From contig NZ_CP093342.1 of assembly GCF_022637555.1 (NCBI RefSeq), positions 1,922,001 through 1,986,000 of the forward strand: 64,000 nt of DNA. Reading direction: 5' to 3'. The notes under the pieces are model-generated. The model was not told the origin of the DNA and did no database searches. It saw nothing but the letters and a program-made list of their open reading frames with translations. This DNA is from Microbacterium sp. H1-D42. Lineage in GTDB: Bacteria > Actinomycetota > Actinomycetes > Actinomycetales > Microbacteriaceae. Of this stretch, positions 1 to 64,000 are shown piece by piece (the first letter of the stretch is position 1; the number at the start of each line of letters is the position of its first letter). Both the position numbers and the translations under genes were made by a program.

Positions 1-1839
1 CACGCTGAGGAGGTCCTGGTCATAGGCGAGCAGACGGATCTGCTCATTCGAGCCCTGCGCCGGCACGGCGAAGAACAGCTGAATCGAGTATGTCGTCTGG
101 AAGCCCTTGGCGGACTCCTTCACACCGGTGAGCGCCTGTGCCTCTTGATTGTCGCCGAGGCGGATCATCGCATCGCCACTGGTCGGAGTCACCGTCTCGG
201 TGTCCAGCACGCTGACGGCCACCACGGCACCGCTGTCGAGCGTCGCCATCGACAGTGGGTCATCTGCGGAGGCGACCATGTCGAACGCCGTCTTCGAGGT
301 CTTCGCAGCCCCCTTGTCGGCAAGCCCCTTGGTGACGGCAGCACGGCTCTCTCGCACGGTCTCGGCCAGCTTCTGCGCCATGTCGTCGAAACGGCCGGCG
401 TACTCGCTCTTGTCGCCGGCGTCGACGTAGTCGGCGAACGCCGCGGCAAGCTCGGCAGGCGGCAGCGAAAGGAACGGCGAGTCGGCAGGCACTCGAGTGG
501 TGCCGAGCCAGGCCGGGGCCACATCAGGGAACTCCGAGGATGCCGGCATATCCGCCATCTCAGCGATCTTGTAGTCCGCCCACGGGTCGGCCTGCGTCAT
601 CGTCAGCAGCACGGGAGGGACGGTGTCGTCCTTCTCAGACACGGTGAGGACCAGCACGGTGCGCGGCCAGCTGTCCGTCGCCTCCGGCAGCAGGATCTTC
701 ACCTTGTCGCGGGGGGCGGTCAGCGCGCCCTCGCGCTCGGCGATCTTGCTGCGCAGCGTGTACTCGGTGGTCCTGCCGGCAAGGGCTGCACCGGTCAGGC
801 GCGTCGCGGCAAGGTCGATGTCGAGGTCGGTGTCGGCCTGTGCGACCGTCTCGGCGATCTCGGAGACGATGCGCTGTCCCTGCTTCTCGCTCACCACCGG
901 CGGCTTCTGATCCTCGGGCGTGACCACCGTCGGAGTGGGGGTCGGCGTGGGCGTTGCAGCGTCGAACTGCGGCCAGGACTCGGCAGAGCATCCGGTGGCG
1001 AGCACAGCCGTCAGCGCAAGGGCAGGCAGCCCGATCGCCAGGCGGCGACCGGTTCCGGCGCGGCGCTGTGCGCGCCCTGGTGCTTTGTCGTCGCCGGAGC
1101 TGGAGCCCGTGCCTCCGGCTGGACGCTCGCCGGCACTGACGCCGTCTGCGAGCGCCTCCGCTTCAGGAAGGCTGATCGGCTGGGTCTCCGGCAGCGGGCC
1201 TGCGCCCTTGCGCAGCGGCCCACGACCGCGTCTCTGGTGGCGGATCGCCAAGAAGTACAGCACGAGGCCGACGAGCAGCAGCAGGGCACCTGCCGCCATC
1301 AGGGGGCCGGCCAGGGGCGTGCGGGTGTCGAGCGGCCAGGTGAGCAGGATGTCGTCAGGCGCCGGCTCGACGCCGTCGCGCGCGATGAGCACACTGTGTC
1401 CCTCGGTGAGCTGCATCTCGGCGACGAGCGAGTCCTTGTCGCTGAACGAGTCCAGCCACAGGTCGGATCCGGCGGGGTTGCGCCCAGCGGTCTCGCCGCC
1501 GTCAGCAGGTTCCTGCTCGGCAGCGACCGGAGTGGACTTCGGGTCGCCGGCCTTGGTGAGCGTGACATGGGTGTAGGCGGCGTCGGAGAGCCACGATTCC
1601 ATGTCGGAGGTGCGACCGTACGCGACGAAGATGTCGCCGCTGCCTCGCACGAGCAGCGTCTGCAGCCCGTCGTGTGCGTCGAGCACTGCGGCGTCGACGA
1701 GCACGAACGGCGCGGGGTCGTCGACGCTCAGCTCCATCCGCTGCTCAGATGGGCCCATGAAGATGGTGCGCTGGGCGATCCCGGCTCCGATGAGAACCGT
1801 GGCCAGCACGAAGGCCACGACGGCCCATACGAAACGCAC
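1..1839 (-). CDS. Large membrane-anchored protein of unknown function, 3' end beyond the window
   Basis: The reading frame is open from a GTG at 1839 to base 1, giving 613 codons without a stop. AAGGAG lies about 7 nt upstream of the GTG. The N-terminus (VRFVWAVVAFVLATVLIGAG) is a membrane segment. A second segment (about residues 178-200, MAAGALLLLVGLVLYFLAI) is followed by an Arg-rich stretch, then a third hydrophobic segment ending in a lipobox-like LTAVLATGC with Cys at residue 284. A Thr-Pro linker and a long soluble region follow. The likely topology is N-inside, three membrane passes, with two extracellular domains. I do not recognise the family. The internal lipobox may mean that two ancestral proteins, the second a lipoprotein, became fused. 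Confidence 0.8.
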   Translation of the reverse strand, partial: MRFVWAVVAFVLATVLIGAGIAQRTIFMGPSEQRMELSVDDPAPFVLVDAAVLDAHDGLQTLLVRGSGDIFVAYGRTSDMESWLSDAAYTHVTLTKAGDPKSTPVAAEQEPADGGETAGRNPAGSDLWLDSFSDKDSLVAEMQLTEGHSVLIARDGVEPAPDDILLTWPLDTRTPLAGPLMAAGALLLLVGLVLYFLAIRHQRRGRGPLRKGAGPLPETQPISLPEAEALADGVSAGERPAGGTGSSSGDDKAPGRAQRRAGTGRRLAIGLPALALTAVLATGCSAESWPQFDAATPTPTPTPTVVTPEDQKPPVVSEKQGQRIVSEIAETVAQADTDLDIDLAATRLTGAALAGRTTEYTLRSKIAEREGALTAPRDKVKILLPEATDSWPRTVLVLTVSEKDDTVPPVLLTMTQADPWADYKIAEMADMPASSEFPDVAPAWLGTTRVPADSPFLSLPPAELAAAFADYVDAGDKSEYAGRFDDMAQKLAETVRESRAAVTKGLADKGAAKTSKTAFDMVASADDPLSMATLDSGAVVAVSVLDTETVTPTSGDAMIRLGDNQEAQALTGVKESAKGFQTTYSIQLFFAVPAQGSNEQIRLLAYDQDLLSV

Positions 1840-2013
1840 GAATCAGCTCCTTACGTGACCCCGGGCATTCGCCGATGGTCTCCGTTCGACATTCGAGACT
1901 AGCGAAATCACCTGTGCGTTGCCCACGAGCGACGTGCACACGGCCTATGCGGCAGGTCGCGTAACCCTGGGAACGTGAGCCATTATGCTTTCCGCAGGGC
2001 GATCAGGAGAGCA

Positions 2014-3093
2014 ATGAAGATCCACAATCCGTTCCGCACCGCGCTGGTGGCGACGCTGGGCGTCGGCCTGGGCATTCTGATGCTCACGAGCATCCAGACG
2101 CTTTCCACGATCATCCTCTACATCGGCACAGCACTGTTCCTCAGCCTCGGCCTTGATCCGCTGGTGACGTGGCTGGAGCGCCGCGGGCTGCCCCGCTGGC
2201 TGGCAGTGCTGCTGACGATCCTGGCCGTGCTGAGCGTCTTCGCCGCCGTGGTGCTGATCGTGCTCCCGGTATTGATCCAGCAGATCTCCGAACTCGTCGA
2301 GCAGGTCACCCCGCTCGTGCAGAACGGCGAGGAGACGACCGACGCGTTCAAGCTGTGGCTGACCGAGACCTTCCCGAACCTCGCCGTCGATGACGTCTTC
2401 GCCTACATCAAGGACTGGTTGGAGCAGGAGGACTGGCAGCGAACCGTCGCCAGTTGGACGGAGTCGATCGGCCAGGGCGTGCTCGTCCTCGGCGGGGCGG
2501 TGCTGGCGGGGCTGTTCGGTGCGTTCATCGTGCTGGTGCTCACCATCTACCTGACCGCCTCCACGCCGTCCCTGAAGCGATCGGTGTATCAGCTGGTGCC
2601 GGCTTCGAAGCGCGAGCGCTTCATCGAGATCGCCGACCAGATCACCGACTCGGTCGGCCACTACGTGATGGGGCAGGTCTCGCTTGGTGTCATCAATGGC
2701 ATCCTCAGCGCGATCTACCTCTCTATCATCAATGCGCCATTCACCGCCGTGCTCGCCGTGATCGCGTTCTTCTTCTCGCTCATCCCGCTGGTGGGAACCC
2801 TGACCGGATCGACGATCATCGTGCTGGCCTGTCTGCTGCCCGGCCTCGGCTCCCCCGCGACCGCACTCGCAGCGGCGATCTACTACCTGATCTACATGCA
2901 GGTGGAGGCGTACTTCATCGCGCCCCGCATCATGAGCCGCGCGGTCGCCGTTCCCGGGGCCGTCGTCGTGATCGCTGCGCTCTCTGGCGGCGCGCTGCTC
3001 GGGCTGCTCGGTGCGCTCATCGCGATCCCGGTGGCTGCGAGCATCCTGATCATCTACCGCCAGGTCGCGATCCCGCGCATGGAGAAACGCTAG
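2014..3093 (+). CDS. AI-2E family (PerM/TerC-type permease fold) transporter
   Basis: This is a 359-residue polytopic membrane protein of the AI-2E transporter family (PF01594). It has two N-terminal membrane helices, a soluble stretch rich in Glu and Leu (about residues 95-165), and then the conserved membrane core with GHYVMGQVSLGVINGILSAI, FSLIPLVGTLTG and a C-terminal EAYFIAPRIMSRAVAVPG motif. Family members include Na+/H+ antiporters and putative autoinducer exporters, so the substrate cannot be inferred. I chose the ATG at 2014 because AGGAGA sits at 2005-2010. A GTG at 1975 would add 13 residues without a comparable ribosome binding site. It is transcribed alone, convergent with the next gene. 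Confidence 0.9.
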   Translation: MKIHNPFRTALVATLGVGLGILMLTSIQTLSTIILYIGTALFLSLGLDPLVTWLERRGLPRWLAVLLTILAVLSVFAAVVLIVLPVLIQQISELVEQVTPLVQNGEETTDAFKLWLTETFPNLAVDDVFAYIKDWLEQEDWQRTVASWTESIGQGVLVLGGAVLAGLFGAFIVLVLTIYLTASTPSLKRSVYQLVPASKRERFIEIADQITDSVGHYVMGQVSLGVINGILSAIYLSIINAPFTAVLAVIAFFFSLIPLVGTLTGSTIIVLACLLPGLGSPATALAAAIYYLIYMQVEAYFIAPRIMSRAVAVPGAVVVIAALSGGALLGLLGALIAIPVAASILIIYRQVAIPRMEKR

Positions 3094-3381
3094 TCAGCCG
3101 ATCCGCCAGCAGTGCAGGTGCCAGTGTCGGCGGGCGGCCAGATCGGCCGACTCCCCCATCACTCCGTCGGCGCGCCACACAACGACGTGGGCGGTCTGCG
3201 GGGCGATCGTGCCGTGGCATCCGGGGCAGGTGTACGGCTTCACCGCCTGCGCGGCTGAGACCGGCTGCACTGTCCACTCGCGGCCGCCGCGGGTCTCGGT
3301 GCGCTTCCACCCCGCCAGAAGGCGCTCGAAGGAGTCCTCCGAGTCAGGGCGCTCAGGGCGTCGTCTGCGTGATCGTGCCAT
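3094..3381 (-). CDS. Small zinc-ribbon-like actinobacterial protein
   Basis: This is a 95-residue basic protein. The N-terminus is Arg-rich (MARSRRRRPERPDSEDSFERLL). The middle contains a CPGCHGTI knuckle (YTCPGCHG) followed by H-x-V-V-W and a C-terminal RRHWHLHCW, so Cys2 plus His/Cys could bind one zinc. Short proteins of this pattern are widespread in Actinobacteria and are often labelled ATP/GTP-binding, although no nucleotide-binding motif is visible here. The stop lies directly against the stop of the convergent AI-2E gene. The function is unknown. Confidence 0.8.
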   Translation of the reverse strand: MARSRRRRPERPDSEDSFERLLAGWKRTETRGGREWTVQPVSAAQAVKPYTCPGCHGTIAPQTAHVVVWRADGVMGESADLAARRHWHLHCWRIG

Positions 3382-3390
3382 GCCGGTGGC

Positions 3391-4065
3391 TTACCACCAG
3401 TGGTTGCGGGTCCAGAAGTTGTACGCGTTCGCCCAGCTGCCGTAGCGACCCACGGCGTAGCCGTTGCCCCAGCGCAGGTTGTCGACCGGGTTGTATCCGT
3501 TGCCGGGCACCTTGCTGCATGGCAACGCCTGCACGAGTCCGCACGCACCAGACGAGCTGTTGGTCGCGTTCGGGTTCCAGCCGCTCTCGCGGGAGACGAT
3601 GTAGTCGACGTAGCCGTAGTCGCTCGCGGCGATCCCGGCTCCCGCCATCCATTCTTCCTTCGACCCGCCACCGGAGTAGCGAGGAGGGGCGACACTGCCG
3701 CCGCCGCTGCCGCCGGAATCCGAGGAAGCCACTGCTGGCTTCGGCTTGGGCTTCGGCTTGGGCTTCACATAGACCTCGAAGCCGCTGCGCACGACCGGCT
3801 CGATCTGCGCGCCTTCGACGCTGACAGTGATGCTCTGCGTGTCGTCGGCCGCCAGCGAGAACGCCGTCTGAGTGGCATCCTTCGCGGTGGGATCGGCGAC
3901 AGCCATGCCGGTCGGCGCGATCATCGCAGCAGAGAACCCGACGACGGCGAGTCCGGCCAGCAGAGCGCTGGCACGTCGGCGTGCCGGGGGCTTCTTCACG
4001 GACCTGGGCGCCTGAGGGCGCGCTGAGGTCGAGATCAATTCGTTATCGGGAGTCACGATGGCCAT
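3391..4065 (-). CDS. Secreted lytic-transglycosylase-like (SLT/Rpf-type) protein
   Basis: The protein has about 224 residues. A basic N-terminus precedes a hydrophobic export segment (ASALLAGLAVVGFSAAM) ending near an Ala-rich cleavage site. The central part has a Lys-Pro repeat linker (KPKPKPKPKP) and a Gly/Ser-rich stretch. The C-terminal about 80 residues form a small SLT/resuscitation-promoting-factor-like lysozyme fold with YIVSRESGWNPNATN, where the Glu is the expected catalytic acid, GACGLVQALP, and a terminal WANAYNFWTRNHWW. The expected role is cleavage of peptidoglycan glycan strands outside the membrane. The start is uncertain: the ATG at 4065 is used here, and an ATG at 4092 would add nine residues. 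Neither has a strong Shine-Dalgarno sequence. Confidence 0.82.
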   Translation of the reverse strand: MAIVTPDNELISTSARPQAPRSVKKPPARRRASALLAGLAVVGFSAAMIAPTGMAVADPTAKDATQTAFSLAADDTQSITVSVEGAQIEPVVRSGFEVYVKPKPKPKPKPAVASSDSGGSGGGSVAPPRYSGGGSKEEWMAGAGIAASDYGYVDYIVSRESGWNPNATNSSSGACGLVQALPCSKVPGNGYNPVDNLRWGNGYAVGRYGSWANAYNFWTRNHWW

Positions 4066-4103
4066 CAGTCTATGCACAGCTCCCTGAGACATCCATGAGA
4101 ATC

Positions 4104-4688
4104 TCAGCGAACAGCGAGCATCACCTCAACGGTGGCATCCAGCAGAGCATCGACCTGCTCCTCCCGGTACCCGCCCCGCTGCATGCGGAACGCCGCCCCG
4201 CGCACCTGCTCGACCGTGAGGGCATCGCCCTCGCGGAGGAACGCCGAGATGCGATCCGTGACGTGGTCGACTTCATCGATCCGATAGCCGAAGGTCAGGA
4301 CTCCCGTGCGCGCGAAGCGGTGCTTGTGGGGCCGGCTGAGGTGATCGAGCACCCGCTGAGCCTCTTCCCTGGCGCCGGCGACCCAGGCGTCGACGCCCAT
4401 CTCCCGCACCGATCGCTCCCTTGCGCGGGACGCGAACGCGTCTTCGACGCGGGCGAGTGCCGCATCGACGTCGGAGATGACGTACCCGTGCTTGACCAGA
4501 GGGAACGACGCAGAGCGCACATCTTCGGCACCGAAGCCGTCGCGGTCGTCTTCGAAAGCAGCGCGCGCCGACTCGAGGAAGTGGTCGACCGCTGCCCGGT
4601 GATAGCCGCGCTGACGCCCCGTGGTCAATGCGAACGCGGGCGGTGTCTCGTCGTCGACGGTGAGTGCATCGAGGTCGGTTTCCATCAT
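4104..4688 (-). CDS. DivIVA-domain-containing protein
   Basis: This protein of about 194 residues carries two DivIVA-like motifs. One is RQRGYHRAAVDHFLESARAAF near the N-terminus, and the other lies in the second half (GYRIDEVDHVTDRISAFLREG ... FRMQRGGYREEQVDALLDATVEVM). Proteins with this repeated short motif are common in Actinobacteria and are thought to relate to cell-wall growth or division scaffolds, but the motif alone does not give a function. The ATG at 4688 shares its A with the TGA stop of cdsA (TGATG), so translation is probably coupled. A second ATG follows immediately at 4685. Confidence 0.8.
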   Translation of the reverse strand: MMETDLDALTVDDETPPAFALTTGRQRGYHRAAVDHFLESARAAFEDDRDGFGAEDVRSASFPLVKHGYVISDVDAALARVEDAFASRARERSVREMGVDAWVAGAREEAQRVLDHLSRPHKHRFARTGVLTFGYRIDEVDHVTDRISAFLREGDALTVEQVRGAAFRMQRGGYREEQVDALLDATVEVMLAVR

Positions 4689-5941
4689 CACGATCCGATC
4701 CATGGGGCGAGCAGGAAGGAGAGGGCGAGAGCGGGGACCGTCGACGGCAGGATGCTGTCGAGCCGGTCGAGCAGCCCGCCGTGCCCCGGCAGCCAGGAAC
4801 TCATGTCCTTGATGCCGAGATCGCGCTTGAGCATGGACTCGCCAAGATCGCCGAGGGTGGCGGAGAGCAGGATCGCAGCACCGAAGATCAGACCGCCCCA
4901 CCACGGCAGGTGGAGCGCGAACACCGACATGAGGACGCCGACCACCAGAGCGCCGACGAACGCACCGGCGAAGCCTTCCCAGGTCTTCTTCGGGCTGATG
5001 CGCGGTGCCATCGGGTGCTTACCGAAGGCCAAGCCGGACGCATAGGCGCAGGTGTCGGCCGACACCGCGATCGCCACGAACGACAGCACCCACCACTCGC
5101 CGTTGTCGCGGCTGAGCAGCATCAGCGCCACCGAAGTCAGGAACGGCACGTACACCTGCACGAAGGCTCCGACGAGCACGTCCTGGAGCACGTCTCCGTA
5201 CGTGCGACCGTCCTGCGCGATCATCTGCGCGACCATGCGCCACACCATCACGAAGGCGACTGCGGCGAAGAGCACGACCCAGCTGAGCCAGAGCGCCGAG
5301 AAGTAGCCGACCAGCAGTATGGCGAGACCGCCGACAAGCTGCGGGACGATGTCGATCCGGCGCCCACCGGCACGCAGGGCGCGGGAGAGCTCGTAGGTGC
5401 CGAGAAGGCCGGCGGCGACCGCGAAGGGGATGAACAGCGCCTTCACGAACAGCAGTGAGGCCAGCAGCACTGCGCCGATGGCGACGCCGATGACGATCGC
5501 GACGATCAGGTCGCGCCCTGTGCGCTGCTTGATGCGCTCGTTCGCCTGGTCGAACTGCTCACGGGCCTGCGACACATGCGACTCGAGCTCGCCCCGCGCG
5601 GCCCGCAACTGGTCGCGGATCACGTTGTGGTCGCCGGTCTCGAACTTCGCCCGATGGGATTCGGGAGTGTCCGGTGCCGGCATGGGCGGGCGCGGCGGGA
5701 CGCTCGTCGCGTCGAAAGCCGGGAACGCGGCATCCGTGAGCGGAGTGCCGGCGACTGGCGTCGATGGCTCGGAAGCAATCGTCGGCAGCGGCTCCGACGG
5801 AGCCCCGCTCTCTGCGGAGGCAACGTCGTCGGCATCCGACACGTTCTCGCCGGAGTCGGGATCCACCCGCCTCGGCTGCCCGCCCAAGCGGGCTTCACGC
5901 CGCGTGAGCGGGCGTTCCTCGGAGTCGCTGTCGTCAGACAT
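4688..5941 (-). CDS. cdsA: Phosphatidate cytidylyltransferase
   Basis: CdsA converts phosphatidic acid and CTP to CDP-diacylglycerol in the membrane, the branch point for phospholipid synthesis. The 417-residue protein has a disordered Ser/Pro/Ala-rich N-terminus of about 125 residues. Several membrane helices follow (IVAIVIGVAIGAVLLASLL and others). Near the C-terminus is the family signature (SMLKRDLGIKD followed by LPGHGGLLDRLDS). It follows frr by 5 nt and overlaps the downstream DivIVA-like gene by one base, so pyrH/frr/cdsA form the usual operon order. The N-terminal extension is longer than in most family members. Confidence 0.95.
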   Translation of the reverse strand: MSDDSDSEERPLTRREARLGGQPRRVDPDSGENVSDADDVASAESGAPSEPLPTIASEPSTPVAGTPLTDAAFPAFDATSVPPRPPMPAPDTPESHRAKFETGDHNVIRDQLRAARGELESHVSQAREQFDQANERIKQRTGRDLIVAIVIGVAIGAVLLASLLFVKALFIPFAVAAGLLGTYELSRALRAGGRRIDIVPQLVGGLAILLVGYFSALWLSWVVLFAAVAFVMVWRMVAQMIAQDGRTYGDVLQDVLVGAFVQVYVPFLTSVALMLLSRDNGEWWVLSFVAIAVSADTCAYASGLAFGKHPMAPRISPKKTWEGFAGAFVGALVVGVLMSVFALHLPWWGGLIFGAAILLSATLGDLGESMLKRDLGIKDMSSWLPGHGGLLDRLDSILPSTVPALALSFLLAPWIGS

Positions 5942-5946
5942 GTGGA

Positions 5947-6501
5947 TCAGACCTCGAGAAGCTCGGCCTCTTTGCGCTTGAGCGCATCGTCGATGGCCTC
6001 GACGTGCTGACGCGTGAGAACGTCGAGCTCCTTCTCGCCGCGAGCGATCTCGTCCTCACCGATGTCGGCCTTGAGAGCGTCGAGCTGGTCCTTCGCCTTG
6101 CGTCGGATACCACGCAGCTGCACCTTGGCATCCTCGCCCTTGGAGCGCACGAGCTTGACGTACTCCTTGCGACGCTCTTCAGTCAGCTCTGGCATGGTCA
6201 CCCGCACGATGTTGCCGTCGTTGGTCGGGTTCGCGCCGAGGTTCGGCATGTCGCGGATCGCCTGCTCGATCGCCTTGAGAGCGCTCTTGTCGTAGGGCGT
6301 GACGATCAGCGTGCGCGCTTCGGGGTTGGCCATCGACGCGAGCTGCGCGATCGGCGTGGGCGAGCCGTAGTAGTCCACCTGCAGCTTCTGGAACATCTGC
6401 GGGTTGGCGCGTCCGGTGCGGACCGTGGCGAAGTCCTCCTTGGCGGCATCGACCGCACGCGTCATTCGGGAGGTGGTATCAGCGAGGACATCCGCGATCA
6501 C
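5947..6501 (-). CDS. frr: Ribosome recycling factor
   Basis: RRF works with EF-G to split post-termination ribosomes. The 184-residue length and all landmarks match the family: N-terminal [20 protein letters not shown], the [16 protein letters not shown] stretch, [20 protein letters not shown], and the C-terminal helix with [11 protein letters not shown]. The ATG at 6501 has GGAGACCCC upstream. A TAGAAT -10-like element lies at 6532-6537 on the same strand, about 30 nt before the start, so frr-cdsA may have its own promoter 3' of pyrH. Confidence 0.97.
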
Positions 6502-6531
6502 GGGGGTCTCCTTACGTCGTGGGTTTCAGCA

Positions 6532-6537
6532 ATTCTA
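6532..6537 (-). promoter_or_regulatory. Putative -10 box (TAGAAT) for frr-cdsA
   Basis: TAGAAT on the minus strand matches the actinobacterial TANNNT -10 pattern. It lies 30 nt upstream of the frr start codon in the 72-nt gap after pyrH. No convincing -35 hexamer is visible at the right distance. Confidence 0.4.
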
Positions 6538-6573
6538 TCGGGCGTCGATCCATCGACACCTGAGCGACAGGGG

Positions 6574-7290
6574 TCAGGAGGTGACGAGCGTGCCGATCTG
6601 CTCGCCGAGCAGGGCGCGCGTGACGTTGCCGGCCGGCTCCATGCCGAACACCCGCATGTCCATGTTGTTGTCCATGCACAGGCTGAACGCCGTGGAATCC
6701 ACGACCTTGAGTCCACGCTGCAGGGCATCGCGGTAGGTGACGCGCTCGATGCGCTCCGCGCTGGCGTCCTTGTGCGGGTCCGCGGTGTAGATCGCGTCCA
6801 CACCGTTCTTGGCCACCAGCACCTCGTCTGCGCGGATCTCCAGCGCGCGCTGCGCGGCGACCGTGTCGGTCGAGAAGTACGGCAGGCCTGCGCCTGCGCC
6901 GAAGATCACAACGCGTCCCTTTTCCATGTGGCGCTCGGCGCGCAGCGGGATGTAGGGCTCGGCGACCTGAGTCATCGAGATGGCGGACTGCACGCGAGTG
7001 GCGGCGCCGGCCTGCTCCAGGAAGTCCTGCAGCGCCAGTGCGTTCATGACGGTGCCCAGCATTCCCATGTAGTCGGCACGACCGCGGTCCATGCCGCGCT
7101 GGCTGAGCTCGGCTCCACGGAAGAAGTTTCCACCGCCGACGACGATGGCGATCTCGACGCGATCCACTGCGGCGGCGATGTCCCGCGCGATCTGGCCGAC
7201 GACATCAGGATTGACGCCGAGCTGGCCTCCGCCGAATGCCTCTCCGGAGAGCTTGAGGAGGACGCGACGGCGTCCGGTGCGTTCGGTCAT
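6574..7290 (-). CDS. pyrH: UMP kinase
   Basis: PyrH phosphorylates UMP to UDP. The 238-residue product has the amino-acid-kinase features [13 protein letters not shown] at the N-terminus, [17 protein letters not shown], the [20 protein letters not shown] core, and [18 protein letters not shown] with [13 protein letters not shown] chose the ATG at 7290 because the family starts a few residues before the RRVLLKLSG strand. A TTG at 7320 would add ten residues. It lies upstream of frr and is separated from tsf by a strong hairpin terminator. Confidence 0.95.
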
Positions 7291-7341
7291 GGGGGTGTGT
7301 GTCCTCTCGTCCCGTTTCAAGATAGTGCCTCATGGGCATGA

Positions 7342-7378
7342 AGAAGGGGTTCGGATCATGTGGATCCGAACCCCTTCT
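7342..7378 (-). terminator. Intrinsic terminator after tsf
   Basis: A perfect 16-bp stem (7342-7357 with 7363-7378) and a 5-nt loop lie 8 nt beyond the tsf stop. They separate rpsB-tsf from pyrH. The stem is GC-rich, with only a short T-rich stretch after it on the transcribed strand. Confidence 0.85.
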
Positions 7379-7385
7379 GCGAAAA

Positions 7386-8213
7386 CTACGCGCCGACCTT
7401 GAACCGGGCGAAGTCGGTGACGGTGATACCAGCGTCCTTGGCGACCTGCGCCACGGACTGCTTGTTGTCCTTCGCGTAATCCTGCTCGAGCAGTGCGACC
7501 TGCTTGAAGAAGGCGGTCACGCGACCCTCGACGATCTTCGGAAGGGCAGCCTCGGGCTTGCCCTCGTTGCGGGAGATCTCCGTGACGATCTCGCGCTCCT
7601 TCTCGACGTCGGCGGCCGGCACGTCCTCACGGGTGAGGTACGACGGGTTCGCGAACGAGATGTGCTGCGCGATGCTGCGAGCGGTCTCGGCGTCGTCACC
7701 CGTGTAGGCGACGACGACGCCGATCTGCGGCGGCAGGTCCTTGCTGGTGCGGTGCAGGTACACCGAGAACGCATCGCCCTTGAGCGTGCGGACGCGACGC
7801 AGTTCGACCTTCTCGCCGATGATCGCTGCCTCGTCCGAGATCAGCTGCTCGACGGTCTGGTCGCCCGCGGGGGCTGCGAGTGCAGCCTCGAGCGAGTCGG
7901 CACCCGACGCGGCAACCGCGTCGACGACCTTGTCGGCCAGCGCCATGAAGCGCTCGTTCTTCGCGACGAAGTCGGTCTCGCAGGCGAGCTCGATCAGCGT
8001 CACGCCGCCGTCGGTCTCGCGAGCGACGATCAGGCCCTCGCTCGTCGAGCGGTCGGCACGCTTCGCGTTGCCCTTGGCGCCCTTGAGGCGCAGGATCTCG
8101 ACGGCCTTCTCGACGTCTCCGTCAGCCTCTTCGAGCGCCTTCTTGGTGTCGACCATTCCGGTGCCGAGCTGCTCGCGCAGCGCCTTGATGTCAGCAATGG
8201 TGAAGTTGGCCAT
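7386..8213 (-). CDS. tsf: Elongation factor Ts
   Basis: EF-Ts is the nucleotide-exchange factor for EF-Tu. The 275-residue protein begins MANFTIADIKALREQLGTGM. It has the TDFVAKNERF motif that contacts EF-Tu, and ends with KQSVAQVAKDAGITVTDFARF. It follows rpsB in the usual order, with a 41-nt gap, and is bounded downstream by a strong terminator. Confidence 0.97.
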   Translation of the reverse strand: MANFTIADIKALREQLGTGMVDTKKALEEADGDVEKAVEILRLKGAKGNAKRADRSTSEGLIVARETDGGVTLIELACETDFVAKNERFMALADKVVDAVAASGADSLEAALAAPAGDQTVEQLISDEAAIIGEKVELRRVRTLKGDAFSVYLHRTSKDLPPQIGVVVAYTGDDAETARSIAQHISFANPSYLTREDVPAADVEKEREIVTEISRNEGKPEAALPKIVEGRVTAFFKQVALLEQDYAKDNKQSVAQVAKDAGITVTDFARFKVGA

Positions 8214-8254
8214 GTGTGGTGGCTCCTTGCTTCGTAAGTGGGTGTTCTCGGAAG

Positions 8255-9232
8255 TTACTTCGACTCAGCGGCCTCGTCAGCGGCCTCAGCGGCCACCTCG
8301 GCCTCGACGGCGGCTTCAGCAGCCACCTCGGCCTCGACGGCGGCTTCAGCAGCCACCTCGACGGCCACCTCGGCCTCGACGGCGGCTTCAGCAGCCACCT
8401 CGACGGCGACCTCGGCCTCGACGGCGGCTTCGACAGCCACCTCGACGGCGACCTCAGCCTCGACGGCTGCCTCAGCGGCGCCACCCTCGAGCAGCTCCTG
8501 CTCCCACTCGGCGAGGGGCTCAGCGCCGCCGGCCTCGGGATTGTGCTTCTGCTGCAGGCCCTCGGCCGCGGCGTCGGCGATGATGCGCGTCAGCAGCGAG
8601 ACCGAGCGGATCGCGTCGTCGTTGCCGGGGATCGGGTACTGGAAGTCGTCCGGGTCGGCGTTGGTGTCGAGGATGCCGATCACCGGGATGCCCAGCTTCT
8701 TGGCCTCGTCGATCGCGAGGTGCTCGCGCTTGGCGTCGACGACCCACAGGGCCGACGGCGTCTTCGACAGGTTGCGGATGCCGCCGAGCGACTTGTGCAG
8801 CTTGTCGAGCTCGCGCTTCTTGAGCAGCAGCTCCTTCTTGGTGAAGCCCGAAGCGGACGGGTTCTCGTAGTCGAGCTCCTCGAGCTCCTTCATGCGAGCC
8901 AGACGCTTAGCGATCGTCTGGAAGTTCGTGAGGAGTCCACCGAGCCAGCGCTGGTTGACGTACGGCTGGCCGACGCGGTCGGCCTGCTCGGCGAGGATCT
9001 CCTGTGCCTGCTTCTTGGTGCCGACGAAGAGGATCGTGCCACCACGGGCAACGGTCTCCTTGACGAAGTCGTAGGCGTTGTCGATGTACGCCAGCGACTG
9101 CTGCAGGTCGATGATGTGGATGCCACTGCGCTCGGTGAGGATGAAGCGCTTGACCTTCGGGTTCCACCGACGGGTCTGGTGTCCGAAGTGCACGCCGCTG
9201 TCGAGCAGCTGGCGGATGGTGACCACAGCCAT
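8255..9232 (-). CDS. rpsB: 30S ribosomal protein S2 with a long repetitive acidic tail
   Basis: The core matches S2: [20 protein letters not shown] at the start, [22 protein letters not shown], and the [14 protein letters not shown] strand. The ATG at 9232 has AGGAGACGACC just upstream. The protein totals 325 residues, well above the usual length. The excess is a C-terminal tail of about 75 residues made almost only of Ala, Glu and Val (repeats of [13 protein letters not shown] type), encoded by tandem DNA repeats. Such tails are disordered and variable in Actinobacteria, and their effect on ribosome assembly is not known. Confidence 0.96.
8282..8482 (-). repeat. Tandem repeats inside the 3' end of rpsB
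   Basis: Imperfect units of about 30 and 42 bp, built from the block GCCTCGACGGCGGCTTC on the plus strand, repeat about five times in frame. Unit lengths are multiples of 3, so the reading frame survives expansion and contraction. They encode the Ala/Glu/Val tail of S2. Confidence 0.85.
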
Positions 9233-9567
9233 GGTCGTCTCCTGGTTCTGGCGCGATAGCGCCGTTGAGGTTGTGTTCTTCGGCCTGGTGGCCGAGGATC
9301 CTGGTGCCCGGCGCACACCCGCCCCCTGATGAGGAGGACCTGTGGATGTTGCTGCCACGACCTCTGTCTTCGAAAGACGTCGGTCGCTGTGGGCACGCGT
9401 AGTCACCCCGAGATCGAGGTGCTCTCCCAGTGTACAGGATCAGCATGCCGGCCGCCGTCGCGCACGACTGCGGCGACACCTGTCCACAGGGGCGGGTTTC
9501 TGCCGGGTTCTCCCCCGTTCGCGGGATGCGCTCCGCGCGTTGCCGTCGCAGAAGTAAGGCTGGTCGG
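9233..9567. other. Divergent intergenic region between rpsB and the M23 gene
   Basis: These 335 bp hold the rpsB promoter and leader on the minus strand and the start region of the M23 gene on the plus strand. TACACT at 9429-9434 (minus strand) fits the -10 pattern for rpsB and would leave a leader of about 190 nt. Both strands have open frames through here, but none has a convincing start and family features. Confidence 0.5.
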
Positions 9568-10161
9568 ATGCTGTCACGAAGCGCTCGGATGCCTGATGCT
9601 GTTCACCTGGCCCGCAGGCGGATATCAGCGGCGTCGCGATCCGTGCTCATCGGCGTGCTCACCGGCGTGCTGCTCGGCGCCCTGCCCGCGGCGGCATCGC
9701 CCGCGCCGGGCCGAGGATCAGCACCGACCGCCGTCGCGGACGCCCCCGGCGCTGACTGGCTCTGGCCCGTGCCAGGCCCCCGCACCGTGACCGCCCCGTT
9801 CCGTGCCCCCGCTCACGAGTACGGTCCCGGGCATCGCGGCATGGACGTCGCTGCCGGCCCAGGAACAGCGGTGAGCGCGCCCGCCGACGGCGTCGTCGCG
9901 TTCCGCAGCACGGTGGTCGACCGGCCGCTGCTGACGATCGACCACGGGCACGGGTACGTCAGCACGTGGGAACCACTGGATTCGACCCTGACCCCGGGAG
10001 ATGTGATCGCTGCGGGCGACATGATCGGCATCGTCGCTAGCGGCGGCCACGCCGTGCGCGGGACACTGCATGTGGGCGTGCGGGTGGATGACGTGTATGT
10101 GAACCCGCGTCCGCTGTTCGGTGATGTGCCGCGGGCCGTGCTGCTGCCCTGCTGCGAGTGA
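9568..10161 (+). CDS. Secreted M23-family (LytM-like) metallopeptidase, active site partly degenerate
   Basis: The protein has 197 residues. A basic N-terminus and hydrophobic segment (VLIGVLTGVLLGALPAAAS) form a signal peptide, followed by a short linker and a LytM domain. GHRGMDVAAGPGTAVSAPADG supplies the HxxxD zinc ligands. The later HxH motif appears as GTLHVGVR, where the first His is Thr, so a zinc ligand remains but the usual catalytic His is missing. Related actinobacterial copies next to rpsB also vary at this position (recalled, not tested). It may bind or remodel the cell wall rather than cut it. The ATG at 9568 has TAAGG about 8 nt upstream. Confidence 0.85.
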   Translation: MLSRSARMPDAVHLARRRISAASRSVLIGVLTGVLLGALPAAASPAPGRGSAPTAVADAPGADWLWPVPGPRTVTAPFRAPAHEYGPGHRGMDVAAGPGTAVSAPADGVVAFRSTVVDRPLLTIDHGHGYVSTWEPLDSTLTPGDVIAAGDMIGIVASGGHAVRGTLHVGVRVDDVYVNPRPLFGDVPRAVLLPCCE

Positions 10162-10180
10162 GCAGAAACCCGAGTCGACC

Positions 10181-11140
10181 TCACGCGCGCGGATGCGCCA
10201 GCTTGTAGCTCGCCGTGAGCCGTTCAGCGGAGACATGCGTATAGATCTGGGTGGTGCCGAGGCTGGCGTGCCCGAGGATCTCCTGCACGGCGCGCAGGTC
10301 GGCACCCCCATCGAGCAAGTGCGTGGCGGCGGAGTGCCGTAGAGCGTGCGGACCGACATGCTCGGCGCCCACAATCGGTCCCAGCACGCGGGTCACGAGC
10401 GCGTACACCGTGCGAGGGCCGATCCGTGCGCCACGTGCACCCAGGAATACGGCGGCGCCAGGCACCGGGGCTCTGGTGAGCAGCGCGGGGCGTGCTCTGG
10501 TCAGGTACGCGCCGACAGCATCCGACGCGGGTCCTCCGAACGGCACGACCCGCTCCTTCGAGCCTTTTCCGAGTACTCGCACCGTGCGACGCTGCAGATC
10601 GAGGTCGTCGACGTCGATGCCGCACAGCTCGGAGACCCGCATACCCGAGCCGTAGAGCATCTCGAGCATCGCGTGATCGCGAAGCGCGATCGCGTCTCCG
10701 TCCGCGGCTGCGGCGCGCTGCGCGTCGAGCAGATCTCGGATGCCGTCCTGCGAGGCGACCACGGGGAGCGTCTTGGACCGCTTCGGCGTGATCAGCCGCA
10801 GACTCGGGTCGGTCTCGATGAGGCCGTTCTCATGCGCCCATCCGAAGAACGAGCGCACCGCGGCGGCGCGGCGGGCCATTGTGGACCGGGCGTCACCGCG
10901 CTGGGTGGCCTGCCACAGCCAGTCGCGAAGGGCCTCCAGGTCGACCGTGGACAGCTCGATGGCGCTCGCGGCGCGGGCGCTGTCAGTGCCGGCCTGCTCA
11001 TCAGCGCTCGCTCGCTGCGCGGAGAGCGCTCTGCCGAGGTCGGTGAGGTCCGAGCGATAGGCGCGAACGGTCGCTGGCGAGAGTCGGCGCACCTGCTCGA
11101 GGTGCGTCGTGAACTCCGTGACCGCTGCCGAATACTGCAC
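10181..11140 (-). CDS. xerC: Tyrosine recombinase, XerC-type
   Basis: XerC with XerD resolves chromosome dimers at dif. The 319-residue protein has an N-terminal SAM-like core-binding domain (about residues 5-105). The C-terminal catalytic domain has Arg168 (GSGMRVSELCG), Lys192 (GKGSKE), His265-x-x-Arg268 (HALRHSAATHLL), His291 (LGHASLGTTQIY) and nucleophile Tyr300, a complete active site. The start is a GTG at 11140. It sits at the end of the yraN-comM-dprA run, its usual actinobacterial location, so it is the housekeeping enzyme and not an element integrase. Confidence 0.92.
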   Translation of the reverse strand: MQYSAAVTEFTTHLEQVRRLSPATVRAYRSDLTDLGRALSAQRASADEQAGTDSARAASAIELSTVDLEALRDWLWQATQRGDARSTMARRAAAVRSFFGWAHENGLIETDPSLRLITPKRSKTLPVVASQDGIRDLLDAQRAAAADGDAIALRDHAMLEMLYGSGMRVSELCGIDVDDLDLQRRTVRVLGKGSKERVVPFGGPASDAVGAYLTRARPALLTRAPVPGAAVFLGARGARIGPRTVYALVTRVLGPIVGAEHVGPHALRHSAATHLLDGGADLRAVQEILGHASLGTTQIYTHVSAERLTASYKLAHPRA

Positions 11141-11197
11141 GGTTCCAGCATGCCCCCGAGCGGCCGAACCGGCGGCTGCCGCGCCGACACCGGGGTC

Positions 11198-12382
11198 TCA
11201 GCCGGCGCGGAGCCAGCCGCCTTCGCGCTGCGTCACCTCGCCCTCCAGAGCCAGCAGTCCGAGCAGGCTGCGCACGCGCTCGACTGAGAGCCCGCTGCGG
11301 CGGGCGATATCAAGGGACTCGCGAGGAACCCGCGCACTGAGAGCGTCTCTCAGCCGCACCCGATCCGGGTGCTCCGTCGTCGTGGGCACCGGGGCGATCG
11401 CCGCTTCGCCCCAGAGCTCACGTACTTCGGCGGCGTTCGTCACACACACCGCGTCATACTCGCGCAACAGCCGATGACAGCCCGCTGACGCCGCGCTCGT
11501 GACCGGGCCCGGCACGGCACCAAGCGGCCGCCCGAGGTTCGCCGCGTGACCTGCGGTGTTCAGCGAACCGCTGCGCCACCCCGCCTCGACGACGACGGTC
11601 GCCATGCCAGCAGCGGCGATCATCCTGTTTCTGGCCAAGAACCTCCACTTTGTCGGCGCTGCCCCGCACGGCACTTCGCTGAGCACCAGCCCCCTGGTGC
11701 GGATCCGGTCGAACAGCTGCTGATGACCGATCGGGTAGGCGCGATCGACACCGCCGGCGAGAAATGCCACGGTCGTGCCACCGACACCCAGCGCCGCGCG
11801 ATGAGCGGCTCCGTCGATGCCGTAGGCGCCGCCCGAGATGACGGTCGTGCCACCCGCGGCGAGATCGCCGGCGATCTCGCCGGCGATCGACTCGCCGTAT
11901 GAGGTCGCGGCCCGCGCGCCGACGATCGACACCGTCGTGCGCTCCCGCAGCACGGCGGCGTCACCGCGCGCCCACAGCGCCACCGGCGCGTGCACGCCGA
12001 GGTCATCGAGGCCGTGCGGCCAGTATTCATCCGCCGGCAGCAGCAGGTGCCCGCCGACGTCCTGGCAGGAGTGCAGCGCCTCCCGCAGAGCCCGGACGTC
12101 GGCCCTGGGTCGCCACCGTGCCTGGGCTTCTGCGAACTCACGGGGAGGAACGGCCCCCGGTGGCAGGAGCCCCGTCTCCCCCAGCGCGACGCTCAGCGCC
12201 TCCGCTGGCCCGAGAGCGGCGATGAGCGCACCCGCGATGCCGTCTCCTGGTTCGACGAGCACCGACCACGCGGTCCGTGCAGCGGTCTCGGTGACGTCAG
12301 CATGCGGACGCAGTCGCTCGGCCGCGCGGAGCACCTCGTGGTCGGCGAGCAGTTCGTTCTGGGTGCTGGTGGTGGTCTTCAT
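11198..12382 (-). CDS. dprA: DNA-processing protein DprA
   Basis: DprA/Smf loads RecA on incoming single-stranded DNA during transformation. The Rossmann-like core is clear: VSIVGARAATSYGESIAGEI, VISGGAYGIDGAAHRAAL, FLAGGVDRAYPIGHQQLF, SEVPCGAAPTKWRFLARNR and VVEAGWRSGSLNTAGHA. A small C-terminal winged-helix-like region (VPRESLDIARRSGLSVERV) follows. At 394 residues it is normal for Actinobacteria. The start overlaps the comM stop by 4 bp (ATGA), so the two are probably translationally coupled. Confidence 0.95.
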   Translation of the reverse strand: MKTTTSTQNELLADHEVLRAAERLRPHADVTETAARTAWSVLVEPGDGIAGALIAALGPAEALSVALGETGLLPPGAVPPREFAEAQARWRPRADVRALREALHSCQDVGGHLLLPADEYWPHGLDDLGVHAPVALWARGDAAVLRERTTVSIVGARAATSYGESIAGEIAGDLAAGGTTVISGGAYGIDGAAHRAALGVGGTTVAFLAGGVDRAYPIGHQQLFDRIRTRGLVLSEVPCGAAPTKWRFLARNRMIAAAGMATVVVEAGWRSGSLNTAGHAANLGRPLGAVPGPVTSAASAGCHRLLREYDAVCVTNAAEVRELWGEAAIAPVPTTTEHPDRVRLRDALSARVPRESLDIARRSGLSVERVRSLLGLLALEGEVTQREGGWLRAG

Positions 12383-13908
12383 GCGAGCAGTCCTTTCTTG
12401 AGGAAGAGGGCGCGACCGAGCTCATCGACACCGGGCGTCCCGAGTCCGGCGATATCGCTCAGCGTCCAGGCGATGCGGAGCACGCGGTCGTACGCCCGCA
12501 GCGTCACGGTGCCACGCTCCAGCGCGCGGTCGAGCGGCGCGCGCACCTGGGCAGGCAGGCGCAGGCGGCCCTGGCGCAGCTGCTCCCCCGGGATCTCGCC
12601 GTTGACGCGCCACGGTGTGCCGCGCCAGCGTTCGCGTGCCATGCCCCGCGCTGCGAGCACGATCTGCCTGGCGGCATCCGAGGTGCGTGTGGATCGCTCG
12701 CCTGACGTCGCACGCGACGCCGCCACCCTGGCGACCTGCAGATCGATGTCGATGCGGTCACGCAGCGGACCGGAGAGGCGGCCGGCATAGCGGCGGATGG
12801 CGATCGGAGGGCAGGCGCACTCAGCGCCTCGCACGCCGTAGTTGCCGCAGGGACACGGATTCATCGCGAGAATCAGCTGGAACCTCGCGGGGAAGCTGGC
12901 CGTGAAACCCGATCTGCTCACTTCGATGCGCCCGGATTCCAGAGGCTGGCGCAGCGAGTCCAGCGCCACCCGCTGAAATTCGGGTGTCTCGTCGAGAAAG
13001 AGTACGCCGCGGTGCGCACGAACGATCGCTCCTGGCCTGGCCACGCGCGATCCGCCGCCGACGAGGGCGGCGGCCGAGGCGCTGTGGTGTGGTGCCTCGA
13101 ACGGCGCGACCGTGTCCAGCCGGCTGACGGTGCGCCCGGCGAGCGACCTGATCGCCGCGACCTCGAGTGCCTCGTGCTCGTCCAGCAGCGGCAGGATGCC
13201 TGGCAGCCGCCGGGCGAGCATCGTCTTGCCTGCACCCGGCGGGCCGCTGAGCATCATGTGGTGGCCTCCCGCTGCGGCAGTGATCAGCGCGTCGACGGCC
13301 TCGTCCTGACCGACGACGTCGGCGAGGTCCAGTGGCTCGACCGCGGAAGCGTCATCGAGCGGCGCCGAGACCGGCTCCACGTCGGCGACCTCCACCTCTG
13401 CCCCGTGCAGCGCGGCGACCTCGGCGAGAGACACCGCCGCCCGCACGTCCATCCCGGGCACGAGTCGCGCCTCGTCGACGTTCGCATGCGGCACGATCAC
13501 ACGTTCGAATCCAGCGCGCGCAGCCGCGAACACCGAGGGCAGCACTCCGGGCACGGGGCGCAGACGCCCGTCGAGTCCGAGCTCGCCGATGTGGACGGTC
13601 TTGCGGATGGCATCCGATCGCACTGCGCCCTCGGTGGCGAGCGTGGCTACAGCGATGCTCAGATCGAATCCGGAGCCGTGTTTGGGCAGGTTCGCCGGGG
13701 ACAGGTTGACGGTGACCCGACGCCGAGGGAACTCCAGGCCGGCGTTGACACAGGCGTTGCGCACGCGCTGCGCCGCCTCACCCAGCGCCTTGTCCGGCAG
13801 ACCGATGATCTGGAAGCCCGGAGTCTGGTTGCTGAGATCGGCCTCGACCTCGACCAGATGACCATCGACGCCGGTGAGCGCAACCGCCCAGGTGCGCGCC
13901 GTGCTCAC
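12379..13908 (-). CDS. comM: YifB/ComM family Mg-chelatase-like AAA+ ATPase
   Basis: ComM is a hexameric helicase that promotes branch migration during natural transformation. The 509-residue protein has an N-terminal Lon-protease-like domain (VEVEADLSNQTPGFQIIGLP ... HGSGFDLSIAVATLA). An AAA+ core follows with Walker A GPPGAGKTMLARRLPG, Walker B-type LFLDETPEF, and FQLILAMNPCPCGNYG. The C-terminal Mg-chelatase region ends the protein. It overlaps yraN upstream and dprA downstream by 4 bp each. Confidence 0.94.
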   Translation of the reverse strand: MSTARTWAVALTGVDGHLVEVEADLSNQTPGFQIIGLPDKALGEAAQRVRNACVNAGLEFPRRRVTVNLSPANLPKHGSGFDLSIAVATLATEGAVRSDAIRKTVHIGELGLDGRLRPVPGVLPSVFAAARAGFERVIVPHANVDEARLVPGMDVRAAVSLAEVAALHGAEVEVADVEPVSAPLDDASAVEPLDLADVVGQDEAVDALITAAAGGHHMMLSGPPGAGKTMLARRLPGILPLLDEHEALEVAAIRSLAGRTVSRLDTVAPFEAPHHSASAAALVGGGSRVARPGAIVRAHRGVLFLDETPEFQRVALDSLRQPLESGRIEVSRSGFTASFPARFQLILAMNPCPCGNYGVRGAECACPPIAIRRYAGRLSGPLRDRIDIDLQVARVAASRATSGERSTRTSDAARQIVLAARGMARERWRGTPWRVNGEIPGEQLRQGRLRLPAQVRAPLDRALERGTVTLRAYDRVLRIAWTLSDIAGLGTPGVDELGRALFLKKGLLA

Positions 13909-14267
13909 AGCAGGTCTACCAGATGCTCGAGGTGCGCGGTGCCGGCCTCCGCGCCGATCAGGCCGATCGCCTCGAGGCGGATGGTGCGTCGCCGTGCCGC
14001 CTCAGGATGCTCCGTCGCCCACGCGAAGGCGAGATGCCACAGCCTGCGCCGCTTGCGCTCATCGATCGCCTCGAACGGGTGCCCGAAGGCCTCGCTGCGT
14101 CGGGTCTTGACCTCGACGATGCAGAGCATGTCTTCGGTGAGGGCGACGATGTCGATCTCGCCCTGCGCGCACCGCCAGTTGCGATCGAGGATCGCGTACC
14201 CGCGTGATCTCAGATATGCCGCGGCTCGTTCCTCGCCCGCGCGTCCGAAGTCGTCTTTCGCTGCCAT
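13905..14267 (-). CDS. YraN family (UPF0102) endonuclease-fold protein
   Basis: This 120-residue protein has the UPF0102 pattern: GRAGEERAAAYLRSRGYAIL, RNWRCAQGEIDIVALTEDML and IVEVKTRRSEAFGHP. Those residues form a PD-(D/E)xK-type site (Glu-Ile-Asp and Glu-x-Lys). The biological role of the family is not settled. It is the first gene of the yraN-comM-dprA unit. Confidence 0.92.
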   Translation of the reverse strand: MAAKDDFGRAGEERAAAYLRSRGYAILDRNWRCAQGEIDIVALTEDMLCIVEVKTRRSEAFGHPFEAIDERKRRRLWHLAFAWATEHPEAARRRTIRLEAIGLIGAEAGTAHLEHLVDLL

Positions 14268-14364
14268 GCCGACAGCCTGGCTGCCGGCGCAGACGGTAAG
14301 ACGCCGCTATCCCAGTGCGTGTGGAAAGCTCACCGCAGGTCGCGGACTGGGGATAACGTCGCGG

Positions 14365-14691
14365 TCACTGGCCGTCGAGCGAGAGATCCTCGGGAATCTC
14401 GAACTCGCGCCGCTGCAGCTCTTCGACGTTGACGTCCTTGAAGGTCAACACGCGCACGGCCTTCACGAAGCGGTCGGCACGGTAGATGTCCCAGACCCAG
14501 ACATCAGACATCGAGATCTCGAAGTAGAAGTCGTGCTCGGTGTCACGGCGCACGACGTTCACCTCGTTGGCGAGGTAGAACCGCCGCTCGGTCTCGACGA
14601 CGTACTGGAACTGCGTGACGACGTCGCGGTACTCGCGGAACAGCGCGAGTTCGAGCTCGCGGTCGTAGTCGTCGAAAGCATCCTCATCCAT
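14365..14691 (-). CDS. DUF2469 family protein
   Basis: This 108-residue acidic protein is strongly conserved next to rnhB in Actinobacteria. Diagnostic stretches are DYDRELELALFREYRDVV, FQYVVETERRFYLANEV, FYFEISMSDVWVWDIYR and VRVLTFKDVNVEEL. The function is unknown. It is separated from rnhB by 28 nt and probably shares its transcript. Confidence 0.93.
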   Translation of the reverse strand: MDEDAFDDYDRELELALFREYRDVVTQFQYVVETERRFYLANEVNVVRRDTEHDFYFEISMSDVWVWDIYRADRFVKAVRVLTFKDVNVEELQRREFEIPEDLSLDGQ

Positions 14692-14719
14692 GATGCTTCC
14701 ATCCTAGGCGAGAGGCGCG

Positions 14720-15379
14720 TCAGAACAGTGTCGGGGCGTCGGCGATCGCCCAGGATGCCCGATGCCACGGCGACAGCCCGAGTTCGCGGATCGCCTGCCG
14801 GTGCTCGAGGCTCGCGTAGCCCTTGTTTCGATCCCACTGATAAGCCGGATGCTCTGAGTGCAGCGATGCCATCAGCGTGTCCCTGTCGACCTTCGCGATC
14901 ACCGATGCTGCCGACACCGAGGCGCAGTCGCGGTCGCCCTTGATCACGGTCCGCACGGTCAGTGGGGCGGAGTGCACCTTGGAGACGTAGTCGTGATTGC
15001 CGTCCAGGATCACGAGTGTGCGATCCAGGGAGACGCCCTGGTCGACGACGGACTGCACGGCCCGGGAGGCCGCCATTCCGAGTGCCCACATGATGCCGCG
15101 CTCGTCCACCTCCGCGGCGGTCGCCCAGCCGACAGCCGAGGTCGGAACCCACTGCCGCGCCCGCTCCGCCATCTCTGGCCTGCGTCGCTCGGTGATGAGC
15201 TTCGAGTCACGCAGCCCGTCAGGCACCCGTCTGCGCGAGCCCGTGGCATCCATCACCGCCGCGCCGACCGCCACCGGCCCTGCCAGCGCGCCTCGTCCGA
15301 CCTCGTCGAGCGCGATGATCAGATCGAACTCCTTGAGCAGCCGCCTCTCGAGCGAGAGGGTGGGCACGACGACGGTCAC
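14720..15379 (-). CDS. rnhB: Ribonuclease HII
   Basis: RNase HII removes ribonucleotides from DNA. The 219-residue product has the catalytic acids in LIIALDEVGRGALAGPV (Asp and Glu), DSKLITERRR, and VIKGDRDCASVSAASVIAKVDRD. The C-terminal NKGYASLEHRQAIRELG is also typical. The start is taken as the GTG at 15379, which overlaps the lepB stop by 4 bp (GTGA). A much longer frame upstream runs antiparallel to no conserved sequence and is not used. Confidence 0.94.
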   Translation of the reverse strand: MTVVVPTLSLERRLLKEFDLIIALDEVGRGALAGPVAVGAAVMDATGSRRRVPDGLRDSKLITERRRPEMAERARQWVPTSAVGWATAAEVDERGIMWALGMAASRAVQSVVDQGVSLDRTLVILDGNHDYVSKVHSAPLTVRTVIKGDRDCASVSAASVIAKVDRDTLMASLHSEHPAYQWDRNKGYASLEHRQAIRELGLSPWHRASWAIADAPTLF

Positions 15380-16110
15380 TTCGGCTCCGTCTCCGGCACC
15401 GATTGGAACACTTCGTCGTGGGTGTCGATCAGCCCGAACCGGTCGAACGGCCAGGTCGTCAGGAAGGCGCGCCCCACGACGTTCTCCAGCGGGACGAAGC
15501 CCCCTCCTGGCAGTTCCTGATGTGCGCGCGAGTCCTGTGAGCGGTCGCGGTTGTCGCCCATCACCCAGATGGTTCCCTCTGGGACCGTGACGTCGAAATC
15601 GGTGTTGGATGCCGCCGTGTCGCCCTCGGGGAGATTGAGGTACGACAGCTCGTCGATCGGCGAGCCGTTGATGGTGATCTGACCGAGCGCATTGCAGCAC
15701 ACCACGTGGTCACCTGGCATGCCGATGATCCGCTTGACGAGGTGATCCTGCGCGTCAGAGGTCGAGATCCCCACGAAGGTGAGGGCCCAGTCGACGGCTT
15801 CGATCAGCGCGGGGCGAGCAGGGCGCTGAGGCGCCGGCGGCAGCCAGCCGCCCGGGTCCTGGAAGACGACGACATCGCCGTGGTCGTAGCCGGCGAAGCG
15901 CGGAGTGAGCTCGTCGACGAGAATGCGGTCGTCGATCAGCAGCGTGCGCTCCATCGACCCGGACGGGATGTAGAACGAGCGCACGACGAAGGTCTTGACT
16001 ACGAACGAGACCAGGGCCGCGATGACGATGATGACGACGACATCGCGGAGGAAGATGAGCACTCCCCTGCGTCGCGGCTGACGTGGTGCTGCCTCAGCGG
16101 CGTCTGTCAT
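15376..16110 (-). CDS. lepB: Signal peptidase I
   Basis: This membrane-bound enzyme removes signal peptides from exported proteins. The 244-residue protein has a cytoplasmic basic N-terminus and one membrane helix (FLRDVVVIIVIAALVSFVV). The catalytic Ser is in FYIPSGSMERTL and the general-base Lys in HLVKRIIGMPGD. The VMGDNRDRSQDSRAH box D/E region follows. It sits between rplS and rnhB, the common actinobacterial order. Confidence 0.95.
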   Translation of the reverse strand: MTDAAEAAPRQPRRRGVLIFLRDVVVIIVIAALVSFVVKTFVVRSFYIPSGSMERTLLIDDRILVDELTPRFAGYDHGDVVVFQDPGGWLPPAPQRPARPALIEAVDWALTFVGISTSDAQDHLVKRIIGMPGDHVVCCNALGQITINGSPIDELSYLNLPEGDTAASNTDFDVTVPEGTIWVMGDNRDRSQDSRAHQELPGGGFVPLENVVGRAFLTTWPFDRFGLIDTHDEVFQSVPETEPK

Positions 16111-16182
16111 GTGCTTCCTTCTTCATCAGGCACGCCGCGCGAACACGGCAGATACCAGGTTCGCACATCGGAGGGGTAACGA

Positions 16183-16216
16183 CAGAACCCCGGGACATGC
16201 GTGTCCAGGGGTTCTG
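16183..16216 (-). terminator. Intrinsic terminator after rplS
   Basis: A 15-bp stem with one mismatch (16183-16197 with 16202-16216) and a 4-nt loop lies 17 nt beyond the rplS stop. Confidence 0.75.
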
Positions 16217-16232
16217 TGAAAGGTATGGCGCG

Positions 16233-16580
16233 TCAGTTGAAGCGCTTCTCCTTGATCTTGGCCTTCTTGCCACGCAGGTTGCGCAGGTAGTACAGCTTCG
16301 CGCGACGAACGTCACCGCGGGTGACGACCTCGATGTGGTCGATCACCGGCGAGTGCACCGGGAAGGTGCGCTCGACGCCGACCTGGAAGCTGATCTTGCG
16401 GACCGTGAAGGTCTCGCGCACGCCATCGCCCTGGCGACCAAGGACGACGCCCTGGAAGACCTGGATACGCGAGCGCGAACCCTCGGTGATGTTGACGTGC
16501 ACCTTGACGGTGTCACCGGGGTGGAAGACAGGAATGTCGGAACGGAGCGAAGCCGCGTCAACGGCGTCCAGGATCTGCAT
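16233..16580 (-). CDS. rplS: 50S ribosomal protein L19
   Basis: At 115 residues it matches L19, with [58 protein letters not shown] and [20 protein letters not shown] chose the ATG at 16580 ([11 protein letters not shown]), which has AGAGAGA about 6 nt upstream. An ATG at 16598 would add six residues. Confidence 0.96.
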
Positions 16581-16757
16581 GATCGTCTCTCTCTGCACTC
16601 GCCACAGGTCGGATGCATGAATTAAGGAATAAGAACGGGTGTGTGCCGAGCGGCGCGCGAAGCGTTCGCGGGCTCCCCTGAGGCAGAGCCGGTTGGCGGC
16701 ACAAGAATCTATTCTGCCATGAAGCGGACGCTGTCGCCAAACGCACGACCGCGAGGA

Positions 16758-17249
16758 TCAGTCGAGAGTGCGGTGCTCCTCGATGATGATGACGTCGGCA
16801 GCGGACTGCGACGGTGACGAGCGATCTGAGCTGGACATGCTCGACCAGGTGATCGTCTCTCGCAGGCGCGCGCCGGACCCGCGCGCCTCGTTCCACAGCT
16901 GCCACAGCTGCAGCCAGAACAGCGCGAGCGCTGCCACGATCGCGCCGGTGAGCAGCCAGGGGAAGGCGCCGTCGATGAAGCAGGCGACGGCGATGGTGAG
17001 CCCGTGCCAGACGGTGAACCCCAGGACGTCCCACCAGGAGACCGCTCGTTCAGCGCGAACAGAGGGGCGAGAACGGGTCAGCAGCGTCAGCACGAGCTGT
17101 CCGACGAAGACCGAGGGCACCGCCATCAGCAGCACCCACAGCAGCCCCCATCCGCTCTGCCCGAAGATCGCCCAGCCGACGATCATCCACAGGGGCAGCA
17201 CGAATGCTGCCGGCAGCAGCCAGCGGAAGAAGCCCCGTCGCAAGAACAT
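16758..17249 (-). CDS. Small multi-pass membrane protein of unknown function
   Basis: The 163-residue protein has four predicted membrane helices: FFRWLLPAAFVLPLWMIVGW, LLWVLLMAVPSVFVGQLVL, SWWDVLGFTVWHGLTIAVAC and LLTGAIVAALALFWLQLWQL. A polar C-terminal tail ends in VIIIEEHRTLD. Similar proteins occur beside map in Microbacteriaceae and are sometimes labelled as transporter permeases, but no transport motif is visible. It is divergent from map. Confidence 0.8.
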   Translation of the reverse strand: MFLRRGFFRWLLPAAFVLPLWMIVGWAIFGQSGWGLLWVLLMAVPSVFVGQLVLTLLTRSRPSVRAERAVSWWDVLGFTVWHGLTIAVACFIDGAFPWLLTGAIVAALALFWLQLWQLWNEARGSGARLRETITWSSMSSSDRSSPSQSAADVIIIEEHRTLD

Positions 17250-17353
17250 GCTTCGATGTTACGACGGCGGGGACGGTGCATGGCGCGAGTTCGCTGTGGG
17301 CATCCAGACAGTTCGAATCGGGGAGAATGGATGCTGACGAGAGGAACACCCCC

Positions 17354-18136
17354 ATGATCGAACTGCGCACTCCGGCCGAGATCGACGAGATGCGCGCCGC
17401 CGGCCGCTTCGTCGCCGAGACCCTGGCGACGCTGCGTGACGAGACGAAGGTGGGCACGAACTTGCTCTCGATCGATGCGCGCGCGCATGATCTGATCCGC
17501 AAGGCCGGCGCCGAGTCGTGCTACATCGACTACGCCCCATCGTTCGGCAACGGCCCGTTCGGCAAGGTCATCTGCACCTCGGTCAACGACGCCGTGCTGC
17601 ATGGTCTCCCCCACGACTACGTCCTGCGGGATGGTGACCTCGTCTCGCTCGACTTCGCCGTGTCTGTGGACGGATGGGTGGCCGACTCGGCCGTGTCGTT
17701 CGTTGTCGGCACAGCGCGCGACGAAGACCTCCGCCTCATCGACACCACCGAACGGGCACTGGACGCGGCCATCGCGGCAGCCGTCATCGGCAACAGGATC
17801 GGCGACATCTCAGCATCCATCGCCACGGTCTCGCACGGCCAGGGCTACGCGATCAACACCGACTTCGGTGGGCACGGCGTCGGCCGGATCATGCACGGCG
17901 ACCCGCACATCCCCAACGACGGCCGCGCCGGGCGCGGCTTCCCGCTGCGCGAGGGCCTGGTGTTCGCTCTGGAGCCGTGGCTGCTCGCCACGACCGATGA
18001 ACTCATCACCGACGCCGATGGCTGGACGCTGCGCAGCGCTGACGGCTCGCGCGGCTCGCATTCCGAGCACACCGTCGCCGTCACGAAGGATGGCCCGATC
18101 GTGCTGACCGACCGGAGCTTCCTCGGCGTCGACTGA
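17354..18136 (+). CDS. map: Methionine aminopeptidase, type I
   Basis: MAP removes initiator methionine. The 260-residue protein begins MIELRTPAEIDEMRAAGRF, with GAGAGGA upstream of the ATG at 17354. All five metal ligands of the family are present: two Asp in SLDFAVSVDGWVADSA, His in GHGVGRIMHGDP, Glu in FALEPWLL, and Glu in RGSHSEHTVAV. Confidence 0.94.
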   Translation: MIELRTPAEIDEMRAAGRFVAETLATLRDETKVGTNLLSIDARAHDLIRKAGAESCYIDYAPSFGNGPFGKVICTSVNDAVLHGLPHDYVLRDGDLVSLDFAVSVDGWVADSAVSFVVGTARDEDLRLIDTTERALDAAIAAAVIGNRIGDISASIATVSHGQGYAINTDFGGHGVGRIMHGDPHIPNDGRAGRGFPLREGLVFALEPWLLATTDELITDADGWTLRSADGSRGSHSEHTVAVTKDGPIVLTDRSFLGVD

Positions 18137-18147
18137 ACGCCGGGGGC

Positions 18148-18885
18148 TCAGGCCGCGCGATAGATGTAGACGTCGGTGATCTGAGGCAGGTCGTACTCGT
18201 CGCTCCCGGCGGTTCCGGGGTCGGTGTCCAGAATGCGCTCGAGCTCGGCGACCATGCGCGCCCGCTCATCATCGGAGGCTGCCATGAAGCTGCTCACCGT
18301 GAGCCAGCGCGCGATGTAGTCAGCCCGCGTGATCCGCTCCTGCCATGGCACCTGCAGGAACGTCGGCGCCTCGAACCCCGGCAGCTGTTCGGTGGTGTCG
18401 GGTGCGGCCGTGAGCCCCTCATCGAGCGCGGGGTGCGCGACCCGCGTGCATGCGCGATCCCACGCGCAGGTCGCGTCGGAGTGGTTCCACAGCAGCCCGA
18501 GGGTGCCCCCTGGTACCAGTACGCGTCGGATCTCGGCGCACGCGGGATCCCGGTCGAACCAGTGGAACGCCTGCGCGACGGTGACGACGTCGATCGAGTG
18601 GTCTTCGACCGGGATGTTCTCGGCGGTCCCGATGTGCGCCTCGACATCGGGCAGCTTCTCGCGCAGCACGGCGAGCATCTGCTCGGAGGGTTCGACCGCG
18701 ACAACGCGGTTCGCCCGATCCGCCAGCCGTTCGGTGAACTTCCCCGTTCCCGCACCGAGATCGAGCGCGGTGCGCACGGGTGCAGGCACGATGGCATCCG
18801 CCGCCACCTCGGGGAACCCTGGACGGAACCGCTCGTAGTCCTCCCCCGCGTTCAGAAAGGACTTCGCCAGCGTCGCATCAGTCAT
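18148..18885 (-). CDS. Class I SAM-dependent methyltransferase
   Basis: This 245-residue protein has a type 11 methyltransferase fold. The SAM-binding motif is TALDLGAGTGKFTERLA, with the acidic residue ending beta-2 in VVAVEPSEQML. VVTVAQAFHWFD and RRVLVPGGTLGLLWN are typical of this family. The substrate is unknown. The ATG at 18885 is preceded by GGGGG. It is convergent with map and downstream of trmD, possibly on its transcript. Confidence 0.85.
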   Translation of the reverse strand: MTDATLAKSFLNAGEDYERFRPGFPEVAADAIVPAPVRTALDLGAGTGKFTERLADRANRVVAVEPSEQMLAVLREKLPDVEAHIGTAENIPVEDHSIDVVTVAQAFHWFDRDPACAEIRRVLVPGGTLGLLWNHSDATCAWDRACTRVAHPALDEGLTAAPDTTEQLPGFEAPTFLQVPWQERITRADYIARWLTVSSFMAASDDERARMVAELERILDTDPGTAGSDEYDLPQITDVYIYRAA

Positions 18886-18915
18886 GCCCCCAGCGTACGG
18901 GGGTTGCACGGTGCG

Positions 18916-19605
18916 TCAGTCGGCGAGCAGGTCGGGGCGGCGACTGCGCGTGCGCTCGAGCTGCTGCTCGTGCCGCCACTTCGCGATCGCACCGTGGTTG
19001 CCGCTGAGCAGGATCGGCGGCACCTCGCGGTCGCGCCAGATCGAGGGCTTCGTGTACGACGGGTACTCGAGCAGCCCGTCCTCATGCGATTCCTCGACCA
19101 GGCTCTCGGGGTTGCCGACGACGCCGGGGATGAGGCGGCCGATCGCCTCTGTCATCGCCATGACGGCGACCTCTCCGCCGTTGAGCACGTAGTCGCCGAG
19201 GCTGATCAGGCGGACTTCGCCCAGCGATGCCGCGTACTCGAAGACCCGCTCGTCGATGCCCTCGTAACGGCCGCAGCCGAAGATCAGGTGCTCACGCGTC
19301 GCGAGATCGCGTGCAGTCGCCTGTGTGAAGACCTCACCGGCCGGCGAGGGGAAGATGATCGTCGGTCGCGAGTCGGAGGCGGACGCGAGTTCGTCGAGCG
19401 CGAGCCCCCAGGGCTCGGGCTTCATGACCATGCCTGCGCCGCCACCGTACGGTGTGTCATCGACCGTCCGGTGGCGGTCGTGGGTCCAGTCGCGCAGATC
19501 GTGCACGTGCAGATCGAGGATGCCTGAATCGCGCGCCTTCCCCAGCAGGGACAGCGTCAGGCCGTCGAAGTACGACGGGAAGATCGAGACGACGTCGATG
19601 CGCAT
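18916..19605 (-). CDS. trmD: tRNA (guanine37-N1)-methyltransferase
   Basis: TrmD makes m1G37 and prevents frameshifting. The 229-residue SPOUT protein shows [52 protein letters not shown] and [16 protein letters not shown] (trefoil-knot SAM site). It follows rimM in the rpsP-khpA-rimM-trmD operon with a 20-nt gap. Confidence 0.96.
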
Positions 19606-19625
19606 ACGACGATGCTAACGAGAGG

Positions 19626-20237
19626 TCACTCGGTGCCGGCGGGGCCGGCATCCGACGCTTCGGCATCCGACGCGTCGGCGCTGCCAGTATCCGACTCCGC
19701 GTCAGCGGAGGGAAGCTCTTCGAAGAGACCGGGCGGCGGGGTGACCACCACACGGCGCGCGGCGATGTCGACGGTCGGCACGATCGCCTCGACGAACGGG
19801 ACCATCACGTCTCCCGAGTCGGTCTTCACGATCAGCAGGTCCTGCGCCGGCAGGTGCTCGACACGAGCGACGCGGCCGACGACGACGTCATCTCGGACGA
19901 CATCGAGACCGACCAGCTGGTGCGCGTACCAGGCGTCGTCCTCCACCTCATCGTCCTCGTCCATCCATAGGATGGCCCGCACAAGCGTCTCGGCCGCATC
20001 GCGGTCGTCGACGCCCTCGAGGAAGACGACGGAGTTACCGTTCATCACGCGGTACTCGCGAATGGTGACGGTCTTGCCGTGCCACTCGGATGCCTCTGGC
20101 ACCTGCAGAGTGAACTCTGCGCCGGGGATGAAGCGACGCTCGGGGGCGTCGGTGTACAGCTCGAGCTTCAACGCGCCCTTGAGACCGTGTGCTTTGAGCA
20201 GACGGCCGACGCGGAGCTGGTTCTTCTCTGCTGCCAC
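19626..20237 (-). CDS. rimM: Ribosome maturation factor RimM
   Basis: RimM assists 30S head maturation. The N-terminal RimM domain has QLRVGRLLKAHGLKGALKLE, and the PRC-barrel half contains WYAHQLVGLDVV and GDVMVPFVEAIVPTVDI. A 25-residue Ser/Asp/Ala tail follows. The start is taken as the GTG at 20237, one base after the khpA stop, giving 203 residues. An ATG at 20255, inside khpA, would add six. Confidence 0.92.
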   Translation of the reverse strand: MAAEKNQLRVGRLLKAHGLKGALKLELYTDAPERRFIPGAEFTLQVPEASEWHGKTVTIREYRVMNGNSVVFLEGVDDRDAAETLVRAILWMDEDDEVEDDAWYAHQLVGLDVVRDDVVVGRVARVEHLPAQDLLIVKTDSGDVMVPFVEAIVPTVDIAARRVVVTPPPGLFEELPSADAESDTGSADASDAEASDAGPAGTE

Positions 20238-20238
20238 G

Positions 20239-20469
20239 TCAGTCGTCCGCGACATCGACGCGGACACGACGTCCGTCGGCGAGGGCGGAGATGAGCGTGC
20301 GCAGCGCCTTGGCAGTGCGGCCGCCGCGCCCGATCACGCGACCACGGTCATCCGGGTGCACGTGCACCTCGAGCAGATCGCCACGGGGCGATGCGGATGC
20401 GGTGATGCGGACATCGTCCGGGTGATCGACGATCCCCTTGACGACGTGTTCGAGCGCGGCGGCAAGCAC
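20239..20469 (-). CDS. khpA: KH-domain RNA-binding protein KhpA
   Basis: This 76-residue single KH domain has the GxxG loop in GRVIGRGGRTAKALRTLI. KhpA dimers bind RNA and affect cell division and sRNA function in other Gram-positives. It lies 6 nt after rpsP and directly before rimM. Confidence 0.93.
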   Translation of the reverse strand: MLAAALEHVVKGIVDHPDDVRITASASPRGDLLEVHVHPDDRGRVIGRGGRTAKALRTLISALADGRRVRVDVADD

Positions 20470-20475
20470 AGCGAA

Positions 20476-20904
20476 TTACTCTGCGTCTGCTGCGGAAGCG
20501 TCAGCGGCCTCCGCGTCAGCGGCGGGAGCCTCCTCTGCAGGAGCCTCCTTCTTCTCCGCCTTGGGCTTGACGACGGACTTCTTGGCCGAGTCGACCTCGA
20601 ACGGAGCCTTGGGCTCAGCGACCTGGACGGTGGACTTCGCGTCCTTGTCGCCCTTGAACTTGCCCCAGTCGCCCGTGAGCTTGAGCAGAGCGGCGACCTG
20701 CTCGGTCGGCTGAGCGCCGACGGACAGCCAGTACTGCGCCCGCTCGGAGTCGACCTCGATGAACGAGGGCTGCTCGGTGGGGTGGTACTTGCCGATCTCC
20801 TCGATCACACGACCGTCGCGCTTGGTGCGCGAGTCGGCGACGACGATGCGGTAGTAGGGCGCACGGATCTTGCCGAAGCGCTTGAGACGAATCTTGACAG
20901 CCAC
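20476..20904 (-). CDS. rpsP: 30S ribosomal protein S16
   Basis: The N-terminal 85 residues match S16: [39 protein letters not shown] and [19 protein letters not shown] 50-residue Lys- then Ala/Glu-rich tail brings the total to 142. The GTG start at 20904 has AGGAGAATC immediately upstream. It is the first gene of the rpsP-khpA-rimM-trmD operon. Confidence 0.95.
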
Positions 20905-21059
20905 GATTCTCCTGAATGGTGTGGAAGGAAGTTGAACGTCGCCTGGAGCGTGGGGTGCACACCCGGCGGAAGCTCTAAGGGGGGACGATTGCTGGATAGA
21001 GGGTCGAGCAGCCGTCCGACCCTCTATTCTGCCAGATCCGGCGGCCGTCCGCGAAACGA

Positions 21060-21085
21060 CGCGACACGATGAATGCCGTGTCGCG
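21060..21085. promoter_or_regulatory. Inverted repeat between rpsP and ybdK-like gene
   Basis: A 9-bp perfect inverted repeat (CGCGACACG with CGTGTCGCG) with an 8-nt spacer lies in the divergent intergenic region, 24 nt before the plus-strand start. It could be an operator or a hairpin in the plus-strand leader. No regulator is identifiable from sequence. Confidence 0.4.
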
Positions 21086-21108
21086 AGCGCGCATGTCAGA
21101 ATGTGCGC

Positions 21109-22257
21109 GTGTCGATCGAATTCGCCTCCTCCGCCCGCTCCACCATCGGGCTGGAATGGGAGGTCATGCTCGCCGATCCGACCACCGGCGACCTGGTCGG
21201 CCGCGCACCTGAGCTGCTCACCGCTCTCGAGGCGCAGAGCGCACCGGAACGCCATACCGTCACCGGCGAACTGCTCACCAACACCATCGAGGTCACCAGC
21301 GGGGTGGGGGCGACGGTGTCGGATGCCGTCGATGACATCGCCGCGGCGATCGCGTCCGTCCGGCGCTCGACCGATCCCGCCGGCATCGCGCTGCTCTCGG
21401 CGGGCAGTCACCCCTTCGCGCAGTGGTTCAATCAGCGCGTCACCGACAAGAACCGCTACCGCAAGCTGATCGAGCGCACGCAGTGGTGGGGGCGCAACAT
21501 GATGATCTGGGGCATCCACGTGCACATCGGCGTGGAAGATCGCCGCAAGGTGCTGCCGATCGTCGGGGCGCTCTCGGCCTTCCTCCCCCATCTGCAGGCC
21601 CTCGCTGCTTCGAGCCCCTACTGGGCCGGAGAGCGCACCGGCTACGCGTCGAACCGCGCCCTGGTGTTCCAGCAGCTGCCGACGGCCGGCCTGCCCTGGC
21701 CGATCGAGACCTGGCCCGAGTTCGAGAGCTACGTCGACGACATGACCCGCACCGGCGTGCTGGCCGATGTCTCCGAGATCCGCTGGGACATCCGTCCGGC
21801 ACCGCGCTGGGGAACCATCGAGGTCCGCGCATGCGACGGCATGTCCACCCTCACTGAGCTGGCATCCGTCGCCGCGCTGACGCAGACGCTGGTGGAGTTC
21901 TTCTCGCGCGAACTCGACGAGGGCCGCACCCTGCCGACGCTTCCGACCTGGTTCCACCGTGAGAACAAATGGCGAACGGCCCGCTACGGGCTCGATGCGC
22001 GCGTCATCGTCGACGCCGCCGGATCGCAGGTGCCGGTGCGCGAGCACGTCGCAGCGGTCGTGGAAGACCTCCTCCCGATCGCACAGGACCTCTCCTGCGT
22101 GCGCGAACTCGAAGGCGTTCTCACGATCGCCAAGGACGGCGCGAGCTACGCCAGGCAGCTGGATGCTGCGGATGCCGCCGACGGCGACCTGCGGGAGGTC
22201 GTGCAGCACCTGATCCGCGAGTTCCGCGCGGGTCCGGAGCGATCCGTGATGGACTGA
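21109..22257 (+). CDS. Carboxylate-amine ligase, YbdK / GCS2 type
   Basis: The 382-residue protein belongs to the glutamate-cysteine ligase type 2 family. [20 protein letters not shown] holds the metal-binding Glu pair. [53 protein letters not shown] and [16 protein letters not shown] are all typical. YbdK homologues have weak glutamate-cysteine ligase activity, and the physiological role is unclear. Actinobacteria that make mycothiol do not need it for glutathione. The start is uncertain: the GTG at 21109 is used, with no clear Shine-Dalgarno sequence. Confidence 0.88.
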
Positions 22258-22261
22258 GCAC

Positions 22262-23977
22262 ATGGCCCTGAAGACGCGCACAGCACGCCGAGACGACGAG
22301 CTCGCGGCGGTGCGCGCAGCAGGTCGGACGACCGTGCTCATCATCGGCGCCGGCATCAACGGCATCTCATTGTTCCGCGACCTCGCGCTGCAGGGCGTGG
22401 ATGCTGTCGTCGTCGATCGCAGCGATTTCGCGAGCGGTGCGTCGTCGGCCTCCAGCCATATGGTGCACGGTGGCATCCGCTATCTCGAGAACGGCGAGTT
22501 CCGGCTGGTTCGCGAGTCGGTGCACGAGCGCAATGGCCTGCTGCGCATCGCGCCGCACTACGTCAAGCCGCTGCGCACGACGATCCCGATCTACTCGACC
22601 TTCTCTGGCCTGCTTGCCGCTCCCCTTCGGTTCCTGAGGCACACCAGCGGCCAGCCGCAGGAGCGCGGCGCGGTGCTGATCAAAGCCGGCCTGATGATGT
22701 ACGACCTGTTCTCCCGAGACGGTGGCGCCGTGCCGAGGCACCGCTTCCTCGGGCGGCGAGAATCGCTCAAGGAACTGCCTGCCCTCGACCCCGACATCAA
22801 GTACACCGCGACGTATTACGACGCCTCGATGCACGACCCGGAACGGCTCGCGCTCGATGTGCTGCAGGACGGCCGATCGGCGAACAGCGCCTCGTACGCG
22901 CTGAACTACGTCGAGGCGATCAGGCGCGATAGCGATGCGGTCGTGCTGCGCGATCGCGAGTCCGCCGAGGAGTTCACGATCCGCGCCGACGTCGTCGTGA
23001 ACACCTCGGGCCCATGGACCGACCTCACCAATGATGCGCTGGGGTACGAGACCCGTTTCATGGGCGGCACCAAGGGTTCGCACATCGTGCTCGATCATCC
23101 GGAACTGCTCGCGGCGACGCAGGGACGCGAGATCTTCTTCGAGCACTCCGACGGCCGCATCGTGCTGATCTACCCGCTGAAGGGGCGTGTCCTCGTCGGG
23201 ACGACCGACATCGACGCCGATCCGCGCGAGCCTGCCCGCTGCACGGAGGAGGAGATCGACTACTTCTTCGCGCTGATCAAGCACGTCTTCCCCGCGATAC
23301 CGGTGGACCGTGAGCAGATCGTGTACCGCTACTCGGGCATCCGACCGCTCCCTCGGCACGAGGACACCGCTCCCGGCTTCGTCTCGCGGGACTACCGCAT
23401 CGAGGTCGATCCTGGTGCCGCGGTGCCGACGCTGAGCCTGGTCGGCGGCAAGTGGACGACTTTCCGCGCCCTGGGCGAGACGCTCGCAGACCGTGTGCTC
23501 GATCTCCTTGGGCGTGCGCGCTCCGTCTCGACCAAGGATCTGCCGATCGGCGGCGGACACGGGTTCCCTCGCACGGTTCGCGCCCGCGCCTCGTGGCTGC
23601 AGACGAACCTCGCCGGCGCCGATGAGTCCCGCGCCGAACAGCTGCTGGTGCGCTACGGCACTCGAGCTGCTGAGGTCTGGGCGCACATCGAGCAGGAGCC
23701 GGAGGATCACCCGCTCGTCGGCGGCGCGCTGTCGTTGCGCGAGCTGGAGTGGATGGTCGAGGACGAGCTGGTCGTGCGCCTGGCGGACGTCATCATGCGG
23801 CGCACCAACATCGCGTTCGTCGGCGGGGTCACCGCAGAGGTGCTCGAGGAGATCGCCGATGCGCTGGCGCCTCTGATGGGGTGGAGCGATGATCGCCGGG
23901 AGGCTGAGATCGAGGCGACAGTGCAGTTGCTGAACGACGCGCACGGGCTGACATTGACCGCGCCGGCGCATGGCTGA
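22262..23977 (+). CDS. glpD: Glycerol-3-phosphate dehydrogenase, FAD-dependent
   Basis: GlpD oxidises glycerol-3-phosphate to dihydroxyacetone phosphate at the membrane. The 571-residue protein has the FAD dinucleotide motif [60 protein letters not shown] and [14 protein letters not shown]. The C-terminal DAO domain runs to residue 571. It sits 4 nt after the ligase gene and overlaps the leader of glpK, forming a glycerol-use unit. Confidence 0.95.
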
Positions 23978-24020
23978 CGCATCACCGGCGACCGCGCAGG
24001 ACCCACCGAAGGAGAGCCGT

Positions 24021-25547
24021 ATGGCCACCCAGTACATCCTCGCCATCGACCAGGGCACGACTTCGAGTCGGGCGATCATCTTCGATCACAGCGGCAGCGT
24101 CGTCGCGACCGGTCAGAAGGAGCACGAGCAGATCCTGCCGAAGGCGGGCTGGGTCGAACACGATCCTGCCGAGATCTGGCACAACGTGCAGGAGGTGATC
24201 GGGCTCGCACTGACACGGGCGCACCTCACTCGCCACGACATCGCTGCAGTCGGGATCACGAATCAGCGTGAGACCACCGTCGTGTGGGATCGGCGCACCG
24301 GCAAGCCGGTGTACAACGCGATCGTCTGGCAGGACACGCGCACGCAGCCGATCGTCGACCGGCTCGCCACCGATGGCGGCCTCGACCGGTTCAAGGAAGT
24401 CGTCGGGCTGCCACTGGCCACCTACTTCGCGGGGACGAAGGTGGCGTGGATCCTTGAGAACGTCGACGGTGCGCGCCGGGCGGCGGATGCTGGTGACCTG
24501 CTGTTCGGCACCACCGACACCTGGGTGCTGTGGAACCTCACCGGTGGCGTCCACGGTGGCGTGCACGCCACCGACGTCACCAATGCCTCCCGGACGATGT
24601 TCATGGACCTGTTGACGCTGCAGTGGCGTGACGACATCCTCGAGGCGTTCGGCGTGCCGCGCTCGATGATGCCGGAGATCCGGTCGTCGTCAGAGGTCTA
24701 CGGGACGGCTGAGACGTCGTCGCTGCTGCGGCACGCCCCGATCGCGGGCATCCTGGGCGATCAGCAGGCCGCCACGTTCGGGCAGGCGGCCTTCGCCGCC
24801 GGCGAGAGCAAGAACACGTACGGCACCGGATGCTTCCTCATCTTCAACACGGGTGAGGAGATCATCCATTCGACTAATGGACTGCTCACCACGGTCGGGT
24901 ACAAGCTGGGCGACGCTCCGACGCACTATGCGTTGGAGGGCTCGATCGCGGTCGCCGGCTCTCTGATCCAGTGGCTGCGCGACCAGCTCGGCCTGATCTC
25001 CTCGGCGCCGGAGGTCGAGGAGCTCGCCGGTCAGGTCGACGACAACGGCGGCGTCTACATCGTGCCGGCGTTCTCGGGCCTGTTCACGCCGTACTGGCGA
25101 CCAGACGCGCGTGGCGCGATCGTCGGTCTCACGCGGTTCGCGAACCGCAATCACATCGCGAAGGCAGCACTCGAGGCGGTCGCGTTCCAGACCAGGGACG
25201 TGCTGGATGCTGTCAATGCCGACGCCGAGGTCGGACTCAGCGAGCTGAAGGTCGACGGCGGCATGGTCGCCAACGACGCGCTGATGCAGTTCCAAGCCGA
25301 TATCCTCGGCGTGCCGGTCGTGCGGCCAGTGGTCACTGAGACGACAGCGCTCGGCGCCGCGTATGCGGCGGGTCTCGCGGTGGGGTTCTGGAGCGGGCTT
25401 GATGACCTGTCTGCGAACTGGCAGGAGGATCAGCGGTGGGAGCCGAAGCTGGACGCCGCCGAGCGCGACCGCCAGCTGCGTCTGTGGCGCAAGGCCGTCA
25501 CCAAGTCGATGGATTGGGTCGACGAGGACGTACGCGCAACCAGCTGA
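24021..25547 (+). CDS. glpK: Glycerol kinase
   Basis: GlpK phosphorylates glycerol to feed GlpD. The 508-residue FGGY kinase starts [19 protein letters not shown]. It contains [47 protein letters not shown] and [11 protein letters not shown], with the C-terminal [20 protein letters not shown]. The ATG at 24021 has AAGGAGAGCCGT in front of it. No glycerol facilitator gene is adjacent. Confidence 0.96.
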
Positions 25548-25569
25548 CCGCGCGCGCCGTCTGCGCGGT
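25547..25569. terminator. Possible terminator between convergent glpK and ffh
   Basis: A 7-bp GC-rich stem (ACCGCGC with GCGCGGT) and a 9-nt loop fall in the 37-nt gap between the two stops. There is no clear T-run, so this is a weak call. Confidence 0.4.
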
Positions 25570-25584
25570 GATCAGCCCCTCAGA

Positions 25585-27138
25585 TCAGCCCTTGCCGAAC
25601 AGCTTCTGGATCTCGGCCAGGTCGGCCTCGCTGGGCGCAGCCTGACCGCCGAGGCCGAAGCCAGAGCCGGTCGGATTCGCGTTGGCCGTAGCGAGACCCG
25701 AGTTCTCGGCTGCGCGCTTGGCCGGGTTGCCCGAGCGCGAACCGCTGCTCTTGCCCTTCGCGCCCTTCTTGCCGCGCTTGGCGGATGCGCCGGGCTTGCC
25801 CATCGGGCCCATGCCGGGAATCTGCGGAGTGCCGCCACGAGCGACGGTCTTCATCATCTTGGCGGCCTGCTCGAAGCGCTGCACGAGCTGGTTGACGTCC
25901 GTGACGGTCATGCCGGAGCCCTTGGCGATGCGCAGGCGGCGCGAGCCGTTGAGCACCTTCGGGTTGTGGCGCTCGCCAGGCGTCATCGAGCGGATGATCG
26001 CCTCGGTGCGGTCGATCTCACGCTCGTCGAAGTCGTCGAGCTGCTGCTTCATCTGGCCCATGCCCGGCAGCATGCCGAGCATCTTCTTCATCGAGCCCAT
26101 CTTCTTCATCTGCTGAAGCTGCTCGAGGAAGTCCTCAAGGGTGAACTGCTCGGTCGCCAATTTCTCGGCGACCTTCATCGCCTCTTCCTCATCGAAAGCG
26201 GCCTGCGCCTGCTCGATGAGGGTGAGGATGTCACCGAGGTCGAGGATGCGGCTCGCCATGCGGTCGGGGTAGAACGGCTCGAGGTCCTCGAGGTTCTCGC
26301 CCGTCGAGGCGAAGATGATCGGACGGCCGGTGACGGAGGCCACCGACAGCGCGGCACCACCTCGGGCGTCGCCGTCGAGCTTCGACAGCACGACGCCGGT
26401 GAAGTCGACGCCCTCCTGGAAGGCCTTGGCGGTGTTGACGGCGTCCTGACCGATCATCGCGTCGATGACGAACAGCACCTCATCGGGGCTGGTCGCCTTG
26501 CGGATGTCGGATGCCTGCTTCATCAGCTCGGCGTCGACGCCGAGGCGTCCGGCGGTGTCGATGATGACCACGTCGTGCTGGTGACGACGGGCGTAGTCGA
26601 CGCCGTCCCCCGCGACCTTGACGGGATCGCCGACGCCGTTGCCGGGCTCGGGCGCGTAGATCGTCGCGCCGGCGCGCTCGGCGACCACCTGAAGCTGGTT
26701 CACGGCGTTCGGGCGTTGCAGGTCAGCCGCGACGAGCAGCGGCGTGTGCCCTTCGCCCTCGAGCTGCTTCGCGAGCTTTCCGGCGAACGTGGTCTTACCG
26801 GAGCCCTGGAGGCCCGCGAGCATGATGACGGTCGGCGGGGTCTTCGCGAACTCCAGCCGGCGCTGCTCGCCCCCGAGGATCGCGACGAGCTCCTCGTTCA
26901 CGATCTGCACGACCTGCTGCGCAGGATTCAGCGCCTTGCTGACCTCGTCGCCGAGGGCGCGCTCGCGCACCTTCGACGTGAAGTCCTTGACGACGACGAG
27001 CGCGACGTCGGCGTCGAGCAGAGCGCGACGGATCTCGCGAACAGTGCCGTCGACGTCGGCGGGGGTCAGCTTTCCCTTCGTGCGCAGATTGCGGAAGGTC
27101 TCGGTGAGCCGATCGGAGAGCGTGCCAAAGGTAGCCAT
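25585..27138 (-). CDS. ffh: Signal recognition particle protein Ffh
   Basis: Ffh is the SRP54 GTPase that targets membrane proteins. The 517-residue product has an N domain, then the G domain with Walker A GLQGSGKTTFAGKLA, DTAGRLGVDAELM and SKLDGDARGGAALSV. The Met-rich M domain contains KKMGSMKKMLGMLPGMGQ and RRLRIAKGSGMTVTDVNQL. A Gly/Lys/Ala-rich tail ends the protein. The ATG at 27138 is preceded by GGAGGCACC. Confidence 0.97.
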   Translation of the reverse strand: MATFGTLSDRLTETFRNLRTKGKLTPADVDGTVREIRRALLDADVALVVVKDFTSKVRERALGDEVSKALNPAQQVVQIVNEELVAILGGEQRRLEFAKTPPTVIMLAGLQGSGKTTFAGKLAKQLEGEGHTPLLVAADLQRPNAVNQLQVVAERAGATIYAPEPGNGVGDPVKVAGDGVDYARRHQHDVVIIDTAGRLGVDAELMKQASDIRKATSPDEVLFVIDAMIGQDAVNTAKAFQEGVDFTGVVLSKLDGDARGGAALSVASVTGRPIIFASTGENLEDLEPFYPDRMASRILDLGDILTLIEQAQAAFDEEEAMKVAEKLATEQFTLEDFLEQLQQMKKMGSMKKMLGMLPGMGQMKQQLDDFDEREIDRTEAIIRSMTPGERHNPKVLNGSRRLRIAKGSGMTVTDVNQLVQRFEQAAKMMKTVARGGTPQIPGMGPMGKPGASAKRGKKGAKGKSSGSRSGNPAKRAAENSGLATANANPTGSGFGLGGQAAPSEADLAEIQKLFGKG

Positions 27139-27151
27139 GGTGCCTCCGATT

Positions 27152-27670
27152 CTACGCGAGCGGAGCCCCCACCCTGAGCGCGGCGCGAAGCTCCTCCTTC
27201 GCGCGCTGGTACCGACCTCGAGCGGTGGATGCCGGGATGCCCAGCAGCTCGGCAGCATCCGCAATGCTCAGCCGCTCCCAGTGCACGAGACGCACGAGTT
27301 CGGCGAGGTCCGGATCGAGGCGATCGATGGCATCCCGCACCTCTGCGCCTTCGTCAGCGGCGGGTGCGGTCGGCGACTCGCACACCTGGAGCCGGATGCG
27401 GTCGGCCAGCGCCCACCGCCGTCGCTGCCCTCGCTGGTGGTTCAGCAGCGTGCCTCGGGCGATGCCGAACAGCCACATCCGAGCTCGCTCAGCATCCTTG
27501 GGGAGCTCCTTCACGCGTCGCCAGGCGACGACCATGGTCTCGCCGAGCAGGTCGGGCGCGTCGTCGGCGCCGACGCGCCACTCGAGGTAGGCGAGGAGGT
27601 CGGATGCTGCGGATTCGAGGGCCATGGTGAGACGATCGGCCGGCTCGATCCCGCTCACTCGGCTGCGCAC
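27152..27670 (-). CDS. Sigma-70 family (ECF-type) RNA polymerase sigma factor
   Basis: This 172-residue protein has region 2 (LLGETMVVAWRRVKELP ... RARMWLFGIARGTLLNHQR) and region 4 (DLAELVRLVHWERLSIADA and IPASTARGRYQRAKEELRA). The linker is short, with no extra domains. The GTG at 27670 is 3 nt after the stop of a small upstream gene, suggesting co-translation; later starts at 27658 or 27625 are possible. The target genes are unknown. The small upstream protein may be an anti-sigma-like partner. Confidence 0.85.
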   Translation of the reverse strand: MRSRVSGIEPADRLTMALESAASDLLAYLEWRVGADDAPDLLGETMVVAWRRVKELPKDAERARMWLFGIARGTLLNHQRGQRRRWALADRIRLQVCESPTAPAADEGAEVRDAIDRLDPDLAELVRLVHWERLSIADAAELLGIPASTARGRYQRAKEELRAALRVGAPLA

Positions 27671-27673
27671 GGA

Positions 27674-27865
27674 TCAGGCGAAGCCGCCCAACGCGAGCGC
27701 GGCGAGTCCACTGAGCACTGCAACCTGCCGCCGCGGGCGATTCACCGGGCGCGCCGTGTCGCGGGCATCCGACACCATCTGCGCGAGCGCGGCGTCGCGG
27801 GCGCTCCCCCGGTCGGCGATCATCGGGGCAGCACGGTCGAGCAGGTCATCAAGCGAGTCGGTCAT
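27674..27865 (-). CDS. Small protein with a truncated C-terminal membrane segment, next to the sigma factor
   Basis: This 63-residue protein (MTDSLDDLLDRAAPMIADRG at the start) has a strong AAGGAGGATCTC ribosome binding site. Residues about 46-63 (RQVAVLSGLAALALGGFA) are hydrophobic and run straight into the stop, as if a membrane helix were cut short. Longer proteins with a similar N-terminus and one membrane helix accompany ECF sigma factors in relatives and may act as anti-sigma factors (inference). Here the small gene precedes the sigma gene and may be shortened. Confidence 0.65.
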   Translation of the reverse strand: MTDSLDDLLDRAAPMIADRGSARDAALAQMVSDARDTARPVNRPRRQVAVLSGLAALALGGFA

Positions 27866-27924
27866 GAGATCCTCCTTCAGCGGGTCTTACTCATGACCTG
27901 TCCGGCTGAGGCGGAAGTGTCCGT

Positions 27925-28509
27925 TCAACCCCACGGAAGATCGTGGATGCTGTGCAGCGCCTCGTCGAAGCGCTGCTCCAGCGACGCCTGACCAGCTCCC
28001 TGCTCCGCCCACACCCGCAGCGACGACAGCACAGCCGTGGCCAGTGCGGAGCCGAGGATGTCGGCGCGGATCTCATCGACGCCCGCGCTGCGAGCAGTAG
28101 CGGCGACAGCCGACGAGATACGGGCATGGCGGATGCCGGTGTCGCGCAGCAGCTCCTGCTCGAGCCCCATCGCCGAGGCGTTGCGCAATGCGAGCGCCAG
28201 CGGGTCCGGAGCGAAGTCGTGCACCACTGGCTCCAGCGCCGCGCGGACCGCTGGGCCGTCAGCGTGGGTCCCGAGCGCGGCCAGTGCGACCAGAGCCTTG
28301 TCGATCCGGGCATCGAGGCCCGACCAGAGCACGTCGCTCTTGGAGGAGAAGTAGTTGAAGAAGCTCGAGCGGCTGACCCCAGCACGGCGGGTGATGTCGG
28401 CGACCGAGGTCGCGTCGTACCCCTGCTCGAGGAAGAGTTCGCACGCCGCCTCAGCCAGCGTCTCCCTGGACGATGCCCGCGGGCGACCGGCACGCGACTC
28501 GGATTCCAT
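27925..28509 (-). CDS. TetR/AcrR family transcriptional regulator
   Basis: The 194-residue protein has an N-terminal HTH (ETLAEAACELFLEQGYDATS, ITRRAGVSRSSFFNYFSSKS) and an Ala-rich ligand-binding half. The start is placed at the ATG at 28509. It is divergent from lipB-lipA with a 107-bp gap, so it may control that promoter or itself, though TetR proteins often control distant genes. The ligand is not predictable. Confidence 0.9.
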   Translation of the reverse strand: MESESRAGRPRASSRETLAEAACELFLEQGYDATSVADITRRAGVSRSSFFNYFSSKSDVLWSGLDARIDKALVALAALGTHADGPAVRAALEPVVHDFAPDPLALALRNASAMGLEQELLRDTGIRHARISSAVAATARSAGVDEIRADILGSALATAVLSSLRVWAEQGAGQASLEQRFDEALHSIHDLPWG

Positions 28510-28616
28510 AGCGCTCAGCGTAGCCGCGCGGGTCGCTCGCCGACGGCACGGGATCGGCGTATGCTGAACCACGCACCATTCTTGGACAGCATCCAACAAC
28601 TCGGAAGGCATCGTCG

Positions 28617-29270
28617 ATGCTCGACATCCTCACCCCCGGTCTCGCCCCCAATTACGTGCCGTACCTCGACGGGTGGGAGCTGCAGCGCAGCATCCACCAC
28701 GATGTCGTCGCCGGTGCCCGTCCCGACACCCTGCTGCTGCTCGAGCACGAGGCCGTCTACACGGCCGGCAAGCGCACCGAGCCTCAGGAGCGTCCACAGG
28801 ACGGCACGCCAGTGGTCGATGTCGATCGCGGTGGCAAGATCACCTGGCACGGCCCCGGGCAACTCGTCGGCTACCCGATTGTGCGCCTGCCCGAGCCCAT
28901 GGACGTCGTAGCTCACGTGCGCCGTCTGGAGCGTCTGCTCATCAGCATCCTCGAGCCACTCGGCGTGGACGGCTACCAGGTCGACGGCCGCAGCGGCGTC
29001 TGGGTGCGCCGACCGCTCAGCGAGGACAAGATCGCCGCGATCGGCGTGCGAGTGCAGCAGGGCGTGACCATGCACGGTTTCGCGATCAACTGCGACAACT
29101 CACTCGCCGGGTTCCGCGGCATCATCCCCTGCGGCATCACGGACGCCGGAGTCACGACGGTCAGCGAGGTCGTCGGTTCCGATGTCTCCCCCGCCGACCT
29201 CGTGCTCGCCGTCTCCGACGCCTTCGCCGCCGAGTACTCCCCCGAGACACGCAAGGAGGTGGCCGCGTGA
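28617..29270 (+). CDS. lipB: Octanoyltransferase LipB
   Basis: LipB transfers octanoate from ACP to lipoyl domains. The 217-residue protein has [38 protein letters not shown], the substrate pocket GRSGVWVR, and the catalytic-Cys motif [17 protein letters not shown] with Lys in [11 protein letters not shown]. It has GGAAGG upstream of the ATG, and TATGCT at 28560-28565 may be the -10 box. It overlaps lipA by 4 bp. Confidence 0.95.
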
Positions 29271-30259
29271 GCGCCGCAGGCCCCGAAGGACGCAAGCTGC
29301 TGCGGCTCGAGATCCGCAACGCCGAGACGCCGATCGAGCGCAAGCCCGAGTGGATCCGCACCAAGGCGAAGATGGGTCCCGAGTACCAGGCACTGCACTC
29401 ACTGGTGAAGGACGAGGGCCTGCACACGGTCTGCCAGGAAGCCGGCTGCCCGAACATCTACGAGTGCTGGGAAGACCGCGAGGCGACGTTCCTGATCGGC
29501 GGGTCGCAGTGCACGCGCCGCTGCGACTTCTGCCAGATCGACACCGGCAAGCCGGCCGACTACGACACCGACGAACCGCGCCGCGTCGCCGAGAGCGTCA
29601 CGCGCATGGGCCTGCGCTATGCGACGGTCACCAGCGTCGCCCGCGACGACCTGCCTGACACGGGCGCCTGGCTGAACGCCGAGACCGTGCGGCAGATCCA
29701 CGCCCAGAACCCGAACACGGGGGTCGAGCTGCTGGCCAACGATCACAGTGGCAACCCCGACTACCTGGGGCAGATCTTCGACGCGCGCCCTGAGGTGTTC
29801 GCGCACAACGTCGAGACCGTCCCGCGCATCTTCCGCCGCATCCGCCCGGCGTTCACCTACGAGCGCTCACTGAATGTGATCACGCAGGGGCACGAAGCCG
29901 GCCTCATCACGAAGTCGAACCTCATCCTCGGCATGGGCGAGGAGCCGGAGGAGGTCGTGGAGGCGCTGCAGGACCTGCGCGATGCGGGGTGCGACATCAT
30001 CACGATCACGCAGTACCTGCGCCCCACGCCCCGGCACCTTCCGGTTGCCCGTTGGGTCAAGCCGGACGAGTTCGTGGAGTTCAAGGGCGAAGCCGAGCGG
30101 ATCGGCTTCCTCGGGGTGCTCGCCGGCCCGCTGGTCAGGTCGTCGTACCGCGCCGGGCGGCTCTGGGCGCAGTCGATGCAGTCCAAGGGCCGTGAGATTC
30201 CCCCGCACCTGGCGCACATCGCTGAGGGCGCCGACCTGGGGTTTGCGCAGGCCGTGTGA
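29267..30259 (+). CDS. lipA: Lipoyl synthase
   Basis: LipA is a radical-SAM enzyme that inserts two sulfurs into octanoyl groups. The 330-residue protein has the auxiliary cluster [13 protein letters not shown] and the radical-[33 protein letters not shown] sequence ([17 protein letters not shown]), [13 protein letters not shown] and [15 protein letters not shown] are also present, with the C-terminal Arg-Ser-Ser-Tyr (LVRSSYRAG). The GTG start at 29267 overlaps the lipB stop (GTGA). Confidence 0.95.
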
Positions 30260-30269
30260 GGCAGATCGT

Positions 30270-30770
30270 CTAGTCGGCGCTCATCACCGAGAGCACGCTG
30301 CCGTCGGAGCCGAGGTTCACGAGCAGCACGTCGTCGGTGGCATCCGCATCCAGGGCGTACTCGAGCACGGCGAACGGCTCTGAGCCGCCATGCTCATCGG
30401 CGAGGATCGTCATGCTCGAGAAGCGCAGCGAGCGGATGATGTCGACCGCCGCGTCGCCGCTGATGTCGACCAGCACGTCCTCCAGCTCATCGCCGTACGC
30501 CTCCTGCTGCTGCAGGATGTACTCGGTCACCTCACTGGTGCGGTCATCGACCTCGGTGAGCATGGCACCGCGCACAGACGCGTCCAGGTCTTCGAGGGCG
30601 CCGATCAGTGCGGCCGCCGCGTCGAGCGCCGCCTGCGAGACGTCGTCCTGGTCAGGCGCGGTGAGATCCACCGTCACCGACTGGTCGCCGAGTTCGACCC
30701 TCTCGGTCCAGAAGATGGCACCGTCTGGCCCGGATGAAAGGACTCCGAAGTAGTCGTGTTCGATTGCCAT
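30270..30770 (-). CDS. DUF2004-like protein of unknown function
   Basis: This acidic 166-residue protein begins MAIEHDYFGVLSSGPDGAIF and shows the YFG...W-x-E-x-V layout seen in DUF2004 proteins. The middle is Ala/Asp-rich, and the C-terminus resembles an antiparallel sheet (SMTILADEHGGSEPFAVLEY). It is convergent with lipA. Nothing in the sequence gives a biochemical role. A small inhibitor or immunity-like fold is possible but not supported. Confidence 0.75.
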   Translation of the reverse strand: MAIEHDYFGVLSSGPDGAIFWTERVELGDQSVTVDLTAPDQDDVSQAALDAAAALIGALEDLDASVRGAMLTEVDDRTSEVTEYILQQQEAYGDELEDVLVDISGDAAVDIIRSLRFSSMTILADEHGGSEPFAVLEYALDADATDDVLLVNLGSDGSVLSVMSAD

Positions 30771-30808
30771 ATCGCTATGAAACCAGCCTCTGCGTCGCCA
30801 CGGTAGTC

Positions 30809-31684
30809 CTACGCGCCGACGAGCGACTGAACGAACACGTGCGGGGTGAAACCGGTGAGGTCATCGATGCCCTCACCCTGCCCGAGAAGCTTGACGGGGA
30901 TGCCGGTGCGCTCCTGCACGGCCAGCACGAATCCCCCCTTCGCGGAGCCGTCGAGCTTCGTGATGACCAACCCGGTGACGCCGGCATGCTGCAGGAACGC
31001 CTCCGCCTGCAGGACCCCGTTCTGACCGGTCGTCGCATCGAGCACCAGCAGCACCTCGCTGATCGGCGCCTGCTTCTCGATCACCCGGCGCACCTTCGAC
31101 AGCTCGTCCATCAGCCCTGCCTTCGTGTGCAGGCGACCGGCAGTGTCGATGATGGCGATCTCGACGCCGTTGTTCCGCGCGTATTCGACGGTCTGGAAGG
31201 CGACCGACGCCGGATCCTGCCCCTCATGCTGGGGACGCACGATCGCCGCTCCCCCGCGCTGGGCCCAGGTGGCCAGCTGTTCGACGGCGGCGGCACGGAA
31301 GGTGTCTGCGGCGCCGACCACAACGCTGCGCTCGAACCCGCGCAGGAACTTCGTGAACTTGCCGATCGTCGTCGTCTTGCCGACGCCGTTCACGCCGACG
31401 ACGAGCACGACGGCCGGTCGCTCAGTGAGCTTCAGGGTCGTGTCGAACTTCGCGAAGCGCTCCTCGAGCGTCTCGCGAAGCATCCGCTGCAGGTCCTTCG
31501 GATCCGTCGTGCGGAACCGGTCGACCTTCTCGCGCAGCTCGTCGATCAGCTGCTCGCTGATGTCTGGACCGAAGTCCGCCGTGATCAGCGCGGTCTCCAA
31601 GTCCTCCCACGTCGTCTCATCGATCGTGGGTTTGACGAACATGCCGCGCAGTGCGCGACCGAGGGACCAGGACTTCTCCGCCAT
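30809..31684 (-). CDS. ftsY: Signal recognition particle receptor FtsY
   Basis: FtsY is the SRP receptor GTPase. The 291-residue protein lacks the long acidic A domain, leaving only a short N-terminus (SLGRALRGMFVKPTIDE) and the NG domain. The latter has GVNGVGKTTTIGKFTKFL, VGAADTFRAAAVEQL, IDTAGRLHTKAGLMDEL and TKLDGSAKGGFVLAV. It is normally downstream of smc. Here a hydrolase gene on the opposite strand lies between them. Confidence 0.95.
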   Translation of the reverse strand: MAEKSWSLGRALRGMFVKPTIDETTWEDLETALITADFGPDISEQLIDELREKVDRFRTTDPKDLQRMLRETLEERFAKFDTTLKLTERPAVVLVVGVNGVGKTTTIGKFTKFLRGFERSVVVGAADTFRAAAVEQLATWAQRGGAAIVRPQHEGQDPASVAFQTVEYARNNGVEIAIIDTAGRLHTKAGLMDELSKVRRVIEKQAPISEVLLVLDATTGQNGVLQAEAFLQHAGVTGLVITKLDGSAKGGFVLAVQERTGIPVKLLGQGEGIDDLTGFTPHVFVQSLVGA

Positions 31685-31706
31685 GTCTCCAGCCTACGAT
31701 GACGGG

Positions 31707-32381
31707 ATGACCTTGCGACGCCTCTACGTCCACGGTGCGGGCCGCCGCGGCGACGCGGCCTGGCCGCACGTCACGGGCGCGCGAGAGGTCGACTTCGTCT
31801 CGTTCCCGAATGCGTCGTCGATCGCCGCGCAGGTCGAGAAGCTCATCGCGCTGTGCGGCGGCGAGCGGATGCTGATCTTCGCGCACTCGATCGGTGCCGT
31901 GCCCGTCGTTCTGGCAGCGGACCGGCTGGATATCGCCGGTCTCGTGCTGGTAGAACCCGCGCTCTACGATCTCGCGCGCGGTGAGGAGGCGATAGAGCGG
32001 CACATCGCGATCGTCACCGAGGCGCGCTCTCAGGCGGACAACGGCGATCTGGTCGCGTTCTGGGCGATCTTGCGTCCGCTGATGTTCGGCGGCCCGTTCG
32101 AGCCCGCCACTTGGGACGATGAACGCCCGCTCGCCGAGCACTGGGCATCGACCAATCTTCCGTGGGGCCATGGTGTGCGCGCAGGCATGCTCAGGGGCAT
32201 CCCCACCCTCGTAGCGACCGGCGGATGGAACGCCGAGTACGAGCGGATCGCGGCACGACTGGCATCCGACGGCGCGACGCATGTCGTGCTCGAAGGGTTC
32301 GCGCACCGCCCGCAGGACTCGCCCTCCTTCGGCGCGGCGGTGGCCGACTTCAAGCGCGATCTTGCTGTGTCTGATCGCTGA
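31707..32381 (+). CDS. Alpha/beta hydrolase
   Basis: This 224-residue protein has the hydrolase-fold nucleophile elbow in MLIFAHSIGAVPVV (Ser in A-H-S-I-G), an acidic residue after LVATGGW, and a C-terminal His in LEGFAHRPQD. YVHGAGRRGDAAWPHV is the usual oxyanion-side N-terminus. The substrate is unknown. It sits on the opposite strand between ftsY and smc. Confidence 0.85.
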   Translation: MTLRRLYVHGAGRRGDAAWPHVTGAREVDFVSFPNASSIAAQVEKLIALCGGERMLIFAHSIGAVPVVLAADRLDIAGLVLVEPALYDLARGEEAIERHIAIVTEARSQADNGDLVAFWAILRPLMFGGPFEPATWDDERPLAEHWASTNLPWGHGVRAGMLRGIPTLVATGGWNAEYERIAARLASDGATHVVLEGFAHRPQDSPSFGAAVADFKRDLAVSDR

Positions 32382-32396
32382 CGCCCGAGACACATT

Positions 32397-32423
32397 GCGG
32401 CGTGTCGGGGCGCGACACGCCGC
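32397..32423. terminator. Terminator hairpin between the convergent hydrolase and smc genes
   Basis: A perfect 11-bp stem (GCGGCGTGTCG with CGACACGCCGC) with a 5-nt loop lies 16 nt after the hydrolase stop and 48 nt after the smc stop. It could work in both directions. No long T-run follows. Confidence 0.65.
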
Positions 32424-32470
32424 TGTGAGGCGCTGTCTTCAGTAATCCGACACGTAGCGTCCGCGTCGGG

Positions 32471-35400
32471 TCAGGAGGCGGCCGCGGCGCGGTCGCCCAC
32501 GCGCTGACCCACCACGGCTGAGACGCCGTCCTGGCGCATCGACACGCCGTACAGGGCATCGGCGATCTCCATCGTGCGCTTCTGGTGGGTGATCACGAGC
32601 AGCTGAGAGCTCTCGCGAAGCTGCTCGAACACCGTCAGCAGGCGCCCCAGGTTCGCATCGTCCAGGGCTGCCTCGACCTCATCGAGGATGTAGAACGGAC
32701 TCGGCCTCGCCTTGAAGATCGCCACCAGCAGCGCGACTGCCGCCAGCGACCGCTCTCCACCGGAGAGCAGCGACAGCCGTTCGATCTTCTTGCCGACCGG
32801 CCGTACCGAAACCTCGATCCCGGTGGTGAGCATGTCATCGGGATTGGTGAGCGAGATGCTGCCCGATCCACCGGGGAACAGCAGCGGGAACACCTCGGTG
32901 AAGGCCTGCCTGGTGTCTTCGAACGCGCTGGCGAAGATCACCTCCATCCGCTCGTCGAGCTCGGCGATGATCGTCAGCAGGTCTTCACGCGTCTTAGTGA
33001 GGTCGGCCAGCTGCTCAGTGAGGAACGCGTGCCGCTGCTCGAGTGCGGCGAACTCCTCCAAGGCCAGCGGGTTGACCCGGCCGAGCTGCACGAGCTTGCG
33101 CTCGGCGTCCTTCAGGCGTCGCTCCTGGATGCGCCGGTCGAACGGGATCGCCGCATCCTCGTCCGCATCCTCAGCACCAGGATCGCGTGGAACCAGCTGG
33201 TCGGGACCATATTCCGCAACAAGAATATCTTCGTCGAGGGCGAGTTCGGACGCCACGCGCTCCAGCAGGCTCGTCAGGTGCAGCTTCTTCTCGTGGATCT
33301 GCATCTCGAGCCCGTGCACACTCTCGGTGAGCCCGGCGAGCCGCTCTCGCAGCGACCCCTCCTGCGCCCGAAGCACGGTGAGCTCCTCGTTGTGCGCCGA
33401 CCGCTCCGCTTCTGCGGCTGCGAGGGCGAGTCGTGCTTCGCTGACCGAGCGGTCGAGCGAGTCGAGAATCCGCGGGAGCTCAGCGGCGACCGAGGATGCG
33501 GCGTCGCGCTGTCCGCGTCTGATCACGGCCCGGCGAGCAGCCTCGGCGGCGGCATCCCGCTCCTGCTCGCGCTGACGCTGCAGCGCGACGACCCTGGACT
33601 GCGCTGCGCGCACACGCTCGCGCAGGGTCTCGATCTCCAGACGCGCCCTGACCTCGCCCTCGCGGGCGTTCTCGAGTGCCTCCAGCAGCCCATCTCGCGC
33701 CGACGCATCGAGCACTGGACGGGGTTCGGACTGTGAGGATTCCAGTTCTGCCTTCGCGGCGGTCGCGGCCTTCTCAGCATCCGTCACCGCGGCCTGCGCC
33801 TGGCCGAGACCGGACTCGAGTCGTTCGCACTCGGCGACCGCGGCCTCATGCTGCACGGTGACACGGTTCACCTGCTCGGCGTGGGTCGCGAGTGCCGCGT
33901 CATGCTCACGCAGATCGCGCAGTGCGTCTTTGGCGCGACGGCGCGCGGATTCCACGCGTTCGCTGACCTCTACGCGGGCCTCGCGCAGACTGTCGACGAT
34001 GACGCGCACCTCGACGAGCCGCTCAGCAGCAGCGTCGCGCTCGGCCGCGAGCTCGAGTCGCGACGTCTCTCCCGAGCCGGCGCGCATCGTGTGCGCGGTG
34101 ATGACCTCGCCGTTCTTGGTGACCACAGTGGTGCGCTCATCTCCCAGCGCGTCCAGCGTGTGACGCGCGCTGCGGGCGACGTCGAGGTCATCGGCGATCA
34201 GCACGGAAGCGAGGATCGCCCGCACACCGTGCGGCGCATCCACGACACCCGATGCCGCGACGGTGCCCGTGACGGCAGCGGCGAACGTCTCGGTCTCGAC
34301 AGTTCCCTCGGCGATCACGAAGTCCACGGTTCCGCGCGCGCCCTCGGCCACCAGCGCGAACGCGTCGTCGACGCCGTCGACGAGCACGCCGTCAGCCAAC
34401 GGGCCCAGCACGGCGGCGATCGCCGCCTCGTAGCCGGCGCGCACCTGAACCGCGTCTCCGACGAGCCCGCGCACCCCGGCGGCTCCCGACGCTGCGATCT
34501 CGGCAGCGCCACCGGACAGGGCCAGGGCGCTGCTGAGTGCGGCCGCCTTCGCGGTCAGAGCATCGGTCTCGCGCTCGGCGTCATGCAGTCGCTCGCGCAG
34601 CGCGTCCCGTTCTGCCTCGGCCGCGGTCGCCGCCTTCTGCGCATCCTCGTAGGCTGCGGCGTACTCGGCGGCCGTGCCGTCCGGCGCCTCGGCGTGGTCG
34701 ATCGCCTCGAGTGCCTCAGCCGCCTCACGGCGGCGGGCATGGGCGGCTTCCAGCGCCTGCTCCTGTCGCAACACGGCGCCCCGCACAGCGGCGAGAGCGG
34801 ATGCTGCCGCGTCAGCGTTTCCGCGCAGCGTGCTGACGTGCATGTCATAGGCCGAGACGAGGGCGCTCTGCTCGGCGATGTCGACGTCTAGCGTGTCGAG
34901 CTCGGCGCGGGCGCCCATCACCTCGCGGCTTGCCATCGTCGCAGCATCCTGCGCGTCACCCAGCCCCTCCGAGATGCGGGTGATCTCGTCGTTCGCCTCG
35001 TCGATCGTGTCCTGGGTGACGGTGATGGCCGTCACGACGTCGTCTTCTTCGACGCCGAGCAGCGCGAGGCGCTGATTGGCCAGGGTGAACAGGCTGCGCA
35101 TGCGCTCCTGTGCTTGCTCCAGGCCGAACGAGACCCGCCGCGCCTCGTCGACGGCGGCGGAGTTCTGTGCCTGTTCCAGCCGCTGGATGCCCGTGCGCAC
35201 AGCATCGGACTGCTCGGCGAGCACCAGACGCTCGGTGTGCCGCTCCTGCTCGGTGCGGGTGTGATCGGCGAGGGCGGTGCGCAGCGCGACGACGTCGTCG
35301 GCGAAGATCCGCGCCTTCGCGTCGCGCACGACGGCGGCGATGGTCTGCGCTTCGCGGGCGATCTCGGCTTGGCGCCCGAGCGGCTTCAGCTGCCGGCGGA

Positions 35401-35992
35401 TCTCGCCGGCCAGGTCGCTCAGGCGTGTGAGATTGGTCTCCATCGCGTCGAGCTTCCGGAGCGTCTTCTCCTTGCGCCGACGGTGCTTGAGGATCCCAGC
35501 GGCTTCTTCGATGAATCCGCGCCGATCCTCGGGTGAGGCCTGCAGCACGGTGTCAAGGCGTCCCTGACCGACGATGACGTGCATCTCGCGCCCGAGCCCG
35601 GAGTCGCTGAGCAGCTCCTGCACGTCGAGCAGCCGGCAGTTCGATCCGTTGATCGCGTAGTCACTCGACCCGTTTCGGAACAGTGTTCGACTGATGGTGA
35701 CCTCGGCGTAGTCGATCGGCAGCGCTCCGTCGCTGTTGTCGATCGTCAGGTGCACTTCAGCCCGACCGAGCGGACCTCGGGTCGACGTGCCGGCGAAGAT
35801 GACGTCTTCCATCTTGCCGCCGCGAAGCGTCTTCGCCCCCTGCTCGCCCATCACCCAGGCAAGCGCGTCCACGACGTTCGACTTGCCCGACCCGTTCGGG
35901 CCGACGATGCAGGTGACGCCAGGTTCGAACACGAAGCTCGTCGGCTGCGCGAACGACTTGAAGCCCTTGAGCGTCAGGCTCTTCAGGTGCAT
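32471..35992 (-). CDS. smc: Chromosome segregation protein SMC
   Basis: The SMC ATPase organises chromosomes with ScpAB. The 1173-residue protein starts MHLKSLTLKGFKSFAQPTSF, with Walker A IVGPNGSGKSNVVDAL near residue 33. Long coiled coils flank a hinge (about residues 500-650, with GLVGDAVQVRAGYEAAI). The C-terminal head has the signature LSGGERSLAAVALLVAIF and Walker B FYILDEVEAALDD. In Actinobacteria smc usually lies close to mutM. Here they are 23 kb apart because of the inserted region. Confidence 0.96.
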   Translation of the reverse strand: MHLKSLTLKGFKSFAQPTSFVFEPGVTCIVGPNGSGKSNVVDALAWVMGEQGAKTLRGGKMEDVIFAGTSTRGPLGRAEVHLTIDNSDGALPIDYAEVTISRTLFRNGSSDYAINGSNCRLLDVQELLSDSGLGREMHVIVGQGRLDTVLQASPEDRRGFIEEAAGILKHRRRKEKTLRKLDAMETNLTRLSDLAGEIRRQLKPLGRQAEIAREAQTIAAVVRDAKARIFADDVVALRTALADHTRTEQERHTERLVLAEQSDAVRTGIQRLEQAQNSAAVDEARRVSFGLEQAQERMRSLFTLANQRLALLGVEEDDVVTAITVTQDTIDEANDEITRISEGLGDAQDAATMASREVMGARAELDTLDVDIAEQSALVSAYDMHVSTLRGNADAAASALAAVRGAVLRQEQALEAAHARRREAAEALEAIDHAEAPDGTAAEYAAAYEDAQKAATAAEAERDALRERLHDAERETDALTAKAAALSSALALSGGAAEIAASGAAGVRGLVGDAVQVRAGYEAAIAAVLGPLADGVLVDGVDDAFALVAEGARGTVDFVIAEGTVETETFAAAVTGTVAASGVVDAPHGVRAILASVLIADDLDVARSARHTLDALGDERTTVVTKNGEVITAHTMRAGSGETSRLELAAERDAAAERLVEVRVIVDSLREARVEVSERVESARRRAKDALRDLREHDAALATHAEQVNRVTVQHEAAVAECERLESGLGQAQAAVTDAEKAATAAKAELESSQSEPRPVLDASARDGLLEALENAREGEVRARLEIETLRERVRAAQSRVVALQRQREQERDAAAEAARRAVIRRGQRDAASSVAAELPRILDSLDRSVSEARLALAAAEAERSAHNEELTVLRAQEGSLRERLAGLTESVHGLEMQIHEKKLHLTSLLERVASELALDEDILVAEYGPDQLVPRDPGAEDADEDAAIPFDRRIQERRLKDAERKLVQLGRVNPLALEEFAALEQRHAFLTEQLADLTKTREDLLTIIAELDERMEVIFASAFEDTRQAFTEVFPLLFPGGSGSISLTNPDDMLTTGIEVSVRPVGKKIERLSLLSGGERSLAAVALLVAIFKARPSPFYILDEVEAALDDANLGRLLTVFEQLRESSQLLVITHQKRTMEIADALYGVSMRQDGVSAVVGQRVGDRAAAAS

Positions 35993-36120
35993 GCCGGCGC
36001 CTTCGAGGTCAGGTGGATCACGCCCATACGCTACCGGAATCACGCGTCCCAGCGCGGAGCGCGCGCGGTACAGCGGCAGGATCGCAGCCATTGCGACACG
36101 CCGAAGATCACAGAAAGGTC

Positions 36121-36149
36121 TTGACCTGACGCTTCCAGGTCGATAGCGT
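36121..36149 (+). promoter_or_regulatory. Promoter (TTGACC - 17 bp - TAGCGT)
   Basis: A near-consensus -35 TTGACC at 36121-36126 and a -10 TAGCGT at 36144-36149 are separated by exactly 17 bp. They lie about 32 bp before the strong ribosome binding site of the 31-codon leader ORF. This promoter probably drives the whole acetyltransferase/ABC block. Confidence 0.7.
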
Positions 36150-36180
36150 GACTTCTCGGTCATATGAGAGGAGGTCACCG

Positions 36181-36276
36181 ATGATGATCACGAAGCTTGA
36201 CGCCCGGTTCGATACCGCGTCGCACGTGCCAGCGCTTGCCGCCGTCTCGGTGACCTTCGCCTACGTCGCGGGCTAG
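36181..36276 (+). CDS. 31-residue leader peptide ORF
   Basis: The ORF begins ATGATGATC with an excellent ribosome binding site (GAGAGGAGG, 6 nt spacing). It encodes MMITKLDARFDTASHVPALA followed by a short hydrophobic end (VSVTFAYVAG). It is followed by about 220 bp of strong hairpins and then the resistance-like operon. The arrangement of promoter, short ORF, alternative hairpins and structural genes is that of translational or transcriptional attenuators that sense ribosome stalling. That role is inferred, and the peptide may simply be a small protein. Confidence 0.6.
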   Translation: MMITKLDARFDTASHVPALAAVSVTFAYVAG

Positions 36277-36300
36277 AACTCCACCGCCTCTCCCGATCTC

Positions 36301-36467
36301 TCAGGCATTCTCTGCCTGATCGATGATCGCCGTCGTCACGCTCCTGTGCGTGATCGACGCTCCGCCCGTTCATCGGGCATCCGCCCACGTCGCGGGCCTG
36401 CCTCGGATCGCTCTCCGGCGATCCGTCTTCGGCTCCCTGCGTCCGCCCTGTGCGACGCAGGCAGGGC
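36301..36467 (+). promoter_or_regulatory. Structured leader with several hairpins, candidate attenuator
   Basis: Successive inverted repeats lie at 36301-36319 (7 bp), 36331-36359 (11 bp with one bulge), 36364-36378 (5 bp), 36404-36425 (7 bp) and 36437-36460 (7 bp). The last stem (36437-36443 with 36454-36460) conflicts with a second possible pairing (36445-36450 with 36462-36467), so two exclusive structures exist just before the next gene. This suits attenuation control, but no ligand or trigger can be read from the sequence. Confidence 0.5.
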
Positions 36468-36500
36468 CGTCTCCTCCATGAAACAGAAAGCGCACACATC

Positions 36501-36791
36501 GTGAGCACGATTCTGCTGGCCGACAACCGTCAGCAAAACACGTCCATCCATCCGCCGGATACCAAGGATCACGAGATCCTCACCATCCCCGACAGGGAAG
36601 GTCTGCGGCACCTCACGCTCGCCGATCGTCTCAGCCTCCGTATCGGTCTCTGGCTGCTGCACCACAGCCTGAACCGAGACCGTTTGCCCGCTTCGGGCGC
36701 CCCGGATCTGCAGTACCTGCAGCTCCGACTTCTCGAAGAACAACAGGCGAAGGCACTGCTCACCTACGGGCTGCAGCGCGGAATGTACTGA
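36501..36791 (+). CDS. 96-residue protein of unknown function
   Basis: The frame starts at a GTG at 36501 and encodes a mixed-charge protein rich in Leu, Arg and His, with LADRLSLRIGLWLLHHSLN and a C-terminal helix LRLLEEQQAKALLTYGLQRG. There is no membrane segment or known motif. It is the first full gene after the hairpin leader and ends 8 nt before the first acetyltransferase gene, so it is probably co-transcribed with it. The ribosome binding site is weak. Confidence 0.55.
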   Translation: MSTILLADNRQQNTSIHPPDTKDHEILTIPDREGLRHLTLADRLSLRIGLWLLHHSLNRDRLPASGAPDLQYLQLRLLEEQQAKALLTYGLQRGMY

Positions 36792-36799
36792 GGATCCTG

Positions 36800-37894
36800 A
36801 TGACGACCGTCTCCCTTCCCGCAGGTGCGACCCTGCGTCCGCTCGAGCTTCCCGCCCGAGCGGACGCGGGGCCAACCACGCTCGTCCGCGAGTACGCCGC
36901 CGTACGCAACGCCTCGCTGCGCGAGGCCACCGGACGCGACGATGACGCGCAGACCGCGGAGTCTCTGCTGCCGATGCTGCGCAGCGACGCCGATATGAAC
37001 CGCCGCCAGTGGTACATCGAGTCAGGCGGCGCCATCGTCGGCTGCGTGCCGTTGAACATCTTCCAGGACGAAGGCGCGGCCATCGCCATAGGGACGATCG
37101 CACTGCTCCGACCGCACTGGAACCAGGGCATCGGCACAGCGGTGCTGGCTTTCGTGGAACAGCAGGCTCGAGCAGCGGGGGTGCGCAGGCTGCTGTCCTT
37201 CAACGAGCATCACTCTGACGGCGCCCTGGACAGCATCCCCTCGCCGACCGGTCTCGGCTCAGTTCCCCGCGATCACAGCGCTCGGTTCCTGGAGCGTCAC
37301 GGCTTCCATCTGGAGCAGGTCGTGCGTGCCAGCGCACTTGTCTGGTCCGATGAGACCGCGGCGTTCCTCGAGGGACTGCAGAGCGACGCGCAGAGCCATG
37401 CCGAGGACTACCGCGTCGTGCAGTGGATGCTGCCGACGCCGGAAGAGCATCTCGACGGCTACGCGTGGCTGAAATCTCGCATGTCCACCGACGCGCCGGA
37501 CGCTGAACTCGGCATGCCCATCGAGACGTGGGACGCCGATCGCGTGCGCCGGCATGACGCGCGCTACGCGGCGCGAGGTGCACGGGTGCAGGTCACGGCG
37601 GCCGAGCACATCGCCACCGGCGAGCTGTGCGCGTTCAACGAGCTCGCCATCGTCGGCGATGATTCCGCGAAGACCGACCAGGAGGACACACTGGTGCTCG
37701 CCGATCACCGTGGGCACCGACTCGGGATGCTGGTGAAGACCGCCGGCCTTCGGACGTGGCGGGCACAACACCCGCTGTCGGGGCGGGTCGTCACCTACAA
37801 CGCTGAAGAGAACCGGCCGATGCTCTCTATCAATGAAGCCATCGGCTTCACCCCCGTCGCCTATGAGGGCGCGTGGCGAAAGGACCTCGCATGA
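36800..37894 (+). CDS. Double-GNAT acetyltransferase, copy 1
   Basis: The 364-residue protein contains two GNAT-like halves. The N-terminal half has the acetyl-CoA loop region LLRPHWNQGIGTAVLAFVEQ. The C-terminal half has LVLADHRGHRLGMLVKTAGL and TYNAEENRPMLSINEAIGF, the classic end of GNAT domains. Double-GNAT enzymes include mycothiol synthase and aminoglycoside- or peptide-modifying enzymes, and the substrate cannot be told. It is paralogous to the next gene and overlaps it by 4 bp. Confidence 0.85.
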   Translation: MTTVSLPAGATLRPLELPARADAGPTTLVREYAAVRNASLREATGRDDDAQTAESLLPMLRSDADMNRRQWYIESGGAIVGCVPLNIFQDEGAAIAIGTIALLRPHWNQGIGTAVLAFVEQQARAAGVRRLLSFNEHHSDGALDSIPSPTGLGSVPRDHSARFLERHGFHLEQVVRASALVWSDETAAFLEGLQSDAQSHAEDYRVVQWMLPTPEEHLDGYAWLKSRMSTDAPDAELGMPIETWDADRVRRHDARYAARGARVQVTAAEHIATGELCAFNELAIVGDDSAKTDQEDTLVLADHRGHRLGMLVKTAGLRTWRAQHPLSGRVVTYNAEENRPMLSINEAIGFTPVAYEGAWRKDLA

Positions 37895-38979
37895 CCACCG
37901 TCTCCCCCACCACGCTGACGATCCGAGAGCTCGTGCTGCCGCAGCGTCTGGACACACCCGACGCTGCTGACTTCCATGCGCTCGTCGCCCTGATGAACGC
38001 GATCTGCCGGTCGGACACCGGCCTGTCCGACTTCGACCGGACGGCGGAGGAGAGTCTGCCGGAATGGCTGGACAGCTCCGACGACGTCGACCGTGCGTTC
38101 CTCGCGGAAGAAGACGGCAGGATCCTCGGTGCCGTCGCGCTCCACTACGCGACAGCGGAGCCCACCAGCGCCGACATCGACCTGATGGTTCTGCCGGTGA
38201 ACTGGGGTCGAGGCATCGAACAGGCGCTGCTGGATCGCGCCGAGTCGGAGGTCCGACTGCTCGACCGCAAAGTCCTGCAGTCGTGGACCCTGCATCGACC
38301 GGACGCCGCTGGTGAGACGCTCGCGGCGCCCACCGGCTGGGGACGGGTCTCGGCGACACCACACGCCCGGATCCTCGAGCGGAACGGCTACGGTCTGGAG
38401 CAGGTCGAACGCAACAGCGCCCTCGATCTGCAGGGCCCGATGGACAGCATCCGCACCCATCTCGATGCGGCGCTGGCGATCGCCGGCGACGACTACCGCC
38501 TCGTGCAGTGGACGGTGCCGACGCCCGCCGAGCATCGGGAGGGCTACGCGTGGGCGATGTCGCGCATGTCGACCGACGCACCCAGCGGCGGCCTGGAGGT
38601 CGATGAGGAGGTGTGGGACGCCGACCGGCTCGCACGCCGCGAGGCGCGTTTCCTCGAGAGCGGCCAGACCGTCTCGGTGGCGGCCGCTGTGCATGTGCCA
38701 ACCGGAGCCTTCGCGGCGCTCAACGAGCTCGTGATCGGCGACGACCCCACCGGTGTGACGCATCAGTATTCGACGCTGGTGCTCAAGGAACATCGTGGAC
38801 ACCGACTCGGCATGATCGTGAAGTGCGCGAACATCCTGCGCTGGAAGGACATCGCACCGGATTCGCCGCGGATCTCCACGTTCAACGCCGAAGAGAACCG
38901 GCCGATGCTGTCCATCAACGAGGCGCTCGGCTTCACGGCCGTCTCGTACGCCGCGGCCTGGCAGAAGAAGCTGAGCTGA
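37891..38979 (+). CDS. Double-GNAT acetyltransferase, copy 2
   Basis: The 362-residue protein aligns end to end with copy 1. Shared features are the degenerate N-terminal GNAT half (MVLPVNWGRGIEQALLDRAE), the W-[TM]-[VL]-P-T-P-x-E-H motif, YAWAMSRMSTDAPSGGLE, and the C-terminal half LVLKEHRGHRLGMIVKCANI with FNAEENRPMLSINEALGF. ATGA coupling with copy 1 indicates one operon from a tandem duplication. A strong terminator follows. Confidence 0.85.
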   Translation: MTTVSPTTLTIRELVLPQRLDTPDAADFHALVALMNAICRSDTGLSDFDRTAEESLPEWLDSSDDVDRAFLAEEDGRILGAVALHYATAEPTSADIDLMVLPVNWGRGIEQALLDRAESEVRLLDRKVLQSWTLHRPDAAGETLAAPTGWGRVSATPHARILERNGYGLEQVERNSALDLQGPMDSIRTHLDAALAIAGDDYRLVQWTVPTPAEHREGYAWAMSRMSTDAPSGGLEVDEEVWDADRLARREARFLESGQTVSVAAAVHVPTGAFAALNELVIGDDPTGVTHQYSTLVLKEHRGHRLGMIVKCANILRWKDIAPDSPRISTFNAEENRPMLSINEALGFTAVSYAAAWQKKLS

Positions 38980-38988
38980 CGGCGATGC

Positions 38989-39018
38989 GCTGCGGTCATC
39001 CCCGAGGATGACCGCAGC
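38989..39018 (+). terminator. Intrinsic terminator after the acetyltransferase genes
   Basis: A perfect 13-bp stem (38989-39001 with 39006-39018) and a CCGA tetraloop begin 10 nt after the stop. It separates the acetyltransferase operon from the ABC transporter genes, although it may be read through. Confidence 0.75.
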
Positions 39019-39077
39019 GGGGCGGGATCATTCGCTGGTTCGATGATTCCGCCTCGCACCGCGACGAGGCTGGAAGC

Positions 39078-39773
39078 ATGACCGATCCGATCCTGCTCGC
39101 CCACTCGCTCACGAAGACCTACGGTGCGACTCACGCGCTCGCCAGCGCCGACATCGCGGTGCAGCGGGGTGAGTCCCTCGCGATCATGGGTGCGTCCGGC
39201 TCTGGTAAGACCACTCTGCTGCATGTGCTGGCGGGCATCGTCGCCCCCGACACCGGGTCGGTGCTGTTCACGCCGGCCTCGGGCATCCGCCTCGATGTCG
39301 CGGCGATGTCCGAGACGCAGCGTTCGCAGCTGCGCAGAGAGCGCCTCGGGTTCGTTTTCCAGCAGGGTCTGCTGATTCCCGAGCTCACCGCCATCGAGAA
39401 CGTCGCCCTCGCGCTGATGATCAATGGGGTCACGCGCGCCGAGGCGACCGCCCAGGCCGCTGCCTGGCTGCATTCGCTGGGCCTTGCCGGTATGGAGGAC
39501 CGCCGCATCGGCGAACTGTCCGGCGGCCAGGCGCAGCGCGTGGCGATCGCGCGGGCGCAGGTCACCGGTGCCGAGTTGATCTTCGCCGACGAGCCGACCG
39601 GGGCACTGGATTCGCAGACGTCGGCTGAGGTGATGGATGCCCTGCTCTGGTCGACCACCGCTCAGGGCCGCACACTCGTCGTCGTCACGCACGATGCGCA
39701 GGTCGCCGCGAAGTGCTCGCGTGTGCTGCGCATGCGTGACGGCGTGATCGTCTCGGCGGAGGTGCCGGCGTGA
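39078..39773 (+). CDS. ABC transporter ATP-binding protein (MacB/LolD type)
   Basis: The 231-residue ATPase has Walker A MGASGSGKTTLLHVL, a Q-loop FVFQQGLLIPELTA, the signature LSGGQAQRVAIARA, Walker B LIFADEPTGALDSQTS and an H-loop VVTHDAQVA. It belongs to the group paired with FtsX-like permeases for export of peptides, lipids or antibiotics. It overlaps the permease gene by 4 bp. Confidence 0.94.
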   Translation: MTDPILLAHSLTKTYGATHALASADIAVQRGESLAIMGASGSGKTTLLHVLAGIVAPDTGSVLFTPASGIRLDVAAMSETQRSQLRRERLGFVFQQGLLIPELTAIENVALALMINGVTRAEATAQAAAWLHSLGLAGMEDRRIGELSGGQAQRVAIARAQVTGAELIFADEPTGALDSQTSAEVMDALLWSTTAQGRTLVVVTHDAQVAAKCSRVLRMRDGVIVSAEVPA

Positions 39774-41092
39774 ACCTCGCGGTCATCCGCCTGCTGATGC
39801 GGCCAGAGAAGGGGCACGCCGCGACGCTGGTGCTGCCGGCCGTCGCGTTCGCTGTCGTCACGACCCTTGCGCTGACCGTGATCGGCGGTGCGCAGACCTT
39901 CTGGACCTGGGACGACGACTACTCGATGATCTATCAGACGCTGGCTGCCGTCGCACTGGTGCTGCTGGTCATGCCATTGGCATCGCTCGGTGGCGCGGCC
40001 GCACGCCTGTCGGCGCGTCGCCGCGACGAGCGGCTCTCGACGCTGCGCCTGCTGGGCGTGACGCCGTTCGGTGTGGGTGTGGCGACTGTCGTGGAATCCA
40101 CGCTCATCGCCGCGGCCGGCGTCGTGGTGGGCATCGTGCTGTATCTTGCCCTGGTGCCAGTGGTCGGGCTGATCCCGTTCCGCGGCGAGGCGCTGGGGGC
40201 CGCAGCGGTGCTGCTCTCCCCCGCCGCTATCGCCCTGGTGAGCCTCGGCGCGGTGCTGCTGGCTGTGGTGAGTGCCGTTCTGGGGCTGCGCACCATCGTC
40301 ATCTCGCCGCTGGGGGTGCGCATGCGCACACAGGGCGCGAAGGTGCACTGGGTGCGTGCCGTCGCGGCGGGAGTGCTGCTGCTCGCGGCGTTCCTCGTGG
40401 CCCAGGCCGTGCCGACACTGGCCAGTGCGATGGCGGTCACCGTCACACTCGCCGTGCTGTTCGGCGGCACGTTGGCGCTCTTGAACCTGATCGGTCCGTG
40501 GGTGCTGAAGGTGATCGCAACTCGACAGGTGCGGCGGGCGCAGACGCCAGAGCGGCTGCTCGCCGGGCGGACGGTGCTGGATTCACCCAAGGGCACCTGG
40601 CGTCAGGTCGGCGGGGTGGCGATGGCGAGCTTCATGGCCGTGTTCGCCGGCACTGGAGTGTCGCTGATGAACCTGATGAGCACCGAGGACGCCGCCGCGG
40701 AGCAGGTCGCGCTAGCAGCGGACATGCGCACCGGCCTGATCATCACGCTGATCGCCTCGTTCCTGATGGTGGCGGCGTCGGTGGGAGTGACGCAGGCGTC
40801 GGATGCCCTCGACCAGCGCCCCCTGCATCGCAGTCTTCACCAGCTGGGCATGCCAAGGACGACCGTCGAGGCCGCACGGCGCCGCGCCGTCATGTCTCCG
40901 CTGCTGATCACGACCCTCGGCTCAGCGCTGGTCGCCGCCGTCGTGGTGTTCCCCCTGCTCGGTGCTGCCGTGATCGTCGCGCCCCTGTCGCTGCTGACCA
41001 TCGCGCTGGTGCTCTGCGCAGGCATCCTCATCGTGTGGCTGAGCACCCTCGCGACGCGGCCGCTGCTGCGAGCCGCGTTCGCGGATGCGTGA
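39770..41092 (+). CDS. ABC transporter permease, FtsX-like
   Basis: The 440-residue protein has about eight to ten membrane helices in two FtsX-like halves (VVVGIVLYLALVPVVGLIP and ALVAAVVVFPLLGAAVIVAP). The cytoplasmic motif RRRDERLSTLRLLGVTPF couples to the ATPase. The GTG start overlaps the ATPase stop. Its stop is only 6 bp from the end of the orphan mutM 3' fragment on the other strand, so this gene was probably the original convergent neighbour of mutM. Confidence 0.92.
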   Translation: MNLAVIRLLMRPEKGHAATLVLPAVAFAVVTTLALTVIGGAQTFWTWDDDYSMIYQTLAAVALVLLVMPLASLGGAAARLSARRRDERLSTLRLLGVTPFGVGVATVVESTLIAAAGVVVGIVLYLALVPVVGLIPFRGEALGAAAVLLSPAAIALVSLGAVLLAVVSAVLGLRTIVISPLGVRMRTQGAKVHWVRAVAAGVLLLAAFLVAQAVPTLASAMAVTVTLAVLFGGTLALLNLIGPWVLKVIATRQVRRAQTPERLLAGRTVLDSPKGTWRQVGGVAMASFMAVFAGTGVSLMNLMSTEDAAAEQVALAADMRTGLIITLIASFLMVAASVGVTQASDALDQRPLHRSLHQLGMPRTTVEAARRRAVMSPLLITTLGSALVAAVVVFPLLGAAVIVAPLSLLTIALVLCAGILIVWLSTLATRPLLRAAFADA

Positions 41093-41098
41093 GAGGTA

Positions 41099-41236
41099 TC
41101 AGCGTCGCCGCTGGCACCTCGGGCAGAAGTGACTTGACCGGTTCATGAACGACGCGCGCTGGATCGGCCCGCCGCAGCGCGGGCAGGGCTGGCCACCGCG
41201 GCCATAGGCGTTCAGCGAGTGGGCGAAGTAGCCCGA
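41099..41236 (-). pseudogene. mutM: Orphan 3' end of mutM (zinc-finger cassette 1)
   Basis: Read on the minus strand, this fragment encodes 45 residues ending in a stop: [21 protein letters not shown], then [15 protein letters not shown]. That is the FPG zinc finger of MutM, with all four Cys. The codon before it is TAG in the same frame and no start exists, so it cannot be expressed alone. Its GC-rich codons resemble the surrounding chromosome, suggesting it is the original 3' end of the local mutM, displaced by insertions. Confidence 0.9.
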
Positions 41237-41242
41237 CTACAG

Positions 41243-41259
41243 CAGTAATGTACGTTCAC
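41243..41259 (+). repeat. Boundary repeat R1
   Basis: CAGTAATGTACGTTCAC lies 6 bp from mutM cassette 1. Close relatives occur in the same orientation at 55373-55389 (CAGTAATGGACATTCAT) and 59427-59443 (CTGTAATGTACATTCAC). It marks the left end of the island. Confidence 0.65.
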
Positions 41260-41278
41260 CCTCCTTAATTGGTACACG

Positions 41279-41599
41279 TCAGCGGCGGGTACCTGGATTG
41301 AGAAGCACAGCGAGGCGCGCCCTCTGCTCTTCGGTGAACGGAGGAGCCGCCGCCCTGATCGCAGCGACATGACGGTCCTGCGCTTCGGTAGAGAATGCAG
41401 CGTCCAGGTCTTCCACCTTGATCAGGTGTTTCCTTACGCGGCGGCCGTCGCGCCCGGCCACGACGATCAACTCGGACGGCAGCGTTCCCTTCTTGATGAG
41501 GTTGTAGATCGTGTTGCGGCTGCAGGCGTGCCTTTCCGCGGCCGCTCGAATATCGAGGCCGTTCTCACTCACACCTGGACGCTCGTCATCGTGGTTCAT
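41279..41599 (-). CDS. Excisionase-like helix-turn-helix protein, copy 1
   Basis: The 106-residue protein has a MerR/excisionase-type HTH (LDIRAAAERHACSRNTIYNL then IKKGTLPSE), a wing region GRDGRRVRKHLIKVEDLDA, and a conserved C-terminal helix (HVAAIRAAAPPFTEEQRARL). It is paralogous to the next gene. An HTH of this kind directly beside the R1 boundary could be a recombination directionality factor or a repressor. The start is taken as the ATG at 41599; an upstream start would add 23 residues. Confidence 0.72.
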   Translation of the reverse strand: MNHDDERPGVSENGLDIRAAAERHACSRNTIYNLIKKGTLPSELIVVAGRDGRRVRKHLIKVEDLDAAFSTEAQDRHVAAIRAAAPPFTEEQRARLAVLLNPGTRR

Positions 41600-41716
41600 G
41601 GGCACTTCCCGCTCGTTCGAGCAGTCGAAAGCTGTCCAAGCGAACCCGCGGCGGTGAAGCCTGTTCAACCAACATGAACGTAGGTAGGAATCGAGAGGTT
41701 CTGATCGCTGCCGACA

Positions 41717-42013
41717 TCACTGCCGTCGGACTTCCAGCGCTCGTCGGATCCGTGTGATCTGCGACTCCGTCAATGGCGTGGCCGCGGCTCGAATCGCGGC
41801 GACGTGATCGTCGTGGGACCGCAGTCGGTCGATCGCGTCGAGGTCCTGGACGCGGATCATGTGCTTGCGCACGCTGCGGCCGTCACGCCCGGGAACGCGA
41901 ACCTTCTCCGAAGCGAGCTGCCCCGTCCGGATCAGGTGATAGACGGCATGGATGGGACGCCCAAGTCGCACTGCGGCGGCGGGGATGTCTAATCGTTCAT
42001 CGGGTCGTTCCAT
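41717..42013 (-). CDS. Excisionase-like helix-turn-helix protein, copy 2
   Basis: The 98-residue protein parallels copy 1: LDIPAAAVRLGRPIHAVYHL, IRTGQLASEKV, GRDGRSVRKHMIRVQDLDA and HVAAIRAAATPLTESQITRI. The shared C-terminal AAIRAAA-x-P-x-T-E-x-Q motif shows tandem duplication. A perfect inverted repeat (42025-42046) lies 12 bp upstream of its ATG, so it is probably controlled there, perhaps by itself, its paralogue or the divergent XRE protein. Confidence 0.72.
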   Translation of the reverse strand: MERPDERLDIPAAAVRLGRPIHAVYHLIRTGQLASEKVRVPGRDGRSVRKHMIRVQDLDAIDRLRSHDDHVAAIRAAATPLTESQITRIRRALEVRRQ

Positions 42014-42024
42014 GGACTCCACCC

Positions 42025-42046
42025 TTCTCGACACCGTTGTCGAGAA
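42025..42046. promoter_or_regulatory. Operator-like inverted repeat 1
   Basis: TTCTCGACA CCGT TGTCGAGAA is a perfect 9-bp inverted repeat immediately upstream of the copy 2 HTH gene. It does not match the actinobacterial LexA box core (CGAAC-N4-GTTCG). Confidence 0.55.
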
Positions 42047-42068
42047 CCCGTCGTCACCACGAATCAAT

Positions 42069-42098
42069 GTGACTCATAGTCCGTGGATTATGAGTCAC
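42069..42098. promoter_or_regulatory. Operator-like inverted repeat 2, XRE gene promoter
   Basis: GTGACTCATA and TATGAGTCAC form a perfect 10-bp inverted repeat with a 10-bp spacer in the divergent promoter region. A -10-like TAACTT follows at 42101-42106, 12 nt before the XRE start. A repressor bound here would block that promoter, a common autoregulation layout for XRE proteins. Confidence 0.6.
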
Positions 42099-42118
42099 TT
42101 TAACTTCATCGTTGAAGG

Positions 42119-42343
42119 ATGACTACCCCTGCGCATCGGATCGCCTTTGGCGATCCGTTGCGCAGGATGCGCCAGGAGCACGGATGGGCTTCGCAGGAGG
42201 CCTTCGCGCATCACGCGGGACTCGACAGGACCTACATCAGCTCCATCGAGCGCGGCCGCCGGAACCCAACCCTGGACGTGATCGTCAAGTTGGCCCACGC
42301 ATTGGAGGTCCGACCCGCGGATCTGCTTGCGACGGTTGAGTAG
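42119..42343 (+). CDS. XRE-family HTH regulator
   Basis: This 74-residue single HTH domain has LRRMRQEHGWASQEAFAHHA, GLDRTYISSIERGRRNP and TLDVIVKLAHALEVRPADLL. There is no extra domain. It has GAAGG just before the ATG. It is divergent from the excisionase-like genes and 6 nt from the next gene, so it probably controls that gene and itself through the 42069-42098 repeat. Confidence 0.9.
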   Translation: MTTPAHRIAFGDPLRRMRQEHGWASQEAFAHHAGLDRTYISSIERGRRNPTLDVIVKLAHALEVRPADLLATVE

Positions 42344-42349
42344 CGAGCA

Positions 42350-42796
42350 GTGCACAGCATTCCCGAGCTCGAAGACCTCGTGCGCCGCGTACGCGCAGCG
42401 ATACTTAGCATCGACGCGGAACCAAGTCGAAATCGCAAGACAATCTTCCCCGCAATGTGGTGCGAATACGCATCCATCGTCATCGCGGAGATCCTGGAGC
42501 GGGATCATTCGACCTCATGGACGTTCATCGATGCAGGCCTGCCTGAAGCGCCGAATGGGCATGCGTGGCTCGAACTACGAGACGACGATGGCACTCGTCT
42601 CCTCACGATCGACGCCACTCTAGATCAGTTCCCCTGGAGCGGCGACGGTCCACATGTGGGCACGGAGCAGACGCCGGCCGCACAAGTCTTCACGACGAGA
42701 CGTTACGAGGGCCCATGGGAAGGCTGGGGCGTGCTGGCGTTCGACCCTACGTTTCGCAAGTATGCAGAGGACTTTGCAGCTCAGTCCGGCCTCTAA
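42350..42796 (+). CDS. Transglutaminase-like cysteine hydrolase candidate
   Basis: The 148-residue protein shows a possible Cys-His-Asp triad: Cys38 (PAMWCEYASIVIAEIL), His71 (NGHAWLELRDDDG) and Asp88 (LLTIDATLDQFPW). That order and spacing are those of small transglutaminase/papain-like folds. The family is not one I can name. Coupling to an XRE regulator suggests a toxin, protease or stress module, unproven. A terminator lies 51 bp downstream. Confidence 0.7.
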   Translation: MHSIPELEDLVRRVRAAILSIDAEPSRNRKTIFPAMWCEYASIVIAEILERDHSTSWTFIDAGLPEAPNGHAWLELRDDDGTRLLTIDATLDQFPWSGDGPHVGTEQTPAAQVFTTRRYEGPWEGWGVLAFDPTFRKYAEDFAAQSGL

Positions 42797-42847
42797 TCGC
42801 ATGCGTCGTCCCCAGGGCGATGGACCGCGCGGGCGCAGCGCAGCACG

Positions 42848-42876
42848 ATGCCTGTTTTTACAGCCTGAACAGGCAT
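42848..42876 (+). terminator. Intrinsic terminator after the XRE / transglutaminase-like pair
   Basis: A perfect 9-bp stem (ATGCCTGTT with AACAGGCAT) with an 11-nt loop is followed by a T-rich TTGTCTTTC. Confidence 0.75.
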
Positions 42877-42949
42877 TGTCTTTCACCTTCGCGTAGACTT
42901 GATCCAAGGCCTTTGACTGGCGCACTACAACTGAACAGGCGGGGTTCTC

Positions 42950-43846
42950 TTGACCTCAGTGACCCAGCGCATCGCGCAGTACAACAGAGAAGTCGGCCAG
43001 CCGCGCGGCGGGCTGGTATGTCCCCAACTACTGACCGTGACGCAGCTCGACGACGGGTGCGGTGAGCTGGACTCCACGGTGGAGAACATCCGCAACGTCG
43101 GGCCGGTGATCCACTACCTCAGCCGCCTGACTGGCGCGCTCGTCGCCTCGCAGGCAGAAGCGAGAGAGGCTGCGGAGTCAATCTTCCGGACATCGCTCGC
43201 CGGTGCACAGAGGCTCAGCGACGAGGGCCTTTATCCCGAAGCGCATGATGATGCACTCGAGTCGTTGAGCGACTTCAGTCTGTCGACGTATGCCGACGGC
43301 GTGGCGTCGTTCGAGCTGGACGAACGAGCTGTAAGCGCTGCGTGCCGGCTCGCGTCCTACGACATCGCCCCGCACGCAGGCGTCGCCTGGTACGACCCAG
43401 CCGATACTGATCGCTCCCCCGACGCGAAGACGCTTTCGCACATCATCATGATGACGGAGAGGACGCACGACTTCCTCCAAGAGCACGGCCCAGCCACGGC
43501 GATCGAGTTCTCGTTCGCCAGCGAATATGAAGAGGATGAGGATGAAGAGACAGACGGATACCTGATCGCCCTCGATGCCGGGGACGGGGACTTCATCACC
43601 GAAGAAGCGGTGTGGGCCTACAAGGCCCGAAGCTCGCCTCCGAGCAAGGACCACCTGTTGAGGCTGCTGGTGCACTACCTGATGGGCAAGGATTCCGGAC
43701 TCCCCCAGTTCCGGACGCAGACTCACCTAGGGATCTTCAACCCGCGGATGAACGCAATGTACCGGCTGGCTGTCGACGACATTCCCGCACGTGCGATCGA
43801 AAGTGTCCGGCGCGACATCATCGGATCAGGGAGGATCGAACCATGA
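42950..43846 (+). CDS. Protein of unknown function, partner of the repeat nuclease-like protein
   Basis: This 298-residue, mostly helical, acidic protein has no motif I recognise. The region about residues 180-210 is very acidic (EYEEDEDEETDG), and the C-terminal third ends in RRDIIGSGRIEP. The TTG start at 42950 has GGCGGGG about 7 nt upstream; a GTG at 42959 is an alternative. A TAGACT -10 candidate lies at 42894-42899. The stop overlaps the next start by 4 bp, so the two proteins are made together and probably act together. Confidence 0.7.
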   Translation: MTSVTQRIAQYNREVGQPRGGLVCPQLLTVTQLDDGCGELDSTVENIRNVGPVIHYLSRLTGALVASQAEAREAAESIFRTSLAGAQRLSDEGLYPEAHDDALESLSDFSLSTYADGVASFELDERAVSAACRLASYDIAPHAGVAWYDPADTDRSPDAKTLSHIIMMTERTHDFLQEHGPATAIEFSFASEYEEDEDEETDGYLIALDAGDGDFITEEAVWAYKARSSPPSKDHLLRLLVHYLMGKDSGLPQFRTQTHLGIFNPRMNAMYRLAVDDIPARAIESVRRDIIGSGRIEP

Positions 43847-46800
43847 GCCTTACGAGTGAACTGCGTCACGCCGGATCTCCGATCCGCGCGTACCTCGACG
43901 GGGTCTCGCCCGTTCTGGCTGCGACGCGCGGCAGCAGCAGCACCGCGCGGCAGGCCGCTGCCACCCTTGGCCTTGTCGAGCTCGCCGAGAAGCCGCTGCT
44001 CGTGCCCGCCGGCGATGCGGTGGACAGACCACTGTCGGGAACTGCATTCGACATCAGGGCACGGATCGAGCTCGGTGGTTTCGACCCAGCCGCTTCGACA
44101 TCCGCCGCCGGCGTCGACGCGCTGCCACGCGTTGCCGCACTGGTCGAGAACGGCGAGCATCGGGCGGCAGTTCTCAGCGACGCGTTCCGCGTCGGCGACG
44201 AACTGCTCAGGCAGCCCGCGGATGCTTCCGACCTGACGCGGGCCTCGGTTCTCTTCGCCTACTGCGAGCAGGTCTACAGGGGCGGTGCCGACGCTCTGGC
44301 CGGCGTGCTCGGAGCGGCCTGCGACGAGGTGGAGGACGGGCTGGGGCTGGCTCAGGCGATTCCCGACGCTGCGCTCGAGGACGTCGAAGCTCTGCTGGAA
44401 GCGGCCCGCCCGCAGATCGATGTCTGGAGCGAGCGCATCGCGGCCGGAACGCGCTTCGAGCCGAACCCGCGCTTCAGCGGTGCGAGGCTCCTGGGCGGGG
44501 CCGACGGCGACTGGATGATCGGCGAGACACTCATCGACTGCAAGGTGTACGGGGGGCTGAGCATCGCCAAGCTGCGCGACTTCCTCCGCCAGCTCCTCGG
44601 CTACGTCATGCTGGACCTCGAGGACGCGCTGAGGATCCGAGAAGTCGGCGTCTGGCTTCCGCGGCAGCAGGAGCTGAAGACCTGGTCGCTCGGGCAACTG
44701 CTCGGCGACGATCCCGAGACGCTCCTGCCGAAGCTGCGCGAGGGCTTCGTCGGCGCGACCGCACGCAACCAGATCGCCGTGCACGTGCCAGTGTCGGAGC
44801 GCCGCAAGCTGCAGCTCCTCGCCGACAACCGGCACACCCCGCACGCTATGCTCATGGCGCTCGCGGCGGGCGACGACATCGATCTACGGTTCCGCGTCGG
44901 ACGCAACGCCTCGTCCCCGACGGATGTGGTGAAGCAGCTCGCAACAGACCATTACGCCCGCGTGCGCGAAGGCGTCGCCATGAACACGGCAGCGCCAGCC
45001 GAGGTGTTCCAGAGCCTCGCCGGGGACAGCAGCGTGATGGTGCGCCGCGCGGTGGCCGCGAACCCGTCGTCAGGCACCGCATCGGCGCAGCAACGGACGC
45101 AGATCGCAGGGCGCACCGATGGTGCGGCTCCGATCGAATCCGGCAATGGCGAGATCGTTCAGCTTGATGAGCGCCCAGCGTACGAGGTCGATACGCGCCG
45201 CGTGGAGATCAACCAGGACCGCGATCCCGAGGCAACTCCGGGGGTCGCGCTCGGATCGATTCTGTTGGCGATGCTGCACGAGTCCGGCGGTCGAGCTCTC
45301 GACAGCTGCTTGCCGGAGGCCAGCCGTATCTGGTCCTGGAAGTCCGACAGATCCCTCCGCCTCCCGACGGAGGCATCACAGGGCCTCCCTATCGAGGTCA
45401 TCGCGGACCTGATGTCGGACCAGCGGACGGCTTACGTGCGCCGGATCGCGGCGAGGATGCTTCCTATCGCGGACACCGCCGTCCGCCGGGCGCTCTTCGC
45501 GGACGATGACCCCGGAATCCGTTGGGACGCGCTCGAGCGATCGATAGGCAATCCCGACCCGCAGCTCGGCGAAGTCCTCACGGAGCTCGCGGGCTCTCGT
45601 GAAGCACGGATCGAGTTCGCCACGGGAGGGCTTGAGCCGCACGAGCGCTGGCAGACGCCGACCGAGTACAGCGACCAGGTGGCGCGGCTCATCGCGCGTC
45701 ACCCGGCGACGCCGAGCGAGGCATTGACGGACCTGGTCGCCGAGAAGTCGCCCGAAGTGCTGATCGCGCTGGCAGGAAATCCCTCGCTTAGCGCGGGGTC
45801 ACTGGAGTCGCTGACGACGAAGATGGCGAGCATGCGGACCGAGGCCGCGCGCGAGATGTTCGCCGAATCCGATCGGACACCGGTCGCGGTGCTTGAAGGG
45901 CTATCGACGGATAGGAGGAACTATCTCCGCGCCGCAGTGGCGGCCAACCGCTCCGCTCCGCTGCATGTCCTGTCACGGCTGGCGCAGGACAGTTCGGCCG
46001 ATGTCCGACTGGCGGTCATGGCGAACCCCCAGGTCCCCAGCGAGCTTGCCTTTTCCATCGCGGAGGTGCTCCTGGCCTCTTCGGAGAACCTCGATCTGCA
46101 CTCGGTGGTCATCGAGGTGGAACGAAGACCGGATCTGGCTGTGTCTGATGGCCTGATGGAGGCTGCGCTCGACCGCTTGTCGAAGAGCAGAGTCCGCGAT
46201 CCCGATCTCCGCCACTACGCGGCGTTGGACCAGAGAACCGGCATCAGCACTCTGGAACGCCTCGCCAAGAGCAAAGACGCAGAAGTAAAGATAGCGGTCT
46301 CCGAGAACCCTCGCACCCCGCGGCATGTCCTGGAAGCACTGGCTCTCGACGCAGACGCGGAAGTCCGCCGAGCGGTCGCGTGCAACGACCGCCTGCCGCA
46401 GAATCTGCTGAACGTTCTGCTGCTCGACGACGACCTTGACGTCCGCATCGCGGCCTACCGGGAGCCCGACGCGGAAGAACAGACCGACGACGAGCCTACG
46501 CTGTCGACGGAGGTGAACGTCGCCGCCCGGCCCACAGTTCCGACGGTCACGGAGCTGCAAGAGATGGCCGCGAACTCGAGGGCCGAGGTGCGGATCCGGG
46601 TCGCTTACAGCGTGCACGCGACGCCGGACATCCTGGCGTTTCTCGGAGGCGAGCGGCGCAGCGCGAAAGTCCGGCGCGCTGTTGCCGCACACCCGAAGAC
46701 GCCACCGGAGATTCTCAGATCGTTGGCAGCCCGAGACGACGTGGACACGCTCATGTCCATAGCATTCAATCCAGGCGCACCGATCGACGTGATGGCCGAG

Positions 46801-46998
46801 CTCGCCGGCCGAAGTGCCGAACTAGCGGTGCTGGTGGCGCTGAACCCGGACGCTCCGCTCGAGGTGCTCAAAGCACTGGCGAGCGACTCGGACCTGTTCG
46901 TCAGGTTCGTCGCGGAGGCTCAGATCCAGAAGCGGGCGCGGTCTGTTCAGACAACCTCTGAAAGCGTTCTGATCGCATCAGAAGATCTGTTGGCATGA
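43843..46998 (+). CDS. Nuclease-like domain fused to long LRV/HEAT-type repeats
   Basis: The 1051-residue protein has two parts. Around residues 215-265, GGADGDWMIGETLIDCKVYG, RQLLGYVMLDLEDAL and VGVWLPRQQ fit a PD-(D/E)xK nuclease core (Asp221 or Asp223, Asp232-x-Lys234, then the Q-x-x-x-Y helix). From about residue 330 to the end, leucine-rich-variant/HEAT units repeat, with the pattern N-P-x-T-P-x-x-V-L-x-x-L-A and V-R-x-A-V-A (NPRTPRHVLEALALDADAEV is a clear unit). Such repeats form a curved scaffold that binds proteins or nucleic acids. SD GGGAGG precedes the ATG at 43843. A defence role is inferred from architecture and context only. Confidence 0.75.
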   Translation: MSLTSELRHAGSPIRAYLDGVSPVLAATRGSSSTARQAAATLGLVELAEKPLLVPAGDAVDRPLSGTAFDIRARIELGGFDPAASTSAAGVDALPRVAALVENGEHRAAVLSDAFRVGDELLRQPADASDLTRASVLFAYCEQVYRGGADALAGVLGAACDEVEDGLGLAQAIPDAALEDVEALLEAARPQIDVWSERIAAGTRFEPNPRFSGARLLGGADGDWMIGETLIDCKVYGGLSIAKLRDFLRQLLGYVMLDLEDALRIREVGVWLPRQQELKTWSLGQLLGDDPETLLPKLREGFVGATARNQIAVHVPVSERRKLQLLADNRHTPHAMLMALAAGDDIDLRFRVGRNASSPTDVVKQLATDHYARVREGVAMNTAAPAEVFQSLAGDSSVMVRRAVAANPSSGTASAQQRTQIAGRTDGAAPIESGNGEIVQLDERPAYEVDTRRVEINQDRDPEATPGVALGSILLAMLHESGGRALDSCLPEASRIWSWKSDRSLRLPTEASQGLPIEVIADLMSDQRTAYVRRIAARMLPIADTAVRRALFADDDPGIRWDALERSIGNPDPQLGEVLTELAGSREARIEFATGGLEPHERWQTPTEYSDQVARLIARHPATPSEALTDLVAEKSPEVLIALAGNPSLSAGSLESLTTKMASMRTEAAREMFAESDRTPVAVLEGLSTDRRNYLRAAVAANRSAPLHVLSRLAQDSSADVRLAVMANPQVPSELAFSIAEVLLASSENLDLHSVVIEVERRPDLAVSDGLMEAALDRLSKSRVRDPDLRHYAALDQRTGISTLERLAKSKDAEVKIAVSENPRTPRHVLEALALDADAEVRRAVACNDRLPQNLLNVLLLDDDLDVRIAAYREPDAEEQTDDEPTLSTEVNVAARPTVPTVTELQEMAANSRAEVRIRVAYSVHATPDILAFLGGERRSAKVRRAVAAHPKTPPEILRSLAARDDVDTLMSIAFNPGAPIDVMAELAGRSAELAVLVALNPDAPLEVLKALASDSDLFVRFVAEAQIQKRARSVQTTSESVLIASEDLLA

Positions 46999-47158
46999 GC
47001 GCGGCTTGCCAGGCAAACTATGTATTGGCTATGCCTGCTGACAATTAGATCGCAGTCCGGCATCGGAAGTACAGCCGACTCGCTCGGTCGCAGAGCACCC
47101 CTCGATAGGCTCGTTGCCAGGCGACCGGACGCCTCACGGTGTTGGAGGGTGAACAGCA

Positions 47159-48247
47159 ATGGCAGTTGAAATGGGCCTGTGGCGCGCGGACGGCGGCCGA
47201 CTCAGCCGCATCGTCCCGACCTCGATCGGACTCGAGTCGCAGCTCGAGACGTACATCGAGTCCGACCCGTCGATGCTCGGCGAGACGCTCCTGATCATCG
47301 GCCGCCAGGTCCCTACCGCTTTCGGCGGGTTCATCGACCTGCTCGCGCTCGACGAGACCGCCGCAGTGCACGTCATCGAACTCAAGCGCGACAAGACTCC
47401 GCGCGACGTCACCGCGCAGGCGCTGGACTACGGATCCTGGGTCGCGGGGCTCGGCCGCACGCAGATCCAAGCCATTTTCGAGGCGTACAAGCCCGGTGTC
47501 GCGCTCGAGGAGGCCTTCGCGGAGTGCTTCAACGAGACCCTCCCCGAGGAGGTCAACAGCACGCAGACGTTCACCATCGTCGCCGCGAGCGTCGACGCGG
47601 CCACCGAGCGCATCGTGCGGTTCCTCAACGAGGGCTTCGCCGTGCCGATCAACGTCGTCTTCTTCCGCCACTTCGAGGACAACGGCGCGAAGTACCTCGC
47701 CCGCACCTGGCTGGTCGAGAACGAAGGCCAGCAGGCTCCCGGCGCTGCGCCCGCTCGGCAGACGAAGACCCGCGAGGCGTGGAACGGCAGCGACTGGTAC
47801 GTCGCGTTCGGCGAGGACAGCGGCACCCGCCAGTGGGCCGACGGGCAGAAGTACGGCTTCGTCTCGGGCGGCGGCGGGGCATGGTTCTCCCGGACCCTGA
47901 AGAACCTGCCGATCGGCGCGCGCGTCTTCGTGCACATCCCCAAAGCTGGTTACGTCGGCGTCGGGACCGTGATCGGCGAGGCCCGCCGCTTCGACGAAGC
48001 GCTGGTCGACGTCGATGGCGTCGAGACCCCGCTGCAGAGCCTCCCGCTCCTCGGCAGCTACCGCCACGAGGGCGAGGATGAAGACGACAGTGCCGAATGG
48101 GTCGTGCCCGTCGAATGGACCAAGACCGTGCCGCGCGAGCAGGCGGTCTGGAAGAACGGTATGTTCGCGAACCAGAACACCGCGGCGAAGCTGCGCCAGA
48201 AGTTCACCATCGAGCAGGTGACCGACGAGTTCGGCCTCGACGACTGA
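47159..48247 (+). CDS. NucS/DUF91-like endonuclease with EVE/PUA-like C-terminal domain
   Basis: The 362-residue protein has an N-terminal PD-(D/E)xK domain: LLIIGRQVPTAFGGFIDLLA (Asp60) and AVHVIELKRDKTPRDVTAQA (Glu74-Leu-Lys76, then Gln), with YGSWVAGL. After a Thr/Pro-rich linker (about residue 205) the C-terminal part (DWYVAFGED, QKYGFVSGGGGAWFSR, VFVHIPKAGYVGVGTV) resembles an EVE/PUA-like base-binding fold. This combination suggests a modification-dependent restriction nuclease. It has GGAGGG 9 nt before the ATG and a TAGGCT -10 candidate near 47106. Confidence 0.78.
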   Translation: MAVEMGLWRADGGRLSRIVPTSIGLESQLETYIESDPSMLGETLLIIGRQVPTAFGGFIDLLALDETAAVHVIELKRDKTPRDVTAQALDYGSWVAGLGRTQIQAIFEAYKPGVALEEAFAECFNETLPEEVNSTQTFTIVAASVDAATERIVRFLNEGFAVPINVVFFRHFEDNGAKYLARTWLVENEGQQAPGAAPARQTKTREAWNGSDWYVAFGEDSGTRQWADGQKYGFVSGGGGAWFSRTLKNLPIGARVFVHIPKAGYVGVGTVIGEARRFDEALVDVDGVETPLQSLPLLGSYRHEGEDEDDSAEWVVPVEWTKTVPREQAVWKNGMFANQNTAAKLRQKFTIEQVTDEFGLDD

Positions 48248-48271
48248 CTATCACCGGGCTTCGGGACGCGT

Positions 48272-48547
48272 TTGCATGCCTACCCAGGGAGAGTCACCCA
48301 CCTGTTCGCCCGGAACCTCACCAACTACGCCGCGTCGGTGCAGCGCTCCGCCGAGGTCTGCTTCGACAGATCCGAGCCAGGCGCGGCCGTCTACTGGTTG
48401 TGCCGTGCCTACCAGGGCGCGCCGCACGACGAGGCGCTGGAGAAGACCGACGCGCTGTACCAGGCGATCGAGGACTCCGGCTGTCTCGTGCTCGAAGGAC
48501 CCGAGTCGAAGATCAGGCCGGAGATGGTGCCCGGCTGGAATCACTAG
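48272..48547 (+). CDS. Small protein of unknown function, in frame after the nuclease
   Basis: A TTG-initiated 91-residue frame has LFARNLTNYAASVQRSAEVC and GAAVYWLCRAYQGAPHDEAL. No family is recognised. The frame is open from the nuclease stop codon onward and is in the same phase, so readthrough of the TGA at 48245-48247 would fuse them. It may be a separate gene whose true start (near AGGGAGAGTC at 48285-48294) was lost, or a remnant. A good terminator follows. Confidence 0.5.
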   Translation: MHAYPGRVTHLFARNLTNYAASVQRSAEVCFDRSEPGAAVYWLCRAYQGAPHDEALEKTDALYQAIEDSGCLVLEGPESKIRPEMVPGWNH

Positions 48548-48561
48548 AGACCAATCGACAG

Positions 48562-48593
48562 AGAAGGCCCTGGTGGGAACGCCGGGGCCTTCT
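48562..48593 (+). terminator. Intrinsic terminator
   Basis: AGAAGGCCC pairs with GGGCCTTCT (9 bp, 14-nt loop), 14 nt after the stop of the small gene, and is followed by GCTGTCT. Confidence 0.75.
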
Positions 48594-48694
48594 GCTGTCT
48601 CACGTGGACCGTGCCCGGCCAGAACGAGCGATAGCGAGCGAGCTTGAACGCGACCGCCGAGGGCTTGTCCGCGGCCGGTCCGCACGTCGGCCGT

Positions 48695-49498
48695 TCATCC
48701 CCTGGGCAGCGTCTCCAACGACGCGTGGTACTGCTGATACCCGAGGAGCTTCGAGTGCAGGTCGAAGCCGAGTTGGACGAGTCCGTCGGTCTGCACTTCG
48801 TGTTCTTTGCGCGCAGCCACGGAAGCGATGGGATCGAGCCTCGTGGAGTAGTGGTCGTCCTCGGTCCAGGCCACGCGGAGGAACTGCCGGAACCATGCCT
48901 CCGCGGCTTCGGACAGCACAGCGAGCTGGTCCTTGAGGCCGGCGTTGTGGGGCGCACGTGTTCGTGGCAGCTCGGACAGCTCCCGCGCCGCGTCGACGAG
49001 CTCTCGCGAGATCTTGTACGGGAAGAACTCGGCTAGCTCATTGAGGACGTTCGAGTTGGAGGCGTAGGCATTGAGCTTGTCGGCGAGGGCGCGGTCGGAG
49101 TCGCCCATACGGGCATCCGACGCGAGCCGCGCCGCAGCTTCGAGCGTCTCGGTCGCTGCGTTGGACGCCTCGATGGCTTCCGCGGCCCTGCGTCCCTCCA
49201 GCTCAGCGCGCGCCTCGGCCTCACTTGCACGTGCTACGGCGTTGTCGGCCCGACCCTTCTCGCTCGCCGCATCGGCTCGCGCGTTCTCCAGCATCTCGTG
49301 CACGGCGGCCAGTCGAGCATGCAACAGCACCACCGCGGTCGTCAGCACGAGCAGCGCGACCCACACGGCCCAGACCGCGTGCTCGTTGACCCACGCCACA
49401 CCCTGCAGCGACGGGAGCAGGATCGTCAGGGTCGTGGCCACAACGGTCGCGAGGATGCCGAAACGCTTGAAGATGAAGAACTTTGTGCGAGCTGGCAT
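48695..49498 (-). CDS. Membrane coiled-coil protein divergent from DUF4062 copy 1
   Basis: The 267-residue protein has two membrane helices near the N-terminus (FGILATVVATTLTILLPSLQ and AVWAVWVALLVLTTAVVLLH). A long Ala/Glu coiled coil follows (about residues 65-130), then a cytoplasmic helical domain of about 130 residues. No known motif is seen. TAGTCT at 49505-49510 lies 6 nt before the ATG, so the mRNA is probably leaderless. The shared divergent promoter links it functionally to the DUF4062 gene, perhaps as membrane anchor or effector. Confidence 0.78.
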   Translation of the reverse strand: MPARTKFFIFKRFGILATVVATTLTILLPSLQGVAWVNEHAVWAVWVALLVLTTAVVLLHARLAAVHEMLENARADAASEKGRADNAVARASEAEARAELEGRRAAEAIEASNAATETLEAAARLASDARMGDSDRALADKLNAYASNSNVLNELAEFFPYKISRELVDAARELSELPRTRAPHNAGLKDQLAVLSEAAEAWFRQFLRVAWTEDDHYSTRLDPIASVAARKEHEVQTDGLVQLGFDLHSKLLGYQQYHASLETLPRG

Positions 49499-49504
49499 GA
49501 CCCG

Positions 49505-49547
49505 AGACTATCGGCGGGGAATCAGCGTCGTACGTCGCCGATAGCAT
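49505..49547. promoter_or_regulatory. Divergent leaderless promoters inside an inverted repeat
   Basis: Minus-strand TAGTCT (49505-49510) is 6 nt before the membrane-protein ATG. Plus-strand TAGCAT (49542-49547) is 7 nt before the DUF4062 ATG. CTATCGGCG and CGCCGATAG overlap both boxes as a 9-bp inverted repeat, which could be an operator controlling both genes. Confidence 0.6.
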
Positions 49548-49554
49548 CTGAGGC

Positions 49555-50595
49555 ATGGACAAGCGGTACCAGGTATTCATCAGCTCGACCTTCGTCGACC
49601 TCGTCGACGAGCGGCGCGAGGTAATGCAGGCGCTGCTCGAGATGGACTGCATGCCTGCCGGCATGGAGCTGTTCCCGGCGGCCAACGAAGACCAGTGGAC
49701 GCTGATCAAGGGAGTCATCGAACAGAGCGACTACTACTTGGTGGTGCTCGGCGGCAGATACGGCTCGATGACAGAGGAGGGCATCAGTTACACCGAGAAG
49801 GAGTACGACTACGCCGTCGAGCTGGGTATCCCCGTGATGGGCTTCGTCATCGCCGCCCCCGACGCGATTCCGGTCGGCAAGACCGACAAGAACGAGGCAG
49901 CGGCGAAGAAGCTCGACGAGTTCGGTGCCAAGGTGCAGACCCGTATGACGAAGGCTTGGCGCGATGGACCGGACCTCGCGGGAAAGGTGGCCCTCGGGCT
50001 CACGCATCTGATCAAGAAGCACCCACGTCCCGGCTGGGTACGAGGCGACCAGGCAATGTCACCCGAGACGCGGGTGAAGATCGCCGAGCTGGAAGCGACG
50101 ATCGCGAAACTGGAGAAGAAGGAGATCGAGACGAGCACCGTGACCGCTGCTCAAATCGACGACAGCTTCGCTCATGGCCAGGAACAGGTTGAGCTTGCGC
50201 TGGTGCATAAGGGCTACAGCTATGCCAACGGGAGCATGGAGGAACTGGGCGACCTCACCTACACATGGGACGAGATCATCGAAGTGCTCGGCCCGTTCAT
50301 GATCGACGAAGCTCCCGAGCCGATGCTCCGTCAGACATTCGATAGCCATATGCTCAGTGACATCCAGAACGACCCGGACAACTGGACGAACGACATGTCG
50401 CACGAGTCGGCCTCGATCACCGACAAGTCGTGGGGGTCCATCATCGTGCAGCTTCGAGCGTTGCGCCTCATCATCAACGGCACTAAGAAGCGCACCGTCA
50501 GCGACAAGGCCGTGTACTGGAAGCTCACGCAGGCTGGAGACAACTACCTGGTCGCGCTCCGTGCAGTGCCGAGCGCGGTGAGGACCAACGAATAG
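49555..50595 (+). CDS. DUF4062 domain protein, copy 1
   Basis: The 346-residue protein has an N-terminal DUF4062 domain (about residues 1-165): YQVFISSTFVDLVDERREVM, MELFPAANEDQW, DYYLVVLGGRYGSMTEEGIS and YTEKEYDYAVELGIPVMGF. DUF4062 is considered TIR-like and turns up in conflict systems and signalling proteins. A coiled linker (residues 180-200) leads to a C-terminal domain resembling a winged helix (WGSIIVQLRALRLI ... VYWKLTQAGDNYLVALRAV). Its N-terminal half is nearly identical to copy 2 at 55654. Confidence 0.85.
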   Translation: MDKRYQVFISSTFVDLVDERREVMQALLEMDCMPAGMELFPAANEDQWTLIKGVIEQSDYYLVVLGGRYGSMTEEGISYTEKEYDYAVELGIPVMGFVIAAPDAIPVGKTDKNEAAAKKLDEFGAKVQTRMTKAWRDGPDLAGKVALGLTHLIKKHPRPGWVRGDQAMSPETRVKIAELEATIAKLEKKEIETSTVTAAQIDDSFAHGQEQVELALVHKGYSYANGSMEELGDLTYTWDEIIEVLGPFMIDEAPEPMLRQTFDSHMLSDIQNDPDNWTNDMSHESASITDKSWGSIIVQLRALRLIINGTKKRTVSDKAVYWKLTQAGDNYLVALRAVPSAVRTNE

Positions 50596-50605
50596 CGTCG
50601 AGCTT

Positions 50606-51034
50606 TCAGGCGCGGACTGAGCCGAGGAGCACCCCAACGATGCCGCTGTCTCTTGCGTGCTCGCGGACGATCCGCTTCGACTTGAGGACGAACTCGGACT
50701 TCGCGATCACGACGAGCTTCAGCCCATTCGCCGGCACGAGCTCCCGCTTGCGAGCGTCGTAGAGGCGGCGCTGATCCCCGCGTCCGACCCCTGACACCGT
50801 CTGCCTGCGGTCGAAGAACGGCGACGGCTCGTAATGCTGTTCCTCCTGGAACTCGACGACCAGGCTGAGTTCCCTCCAGTAGCCGTCGACGGGCAGCTTG
50901 GTTCCCAGCGGCCGACTCGGCGAGGGGTCGCCGCGGAGCCAGTCGAACGTGGCCTGACGCAGGCACGGCGTGCCGAGGATCTCGTCGCACAGATCGAGGA
51001 CGTAGTGCTCGTCCGAGGCGGACCTCGCGGCCAC
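50606..51034 (-). CDS. Vsr/DUF559-like nuclease candidate
   Basis: The 142-residue protein has KLPVDGYWRELSLVVEFQEE and QHYEPSPFFDRR, giving Asp50 and Glu61-x-Gln63, the layout of Vsr/DUF559 endonuclease folds. YDARKRELVPANGLKLVVIA, a later conserved helix-strand, agrees. Homologues are small stand-alone proteins in Actinobacteria and their target is unknown. It begins 5 nt after the stop of the upstream membrane-linked gene, so the two form one operon. Confidence 0.72.
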   Translation of the reverse strand: MAARSASDEHYVLDLCDEILGTPCLRQATFDWLRGDPSPSRPLGTKLPVDGYWRELSLVVEFQEEQHYEPSPFFDRRQTVSGVGRGDQRRLYDARKRELVPANGLKLVVIAKSEFVLKSKRIVREHARDSGIVGVLLGSVRA

Positions 51035-51039
51035 GGCGC

Positions 51040-51477
51040 TCAGGCCTCCGGGGCCGCGGAGTCGAGATCGGCCGGGAAGCCAGAGATCTCCGCCAGGAGA
51101 TCAGCCGAGATGACCCACGGATTGAGGTCGTTGCCGATCAGTTCGATCAGCACCGCGTTGGCGTCTCGCTCCAGCACGCGGAACGTGTCGCCGACGTTGA
51201 AGGACACGCCCTGGTCGCTCTCGGCCGCCGCAGTGACCGTGTAGACGGAGCCGGCCAGTTCGTCAGTGGCCCCTGCTCGGCTCCGCCACTTCTCGAACAG
51301 CTGTTCCGCCTTCTTCTTGATAGCCGGGGTGGCCTTCTCGATGCCCGCATGAGCAGCACCGCCCGCGACGAGCAGGAGGCCCCCGGCTGCAGCGGCCAGC
51401 TTCATCGCGTTCTCAGGCCCGCCGACGCGCTTAATCAGCGTCGTAATCACCTGGTAGCCGCCCAAGTTGCTCATCAC
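51040..51477 (-). CDS. Small membrane-anchored protein with SH3-like C-terminal part
   Basis: The 145-residue protein starts at a GTG (51477) or the adjoining ATG (51474) with GGAGGG upstream. One hydrophobic segment (MKLAAAAGGLLLVAGGAA) is followed by a basic helix and a beta-rich C-terminal half (GVSFNVGDTFRVLERDANAV, LIELIGNDLNPWVISADLL) like an SH3 or OB barrel. The function is unknown. A TAGGCT -10 candidate at about 51509-51514 precedes it. It is the first gene of a two-gene operon with the nuclease-like protein. Confidence 0.7.
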   Translation of the reverse strand: MMSNLGGYQVITTLIKRVGGPENAMKLAAAAGGLLLVAGGAAHAGIEKATPAIKKKAEQLFEKWRSRAGATDELAGSVYTVTAAAESDQGVSFNVGDTFRVLERDANAVLIELIGNDLNPWVISADLLAEISGFPADLDSAAPEA

Positions 51478-51547
51478 GGGGTGTCCCTCCGAATCGTGGG
51501 ATCAGCCTATCGAGAGGATGTCACGGGCGGCCGATAGCATCTGGGGC

Positions 51548-51751
51548 ATGGACGACATCAACTTCTTCGAGGCTCTCGTCGGCAATCTGCCGAAGGTGCC
51601 CGTGAAGGTGTCGTCGCGCTCGTTTCGGAGCGCTCTCGAAGGAGCCCTGATCCGTGCCTCTACCCGTCGGGACCTCGAGACGGTCCTCGCCAAAGAGCTC
51701 AGGCCGCGCACCTGTCACCGAGATGCTCGCGCAGCTGCGCCTTCGCTGTAG
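51548..51751 (+). CDS. Short, probably truncated ORF behind a DUF4062-type promoter
   Basis: TAGCAT (51535-51540) and a 7-nt spacer precede the ATG, in a block nearly identical to the starts of both DUF4062 genes (GCCGATAGCATCTGGGGCAT). The encoded 67 residues (MDDINFFEALVGNLPKVPVK, then SSRSFRSALEGALIRASTRR) look like the beginning of a helical protein. The last 15 or so lie over an unrelated small ORF on the other strand and look non-native. It is probably a gene cut short after about 55 codons. Confidence 0.5.
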   Translation: MDDINFFEALVGNLPKVPVKVSSRSFRSALEGALIRASTRRDLETVLAKELRPRTCHRDARAAAPSL

Positions 51752-51801
51752 CCGAGGGCGCACTCGGGGTCGAGGGAACAGTCGAACTCGGTGGGCGTCA
51801 T
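51715..51801 (-). CDS. Very small ORF, 28 residues
   Basis: MTPTEFDCSLDPECALGYSE plus eight residues, with GGACGGAG about 8 nt upstream of the ATG. Two Cys are spaced six apart. It lies 46 nt downstream of the next minus-strand gene. It may be a real small protein or a remnant. Confidence 0.3.
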   Translation of the reverse strand: MTPTEFDCSLDPECALGYSEGAAARASR

Positions 51802-51847
51802 GATGGCTCCGTCCTGCGATCGGCGGGACGTCCAGTGTCCAACGGGG

Positions 51848-52231
51848 TCAATCGTGAGTCTGCAGCTGTGCCTGTACAGCAGGCGGGTACTGGTCGAAGC
51901 CCTCGGGCTCCGCATGCCGTACGGCGTCGCTCAGCCCACCGAAGTTCGGGAAGTTCTCCAGCGCGAGCTCGTAGCGTTGCTGCGACCTCAGCACGGCGCG
52001 CAGCAACAACCGGCTTTCGGGAGGCATCTGGCTCAGGTCGATGCTCGCCAGCTCCTCGTCGCGGACGGTGCTCTTGCGGGCCTGGATCCTGGCTGATCGG
52101 TGCTCGGGGTGCTGTACTTGCGCCTGTGTAGGGCCGACGTACTCGGCCAGACGGTCGAAGTAGCGCCACAGCGCGTAGTAGTCCGAAGGAGCCCAGTCGG
52201 CCTGGTCCTCGTAGTAGATCCTGTCGGTCAC
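51848..52231 (-). CDS. 127-residue protein of unknown function
   Basis: This acidic helical protein begins with MTDRIYYEDQADWAPSDYYA and has YFDRLAEYVGPTQAQVQHPE and RLLLRAVLRSQQRYELALEN. No motif is recognised. It starts at a GTG (52231) without a strong ribosome binding site. Its Tyr/Trp-rich N-terminus is unusual for a random frame, and codon use fits the host, so it is probably real. Confidence 0.6.
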   Translation of the reverse strand: MTDRIYYEDQADWAPSDYYALWRYFDRLAEYVGPTQAQVQHPEHRSARIQARKSTVRDEELASIDLSQMPPESRLLLRAVLRSQQRYELALENFPNFGGLSDAVRHAEPEGFDQYPPAVQAQLQTHD

Positions 52232-52364
52232 CTGCGCTCGCTTTCCCGGGGCCTCCGTCAGGGGGGCGGAAGATCCATTGTCCCGCGAGATCCGTTCTAG
52301 GGGCGCTGCCGGCCTCAGCGCCGGTCACAGGCACCCGCATGCCTAATGCATGGTCCAGCATCGA

Positions 52365-52946
52365 TCAGTCGGAAAAAGGCCGCCACCAGACCGTGTCGGC
52401 CTCGTCGTCAGCGAGTTGCTCCTCGTCATCGATCGGCTCGAACCCGGCCGCCACCAGCGCGCCGGCAAGCTTGCGCAGACCCGCTTCGCGCTCCTCGCCT
52501 TCGGGGCGCGGCGCACCGCGGACCAGAGGCAGCGGCTCGGGGAATACGACGACGATGGTCTCCGTCGGTTCGAGCTGGAGCACGTCCAGCAGGTCGTCGA
52601 CCAGCGCGCCGAGAAGCTTCTGGCCGCGGTACTCGGGTTCCAGCGACGCGCGGTCGAGCATGACCACGGCGTCGAGGACCCGATCGCCTTCGTGCTCCTC
52701 GAGGAGCTTCTGCGTGGCATATCCGAGGATCATCCCGTCGGCGCTCAGGGCATCGCCAGCGTCGGCGACGTCGGAGTAGACCTCCCTGGTGAGCCAGCCG
52801 CTGAGCCGCCCGATCTCCCTCGGCTCTGAGTCTTCGTCACCGGTGTACCGCACCGTGGCGCTGAAGCCCCGCAAGACATCGGCATCGGCGTCGCAGCGAT
52901 AGATACTCACCGACGTGTCCAGCCACTCAGGGTCGATCGGGTCCAT
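52365..52946 (-). CDS. GNAT-fold-like protein
   Basis: The 193-residue protein starts at an ATG (52946, MDPIDPEWLDTSVSIYRCDA). The segment VLDAVVMLDRASLEPEYRGQ followed by KLLGALVDDLLDVL matches the beta4-alpha3 acetyl-CoA-binding region of GNAT enzymes, and the C-terminal AGFEPIDDEEQ fits the last strand. The overall match is partial, and an enzyme with an unknown substrate or an inactive relative is possible. It is divergent from the 53294 gene. Confidence 0.6.
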   Translation of the reverse strand: MDPIDPEWLDTSVSIYRCDADADVLRGFSATVRYTGDEDSEPREIGRLSGWLTREVYSDVADAGDALSADGMILGYATQKLLEEHEGDRVLDAVVMLDRASLEPEYRGQKLLGALVDDLLDVLQLEPTETIVVVFPEPLPLVRGAPRPEGEEREAGLRKLAGALVAAGFEPIDDEEQLADDEADTVWWRPFSD

Positions 52947-53089
52947 GCCCACATCATGGCACCGGCGTGAGACATGCGCCTCGCTCAGCCAACCCGCTGG
53001 ATCAGCCCGCCGGTCTCGCGACCATCGCGGACGTGTTGCACGCGGTTCGGCGCTACGTCGGGAACCGAAGGCGTGCGTGCAGCGACGCA

Positions 53090-53224
53090 CTACTTCAGCA
53101 TCGCAGCGTCGACCATCAAAATTGCGACGACGACACCAACCATCGCCGCCGCGAAGCCGAGCACCGGGACCAGCCAGGCCCATGTGCGACGCCTCTGGTC
53201 GCCGTGCGGGAGATCGACGGCCAA
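53090..53224 (-). CDS. Possible small single-pass membrane protein
   Basis: A frame ending at 53090 encodes a basic stretch (HGDQRRRTWAW) and a strong hydrophobic segment (LVPVLGFAAAMVGVVVAILM). A TTG at 53224 would give 44 residues; an ATG at 53287 is further upstream but lies over the 53282 promoter. There is no clear ribosome binding site. The rest of the 347-bp gap between 52946 and 53294 shows nothing else convincing. Confidence 0.35.
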   Translation of the reverse strand: MAVDLPHGDQRRRTWAWLVPVLGFAAAMVGVVVAILMVDAAMLK

Positions 53225-53281
53225 TGAGCACGTGGGTGGGTGGCTCCCACTTGGGCGTGTAGACGGTGTCCGGGATCCCGA

Positions 53282-53287
53282 TAGCAT
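53282..53287 (+). promoter_or_regulatory. Leaderless -10 box (TAGCAT)
   Basis: TAGCAT is 6 nt before the GTG start at 53294. The upstream CCGATAGCAT is shared with the DUF4062 promoters. Confidence 0.55.
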
Positions 53288-53293
53288 AAGCCC

Positions 53294-54463
53294 GTGGGAG
53301 ATGAAGACCGTCCAGACGTCAAGCGCGTCCGCCTCACCGGCGCGCGCTTCGACGGTGGTCGTCTGCCCATCGACTCACTCTCCGAACTCCAGGACTACCA
53401 GAAGGTCGTGCGCATCGCCGCAGCGGCGCAGTGGCGGAGCGAGCACCCCGGTGAGGAACTGCCGGCCGGCTTCGCTGACGCCGTTAGCCTGACTATCGAG
53501 GAGATCAACGAAGGCAGCGCCGACGTCTTCCTCGCCTTCGAGCAGCAGCAGGAGTACGTGCAGTACCAGGCCGAGGCGCAGGACGCGAGCGACATGGTCA
53601 ATAGCGTGATCGCCGCCGCGTACCGCGACGAGGAGGTCCCAGACCTTCCCCTGCTGTCGCCGGAGGAGGACTCGCTCTTCTTCGAGACGCTGTCGCATCT
53701 CGGTGGCACGCTCACGCCCGAGCAATCGATGGAGTTCTACGTCGACGGGCCCGATGCCGCTCCGGTCATGGTGACGGTCGAGACGCGCAAGACCGCGATC
53801 GTCAGGCTGGCGAAGATCGACTCTTTCCTTCAATCGCCCGAGGAGACGCCGTCTTCGAAGCTCCAGAAGGACGAGCAGAGCCTCATCGGCCGAATTACCG
53901 TGCTGGACGCGGACAAGATGTCATACGAGCTGACGCTTCCCGACGGACACAAGATCCGAGGTCACTACCGCAACGCGCCGGCGCTTCTCGAAGACTTCCG
54001 CAAGGTGCTGAACTCGGAGGAGCAGGGGCCGCTGACGCGCATCACCGGCGAGCTCCAGCGGAAGGCGGACGGATCCATCTGGCGATTCTGGGAGACGCGC
54101 TCGCTCGAGCAGGTCGAGTTCGACGACACCACATGGGGCGCTCGGCTCGCGGAACTCGCGGGCCTGGCCCCGCAGTGGGACGGGGCCGCGGCCGCCCAAG
54201 TCTCGTCGGTCTCGCTGGACGCCGCGCAGCTCCTGCTGCGCGAGATTGACGCGACGGGGAATGCCTCACCTGGCATCTTCCCGACCGAGGACGGCGGAGT
54301 GCTCCTTGAATGGAGCAGCCCCGCCGCGGTCCGGAGCATCGAGATCCTCGAGGACGGGACGTTCGAGACCTTCACGATCACGTCAGATCAACAGACCGGC
54401 GAGCACGACAGCACCGGCGACCTGACTGTGGTCGTCGCGTTCATCAGGGCGGACGAGGCATGA
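53294..54463 (+). CDS. 389-residue protein of unknown function
   Basis: This acidic protein has an N-terminal stretch with DGGRLPIDSLSELQDYQKVV and a central FLAFEQQQEYVQYQAEAQDA helix. A small beta-rich domain (IGRITVLDADKMSYELTLPD ... ITGELQRKADGSIWRFWETR) resembles an SH3/OB-type barrel, and a C-terminal region contains GVLLEWSSPAAVRSIEILED. No family is recognised. The start codon is a leaderless GTG, and the stop overlaps the next ATG by 4 bp, so it works with the 54460 protein. Confidence 0.7.
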   Translation: MGDEDRPDVKRVRLTGARFDGGRLPIDSLSELQDYQKVVRIAAAAQWRSEHPGEELPAGFADAVSLTIEEINEGSADVFLAFEQQQEYVQYQAEAQDASDMVNSVIAAAYRDEEVPDLPLLSPEEDSLFFETLSHLGGTLTPEQSMEFYVDGPDAAPVMVTVETRKTAIVRLAKIDSFLQSPEETPSSKLQKDEQSLIGRITVLDADKMSYELTLPDGHKIRGHYRNAPALLEDFRKVLNSEEQGPLTRITGELQRKADGSIWRFWETRSLEQVEFDDTTWGARLAELAGLAPQWDGAAAAQVSSVSLDAAQLLLREIDATGNASPGIFPTEDGGVLLEWSSPAAVRSIEILEDGTFETFTITSDQQTGEHDSTGDLTVVVAFIRADEA

Positions 54464-54939
54464 CCGCTCCCGACGTCGGGCTCCTGCAGGGCGAGCGGCT
54501 GATGACGGACGCCGACGAGCTCGCCTACCGACAGCTCACACCCAAGATGCTCGAGCAGAACGGCAAACCGTCGTCCCACGTCTTCGGGCCCAGCAGCGCG
54601 GACGGCGGTAAGCCGTCCTACTCCCGGTCGAGCATCGTGACGCCCCAGGCCGCGCGCGACTGGCACACGGCGTATGCGAACACGCCGTCGGCAGGCGTAT
54701 GGGCGGTGTCTGTGAGCGAGGTCATCGAGACGGGGCGATACCTCGTCGACGACTCGGACACGCCGCTTCCGGCGAGCGGCCGGCGAGCTCCGGGCCACTG
54801 CTTCGTTGATTTCCGCGGTCTACCCAAGCCCCGGATCAGGGAGATCCGGGCCGTCCTTCTTATGCGTGCCCTGGAGCGCGAGGAGATCCCGACCGAGGAG
54901 CCGCTGGGCGACGGCGAGTTGATCGCAGAGACGGCCTGA
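54460..54939 (+). CDS. 159-residue protein coupled to the 53294 gene
   Basis: It starts at the ATGA overlap. Notable stretches are SSHVFGPSSADGGKPSYSRS, TPQAARDWHTAYANTPSAGV, VSVSEVIETGRYLVDDSDTP and GHCFVDFRGL. The His/Cys content (RDWH, GHCF) could support a small enzymatic site, but I do not recognise it. Together with the 53294 gene it may be a two-component module of unknown purpose. Confidence 0.65.
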   Translation: MTAPDVGLLQGERLMTDADELAYRQLTPKMLEQNGKPSSHVFGPSSADGGKPSYSRSSIVTPQAARDWHTAYANTPSAGVWAVSVSEVIETGRYLVDDSDTPLPASGRRAPGHCFVDFRGLPKPRIREIRAVLLMRALEREEIPTEEPLGDGELIAETA

Positions 54940-54967
54940 CGGCCTGGAACCCAGATAGCCTGGCCGA

Positions 54968-55093
54968 ACGGAGCACGACGAGCTCGGCGACGTACAGGGC
55001 GTGCCCACCGGCGACGACTACCGGACGTGCTCGGTCTGTGGTGGCGACTTCGCAGAATGGACCCTCGGCAAGAGCGACATGCCCGGGATGTAA
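54968..55093 (+). pseudogene. Small zinc-knuckle ORF with a lost start codon
   Basis: TAGCCT (54956-54961) is followed after 6 nt by ACG, exactly where neighbouring leaderless genes have ATG or GTG. The frame then reads EHDELGDVQGVPTGDDYRTC, SVCGGDFAEWTLGKSDMPGM and stops. The CxxC motif and 41-codon length look like a real small protein whose start mutated from ATG to ACG. Initiation at a GTG further in (54.99-55.00 kb) is an alternative. Confidence 0.4.
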
Positions 55094-55123
55094 CGGGCCG
55101 CTCGCACCCGCCGAACTGATCTT

Positions 55124-55139
55124 TATGCGTATTGAGCGA
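55124..55139 (+). repeat. Right-end motif of island segment 1
   Basis: TATGCGTATTGAGCGA recurs with one mismatch at 59347-59362 (TATGCGCATTGAGCGA). Each copy lies about 85-150 bp before a mutM stop codon, so both segments seem to end in the same way. Confidence 0.55.
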
Positions 55140-55222
55140 CCATAGCGAGTACTAAGCGATACTTTTGCGAAGTTATGCTTGATCAGGGAAAAACTGCGTC
55201 CGATGATCGCATAGGCTTGTGA

Positions 55223-55366
55223 CTACGAAGAGCGCTTGCGCTGACACTGAGGACAGAAAAACGAGGATCGGTTCATAAATTTCACCCGGCGGATGGGTGA
55301 TCCACATCGTGCACATGCCTGGTCGGTACGACCATAGGCATTTAGGGAATGCGCAAAATAACCTGA
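55223..55366 (-). pseudogene. mutM: Orphan 3' end of mutM (zinc-finger cassette 2)
   Basis: Read on the minus strand it encodes [40 protein letters not shown] and a stop, i.e. the MutM zinc finger with four Cys. A TAG precedes it in frame, so it is not expressed alone. Its codons are clearly AT-richer than those of the surroundings (GGT TAT TTT, AAA TTT), so it came from a donor of different composition. It was probably the mutM end in use before the second integration. Confidence 0.9.
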
Positions 55367-55372
55367 CTACCG

Positions 55373-55389
55373 CAGTAATGGACATTCAT
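55373..55389 (+). repeat. Boundary repeat R2
   Basis: CAGTAATGGACATTCAT is 6 bp from cassette 2, in the same position and orientation as R1 beside cassette 1. The following GCGGCC is also present after R3. Confidence 0.65.
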
Positions 55390-55437
55390 GCGGCCGCGAG
55401 ATCCGGCTGTACCTGACCGAGCGAGCGAAAGCGAGCA

Positions 55438-55598
55438 GGCCGGAAGCGACAGTAGCGCGACCCAAACGGCCCAGACCGCGTTCGCGACTACCCAGGCCCC
55501 ACTTGCAACAATGGTAGGAAGATCGTCAGTGCCGTGGCCACAATGCTCGCGAGGATGCCGAATGGCTCGAAGACAAAGTACTTTGTGCGGGCTGGCAT
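55438..55598 (-). pseudogene. Truncated, frameshifted copy of the membrane coiled-coil gene
   Basis: From the ATG at 55598 it encodes MPARTKYFVFEPFGILASIV and ATALTIFLPLLQ, matching the N-terminus of the 48695-49498 protein. It then hits a stop. In another frame the similarity continues as VVANAVWAVWVALLSL, so there is a frameshift, and it ends about 50 bp from R2. The divergent -10 box has changed from TAGTCT to CAGTCT. DUF4062 copy 2 therefore has no intact local partner. Confidence 0.8.
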
Positions 55599-55640
55599 GA
55601 CCCGAGACTGGCGGCGGGGCTCCACGTCCTATGCCGCCGA

Positions 55641-55646
55641 TAGCAT
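55641..55646 (+). promoter_or_regulatory. Leaderless -10 box of DUF4062 copy 2
   Basis: TAGCAT with a 7-nt spacer (CTGAGGC) before the ATG at 55654, identical to the copy 1 promoter over GCCGATAGCATCTGAGGC. Confidence 0.6.
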
Positions 55647-55653
55647 CTGAGGC

Positions 55654-56691
55654 ATGGACAAGCGGTACCAAGTATTTATCAGCTCGACTTTCGTCGATCT
55701 CGTCAACGAGCGCCGCGAGGTGATGCAGGCTTTGCTGGAGCTGGACTGCATGCCCGCCGGAATGGAGCTGTTCCCGGCGGGCAATGACGACCAGTGGACG
55801 CTGATCAAGGGCGTCATCGAGCAGAGCGACTATTACCTGGTGATCCTCGGTGGCCGCTACGGCTCCATGACCGAGGAAGGCATCAGCTACACCGAGATGG
55901 AGTACGACTACGCAGTCGAGCTCGGCATCCCCGTCATGGGGTTCGTCATTGCTGACCCTGACGCGATCCCCGTCGGAAAGACCGACAAGAGCGAAGCAGC
56001 GGCCCGGAAGCTCGACGAGTTCCGGGCCAAGGTCCAGAAACGGATGACGAAGGACTGGAAGGACGCGGCGGACCTCGGGTCGAAGGTCACGCGCGGACTG
56101 ATCCACTTGATCAAGAACAACCCGCGTCCGGGCTGGGTACGCGGCGACCAAGCGATGACGCCGGAGACCCGCGCCGACATCGCTGAGCTAGAAGCGAAGA
56201 TCGCCAAGCTTGAGAAGAAGGAACTCGAGGCGAGCACGGCGACCTTCGCCCACATCGACGACAGCTTCGCGCACGGCAAAGAAACCGTTGAGCTGACAGC
56301 CATCCATTCAGGCTGGCGCGCGTACCAAGACCTGCTCGAAGAGGGGACGCTGTCGTACAGCTGGGACGAGATCATGGAGGTGCTCGGGCCGTTCATGCTC
56401 GATGAAGCCTCTGAGCCCGTTCTCCGTTCCACTCTCGAAAGCCACATGCTCCGCGATATCTTCCGCGAAGGCAGCGAATGGTCTCAGGACTGGGAACGAG
56501 ACGAGCTCGAGATCTCCGACAAGTCCTGGGGGTCGATCATCGTGCAGCTGCGCGCCTTGCGGCTCATCACGACCGGCACCAAGAAGCGCGCCGTCACCGA
56601 CAAAGCCGTGTACTGGAAGCTCACCAAAGCGGGCGATGACTACCTCGTCACGCTCCGCGCGGTGCCGGCCGGAAGAAAGGTCGAAGAGTAG
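55654..56691 (+). CDS. DUF4062 domain protein, copy 2
   Basis: The 345-residue paralogue of the 49555 protein has the same motifs: YQVFISSTFVDLVNERREVM, MELFPAGNDDQW, DYYLVILGGRYGSMTEEGIS and YTEMEYDYAVELGIPVMGF. The C-terminal half keeps SYSWDEIMEVLGPFMLDEAS, DKSWGSIIVQLRALRLI and VYWKLTKAGDDYLVTLRAV. It is most divergent around residues 215-285, the likely specificity region. It is intact although its divergent partner is broken. Confidence 0.85.
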   Translation: MDKRYQVFISSTFVDLVNERREVMQALLELDCMPAGMELFPAGNDDQWTLIKGVIEQSDYYLVILGGRYGSMTEEGISYTEMEYDYAVELGIPVMGFVIADPDAIPVGKTDKSEAAARKLDEFRAKVQKRMTKDWKDAADLGSKVTRGLIHLIKNNPRPGWVRGDQAMTPETRADIAELEAKIAKLEKKELEASTATFAHIDDSFAHGKETVELTAIHSGWRAYQDLLEEGTLSYSWDEIMEVLGPFMLDEASEPVLRSTLESHMLRDIFREGSEWSQDWERDELEISDKSWGSIIVQLRALRLITTGTKKRAVTDKAVYWKLTKAGDDYLVTLRAVPAGRKVEE

Positions 56692-56722
56692 GCCCAGCCG
56701 ATTCGAAACACCTGGGGCGGAG

Positions 56723-57886
56723 TCAGGCTGTTTCGGAGCTGACGGGTCCCGAACCCAAGTGCCGGGCCGCATCGTCCACGAGCCGATCAATGACGGCCTG
56801 CGTCCCCGCCGGGCCCTCGATCAAGCTCTCCTTGAGCTGCGAGGCCCACTCCACGACTTCGTGGTCGCTGACGCTTTCTAGCCAGGACTCGAGCCCGCTG
56901 CGGGTCAGCTCGGCGGACAAGGGCAGCAGCAGTTCGATCAGACTGCCGCGGGCGCTCATCGCCCCGAGCCTGACTTTGGTGCGCTCCGCTGCTGTAATGA
57001 GCGAGCCCCGCGCGATGGCTTCTCGCTCGTTCGCGTGGGCCACCGTGATCTCGTAGCGCGCCGGGATCCTCTCCGGAGGCGGGTCCTCCCCGGTGACCAG
57101 TCTCGGGACGGCCTGTTCCCGGACCCAGGAAGCGAGCTCGGCCAGCTCGTGCATCAGTATCGGCCACTGGTCGGTCCCCGGACGGTTGGCTCCCACCGTG
57201 GGGAACAGCGCTACGGGGACATGCTGGCCGAGCGGTGTGCGGGCGATGACGTCGCCGACTCTCAGCGGGACCTCCGGCTCGAGCCTGACGTTGTGACGTG
57301 AGAGCGGGATCTCGTCGTCCCTCACGATAGTGACGAGGCGCACGGCGGTGACCGCGGGCGTGCGGTGCTTGGCGTGGTTCGTGTGCAGCGCGAGGCGGGC
57401 CATGGGGTGCAACTCCGGCCTGATGTTCCGGTGGAAGGGCTGGAGTCCCTCGACGCGGCGCAGGAGCTCACTGCCCTTCGCCATGGCCGCAGGCGCGTAG
57501 CGCTGACGATTCCTCACCCACTCCGCGTACTTGTCGTAACTGAGCGCGGCCGGCATCTCGATCGAGCGGGCGGCCTTCTCGTCCAGCGCCGTTCCGCTGA
57601 GGAACTCTGCCTCGGCGAACAAGGTGTGCTCGATGGCCGCACGGAGCGCCACGAGCGCATCTGCCGCCAGCAGCGGGATCTTCCGAGCGATAGGTGCCAG
57701 CCCGACGACGGTCGTCTCGCTGTACGCCCCTCGCACGACTTCCTTGAGCTCGATGACCCCGTTCGGTTGCGTCATATAGTCGAAGAGGAGGTCGCCCACC
57801 TGCGCGATCAGCTCGTCCGCGTGGGCGAGCGTGGAGACGACGCCGAGGTGCCGGTCTGGCAGCCATGGAAGAATATCGCCCGTCAT
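56723..57886 (-). CDS. 387-residue protein of unknown function
   Basis: The protein starts MTGDILPWLPDRHLGVVSTL and continues with AHADELIAQVGDLLFDYM. A helical N-terminal half contains DALVALRAAIEHTLFAEAEF, a pattern seen in actinobacterial phage- or abortive-infection-adjacent hypothetical proteins; the middle has PFHRNIRPELHPMARLALHT and NHAKHRTPAVTAVRL. The E-H-T-L-F-A-E-A and H-T-N-H-A-K-H elements might form a helical catalytic core, but no family is assigned. TAGGGT (57893-57898) is 6 nt before the ATG, another leaderless start. Confidence 0.7.
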   Translation of the reverse strand: MTGDILPWLPDRHLGVVSTLAHADELIAQVGDLLFDYMTQPNGVIELKEVVRGAYSETTVVGLAPIARKIPLLAADALVALRAAIEHTLFAEAEFLSGTALDEKAARSIEMPAALSYDKYAEWVRNRQRYAPAAMAKGSELLRRVEGLQPFHRNIRPELHPMARLALHTNHAKHRTPAVTAVRLVTIVRDDEIPLSRHNVRLEPEVPLRVGDVIARTPLGQHVPVALFPTVGANRPGTDQWPILMHELAELASWVREQAVPRLVTGEDPPPERIPARYEITVAHANEREAIARGSLITAAERTKVRLGAMSARGSLIELLLPLSAELTRSGLESWLESVSDHEVVEWASQLKESLIEGPAGTQAVIDRLVDDAARHLGSGPVSSETA

Positions 57887-57892
57887 GCGACC

Positions 57893-57898
57893 ACCCTA
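57893..57898 (-). promoter_or_regulatory. Leaderless -10 box (TAGGGT)
   Basis: TAGGGT is 6 nt upstream of the ATG at 57886 on the minus strand, matching the spacing at the neighbouring island genes. The remaining gap to 58152 contains nothing I can support. Confidence 0.5.
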
Positions 57899-58151
57899 CG
57901 GGCGACCGGCGACGCTTCCATCCACGTTCAACAATCGGTCGCTCATTGACGTCACGAAATCAACCGGAACATGCAGCTGAGCCCGATGGACAGTGCCTCG
58001 GCGATGACCGACGTGCAGGCCGAACTGTTCCGCGGCATGTGCCCCGACACGGAAAGTCGACCTCGACCTCGGGCTCTGACAGGCGTACCAGCACGGCAGA
58101 GAAACGAAGAACCCTGCAGCCCTTGGACTACTGAGGTTCTGCGCTGTCCTG

Positions 58152-59087
58152 TCAGTCGCTGGTCACTTCCTCGGCCGAGGCCGAGGGCTCGTCCTCGGGA
58201 ACGAGGACCCCGAAAGCTCGCAGCTGCGCCATCATCTCGGGCGAGTTCAACGCAGGAACGGAACTCGAATCGGAGTCGTCCTGGTCCGAGCCACCGACGT
58301 CGAGCCTCAACGTTTCAGGTATCGAGCCGTTGATCTTCTTGAGGGTGTCACCGATCACCTCTAGGTCTTTGCTGATCCGCGTCAGCTTGTCGACCGGGGC
58401 TTCGATCCTGCTCTCAACGTCAAGATCGATGACGAAGTCTTCCTCGTAAGGCGTCTTCCTGAACTGCGACTCATAGCTCGCGTGGATCCGGTACCGCCTG
58501 GGCACGTTCCCGTCATCCTCGAAAAGCTTCGGCGCTCGCCCGAGGAACCAGATGTACTTCGCCCCGGGGCGGATGTAATCGAAGCGCACGGTGCCGTCGA
58601 ATGTTTCGTTCAGCCTCTCGAAGTGCTGATCCCTGTTCGTCTCCCTCGGTTCGTTGAAGAATGCCGGAAGGGAATCGAACGGCTGATCAACGCTGAGTTT
58701 CACATTCTGCGCCGCGCTACCTCCGAAATTGGTCAGTGCAACATAGACGGTGCCCTCGGCGGGCGCGCCTCGGTGCTTGCTGACGAAGCGCTCCGCTTGG
58801 AGGTACACCTGGATACGCGGCCGCGTCGTCTCCAGACTTACTTCCAGTGCGACCTCGTTCGATTCGATGAGCGCACGGTTGGAATCGTCTACCTGCTTGA
58901 TCTGCTTCCAGGCGAACAGTAGAGCGATCAGCGCAACGCCTCCGAAGAGCGCCGAGAACTCCTCGGGCGTCGGGAAGTTCGGGTGCCTCCACCACGTCCC
59001 CCAGAGGTACGCGCTCAAATAGAAAAGCACGACGAGCACGAGGACGACGAGCATGAGAGCCGCCCATTGAGACCTTTTGATTTTCAC
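58152..59087 (-). CDS. Membrane protein of unknown function
   Basis: The 311-residue protein has two N-terminal membrane helices (WAALMLVVLVLVVLFYLSAY and FSALFGGVALIALLFAWKQI). A soluble beta-rich domain follows (ETTRPRIQVYLQAERFVSKH, GTVYVALTNFGGSAAQNVKL), which resembles an immunoglobulin-like fold. The C-terminal tail is Ser/Asp/Glu-rich. TAGGTT at 59094-59099 lies 6 nt before the GTG start. The function is unknown. Confidence 0.78.
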   Translation of the reverse strand: MKIKRSQWAALMLVVLVLVVLFYLSAYLWGTWWRHPNFPTPEEFSALFGGVALIALLFAWKQIKQVDDSNRALIESNEVALEVSLETTRPRIQVYLQAERFVSKHRGAPAEGTVYVALTNFGGSAAQNVKLSVDQPFDSLPAFFNEPRETNRDQHFERLNETFDGTVRFDYIRPGAKYIWFLGRAPKLFEDDGNVPRRYRIHASYESQFRKTPYEEDFVIDLDVESRIEAPVDKLTRISKDLEVIGDTLKKINGSIPETLRLDVGGSDQDDSDSSSVPALNSPEMMAQLRAFGVLVPEDEPSASAEEVTSD

Positions 59088-59346
59088 AGCCCTAACCTAC
59101 TGGCCCCGGTCCGGGCACCCCCGATGACTGACGAGGCTTGAACAGGGGAAATGGCCCGACTACGGGTGTCCTGCAATTCACCCGGTCGAGAACGCTCCAA
59201 CGCGTCTAGCGATCGAGCCGAACCTCAAGTTGCTCCGGCCGCGAGCCGGAACAGCGGCAGGCCCACCGGCCACTCTGGTCACAGGTGTCCCGCCGTCCAT
59301 GCCTCGATGCTCCTACCGGGCACCGACACCGTTCGAAAGCAATATA

Positions 59347-59362
59347 TATGCGCATTGAGCGA
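59347..59362 (+). repeat. Right-end motif of island segment 2
   Basis: TATGCGCATTGAGCGA matches 55124-55139 at 15 of 16 positions. Confidence 0.55.
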
Positions 59363-59426
59363 GTGCGAGCGCTCTACGTTGCGCCGACGCGGGTAAACGT
59401 GAACGGGGAGGAATGAAGCTCTTGGA

Positions 59427-59443
59427 CTGTAATGTACATTCAC
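59427..59443 (+). repeat. Boundary repeat R3
   Basis: CTGTAATGTACATTCAC followed by GCGGCC. It is related to R1 and R2 but, unlike them, is not beside a mutM fragment. It lies 68 bp beyond the functional mutM stop. Confidence 0.6.
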
Positions 59444-59511
59444 GCGGCCTTGGGTCCTCAACTGCCCTGCCCGTGAGGGCCAGCCCGCACACCACAATCA
59501 CCCCAACTGGA

Positions 59512-60402
59512 TCATCTTTTTCGTTGGCAGACCGGGCAAAAATGTGACGAGCGGTTCGTGAAGGCAACGCGCTTGATCAAGCTTCCGCAACGGCTGCAGG
59601 GCTTGCCGCCACGGCCATACACTTCAATCGATCTGGCAAAATAACCGGCCTGGCCGTTGACGTTCACGTACTGCGCATCGAAGCTGGTGCCGCCTTCGGC
59701 CAGAGCCTTCTCGAGCACGAGGCGCACTTCGCTCAGCAGCCGACGCACAGCCTGAGCCGACAGTGCCGCGCCGTGCGACTCGGGATGGATGCGCGCCGCC
59801 CACAGGGCCTCATCCGCGTAGATGTTGCCGATGCCGCTGATCAGCGTCTGGTCGAGCAGGATGCGCTTGATCGCACTCGACCGGCGGCGCACGGCAGCGA
59901 TGAAGGCCCGTTCGTCGAAGGCCGGGTCGAGGGCATCCCGCGCGATGTGCGCGACCTGCGACGGCACCTGGGCCAGATCACTGCCGAACCCGCCGGCGGC
60001 GCCCTCCGTCGCGACTAGCGCGTCGACCGCCAGCGACCCGAACGTGCGCTGATCGGCGAATGCCACCGCAAGGCGGCCGTGCTGCGGATGCTCGATATGC
60101 AGCCGGATTCGCTCATGGCGCTCGCGCACAGCATCCGATTCGCGCAGCAGCATCTGCCCGCTCATGCCGAGATGTGCGATCAGCGCGTCGTCATCGCCTT
60201 CGAGCGGCAGCCACAGGAACTTTCCTCGGCGCACCGCCGCGCGCACGGCGCGGCCCTCCAGGCGCGCGACGAAGTCGGCGGCGCCGAGCGGATGCCTGGT
60301 GAGGGCGCGCTCGTCGAGCACATCGACTGCGCTGATGCGCGCGCTGGTGACGGCGGGTGCGAGACCGGAGCGGACGACCTCGACCTCGGGAAGCTCGGGC
60401 AC
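59512..60402 (-). CDS. mutM: Formamidopyrimidine-DNA glycosylase, chimeric 3' end
   Basis: MutM removes 8-oxoguanine and FaPy lesions. The 296-residue protein starts at a GTG (60402) with PELPEVEVV, so Pro2 and Glu3 form the catalytic N-terminus. LARFLGMSGQMLL-like HLGMSGQMLLRES, HPESHGAALS region residues and the H2TH stretch (ALWAARIHPES) follow. The C-terminal zinc finger has Cys269, Cys272, Cys289 and Cys292. From Gly253 on, codons switch to AT-rich forms (GGT TAT TTT, ATT GAA, AAA AGA), unlike the first 252 codons. This part is related to the orphan cassettes at 41.1 and 55.2 kb, so the gene has probably received a replacement 3' end. It lies 7 nt after rnc. Confidence 0.94.
   Translation of the reverse strand: MPELPEVEVVRSGLAPAVTSARISAVDVLDERALTRHPLGAADFVARLEGRAVRAAVRRGKFLWLPLEGDDDALIAHLGMSGQMLLRESDAVRERHERIRLHIEHPQHGRLAVAFADQRTFGSLAVDALVATEGAAGGFGSDLAQVPSQVAHIARDALDPAFDERAFIAAVRRRSSAIKRILLDQTLISGIGNIYADEALWAARIHPESHGAALSAQAVRRLLSEVRLVLEKALAEGGTSFDAQYVNVNGQAGYFARSIEVYGRGGKPCSRCGSLIKRVAFTNRSSHFCPVCQRKR
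59636..59646 (-). repeat. Candidate crossover core in mutM
   Basis: The minus-strand sequence GGTTATTTTGC (Gly-Tyr-Phe-Ala codons) is identical at 55353-55363 in cassette 2. At 41223-41233 (cassette 1) it reads GGCTACTTCGC, differing only at third codon positions. It marks where cassette homology begins in all three copies. Confidence 0.6.
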
Positions 60403-60409
60403 GCCGGCT

Positions 60410-61102
60410 TCAGCCCCGGTCGCTGAGCTGACGCCAAGCGGTGAGCGCGGCGGCCATCTCAGCGGTCTTCTTGCTGGTGCCGACACCCGTGCGGGCGAGG
60501 TCACCCACATGAACCGTCGCCGTGAAGACGCGGTCGTGATCGGGGCCGTCAGCCTCGACCTCGTAGCTGGGTGGGGTCTTGCCCAGGCGCGCGGCAAGCT
60601 CCTGCAGGCTCGTCTTCGGATCCATCGCCGCGCCATAGCGCTCCGGATCAGCGAGCAGCGGCTCGGTCAGCCGCAGCACGAGCTCGGTGGCGGCGTCAGC
60701 CCCGGCAGAGAGGAACGTGGCGCCGAAGACGGCTTCCATGGTGTCGGCGAGGATCGAGTCCTTGTCGCGCCCACCGGTCTGCTCCTCACCACGGCCGAGG
60801 CGGAGGTGCTCTCCCAGGCCGATACCGCGAGCGACCTCGGCAAGGGCGACGGTCGAGACGACGCTTGCGCGCCGCTTGGCCAGTTCACCCTCGTCGAGGT
60901 CGGGAAGCGTCGTGAAGAGCATGACGGTCACCGCGAGCCCGAGCACGGAGTCCCCCAGGAACTCCAGACGCTCGTTGTTCGGGATACCGCCGTGCTCGTA
61001 GGCGTAGGAGCGGTGCGTCAGAGCGCGCTCCAGCAGCTCAGGATCGATCTCTACGCCGAGCTTCTCGGTGAGGGAAACCTCACCCGCGAGAGTCTCGGAC
61101 AT
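60410..61102 (-). CDS. rnc: Ribonuclease III
   Basis: RNase III processes rRNA and double-stranded RNA. The 230-residue protein has the signature NERLEFLGDSVLGLAVT, then LGRGEEQTGGRDKDSILADT and MEAVFGATFLSAG with catalytic acids. The C-terminal dsRNA-binding domain contains DPKTSLQELAARLGKTPP and SKKTAEMAAALTAWRQL. It sits between rpmF and mutM. Confidence 0.95.
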   Translation of the reverse strand: MSETLAGEVSLTEKLGVEIDPELLERALTHRSYAYEHGGIPNNERLEFLGDSVLGLAVTVMLFTTLPDLDEGELAKRRASVVSTVALAEVARGIGLGEHLRLGRGEEQTGGRDKDSILADTMEAVFGATFLSAGADAATELVLRLTEPLLADPERYGAAMDPKTSLQELAARLGKTPPSYEVEADGPDHDRVFTATVHVGDLARTGVGTSKKTAEMAAALTAWRQLSDRG

Positions 61103-61113
61103 GATCGATCCGA

Positions 61114-61323
61114 TCAGACGTCGGCGACCTTGCGGCCCTTGTACTCGAGGAACAGCTCAGTGCCCTGCGAGTCGGTGACGACCTTGGCCTGGTGCGGACG
61201 GCTGTAGACGACCTGACCGTTCTCGATGGTCTTCACCAGAGCGGTGGGCGTCGCCTTCCACTGCGCACGGCGCGAGCGGGTGTTCGAACGGGAGACCTTG
61301 CGCTTCGGGGGGTTACCGGCCAT
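61114..61323 (-). CDS. rpmF: 50S ribosomal protein L32
   Basis: At 69 residues: MAGNPPKRKVSRSNTRSRRA, QWKATPTALVKTIENGQVVY and SRPHQAKVVTDSQGTELFL. The usual zinc Cys residues are absent, as in the Zn-independent paralogue form. It follows yceD by 2 nt, the standard yceD-rpmF pair. The start is the ATG at 61323, with AGAGAGC upstream. Confidence 0.95.
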   Translation of the reverse strand: MAGNPPKRKVSRSNTRSRRAQWKATPTALVKTIENGQVVYSRPHQAKVVTDSQGTELFLEYKGRKVADV

Positions 61324-61325
61324 GA

Positions 61326-61886
61326 CTAGCTCTCTTCTTTCTCGGCGGCACGACTCTCTGTCGTGTCGTCCTGGTCTGTGATCTGTCGGAGCGCGCTCCA
61401 CCGTGGATCGATGGGAGCAGCGCTCTCTGCTCCGGTGCTAACGGTCAGCTTCTCGCCCGTCACAGGGTCGAGCCCCAGGCAATCCGGCTGACACACCGGC
61501 TGAAAAGGAAGCGACAATACCATCGCATCCCTGACCAGAGTTTCAAGATCCACGTGGTCGTCTTGAACCTCGAAGTCAGTTTCTTCCTGTCCAGGATACG
61601 CGAAAAGCTCCTGGAACTCGACTTCGACAGGCGCAGAGATGTCTGTGAGGCATCGACCGCAGACTCCGACGTACTCGGCATCGACCGTTCCTGACACCAG
61701 GATCCCCTCGTGCACCGACTCCAGACGCACGTCCAGATCCAGCGTCTCACCGGCTTCGACGGTGACGATCCCCTCACCCCACTTGTCGGCGAGAGTCACT
61801 TCGAAGCGATGCTCTCGCATCTCTCCGGGCTTTCGTACGATATCGCGGACGGGCAGGAAGAACGGGCCGTTCACTCGGGACTTCAC
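61326..61886 (-). CDS. YceD/DUF177 family protein
   Basis: The 186-residue protein has the DUF177 pattern: LDVRLESVHEGILVSGTVDA, the CGRCLTDISAPVEVEFQELF motif and LSLPFQPVCQPDCLGLDP. YceD acts in 23S rRNA/L32 metabolism in plants and bacteria. The GTG start at 61886 lies 6 nt after TAGCAT (61893-61898), so the mRNA is probably leaderless. Confidence 0.9.
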   Translation of the reverse strand: MKSRVNGPFFLPVRDIVRKPGEMREHRFEVTLADKWGEGIVTVEAGETLDLDVRLESVHEGILVSGTVDAEYVGVCGRCLTDISAPVEVEFQELFAYPGQEETDFEVQDDHVDLETLVRDAMVLSLPFQPVCQPDCLGLDPVTGEKLTVSTGAESAAPIDPRWSALRQITDQDDTTESRAAEKEES

Positions 61887-61892
61887 CCCGCC

Positions 61893-61898
61893 ATGCTA
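61893..61898 (-). promoter_or_regulatory. Leaderless -10 box of yceD-rpmF-rnc-mutM
   Basis: TAGCAT on the minus strand, 6 nt before the GTG. The same spacing occurs in a housekeeping operon, so leaderless starts are a host feature and not unique to the island. Confidence 0.6.
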
Positions 61899-61932
61899 CC
61901 TGGCCCACATGTCCGCGGGGCCGGAAGCCCGT

Positions 61933-62430
61933 TCAGAGACCGCGGGCGCCCGTGTCGAGGAACGAGGCCACCACGGGTGGCACGAACGGCGACACGTCGC
62001 CGCCGAGAGACGCGACCTGCCGCACCAGCGAACTCGACACCATCGCGTGCGACGGGTCTGGCAGCAGGAACACCGTCTCGATCCCGGCGAGGTGGCGGTT
62101 CACGATCGCCATGGGCGATTCGTAGGCGACGTCGACCTGCGAGCGGATGCCCTTGACGAGCACCCCGGCATCGACATCACGCGCATAGTCGACGAGAAGT
62201 CCCATGCTCCAGGAGCCGACGATGATGTGCCCTTCGATCCCGGCCTCGGCGATCGACTGCTCGAGCAGAGTCATCCGCTGCGCGATCGGCAGCATCGCCT
62301 CTTTGCCGGGGTTGTGCACCACCAGCACATGCAGCTCGTCGTACAGACGCGCGGCACGGGAGATCACATCGAGGTGACCGAGAGTGGGCGGGTCGAAGGA
62401 TCCTGGGACGACGGCGATCCGACTGTTCAC
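61933..62430 (-). CDS. coaD: Phosphopantetheine adenylyltransferase
   Basis: CoaD makes dephospho-CoA. The 165-residue protein has the nucleotidyltransferase motif [59 protein letters not shown] and the ISSTxxR-type [17 protein letters not shown] chose the GTG at 62430, preceded by GGAGTCGAA. It lies between yceD and recG. The rsmD gene that often precedes coaD is not here. Confidence 0.94.
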
Positions 62431-62479
62431 TTCGACTCCCTCCGGCCGCTCACTGCGGCGCGCGATCACAGCCTATCGG

Positions 62480-64000
62480 TCAGTTCTTTGCAAGCGCCGC
62501 ACGGTCGGATTCGCTGACGCGCCCCTCGATCGCCGCGCGCAGACCGGGATGGTCGGCCAGCGTTGGGTCCTGTTCGAGGATGCCCTCGGCGAGCTCGCGC
62601 GCATGCGCGATGAGCCCGGCATCCTTCACCACGCGCAGCAGTCGCAGCGACGATTTGACCCCGGCCTGTGCGGCACCGAGCACGTCGCCCTCGCCGCGCA
62701 GCTCGAGATCGACCTCGGCCAGTTCGAAGCCGTCGATGGTCGCCGCCACGGCCTCGACCCGTTCGCGCGCCAAAGACCCGACCTCGGCCTCTGTCACCAG
62801 CAGACACAGCCCGGCGTGCTCACCTCGGCCCACCCGGCCACGCAGCTGGTGCAGCTGCGAGACACCGAAGCGATCGGCGTCCATGATCACCATCATCGAG
62901 GCGTTCGGCACGTCGACGCCGACCTCGATGACGGTCGTCGCGATGAGCAGGTCGAGCTCGCCTCGGGCGAAGGCCTGCATGACCGCGTCCTTCTGCTCGG
63001 AGGGCATCTTGCCGTGCAGCACCGCCCGCCGCACCTGCGAGAGCACGGGGTGAGTGGCCAGCGTGGCGTCCAGCTGCACGACGCCCCACCTCGGTCCCTT
63101 GCCCTCGGCATCCGGTGGCGTCGCGTCGCCCGATTCCACCGCGTCCTTCTCGGTGTCGATCGCCGCGCACACGGCGAACACCTGCCGCCCCTTGGCGATC
63201 TCCTCGCCGGCGCGCTCCCACACCCGTCCGAACCACTCCGGCTTCTCGGCGAGGGGGGCGACGAAAGTCTGGATTCCGGCACGACCGGCCGGCATCGAGC
63301 GGATGACCGAGGTGTCGAGGTCGCCGAAGACCGTCATCGCGACCGTTCGAGGGATCGGCGTCGCCGTGAGCACGATCGCGTGCGGTGCGGTGCCCTTCGC
63401 CCGAAGCGTCTCGCGCTGCTCGACGCCGAAGCGGTGCTGCTCGTCGACGACGACGAGCGCGAGATCGGCGAAGGTCGTCTTCTCGGACAGCAGGGCATGA
63501 GTGCCGATGACGATCAGGGATTGACCCGAGGCCACCCGCAGAGCGGCTTTGCGTCGCATCGGCGCCGACATCTGGCCCGTGAGCAGCGTCGGGATGAGGT
63601 GAGCTGCGACGTCGGGCCCGAGCATCTTCGTGATCGATCGAAGGTGCTGCGCTGCGAGCACCTCGGTGGGGGCGATGAGCGCGGCCTGTCCCCCGGACTC
63701 GGCCACCTGCAGCATGGCGCGCAGCGCGACGAGCGTCTTGCCAGATCCGACCTCGCCCTGGATCAGCCGGTTCATCGGGCGGTCGGCCGTCAGATCTGCC
63801 GCGATCTCGGCGCCGACGCGCTGCTGATCGGCGGTGAGGGTGAACGGCAGGGTCGCGTCGAAGCGCTCCAGCAGCCCGCCCGGCGTCGCGTGCCGCGGCG
63901 TGGCGGTGAGTGCCCGCACCTGTTCACGCTGCTGCAGCAATGCAGCCTGCAGAGTGAGCGCCTCATGCGCCCGCAGAGTGCGCACGGCCGGGTCGATCTC
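62480..64000 (-). CDS. recG: ATP-dependent DNA helicase RecG, 5' end beyond the window
   Basis: RecG rescues stalled forks by branch migration. The visible 506 residues hold the whole helicase part: LIQGEVGSGKTLVALRAM (Walker A), ALVVVDEQHRFGVEQRETL (DEQH box), LTATPIPRTVAMTVFGDL, VIEVGVDVPNASMMVI and QLHQLRGRVGRGEHAGLCL, followed by the C-terminal ELRGEGDVLGAAQAG. The N-terminal wedge domain (about 200 residues in the family) lies to the right of the window. The frame is open to base 64000. Confidence 0.96.
   Translation of the reverse strand, partial: EIDPAVRTLRAHEALTLQAALLQQREQVRALTATPRHATPGGLLERFDATLPFTLTADQQRVGAEIAADLTADRPMNRLIQGEVGSGKTLVALRAMLQVAESGGQAALIAPTEVLAAQHLRSITKMLGPDVAAHLIPTLLTGQMSAPMRRKAALRVASGQSLIVIGTHALLSEKTTFADLALVVVDEQHRFGVEQRETLRAKGTAPHAIVLTATPIPRTVAMTVFGDLDTSVIRSMPAGRAGIQTFVAPLAEKPEWFGRVWERAGEEIAKGRQVFAVCAAIDTEKDAVESGDATPPDAEGKGPRWGVVQLDATLATHPVLSQVRRAVLHGKMPSEQKDAVMQAFARGELDLLIATTVIEVGVDVPNASMMVIMDADRFGVSQLHQLRGRVGRGEHAGLCLLVTEAEVGSLARERVEAVAATIDGFELAEVDLELRGEGDVLGAAQAGVKSSLRLLRVVKDAGLIAHARELAEGILEQDPTLADHPGLRAAIEGRVSESDRAALAKN

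Follow-up and report, generated by a model that had tools for sequence, protein, structure and literature searches.

The mutM locus and its three zinc-finger ends

The window analysed here is a stretch of 64,000 nt, and all coordinates below are positions within it. Its mutM gene consists of a core of 252 codons and a zinc-finger end of foreign type, and two further copies of this end are found as orphans on the same, minus strand (Table 1). The sequence-only reading had also placed three copies on one strand; its interval for the working copy is correct, but it started both orphans one codon early, inside the flanking sequence. Identity to the working copy is 66% and 68% for the two orphans, and their E-values in the whole genome, 2e-15 and 8e-18, show that these are not chance matches. 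The working gene shares the segment GGTTATTTTGC with the middle copy, and the 41.1-kb copy deviates there at third positions only, as had been described.

The G+C content at third positions (GC3) is 0.85 in mutM codons 1-252 and 0.59 in the working zinc finger, compared to a minimum of 0.73 within the core (208 windows of 44 codons). It is 0.48 in the middle copy and 0.89 in the 41.1-kb copy. These values agree with earlier remarks that codon usage changes at residue 253, and that the 41.1-kb end is native-like and the other two are richer in AT. The stop codon of the 41.1-kb copy is 6 bp from that of the ABC permease, which is the spacing previously proposed for the original mutM. Residues 1-294 of the chimeric MutM align to the solved MutM structure 1l1t (E 5.6e-46) and all four finger cysteines are kept, and the protein probably works as an enzyme.

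Table 1. Positions of genes, islands and site elements at the mutM locus
Feature	Position	Strand	Remarks
mutM core, 252 codons	59647..60402	-	attB-like left half in the last 20 bp (59647-59666), with TGAACGT at 59660-59666
Working zinc-finger end of mutM, from outer island A	59512..59646	-	crossover dinucleotide GG at 59645-59646
Extra end-motif copy TGAATGTACATTACAGTCC, downstream of mutM stop	59424..59442	-	aligned in the similar left end of G163
Outer island A, about 4.3 kb	55364..59646	.	no recombinase gene
Membrane-type protein, island A cargo	58152..59087	-	weak DUF4131 match, below Pfam cut-off
387-aa protein, island A cargo	56723..57886	-	no Pfam or PADLOC match
DUF4062 protein, island A cargo	55654..56691	+	paralogue of DUF4062 protein of island B
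attP-like left half, right end of island A	55364..55388	-	motif TGAATGT at 55382-55388
Middle zinc-finger copy, mutM end brought by island B	55223..55363	-	orphan; same protein sequence fused to mutM in G334
Inner island B, about 14.1 kb	41234..55363	.	no recombinase gene; mosaic with same-site islands of G334, G311, G163
PADLOC candidate defence family PDC-M32A, island B cargo	53294..54463	+	E 5.7e-39
DUF4062 protein, island B cargo	49555..50595	+	
PADLOC candidate PDC-S11, island B cargo	47159..48247	+	E 1.4e-150; weak NucS_C nuclease match
Long leucine-rich-repeat-variant (LRV) protein, island B cargo	43810..46998 (putative start)	+	
PADLOC candidate PDC-S61, island B cargo	42950..43846	+	E 2.8e-67
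Small helix-turn-helix gene, island B	41717..42067	-	resembles adjoining HTH_17 gene
HTH_17 gene, right end of island B	41279..41668	-	its relatives at right end in G311, G334, G163
attP-like left half, right end of island B	41234..41258	-	motif TGAACGT at 41252-41258
Displaced native end of mutM	41099..41233	-	orphan; sequence comparison with relatives
ABC-transporter permease, native convergent neighbour of mutM	39770..41092	+	gene order in relatives

Candidate anti-phage genes were recognised among the island cargo using PADLOC. Homology of island B to plasmids is confined to 115 bp. Searches with PF00589 and PF00239 found no recombinase gene in island A or B.

Native ends and other islands in relatives

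All 40 relatives examined that have one strong copy of the finger, which were hand-picked from the best-scoring 150 rows and are not a random draw, have a mutM end of the 41.1-kb type (39 share one opening and 1 has a variant), and none has the opening GYFARSIEVYGR. The ABC permease is convergent with mutM and within 100 bp in 20 of the 40; it is farther away or otherwise placed in 5, and is not within about 1.6 kb in 15. Other cassettes had been expected in other genomes, and a second strong zinc-finger copy is indeed present in 15 further species of the genus, one of which (G354) looks like a repeated mutM end. Overall, an extra strong copy occurs in at least 16 of the 366 genomes from the genus, the window included, this being a lower bound as at most 19 candidates were scored per genome.

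In another species, G334, the middle copy of the window is fused directly to mutM with an identical protein sequence, and the same left end is recognisable over 250 bp (93% DNA identity). In G163 an A-like left end is paired with a B-like right end, and the two zinc fingers of G153 differ at one residue of 44. Stacked single-gene cassettes, with 473-1091 bp between zinc fingers, occur in G106, G100, G245 and G327 (two in a row). Because relatives have the native end, G334 has the middle copy fused to mutM, and the window has the displaced copies, it is concluded from sequence comparison that mutM harbours a stack of two islands, 4.3 and 14.1 kb long, and that the predicted enzyme is a chimera. 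The native relatives and the G334 fusion thus support the swap proposed earlier, in which a foreign finger replaces the mutM end.

Half-sites and large serine integrases

Directly in front of both orphans is a similar sequence of 25 bp, which the sequence-only reading had missed. A pattern describing it matches the window at exactly these two places and gave no match in 100 shuffles, which demonstrates rarity only, because the pattern was derived from both sites and related ones. Across six actinobacterial genera, islands of this kind have a common right-end half-site with the consensus TSAAYGTnnnnnASTGnnnnAGTCG|GG, and the mutM hotspot extends beyond the genus of the window. In 17 junctions that were collected without using the motif, TSAAYGT is placed exactly at -25 in 12, with at least 6/7 positions matching; the misses are G153 (5/7), G152 (motif at -20), G223, G354 and G004, and the only other recurring offset is -20, seen twice. 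All 40 native mutM genes match 7/7 at -20. The outer motif of the left half is therefore at -25 in both right ends of the window and at -20 in mutM, a 5-bp offset. PMC3783163, a paper on serine integrases, describes an outer (ZD) motif that is shifted 5 bp inward in attB, and places the motif of the A118-type integrase at attP positions 16-24; the motif of the mutM islands is about two positions farther out. A symmetric right half of attB was considered, since native genes match ACRTTSA at 4-6/7 at +16, and was discounted because three of these positions follow from the protein sequence.

Used without the finger on the 366 genomes, the right-end pattern matches 12 places in 11 genomes, 6 of them beside an orphan finger and 6 not, and a reversed-pattern control gave none among the matches listed. 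Of the 14 loci from the pattern search that also led to three integrase-bearing islands, five were rejected as chance matches.

An integrase was predicted to lie at the right end, and a large serine integrase does adjoin it in four related islands, of which G369, G370 and G372 were reached via the right-end pattern and G454 via the integrase itself. These genes contain PF00239 and PF07508 and start 43-44 bp from the GG in the first three, with the same place used in G454. The integrase clade has members in Leucobacter and Gordonia. All four islands match ACATTCA at 7/7 in zinc-finger codons, at +21 to +27, compared to at most 4/7 in the 40 native genes. The putative attP is symmetric about the GG at 12, 17, 15 and 16 of 25 pairs in the four islands, scores that are reached by 1, 0, 0 and 0 of 50 shifted centres; for G370 the pairing is assumed, as mutM and the orphan end are on different contigs. 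The four fingers are 94% identical in the motif stretch and 66% elsewhere, and have G or C at 2/16 third positions in that stretch compared to 98/144 in the rest.

The integrase-less islands are different. Both window islands have 7/25 symmetric pairs (background about 6) and are not symmetric, and together with the other 14 integrase-less islands tested they range over 3-9/25 (background 5.9-6.8). ACRTTSA at +21 is absent from all of these except G152 (6/7). To judge from these comparisons, the integrase-less islands keep only the left half of attP. The G152 island also encodes a fragment of 288 aa that resembles PF07508 weakly, at a score under the cut-off (E 0.0017).

Further searches were made for a recombinase or mobile driver. 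PF00589 gave 4 matches in the window genome and was also searched in 15 relatives, with no match, and hence no IntI, inside an island of any of them (positions judged by eye), and PF00239 gave none inside an island in these 16 genomes. No integrase of the mutM-site clade was found in the 366 genomes of the genus, where the best identity was 44%. Genus integrases 32-50% identical to the clade (33 of 366 genomes, E 1e-40) were set aside: the 30 loci fetched (2.9-4.4 kb) had no mutM finger, apart from one 5-bit match that was dismissed. Additional integrases numbered 1 of 398 in the family at E 1e-110, and the 2 of 59 in the Gordonia set were both known already. A phage or plasmid as driver was likewise rejected. 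The finger query gave mostly bacterial mutM-like matches in phages and plasmids. Neither a confirmed finger nor the right-end pattern was found in IMG/VR; the integrase gave no match in plasmids, and its best identities were 33-34% in phages and at most 40% in IMG/VR.

Proposed integration, alternatives and related systems

We consider it likely that the mutM 3' end is the chromosomal attachment site for one family of actinobacterial islands, and that complete members of the family carry a large serine integrase. The integrase would join the attP of the island to an attB in mutM at the GG, 2 bp before the zinc-finger coding sequences diverge. The left half of attB would be the mutM code for Val-Asn-Val-Asn-Gly-Gln-Ala, and the right half of attP would lie inside the zinc-finger coding sequence carried by the island. 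Because of this position of the attP half, integration would swap the terminal 44-46 mutM codons in frame and leave the former end stranded beyond the island. In the window, the outer island would then supply the working end, with the end of the inner island shifted to 55.2 kb and the native end to 41.1 kb. The window islands lack a recombinase and half of its site, and we therefore infer their insertion step from the relatives; they may derive from the integrase family either through deletion or with its help in trans, and may have arrived in two successive insertions or as one composite. The relatives point to an origin of these islands in a family that a large serine integrase moves, with a landing site overlapping the mutM end.

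The strongest alternative is that islands lacking the integrase, both window islands among them, are moved by homologous recombination (DNA uptake, RecA) between mutM and zinc-finger repeats. No site-specific enzyme would then take part today, and the conserved right end would be the relic of an older integrase. This fits islands that have neither an integrase nor a symmetric attP, the direct repeats of about 130 bp that flank islands, the nearly identical fingers of G153 and the mixed ends of G163. However, the native and foreign window copies share only short runs at the junction, namely the GG and scattered bases, which would not suffice for homologous recombination; unrelated islands switch at one and the same base pair, and the half-site is exactly at -25 in most junctions. 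We regard this route as possible but rather unlikely. Insertion by a tyrosine recombinase acting in trans (XerC/XerD or a phage-type integrase) is very improbable: XerC- and XerD-like genes are present in the genome and tyrosine integrases in many relatives, but tyrosine enzymes need 6-8 identical bp between crossover points, the native and foreign ends do not share such a stretch after the GG, and it is serine integrases that occupy the right ends. Independent duplication of the mutM end without mobile elements, as might be read from G354, where mutM core sequence precedes both copies, is hardly credible given that the copies are strongly unlike in sequence and composition, the native neighbour lies beyond the islands, and the right ends are common to several genera and adjoined by integrases.

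The integration by a serine integrase that we favour resembles several known systems, most closely the staphylococcal cassette chromosome (SCC) and prophage e14. SCC, as outlined in PMC10581047, also uses serine recombinases (Ccr) and a central-dinucleotide site in a conserved housekeeping gene, forms composite islands and pseudo-SCC without recombinase genes, and carries restriction-modification cargo. It differs in its target (rlmH rather than mutM), in having a short repeat where here a whole finger of 44-46 codons is exchanged, and in its Ccr pair, where a single integrase is present in each of the four integrase-bearing islands here; the hosts here are Actinobacteria. No ccr gene was found in the window islands, which have no PF00239 match. 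Phage 21 carries a replacement icd 3' end, and the integrase of prophage e14 is of the tyrosine type. According to PMC6379469, e14 at icd of E. coli likewise has a replacement 3' end and a displaced old end, of 163 bp. The ends of e14 are nearly identical, whereas here they are strongly unlike, two base pairs are common to both partners at the crossover, and the copies form a stack. A further parallel is with integrative and mobilizable elements that encode large serine integrases: G372 and G454 combine the integrase with a MobA-type relaxase and G369 has a TraG-type coupling protein; the window islands do not have the integrase of their four same-site relatives.

The stacked single-gene cassettes recall integrons, but the islands have neither IntI nor another tyrosine recombinase, and their half-site is of serine-integrase type. 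As a tentative and on balance doubtful extension, mutM could be an integron-like platform of Actinobacteria for cassettes that have no integrase and bear a single defence or toxin-antitoxin gene or a few of them. A visiting serine-integrase element would help to capture the cassettes, and each capture would exchange the zinc finger of the repair enzyme, because the finger codons of the island must also spell the attP half-site.

No earlier report of mutM as an integration target was found in the literature searched. The gene would be a new attachment gene used by serine-integrase islands of several actinobacterial genera. Its attP, attB and crossover are predicted, and they could serve as an integration tool in bacteria for which there are few genetic tools. 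New defence genes may also be sought at this site. In many species the DNA-binding zinc finger of a base-excision-repair enzyme would be exchanged by mobile DNA, and an effect on mutation rate is therefore directly testable.

Native and foreign ends of mutM

In the complete 3.66-Mb chromosome, of which the window is bases 1922001-1986000, mutM is accompanied by two orphan copies of its zinc-finger-coding 3′ end (the finger) and two stacked islands, A (outer) and B (inner).

Features of the mutM locus, in window positions
Feature	Position	Strand	GC3	Remarks
mutM	59512-60402	-	0.85 (252 codons), then 0.59 (zinc-finger end)	
Third copy of end motif	59424-59442			3′ of mutM stop, no finger behind it
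DUF4062 gene and upstream region, island A	55438-56667			
Middle orphan finger	55223-55363		0.48	
DUF4062 gene and upstream region, island B	49337-50571			
41.1-kb orphan finger	41099-41233		0.89	6 bp to stop of convergent ABC permease

For comparison, mutM and its surroundings were fetched from 40 Microbacterium genomes with a single strong finger copy, a non-random choice from the 150 best-scoring rows of the finger search. The sequence-only reading had proposed that mutM originally had the 41.1-kb type of end, and this is borne out: all 40 island-free relatives have it. The finger begins with the same 12 residues in 39 of them and with a different 12 in one. The ABC permease is convergent and at most 100 bp beyond mutM in 20, and is farther away or otherwise placed in five; in the other 15, none was identified up to about 1.6 kb from mutM. 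Because the single-copy relatives all share the 41.1-kb type, sequence comparison marks the end now in use on the window's mutM as foreign. The third end-motif copy aligns, with changes, in the relative G163, and could be what is left of a further junction.

A finger match is present in 358 of 366 genomes of the genus. The 49 genomes with at least two matches were searched again, and 15 carry a second strong copy, as expected if different cassettes occur elsewhere. In the remainder the second match is weak and inside a long frame, probably that of a Nei-type paralogue. In G334, mutM is fused to a finger with exactly the protein sequence of the window's middle copy; the left end there is also the same (93% over 250 bp), and 4.86 kb is in common with island B at 93%. 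G311 has 1.27 kb (86%) and 1.19 kb (93%) in common with the window, and G163 has pieces of both islands (79-80%). Two cassettes are found in tandem in G327, one with a ParE-type toxin gene, while those of G106, G100 and G245 measure just 473-643 bp from finger to finger. The interval from mutM to the orphan finger in G096 (L013-L015) is 43 kb, and presumably holds many metal-type transport and thiol genes, labelled from sequence starts.

The half-site and a serine integrase

A non-coding half-site lies directly before the orphan fingers. Its outer motif, TSAAYGT, was looked for at 17 junctions that searches with the finger or the integrase had uncovered, counting from the proposed crossover dinucleotide GG. 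It is at -25, with at least six of seven letters, in 12 of the 17; G153 has five of seven letters there, G152 has the motif at -20, and it is absent at G223, G354 and G004. In mutM itself it is at -20 in 40/40, within the code for Val-Asn-Val. According to the text excerpt of Rutherford and colleagues (PMC3783163), the outer motif of serine integrases is 5 bp farther inward in attB than in attP; exact positions here are about 2 off those in the excerpt. Because of these half-site letters, at -25 in the islands but -20 in mutM, a large serine integrase is suspected.

Scanning public genomes for the right-end pattern (the attP-like left half before an orphan finger) gave 14 loci, of which nine have a finger behind the half-site. 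The other five have none and were rejected as chance matches. Two of the nine were the already known G327 and G106, and seven were new (Myceligenerans, three Gordonia, Streptomyces, Arthrobacter and Leucobacter). Three of the seven, in Gordonia spumicola, Gordonia sp. ABSL49_1 and Leucobacter chromiireducens, encode a serine integrase of 470-486 aa (PF00239 and PF07508) starting 43-44 bp from GG. A search of 398 family genomes added one member, 81% identical, in G454, beside the right end and between mutM and the orphan finger. In the public protein set, 30 relatives reach at least 54% identity, and their named hosts include Gordonia, Nocardia, Streptomyces, Kocuria and Cutibacterium. MobA-type relaxases occur in two integrase-bearing islands and a TraG-type protein in one, so the family includes mobilizable elements.

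Close to the integrase genes in the Gordonia and G454 islands (L046 and L094) there are HTH_17 genes, with scores under Pfam's cut-off, that could be directionality factors or regulators; similar genes are at the right end of island B. An unannotated human-gut scaffold filed as phage (MT835574.1, 45000-86253) has a mutM finger and, 3.3 kb on, a second finger preceded, as read by eye, by TAAACGT at -25 and by AGTCG directly before GG. No integrase of the clade was found in this stretch. Use of the mutM site may extend to gut Actinobacteria.

Each of the four islands with an integrase has brought mutM a finger that contains ACATTCA at +21 to +27, mirroring TSAAYGT at -25; native genes have two to four of these seven letters there. 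Right end and finger are symmetrical about GG at 12, 17, 15 and 16 of 25 pairs, the two halves for G370 coming from different contigs. The 12-base motif stretch is 94% identical among the four fingers versus 66% for the rest, and has G/C at 2/16 third positions versus 98/144. On this evidence the codons of the finger seem to serve at the same time as an attachment half-site, which would explain why an island has to carry a finger unlike the native one.

Islands without an integrase

No integrase gene was found within the window's two islands, and none of the clade in the genus genome sample. These two islands and 14 other integrase-less ones lack attP symmetry about GG (3-9 of 25 pairs), and the right attP half is missing from all those tested except G152, whose finger is attP-like (six of seven letters). 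These islands may be relics that have lost the integrase and whose left ends have drifted. Alternatively, they may use a helper that needs just one good half, or may move via homologous recombination. The G152 island also contains a fragment with a weak serine-recombinase domain (L017:1606-2472), beside a frame that we take to be IS110-like.

Parallels and cargo

Integration into mutM was not found in the literature searched, with subscription journals and preprints outside its scope. One matching paper concerned mycobacterial repair, judged by title and abstract; among 178 matches from another search, the 15 listed do not contain 'mutM'; and the available portion of a paper on actinobacterial ICEs has no mention of formamidopyrimidine, mutM or fpg. 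From the portions available, SCC (PMC10581047) and e14 (PMC6379469) are the nearest parallels.

The DUF4062 regions of the two islands are 77-87% identical in DNA, in ungapped pieces; the island A copy starts about 50 bp from the right end of that island, and a divergent frame for a membrane protein is truncated there. Three of 10 window proteins scanned with PADLOC strongly match candidate defence families (PDC-S61, PDC-S11 and PDC-M32A) and one further protein has a weak candidate match. The 88 proteins from the relatives' islands include restriction systems of types I and IIG as well as AAA proteins. These matches suggest that predicted defence is a frequent cargo of the mutM islands.
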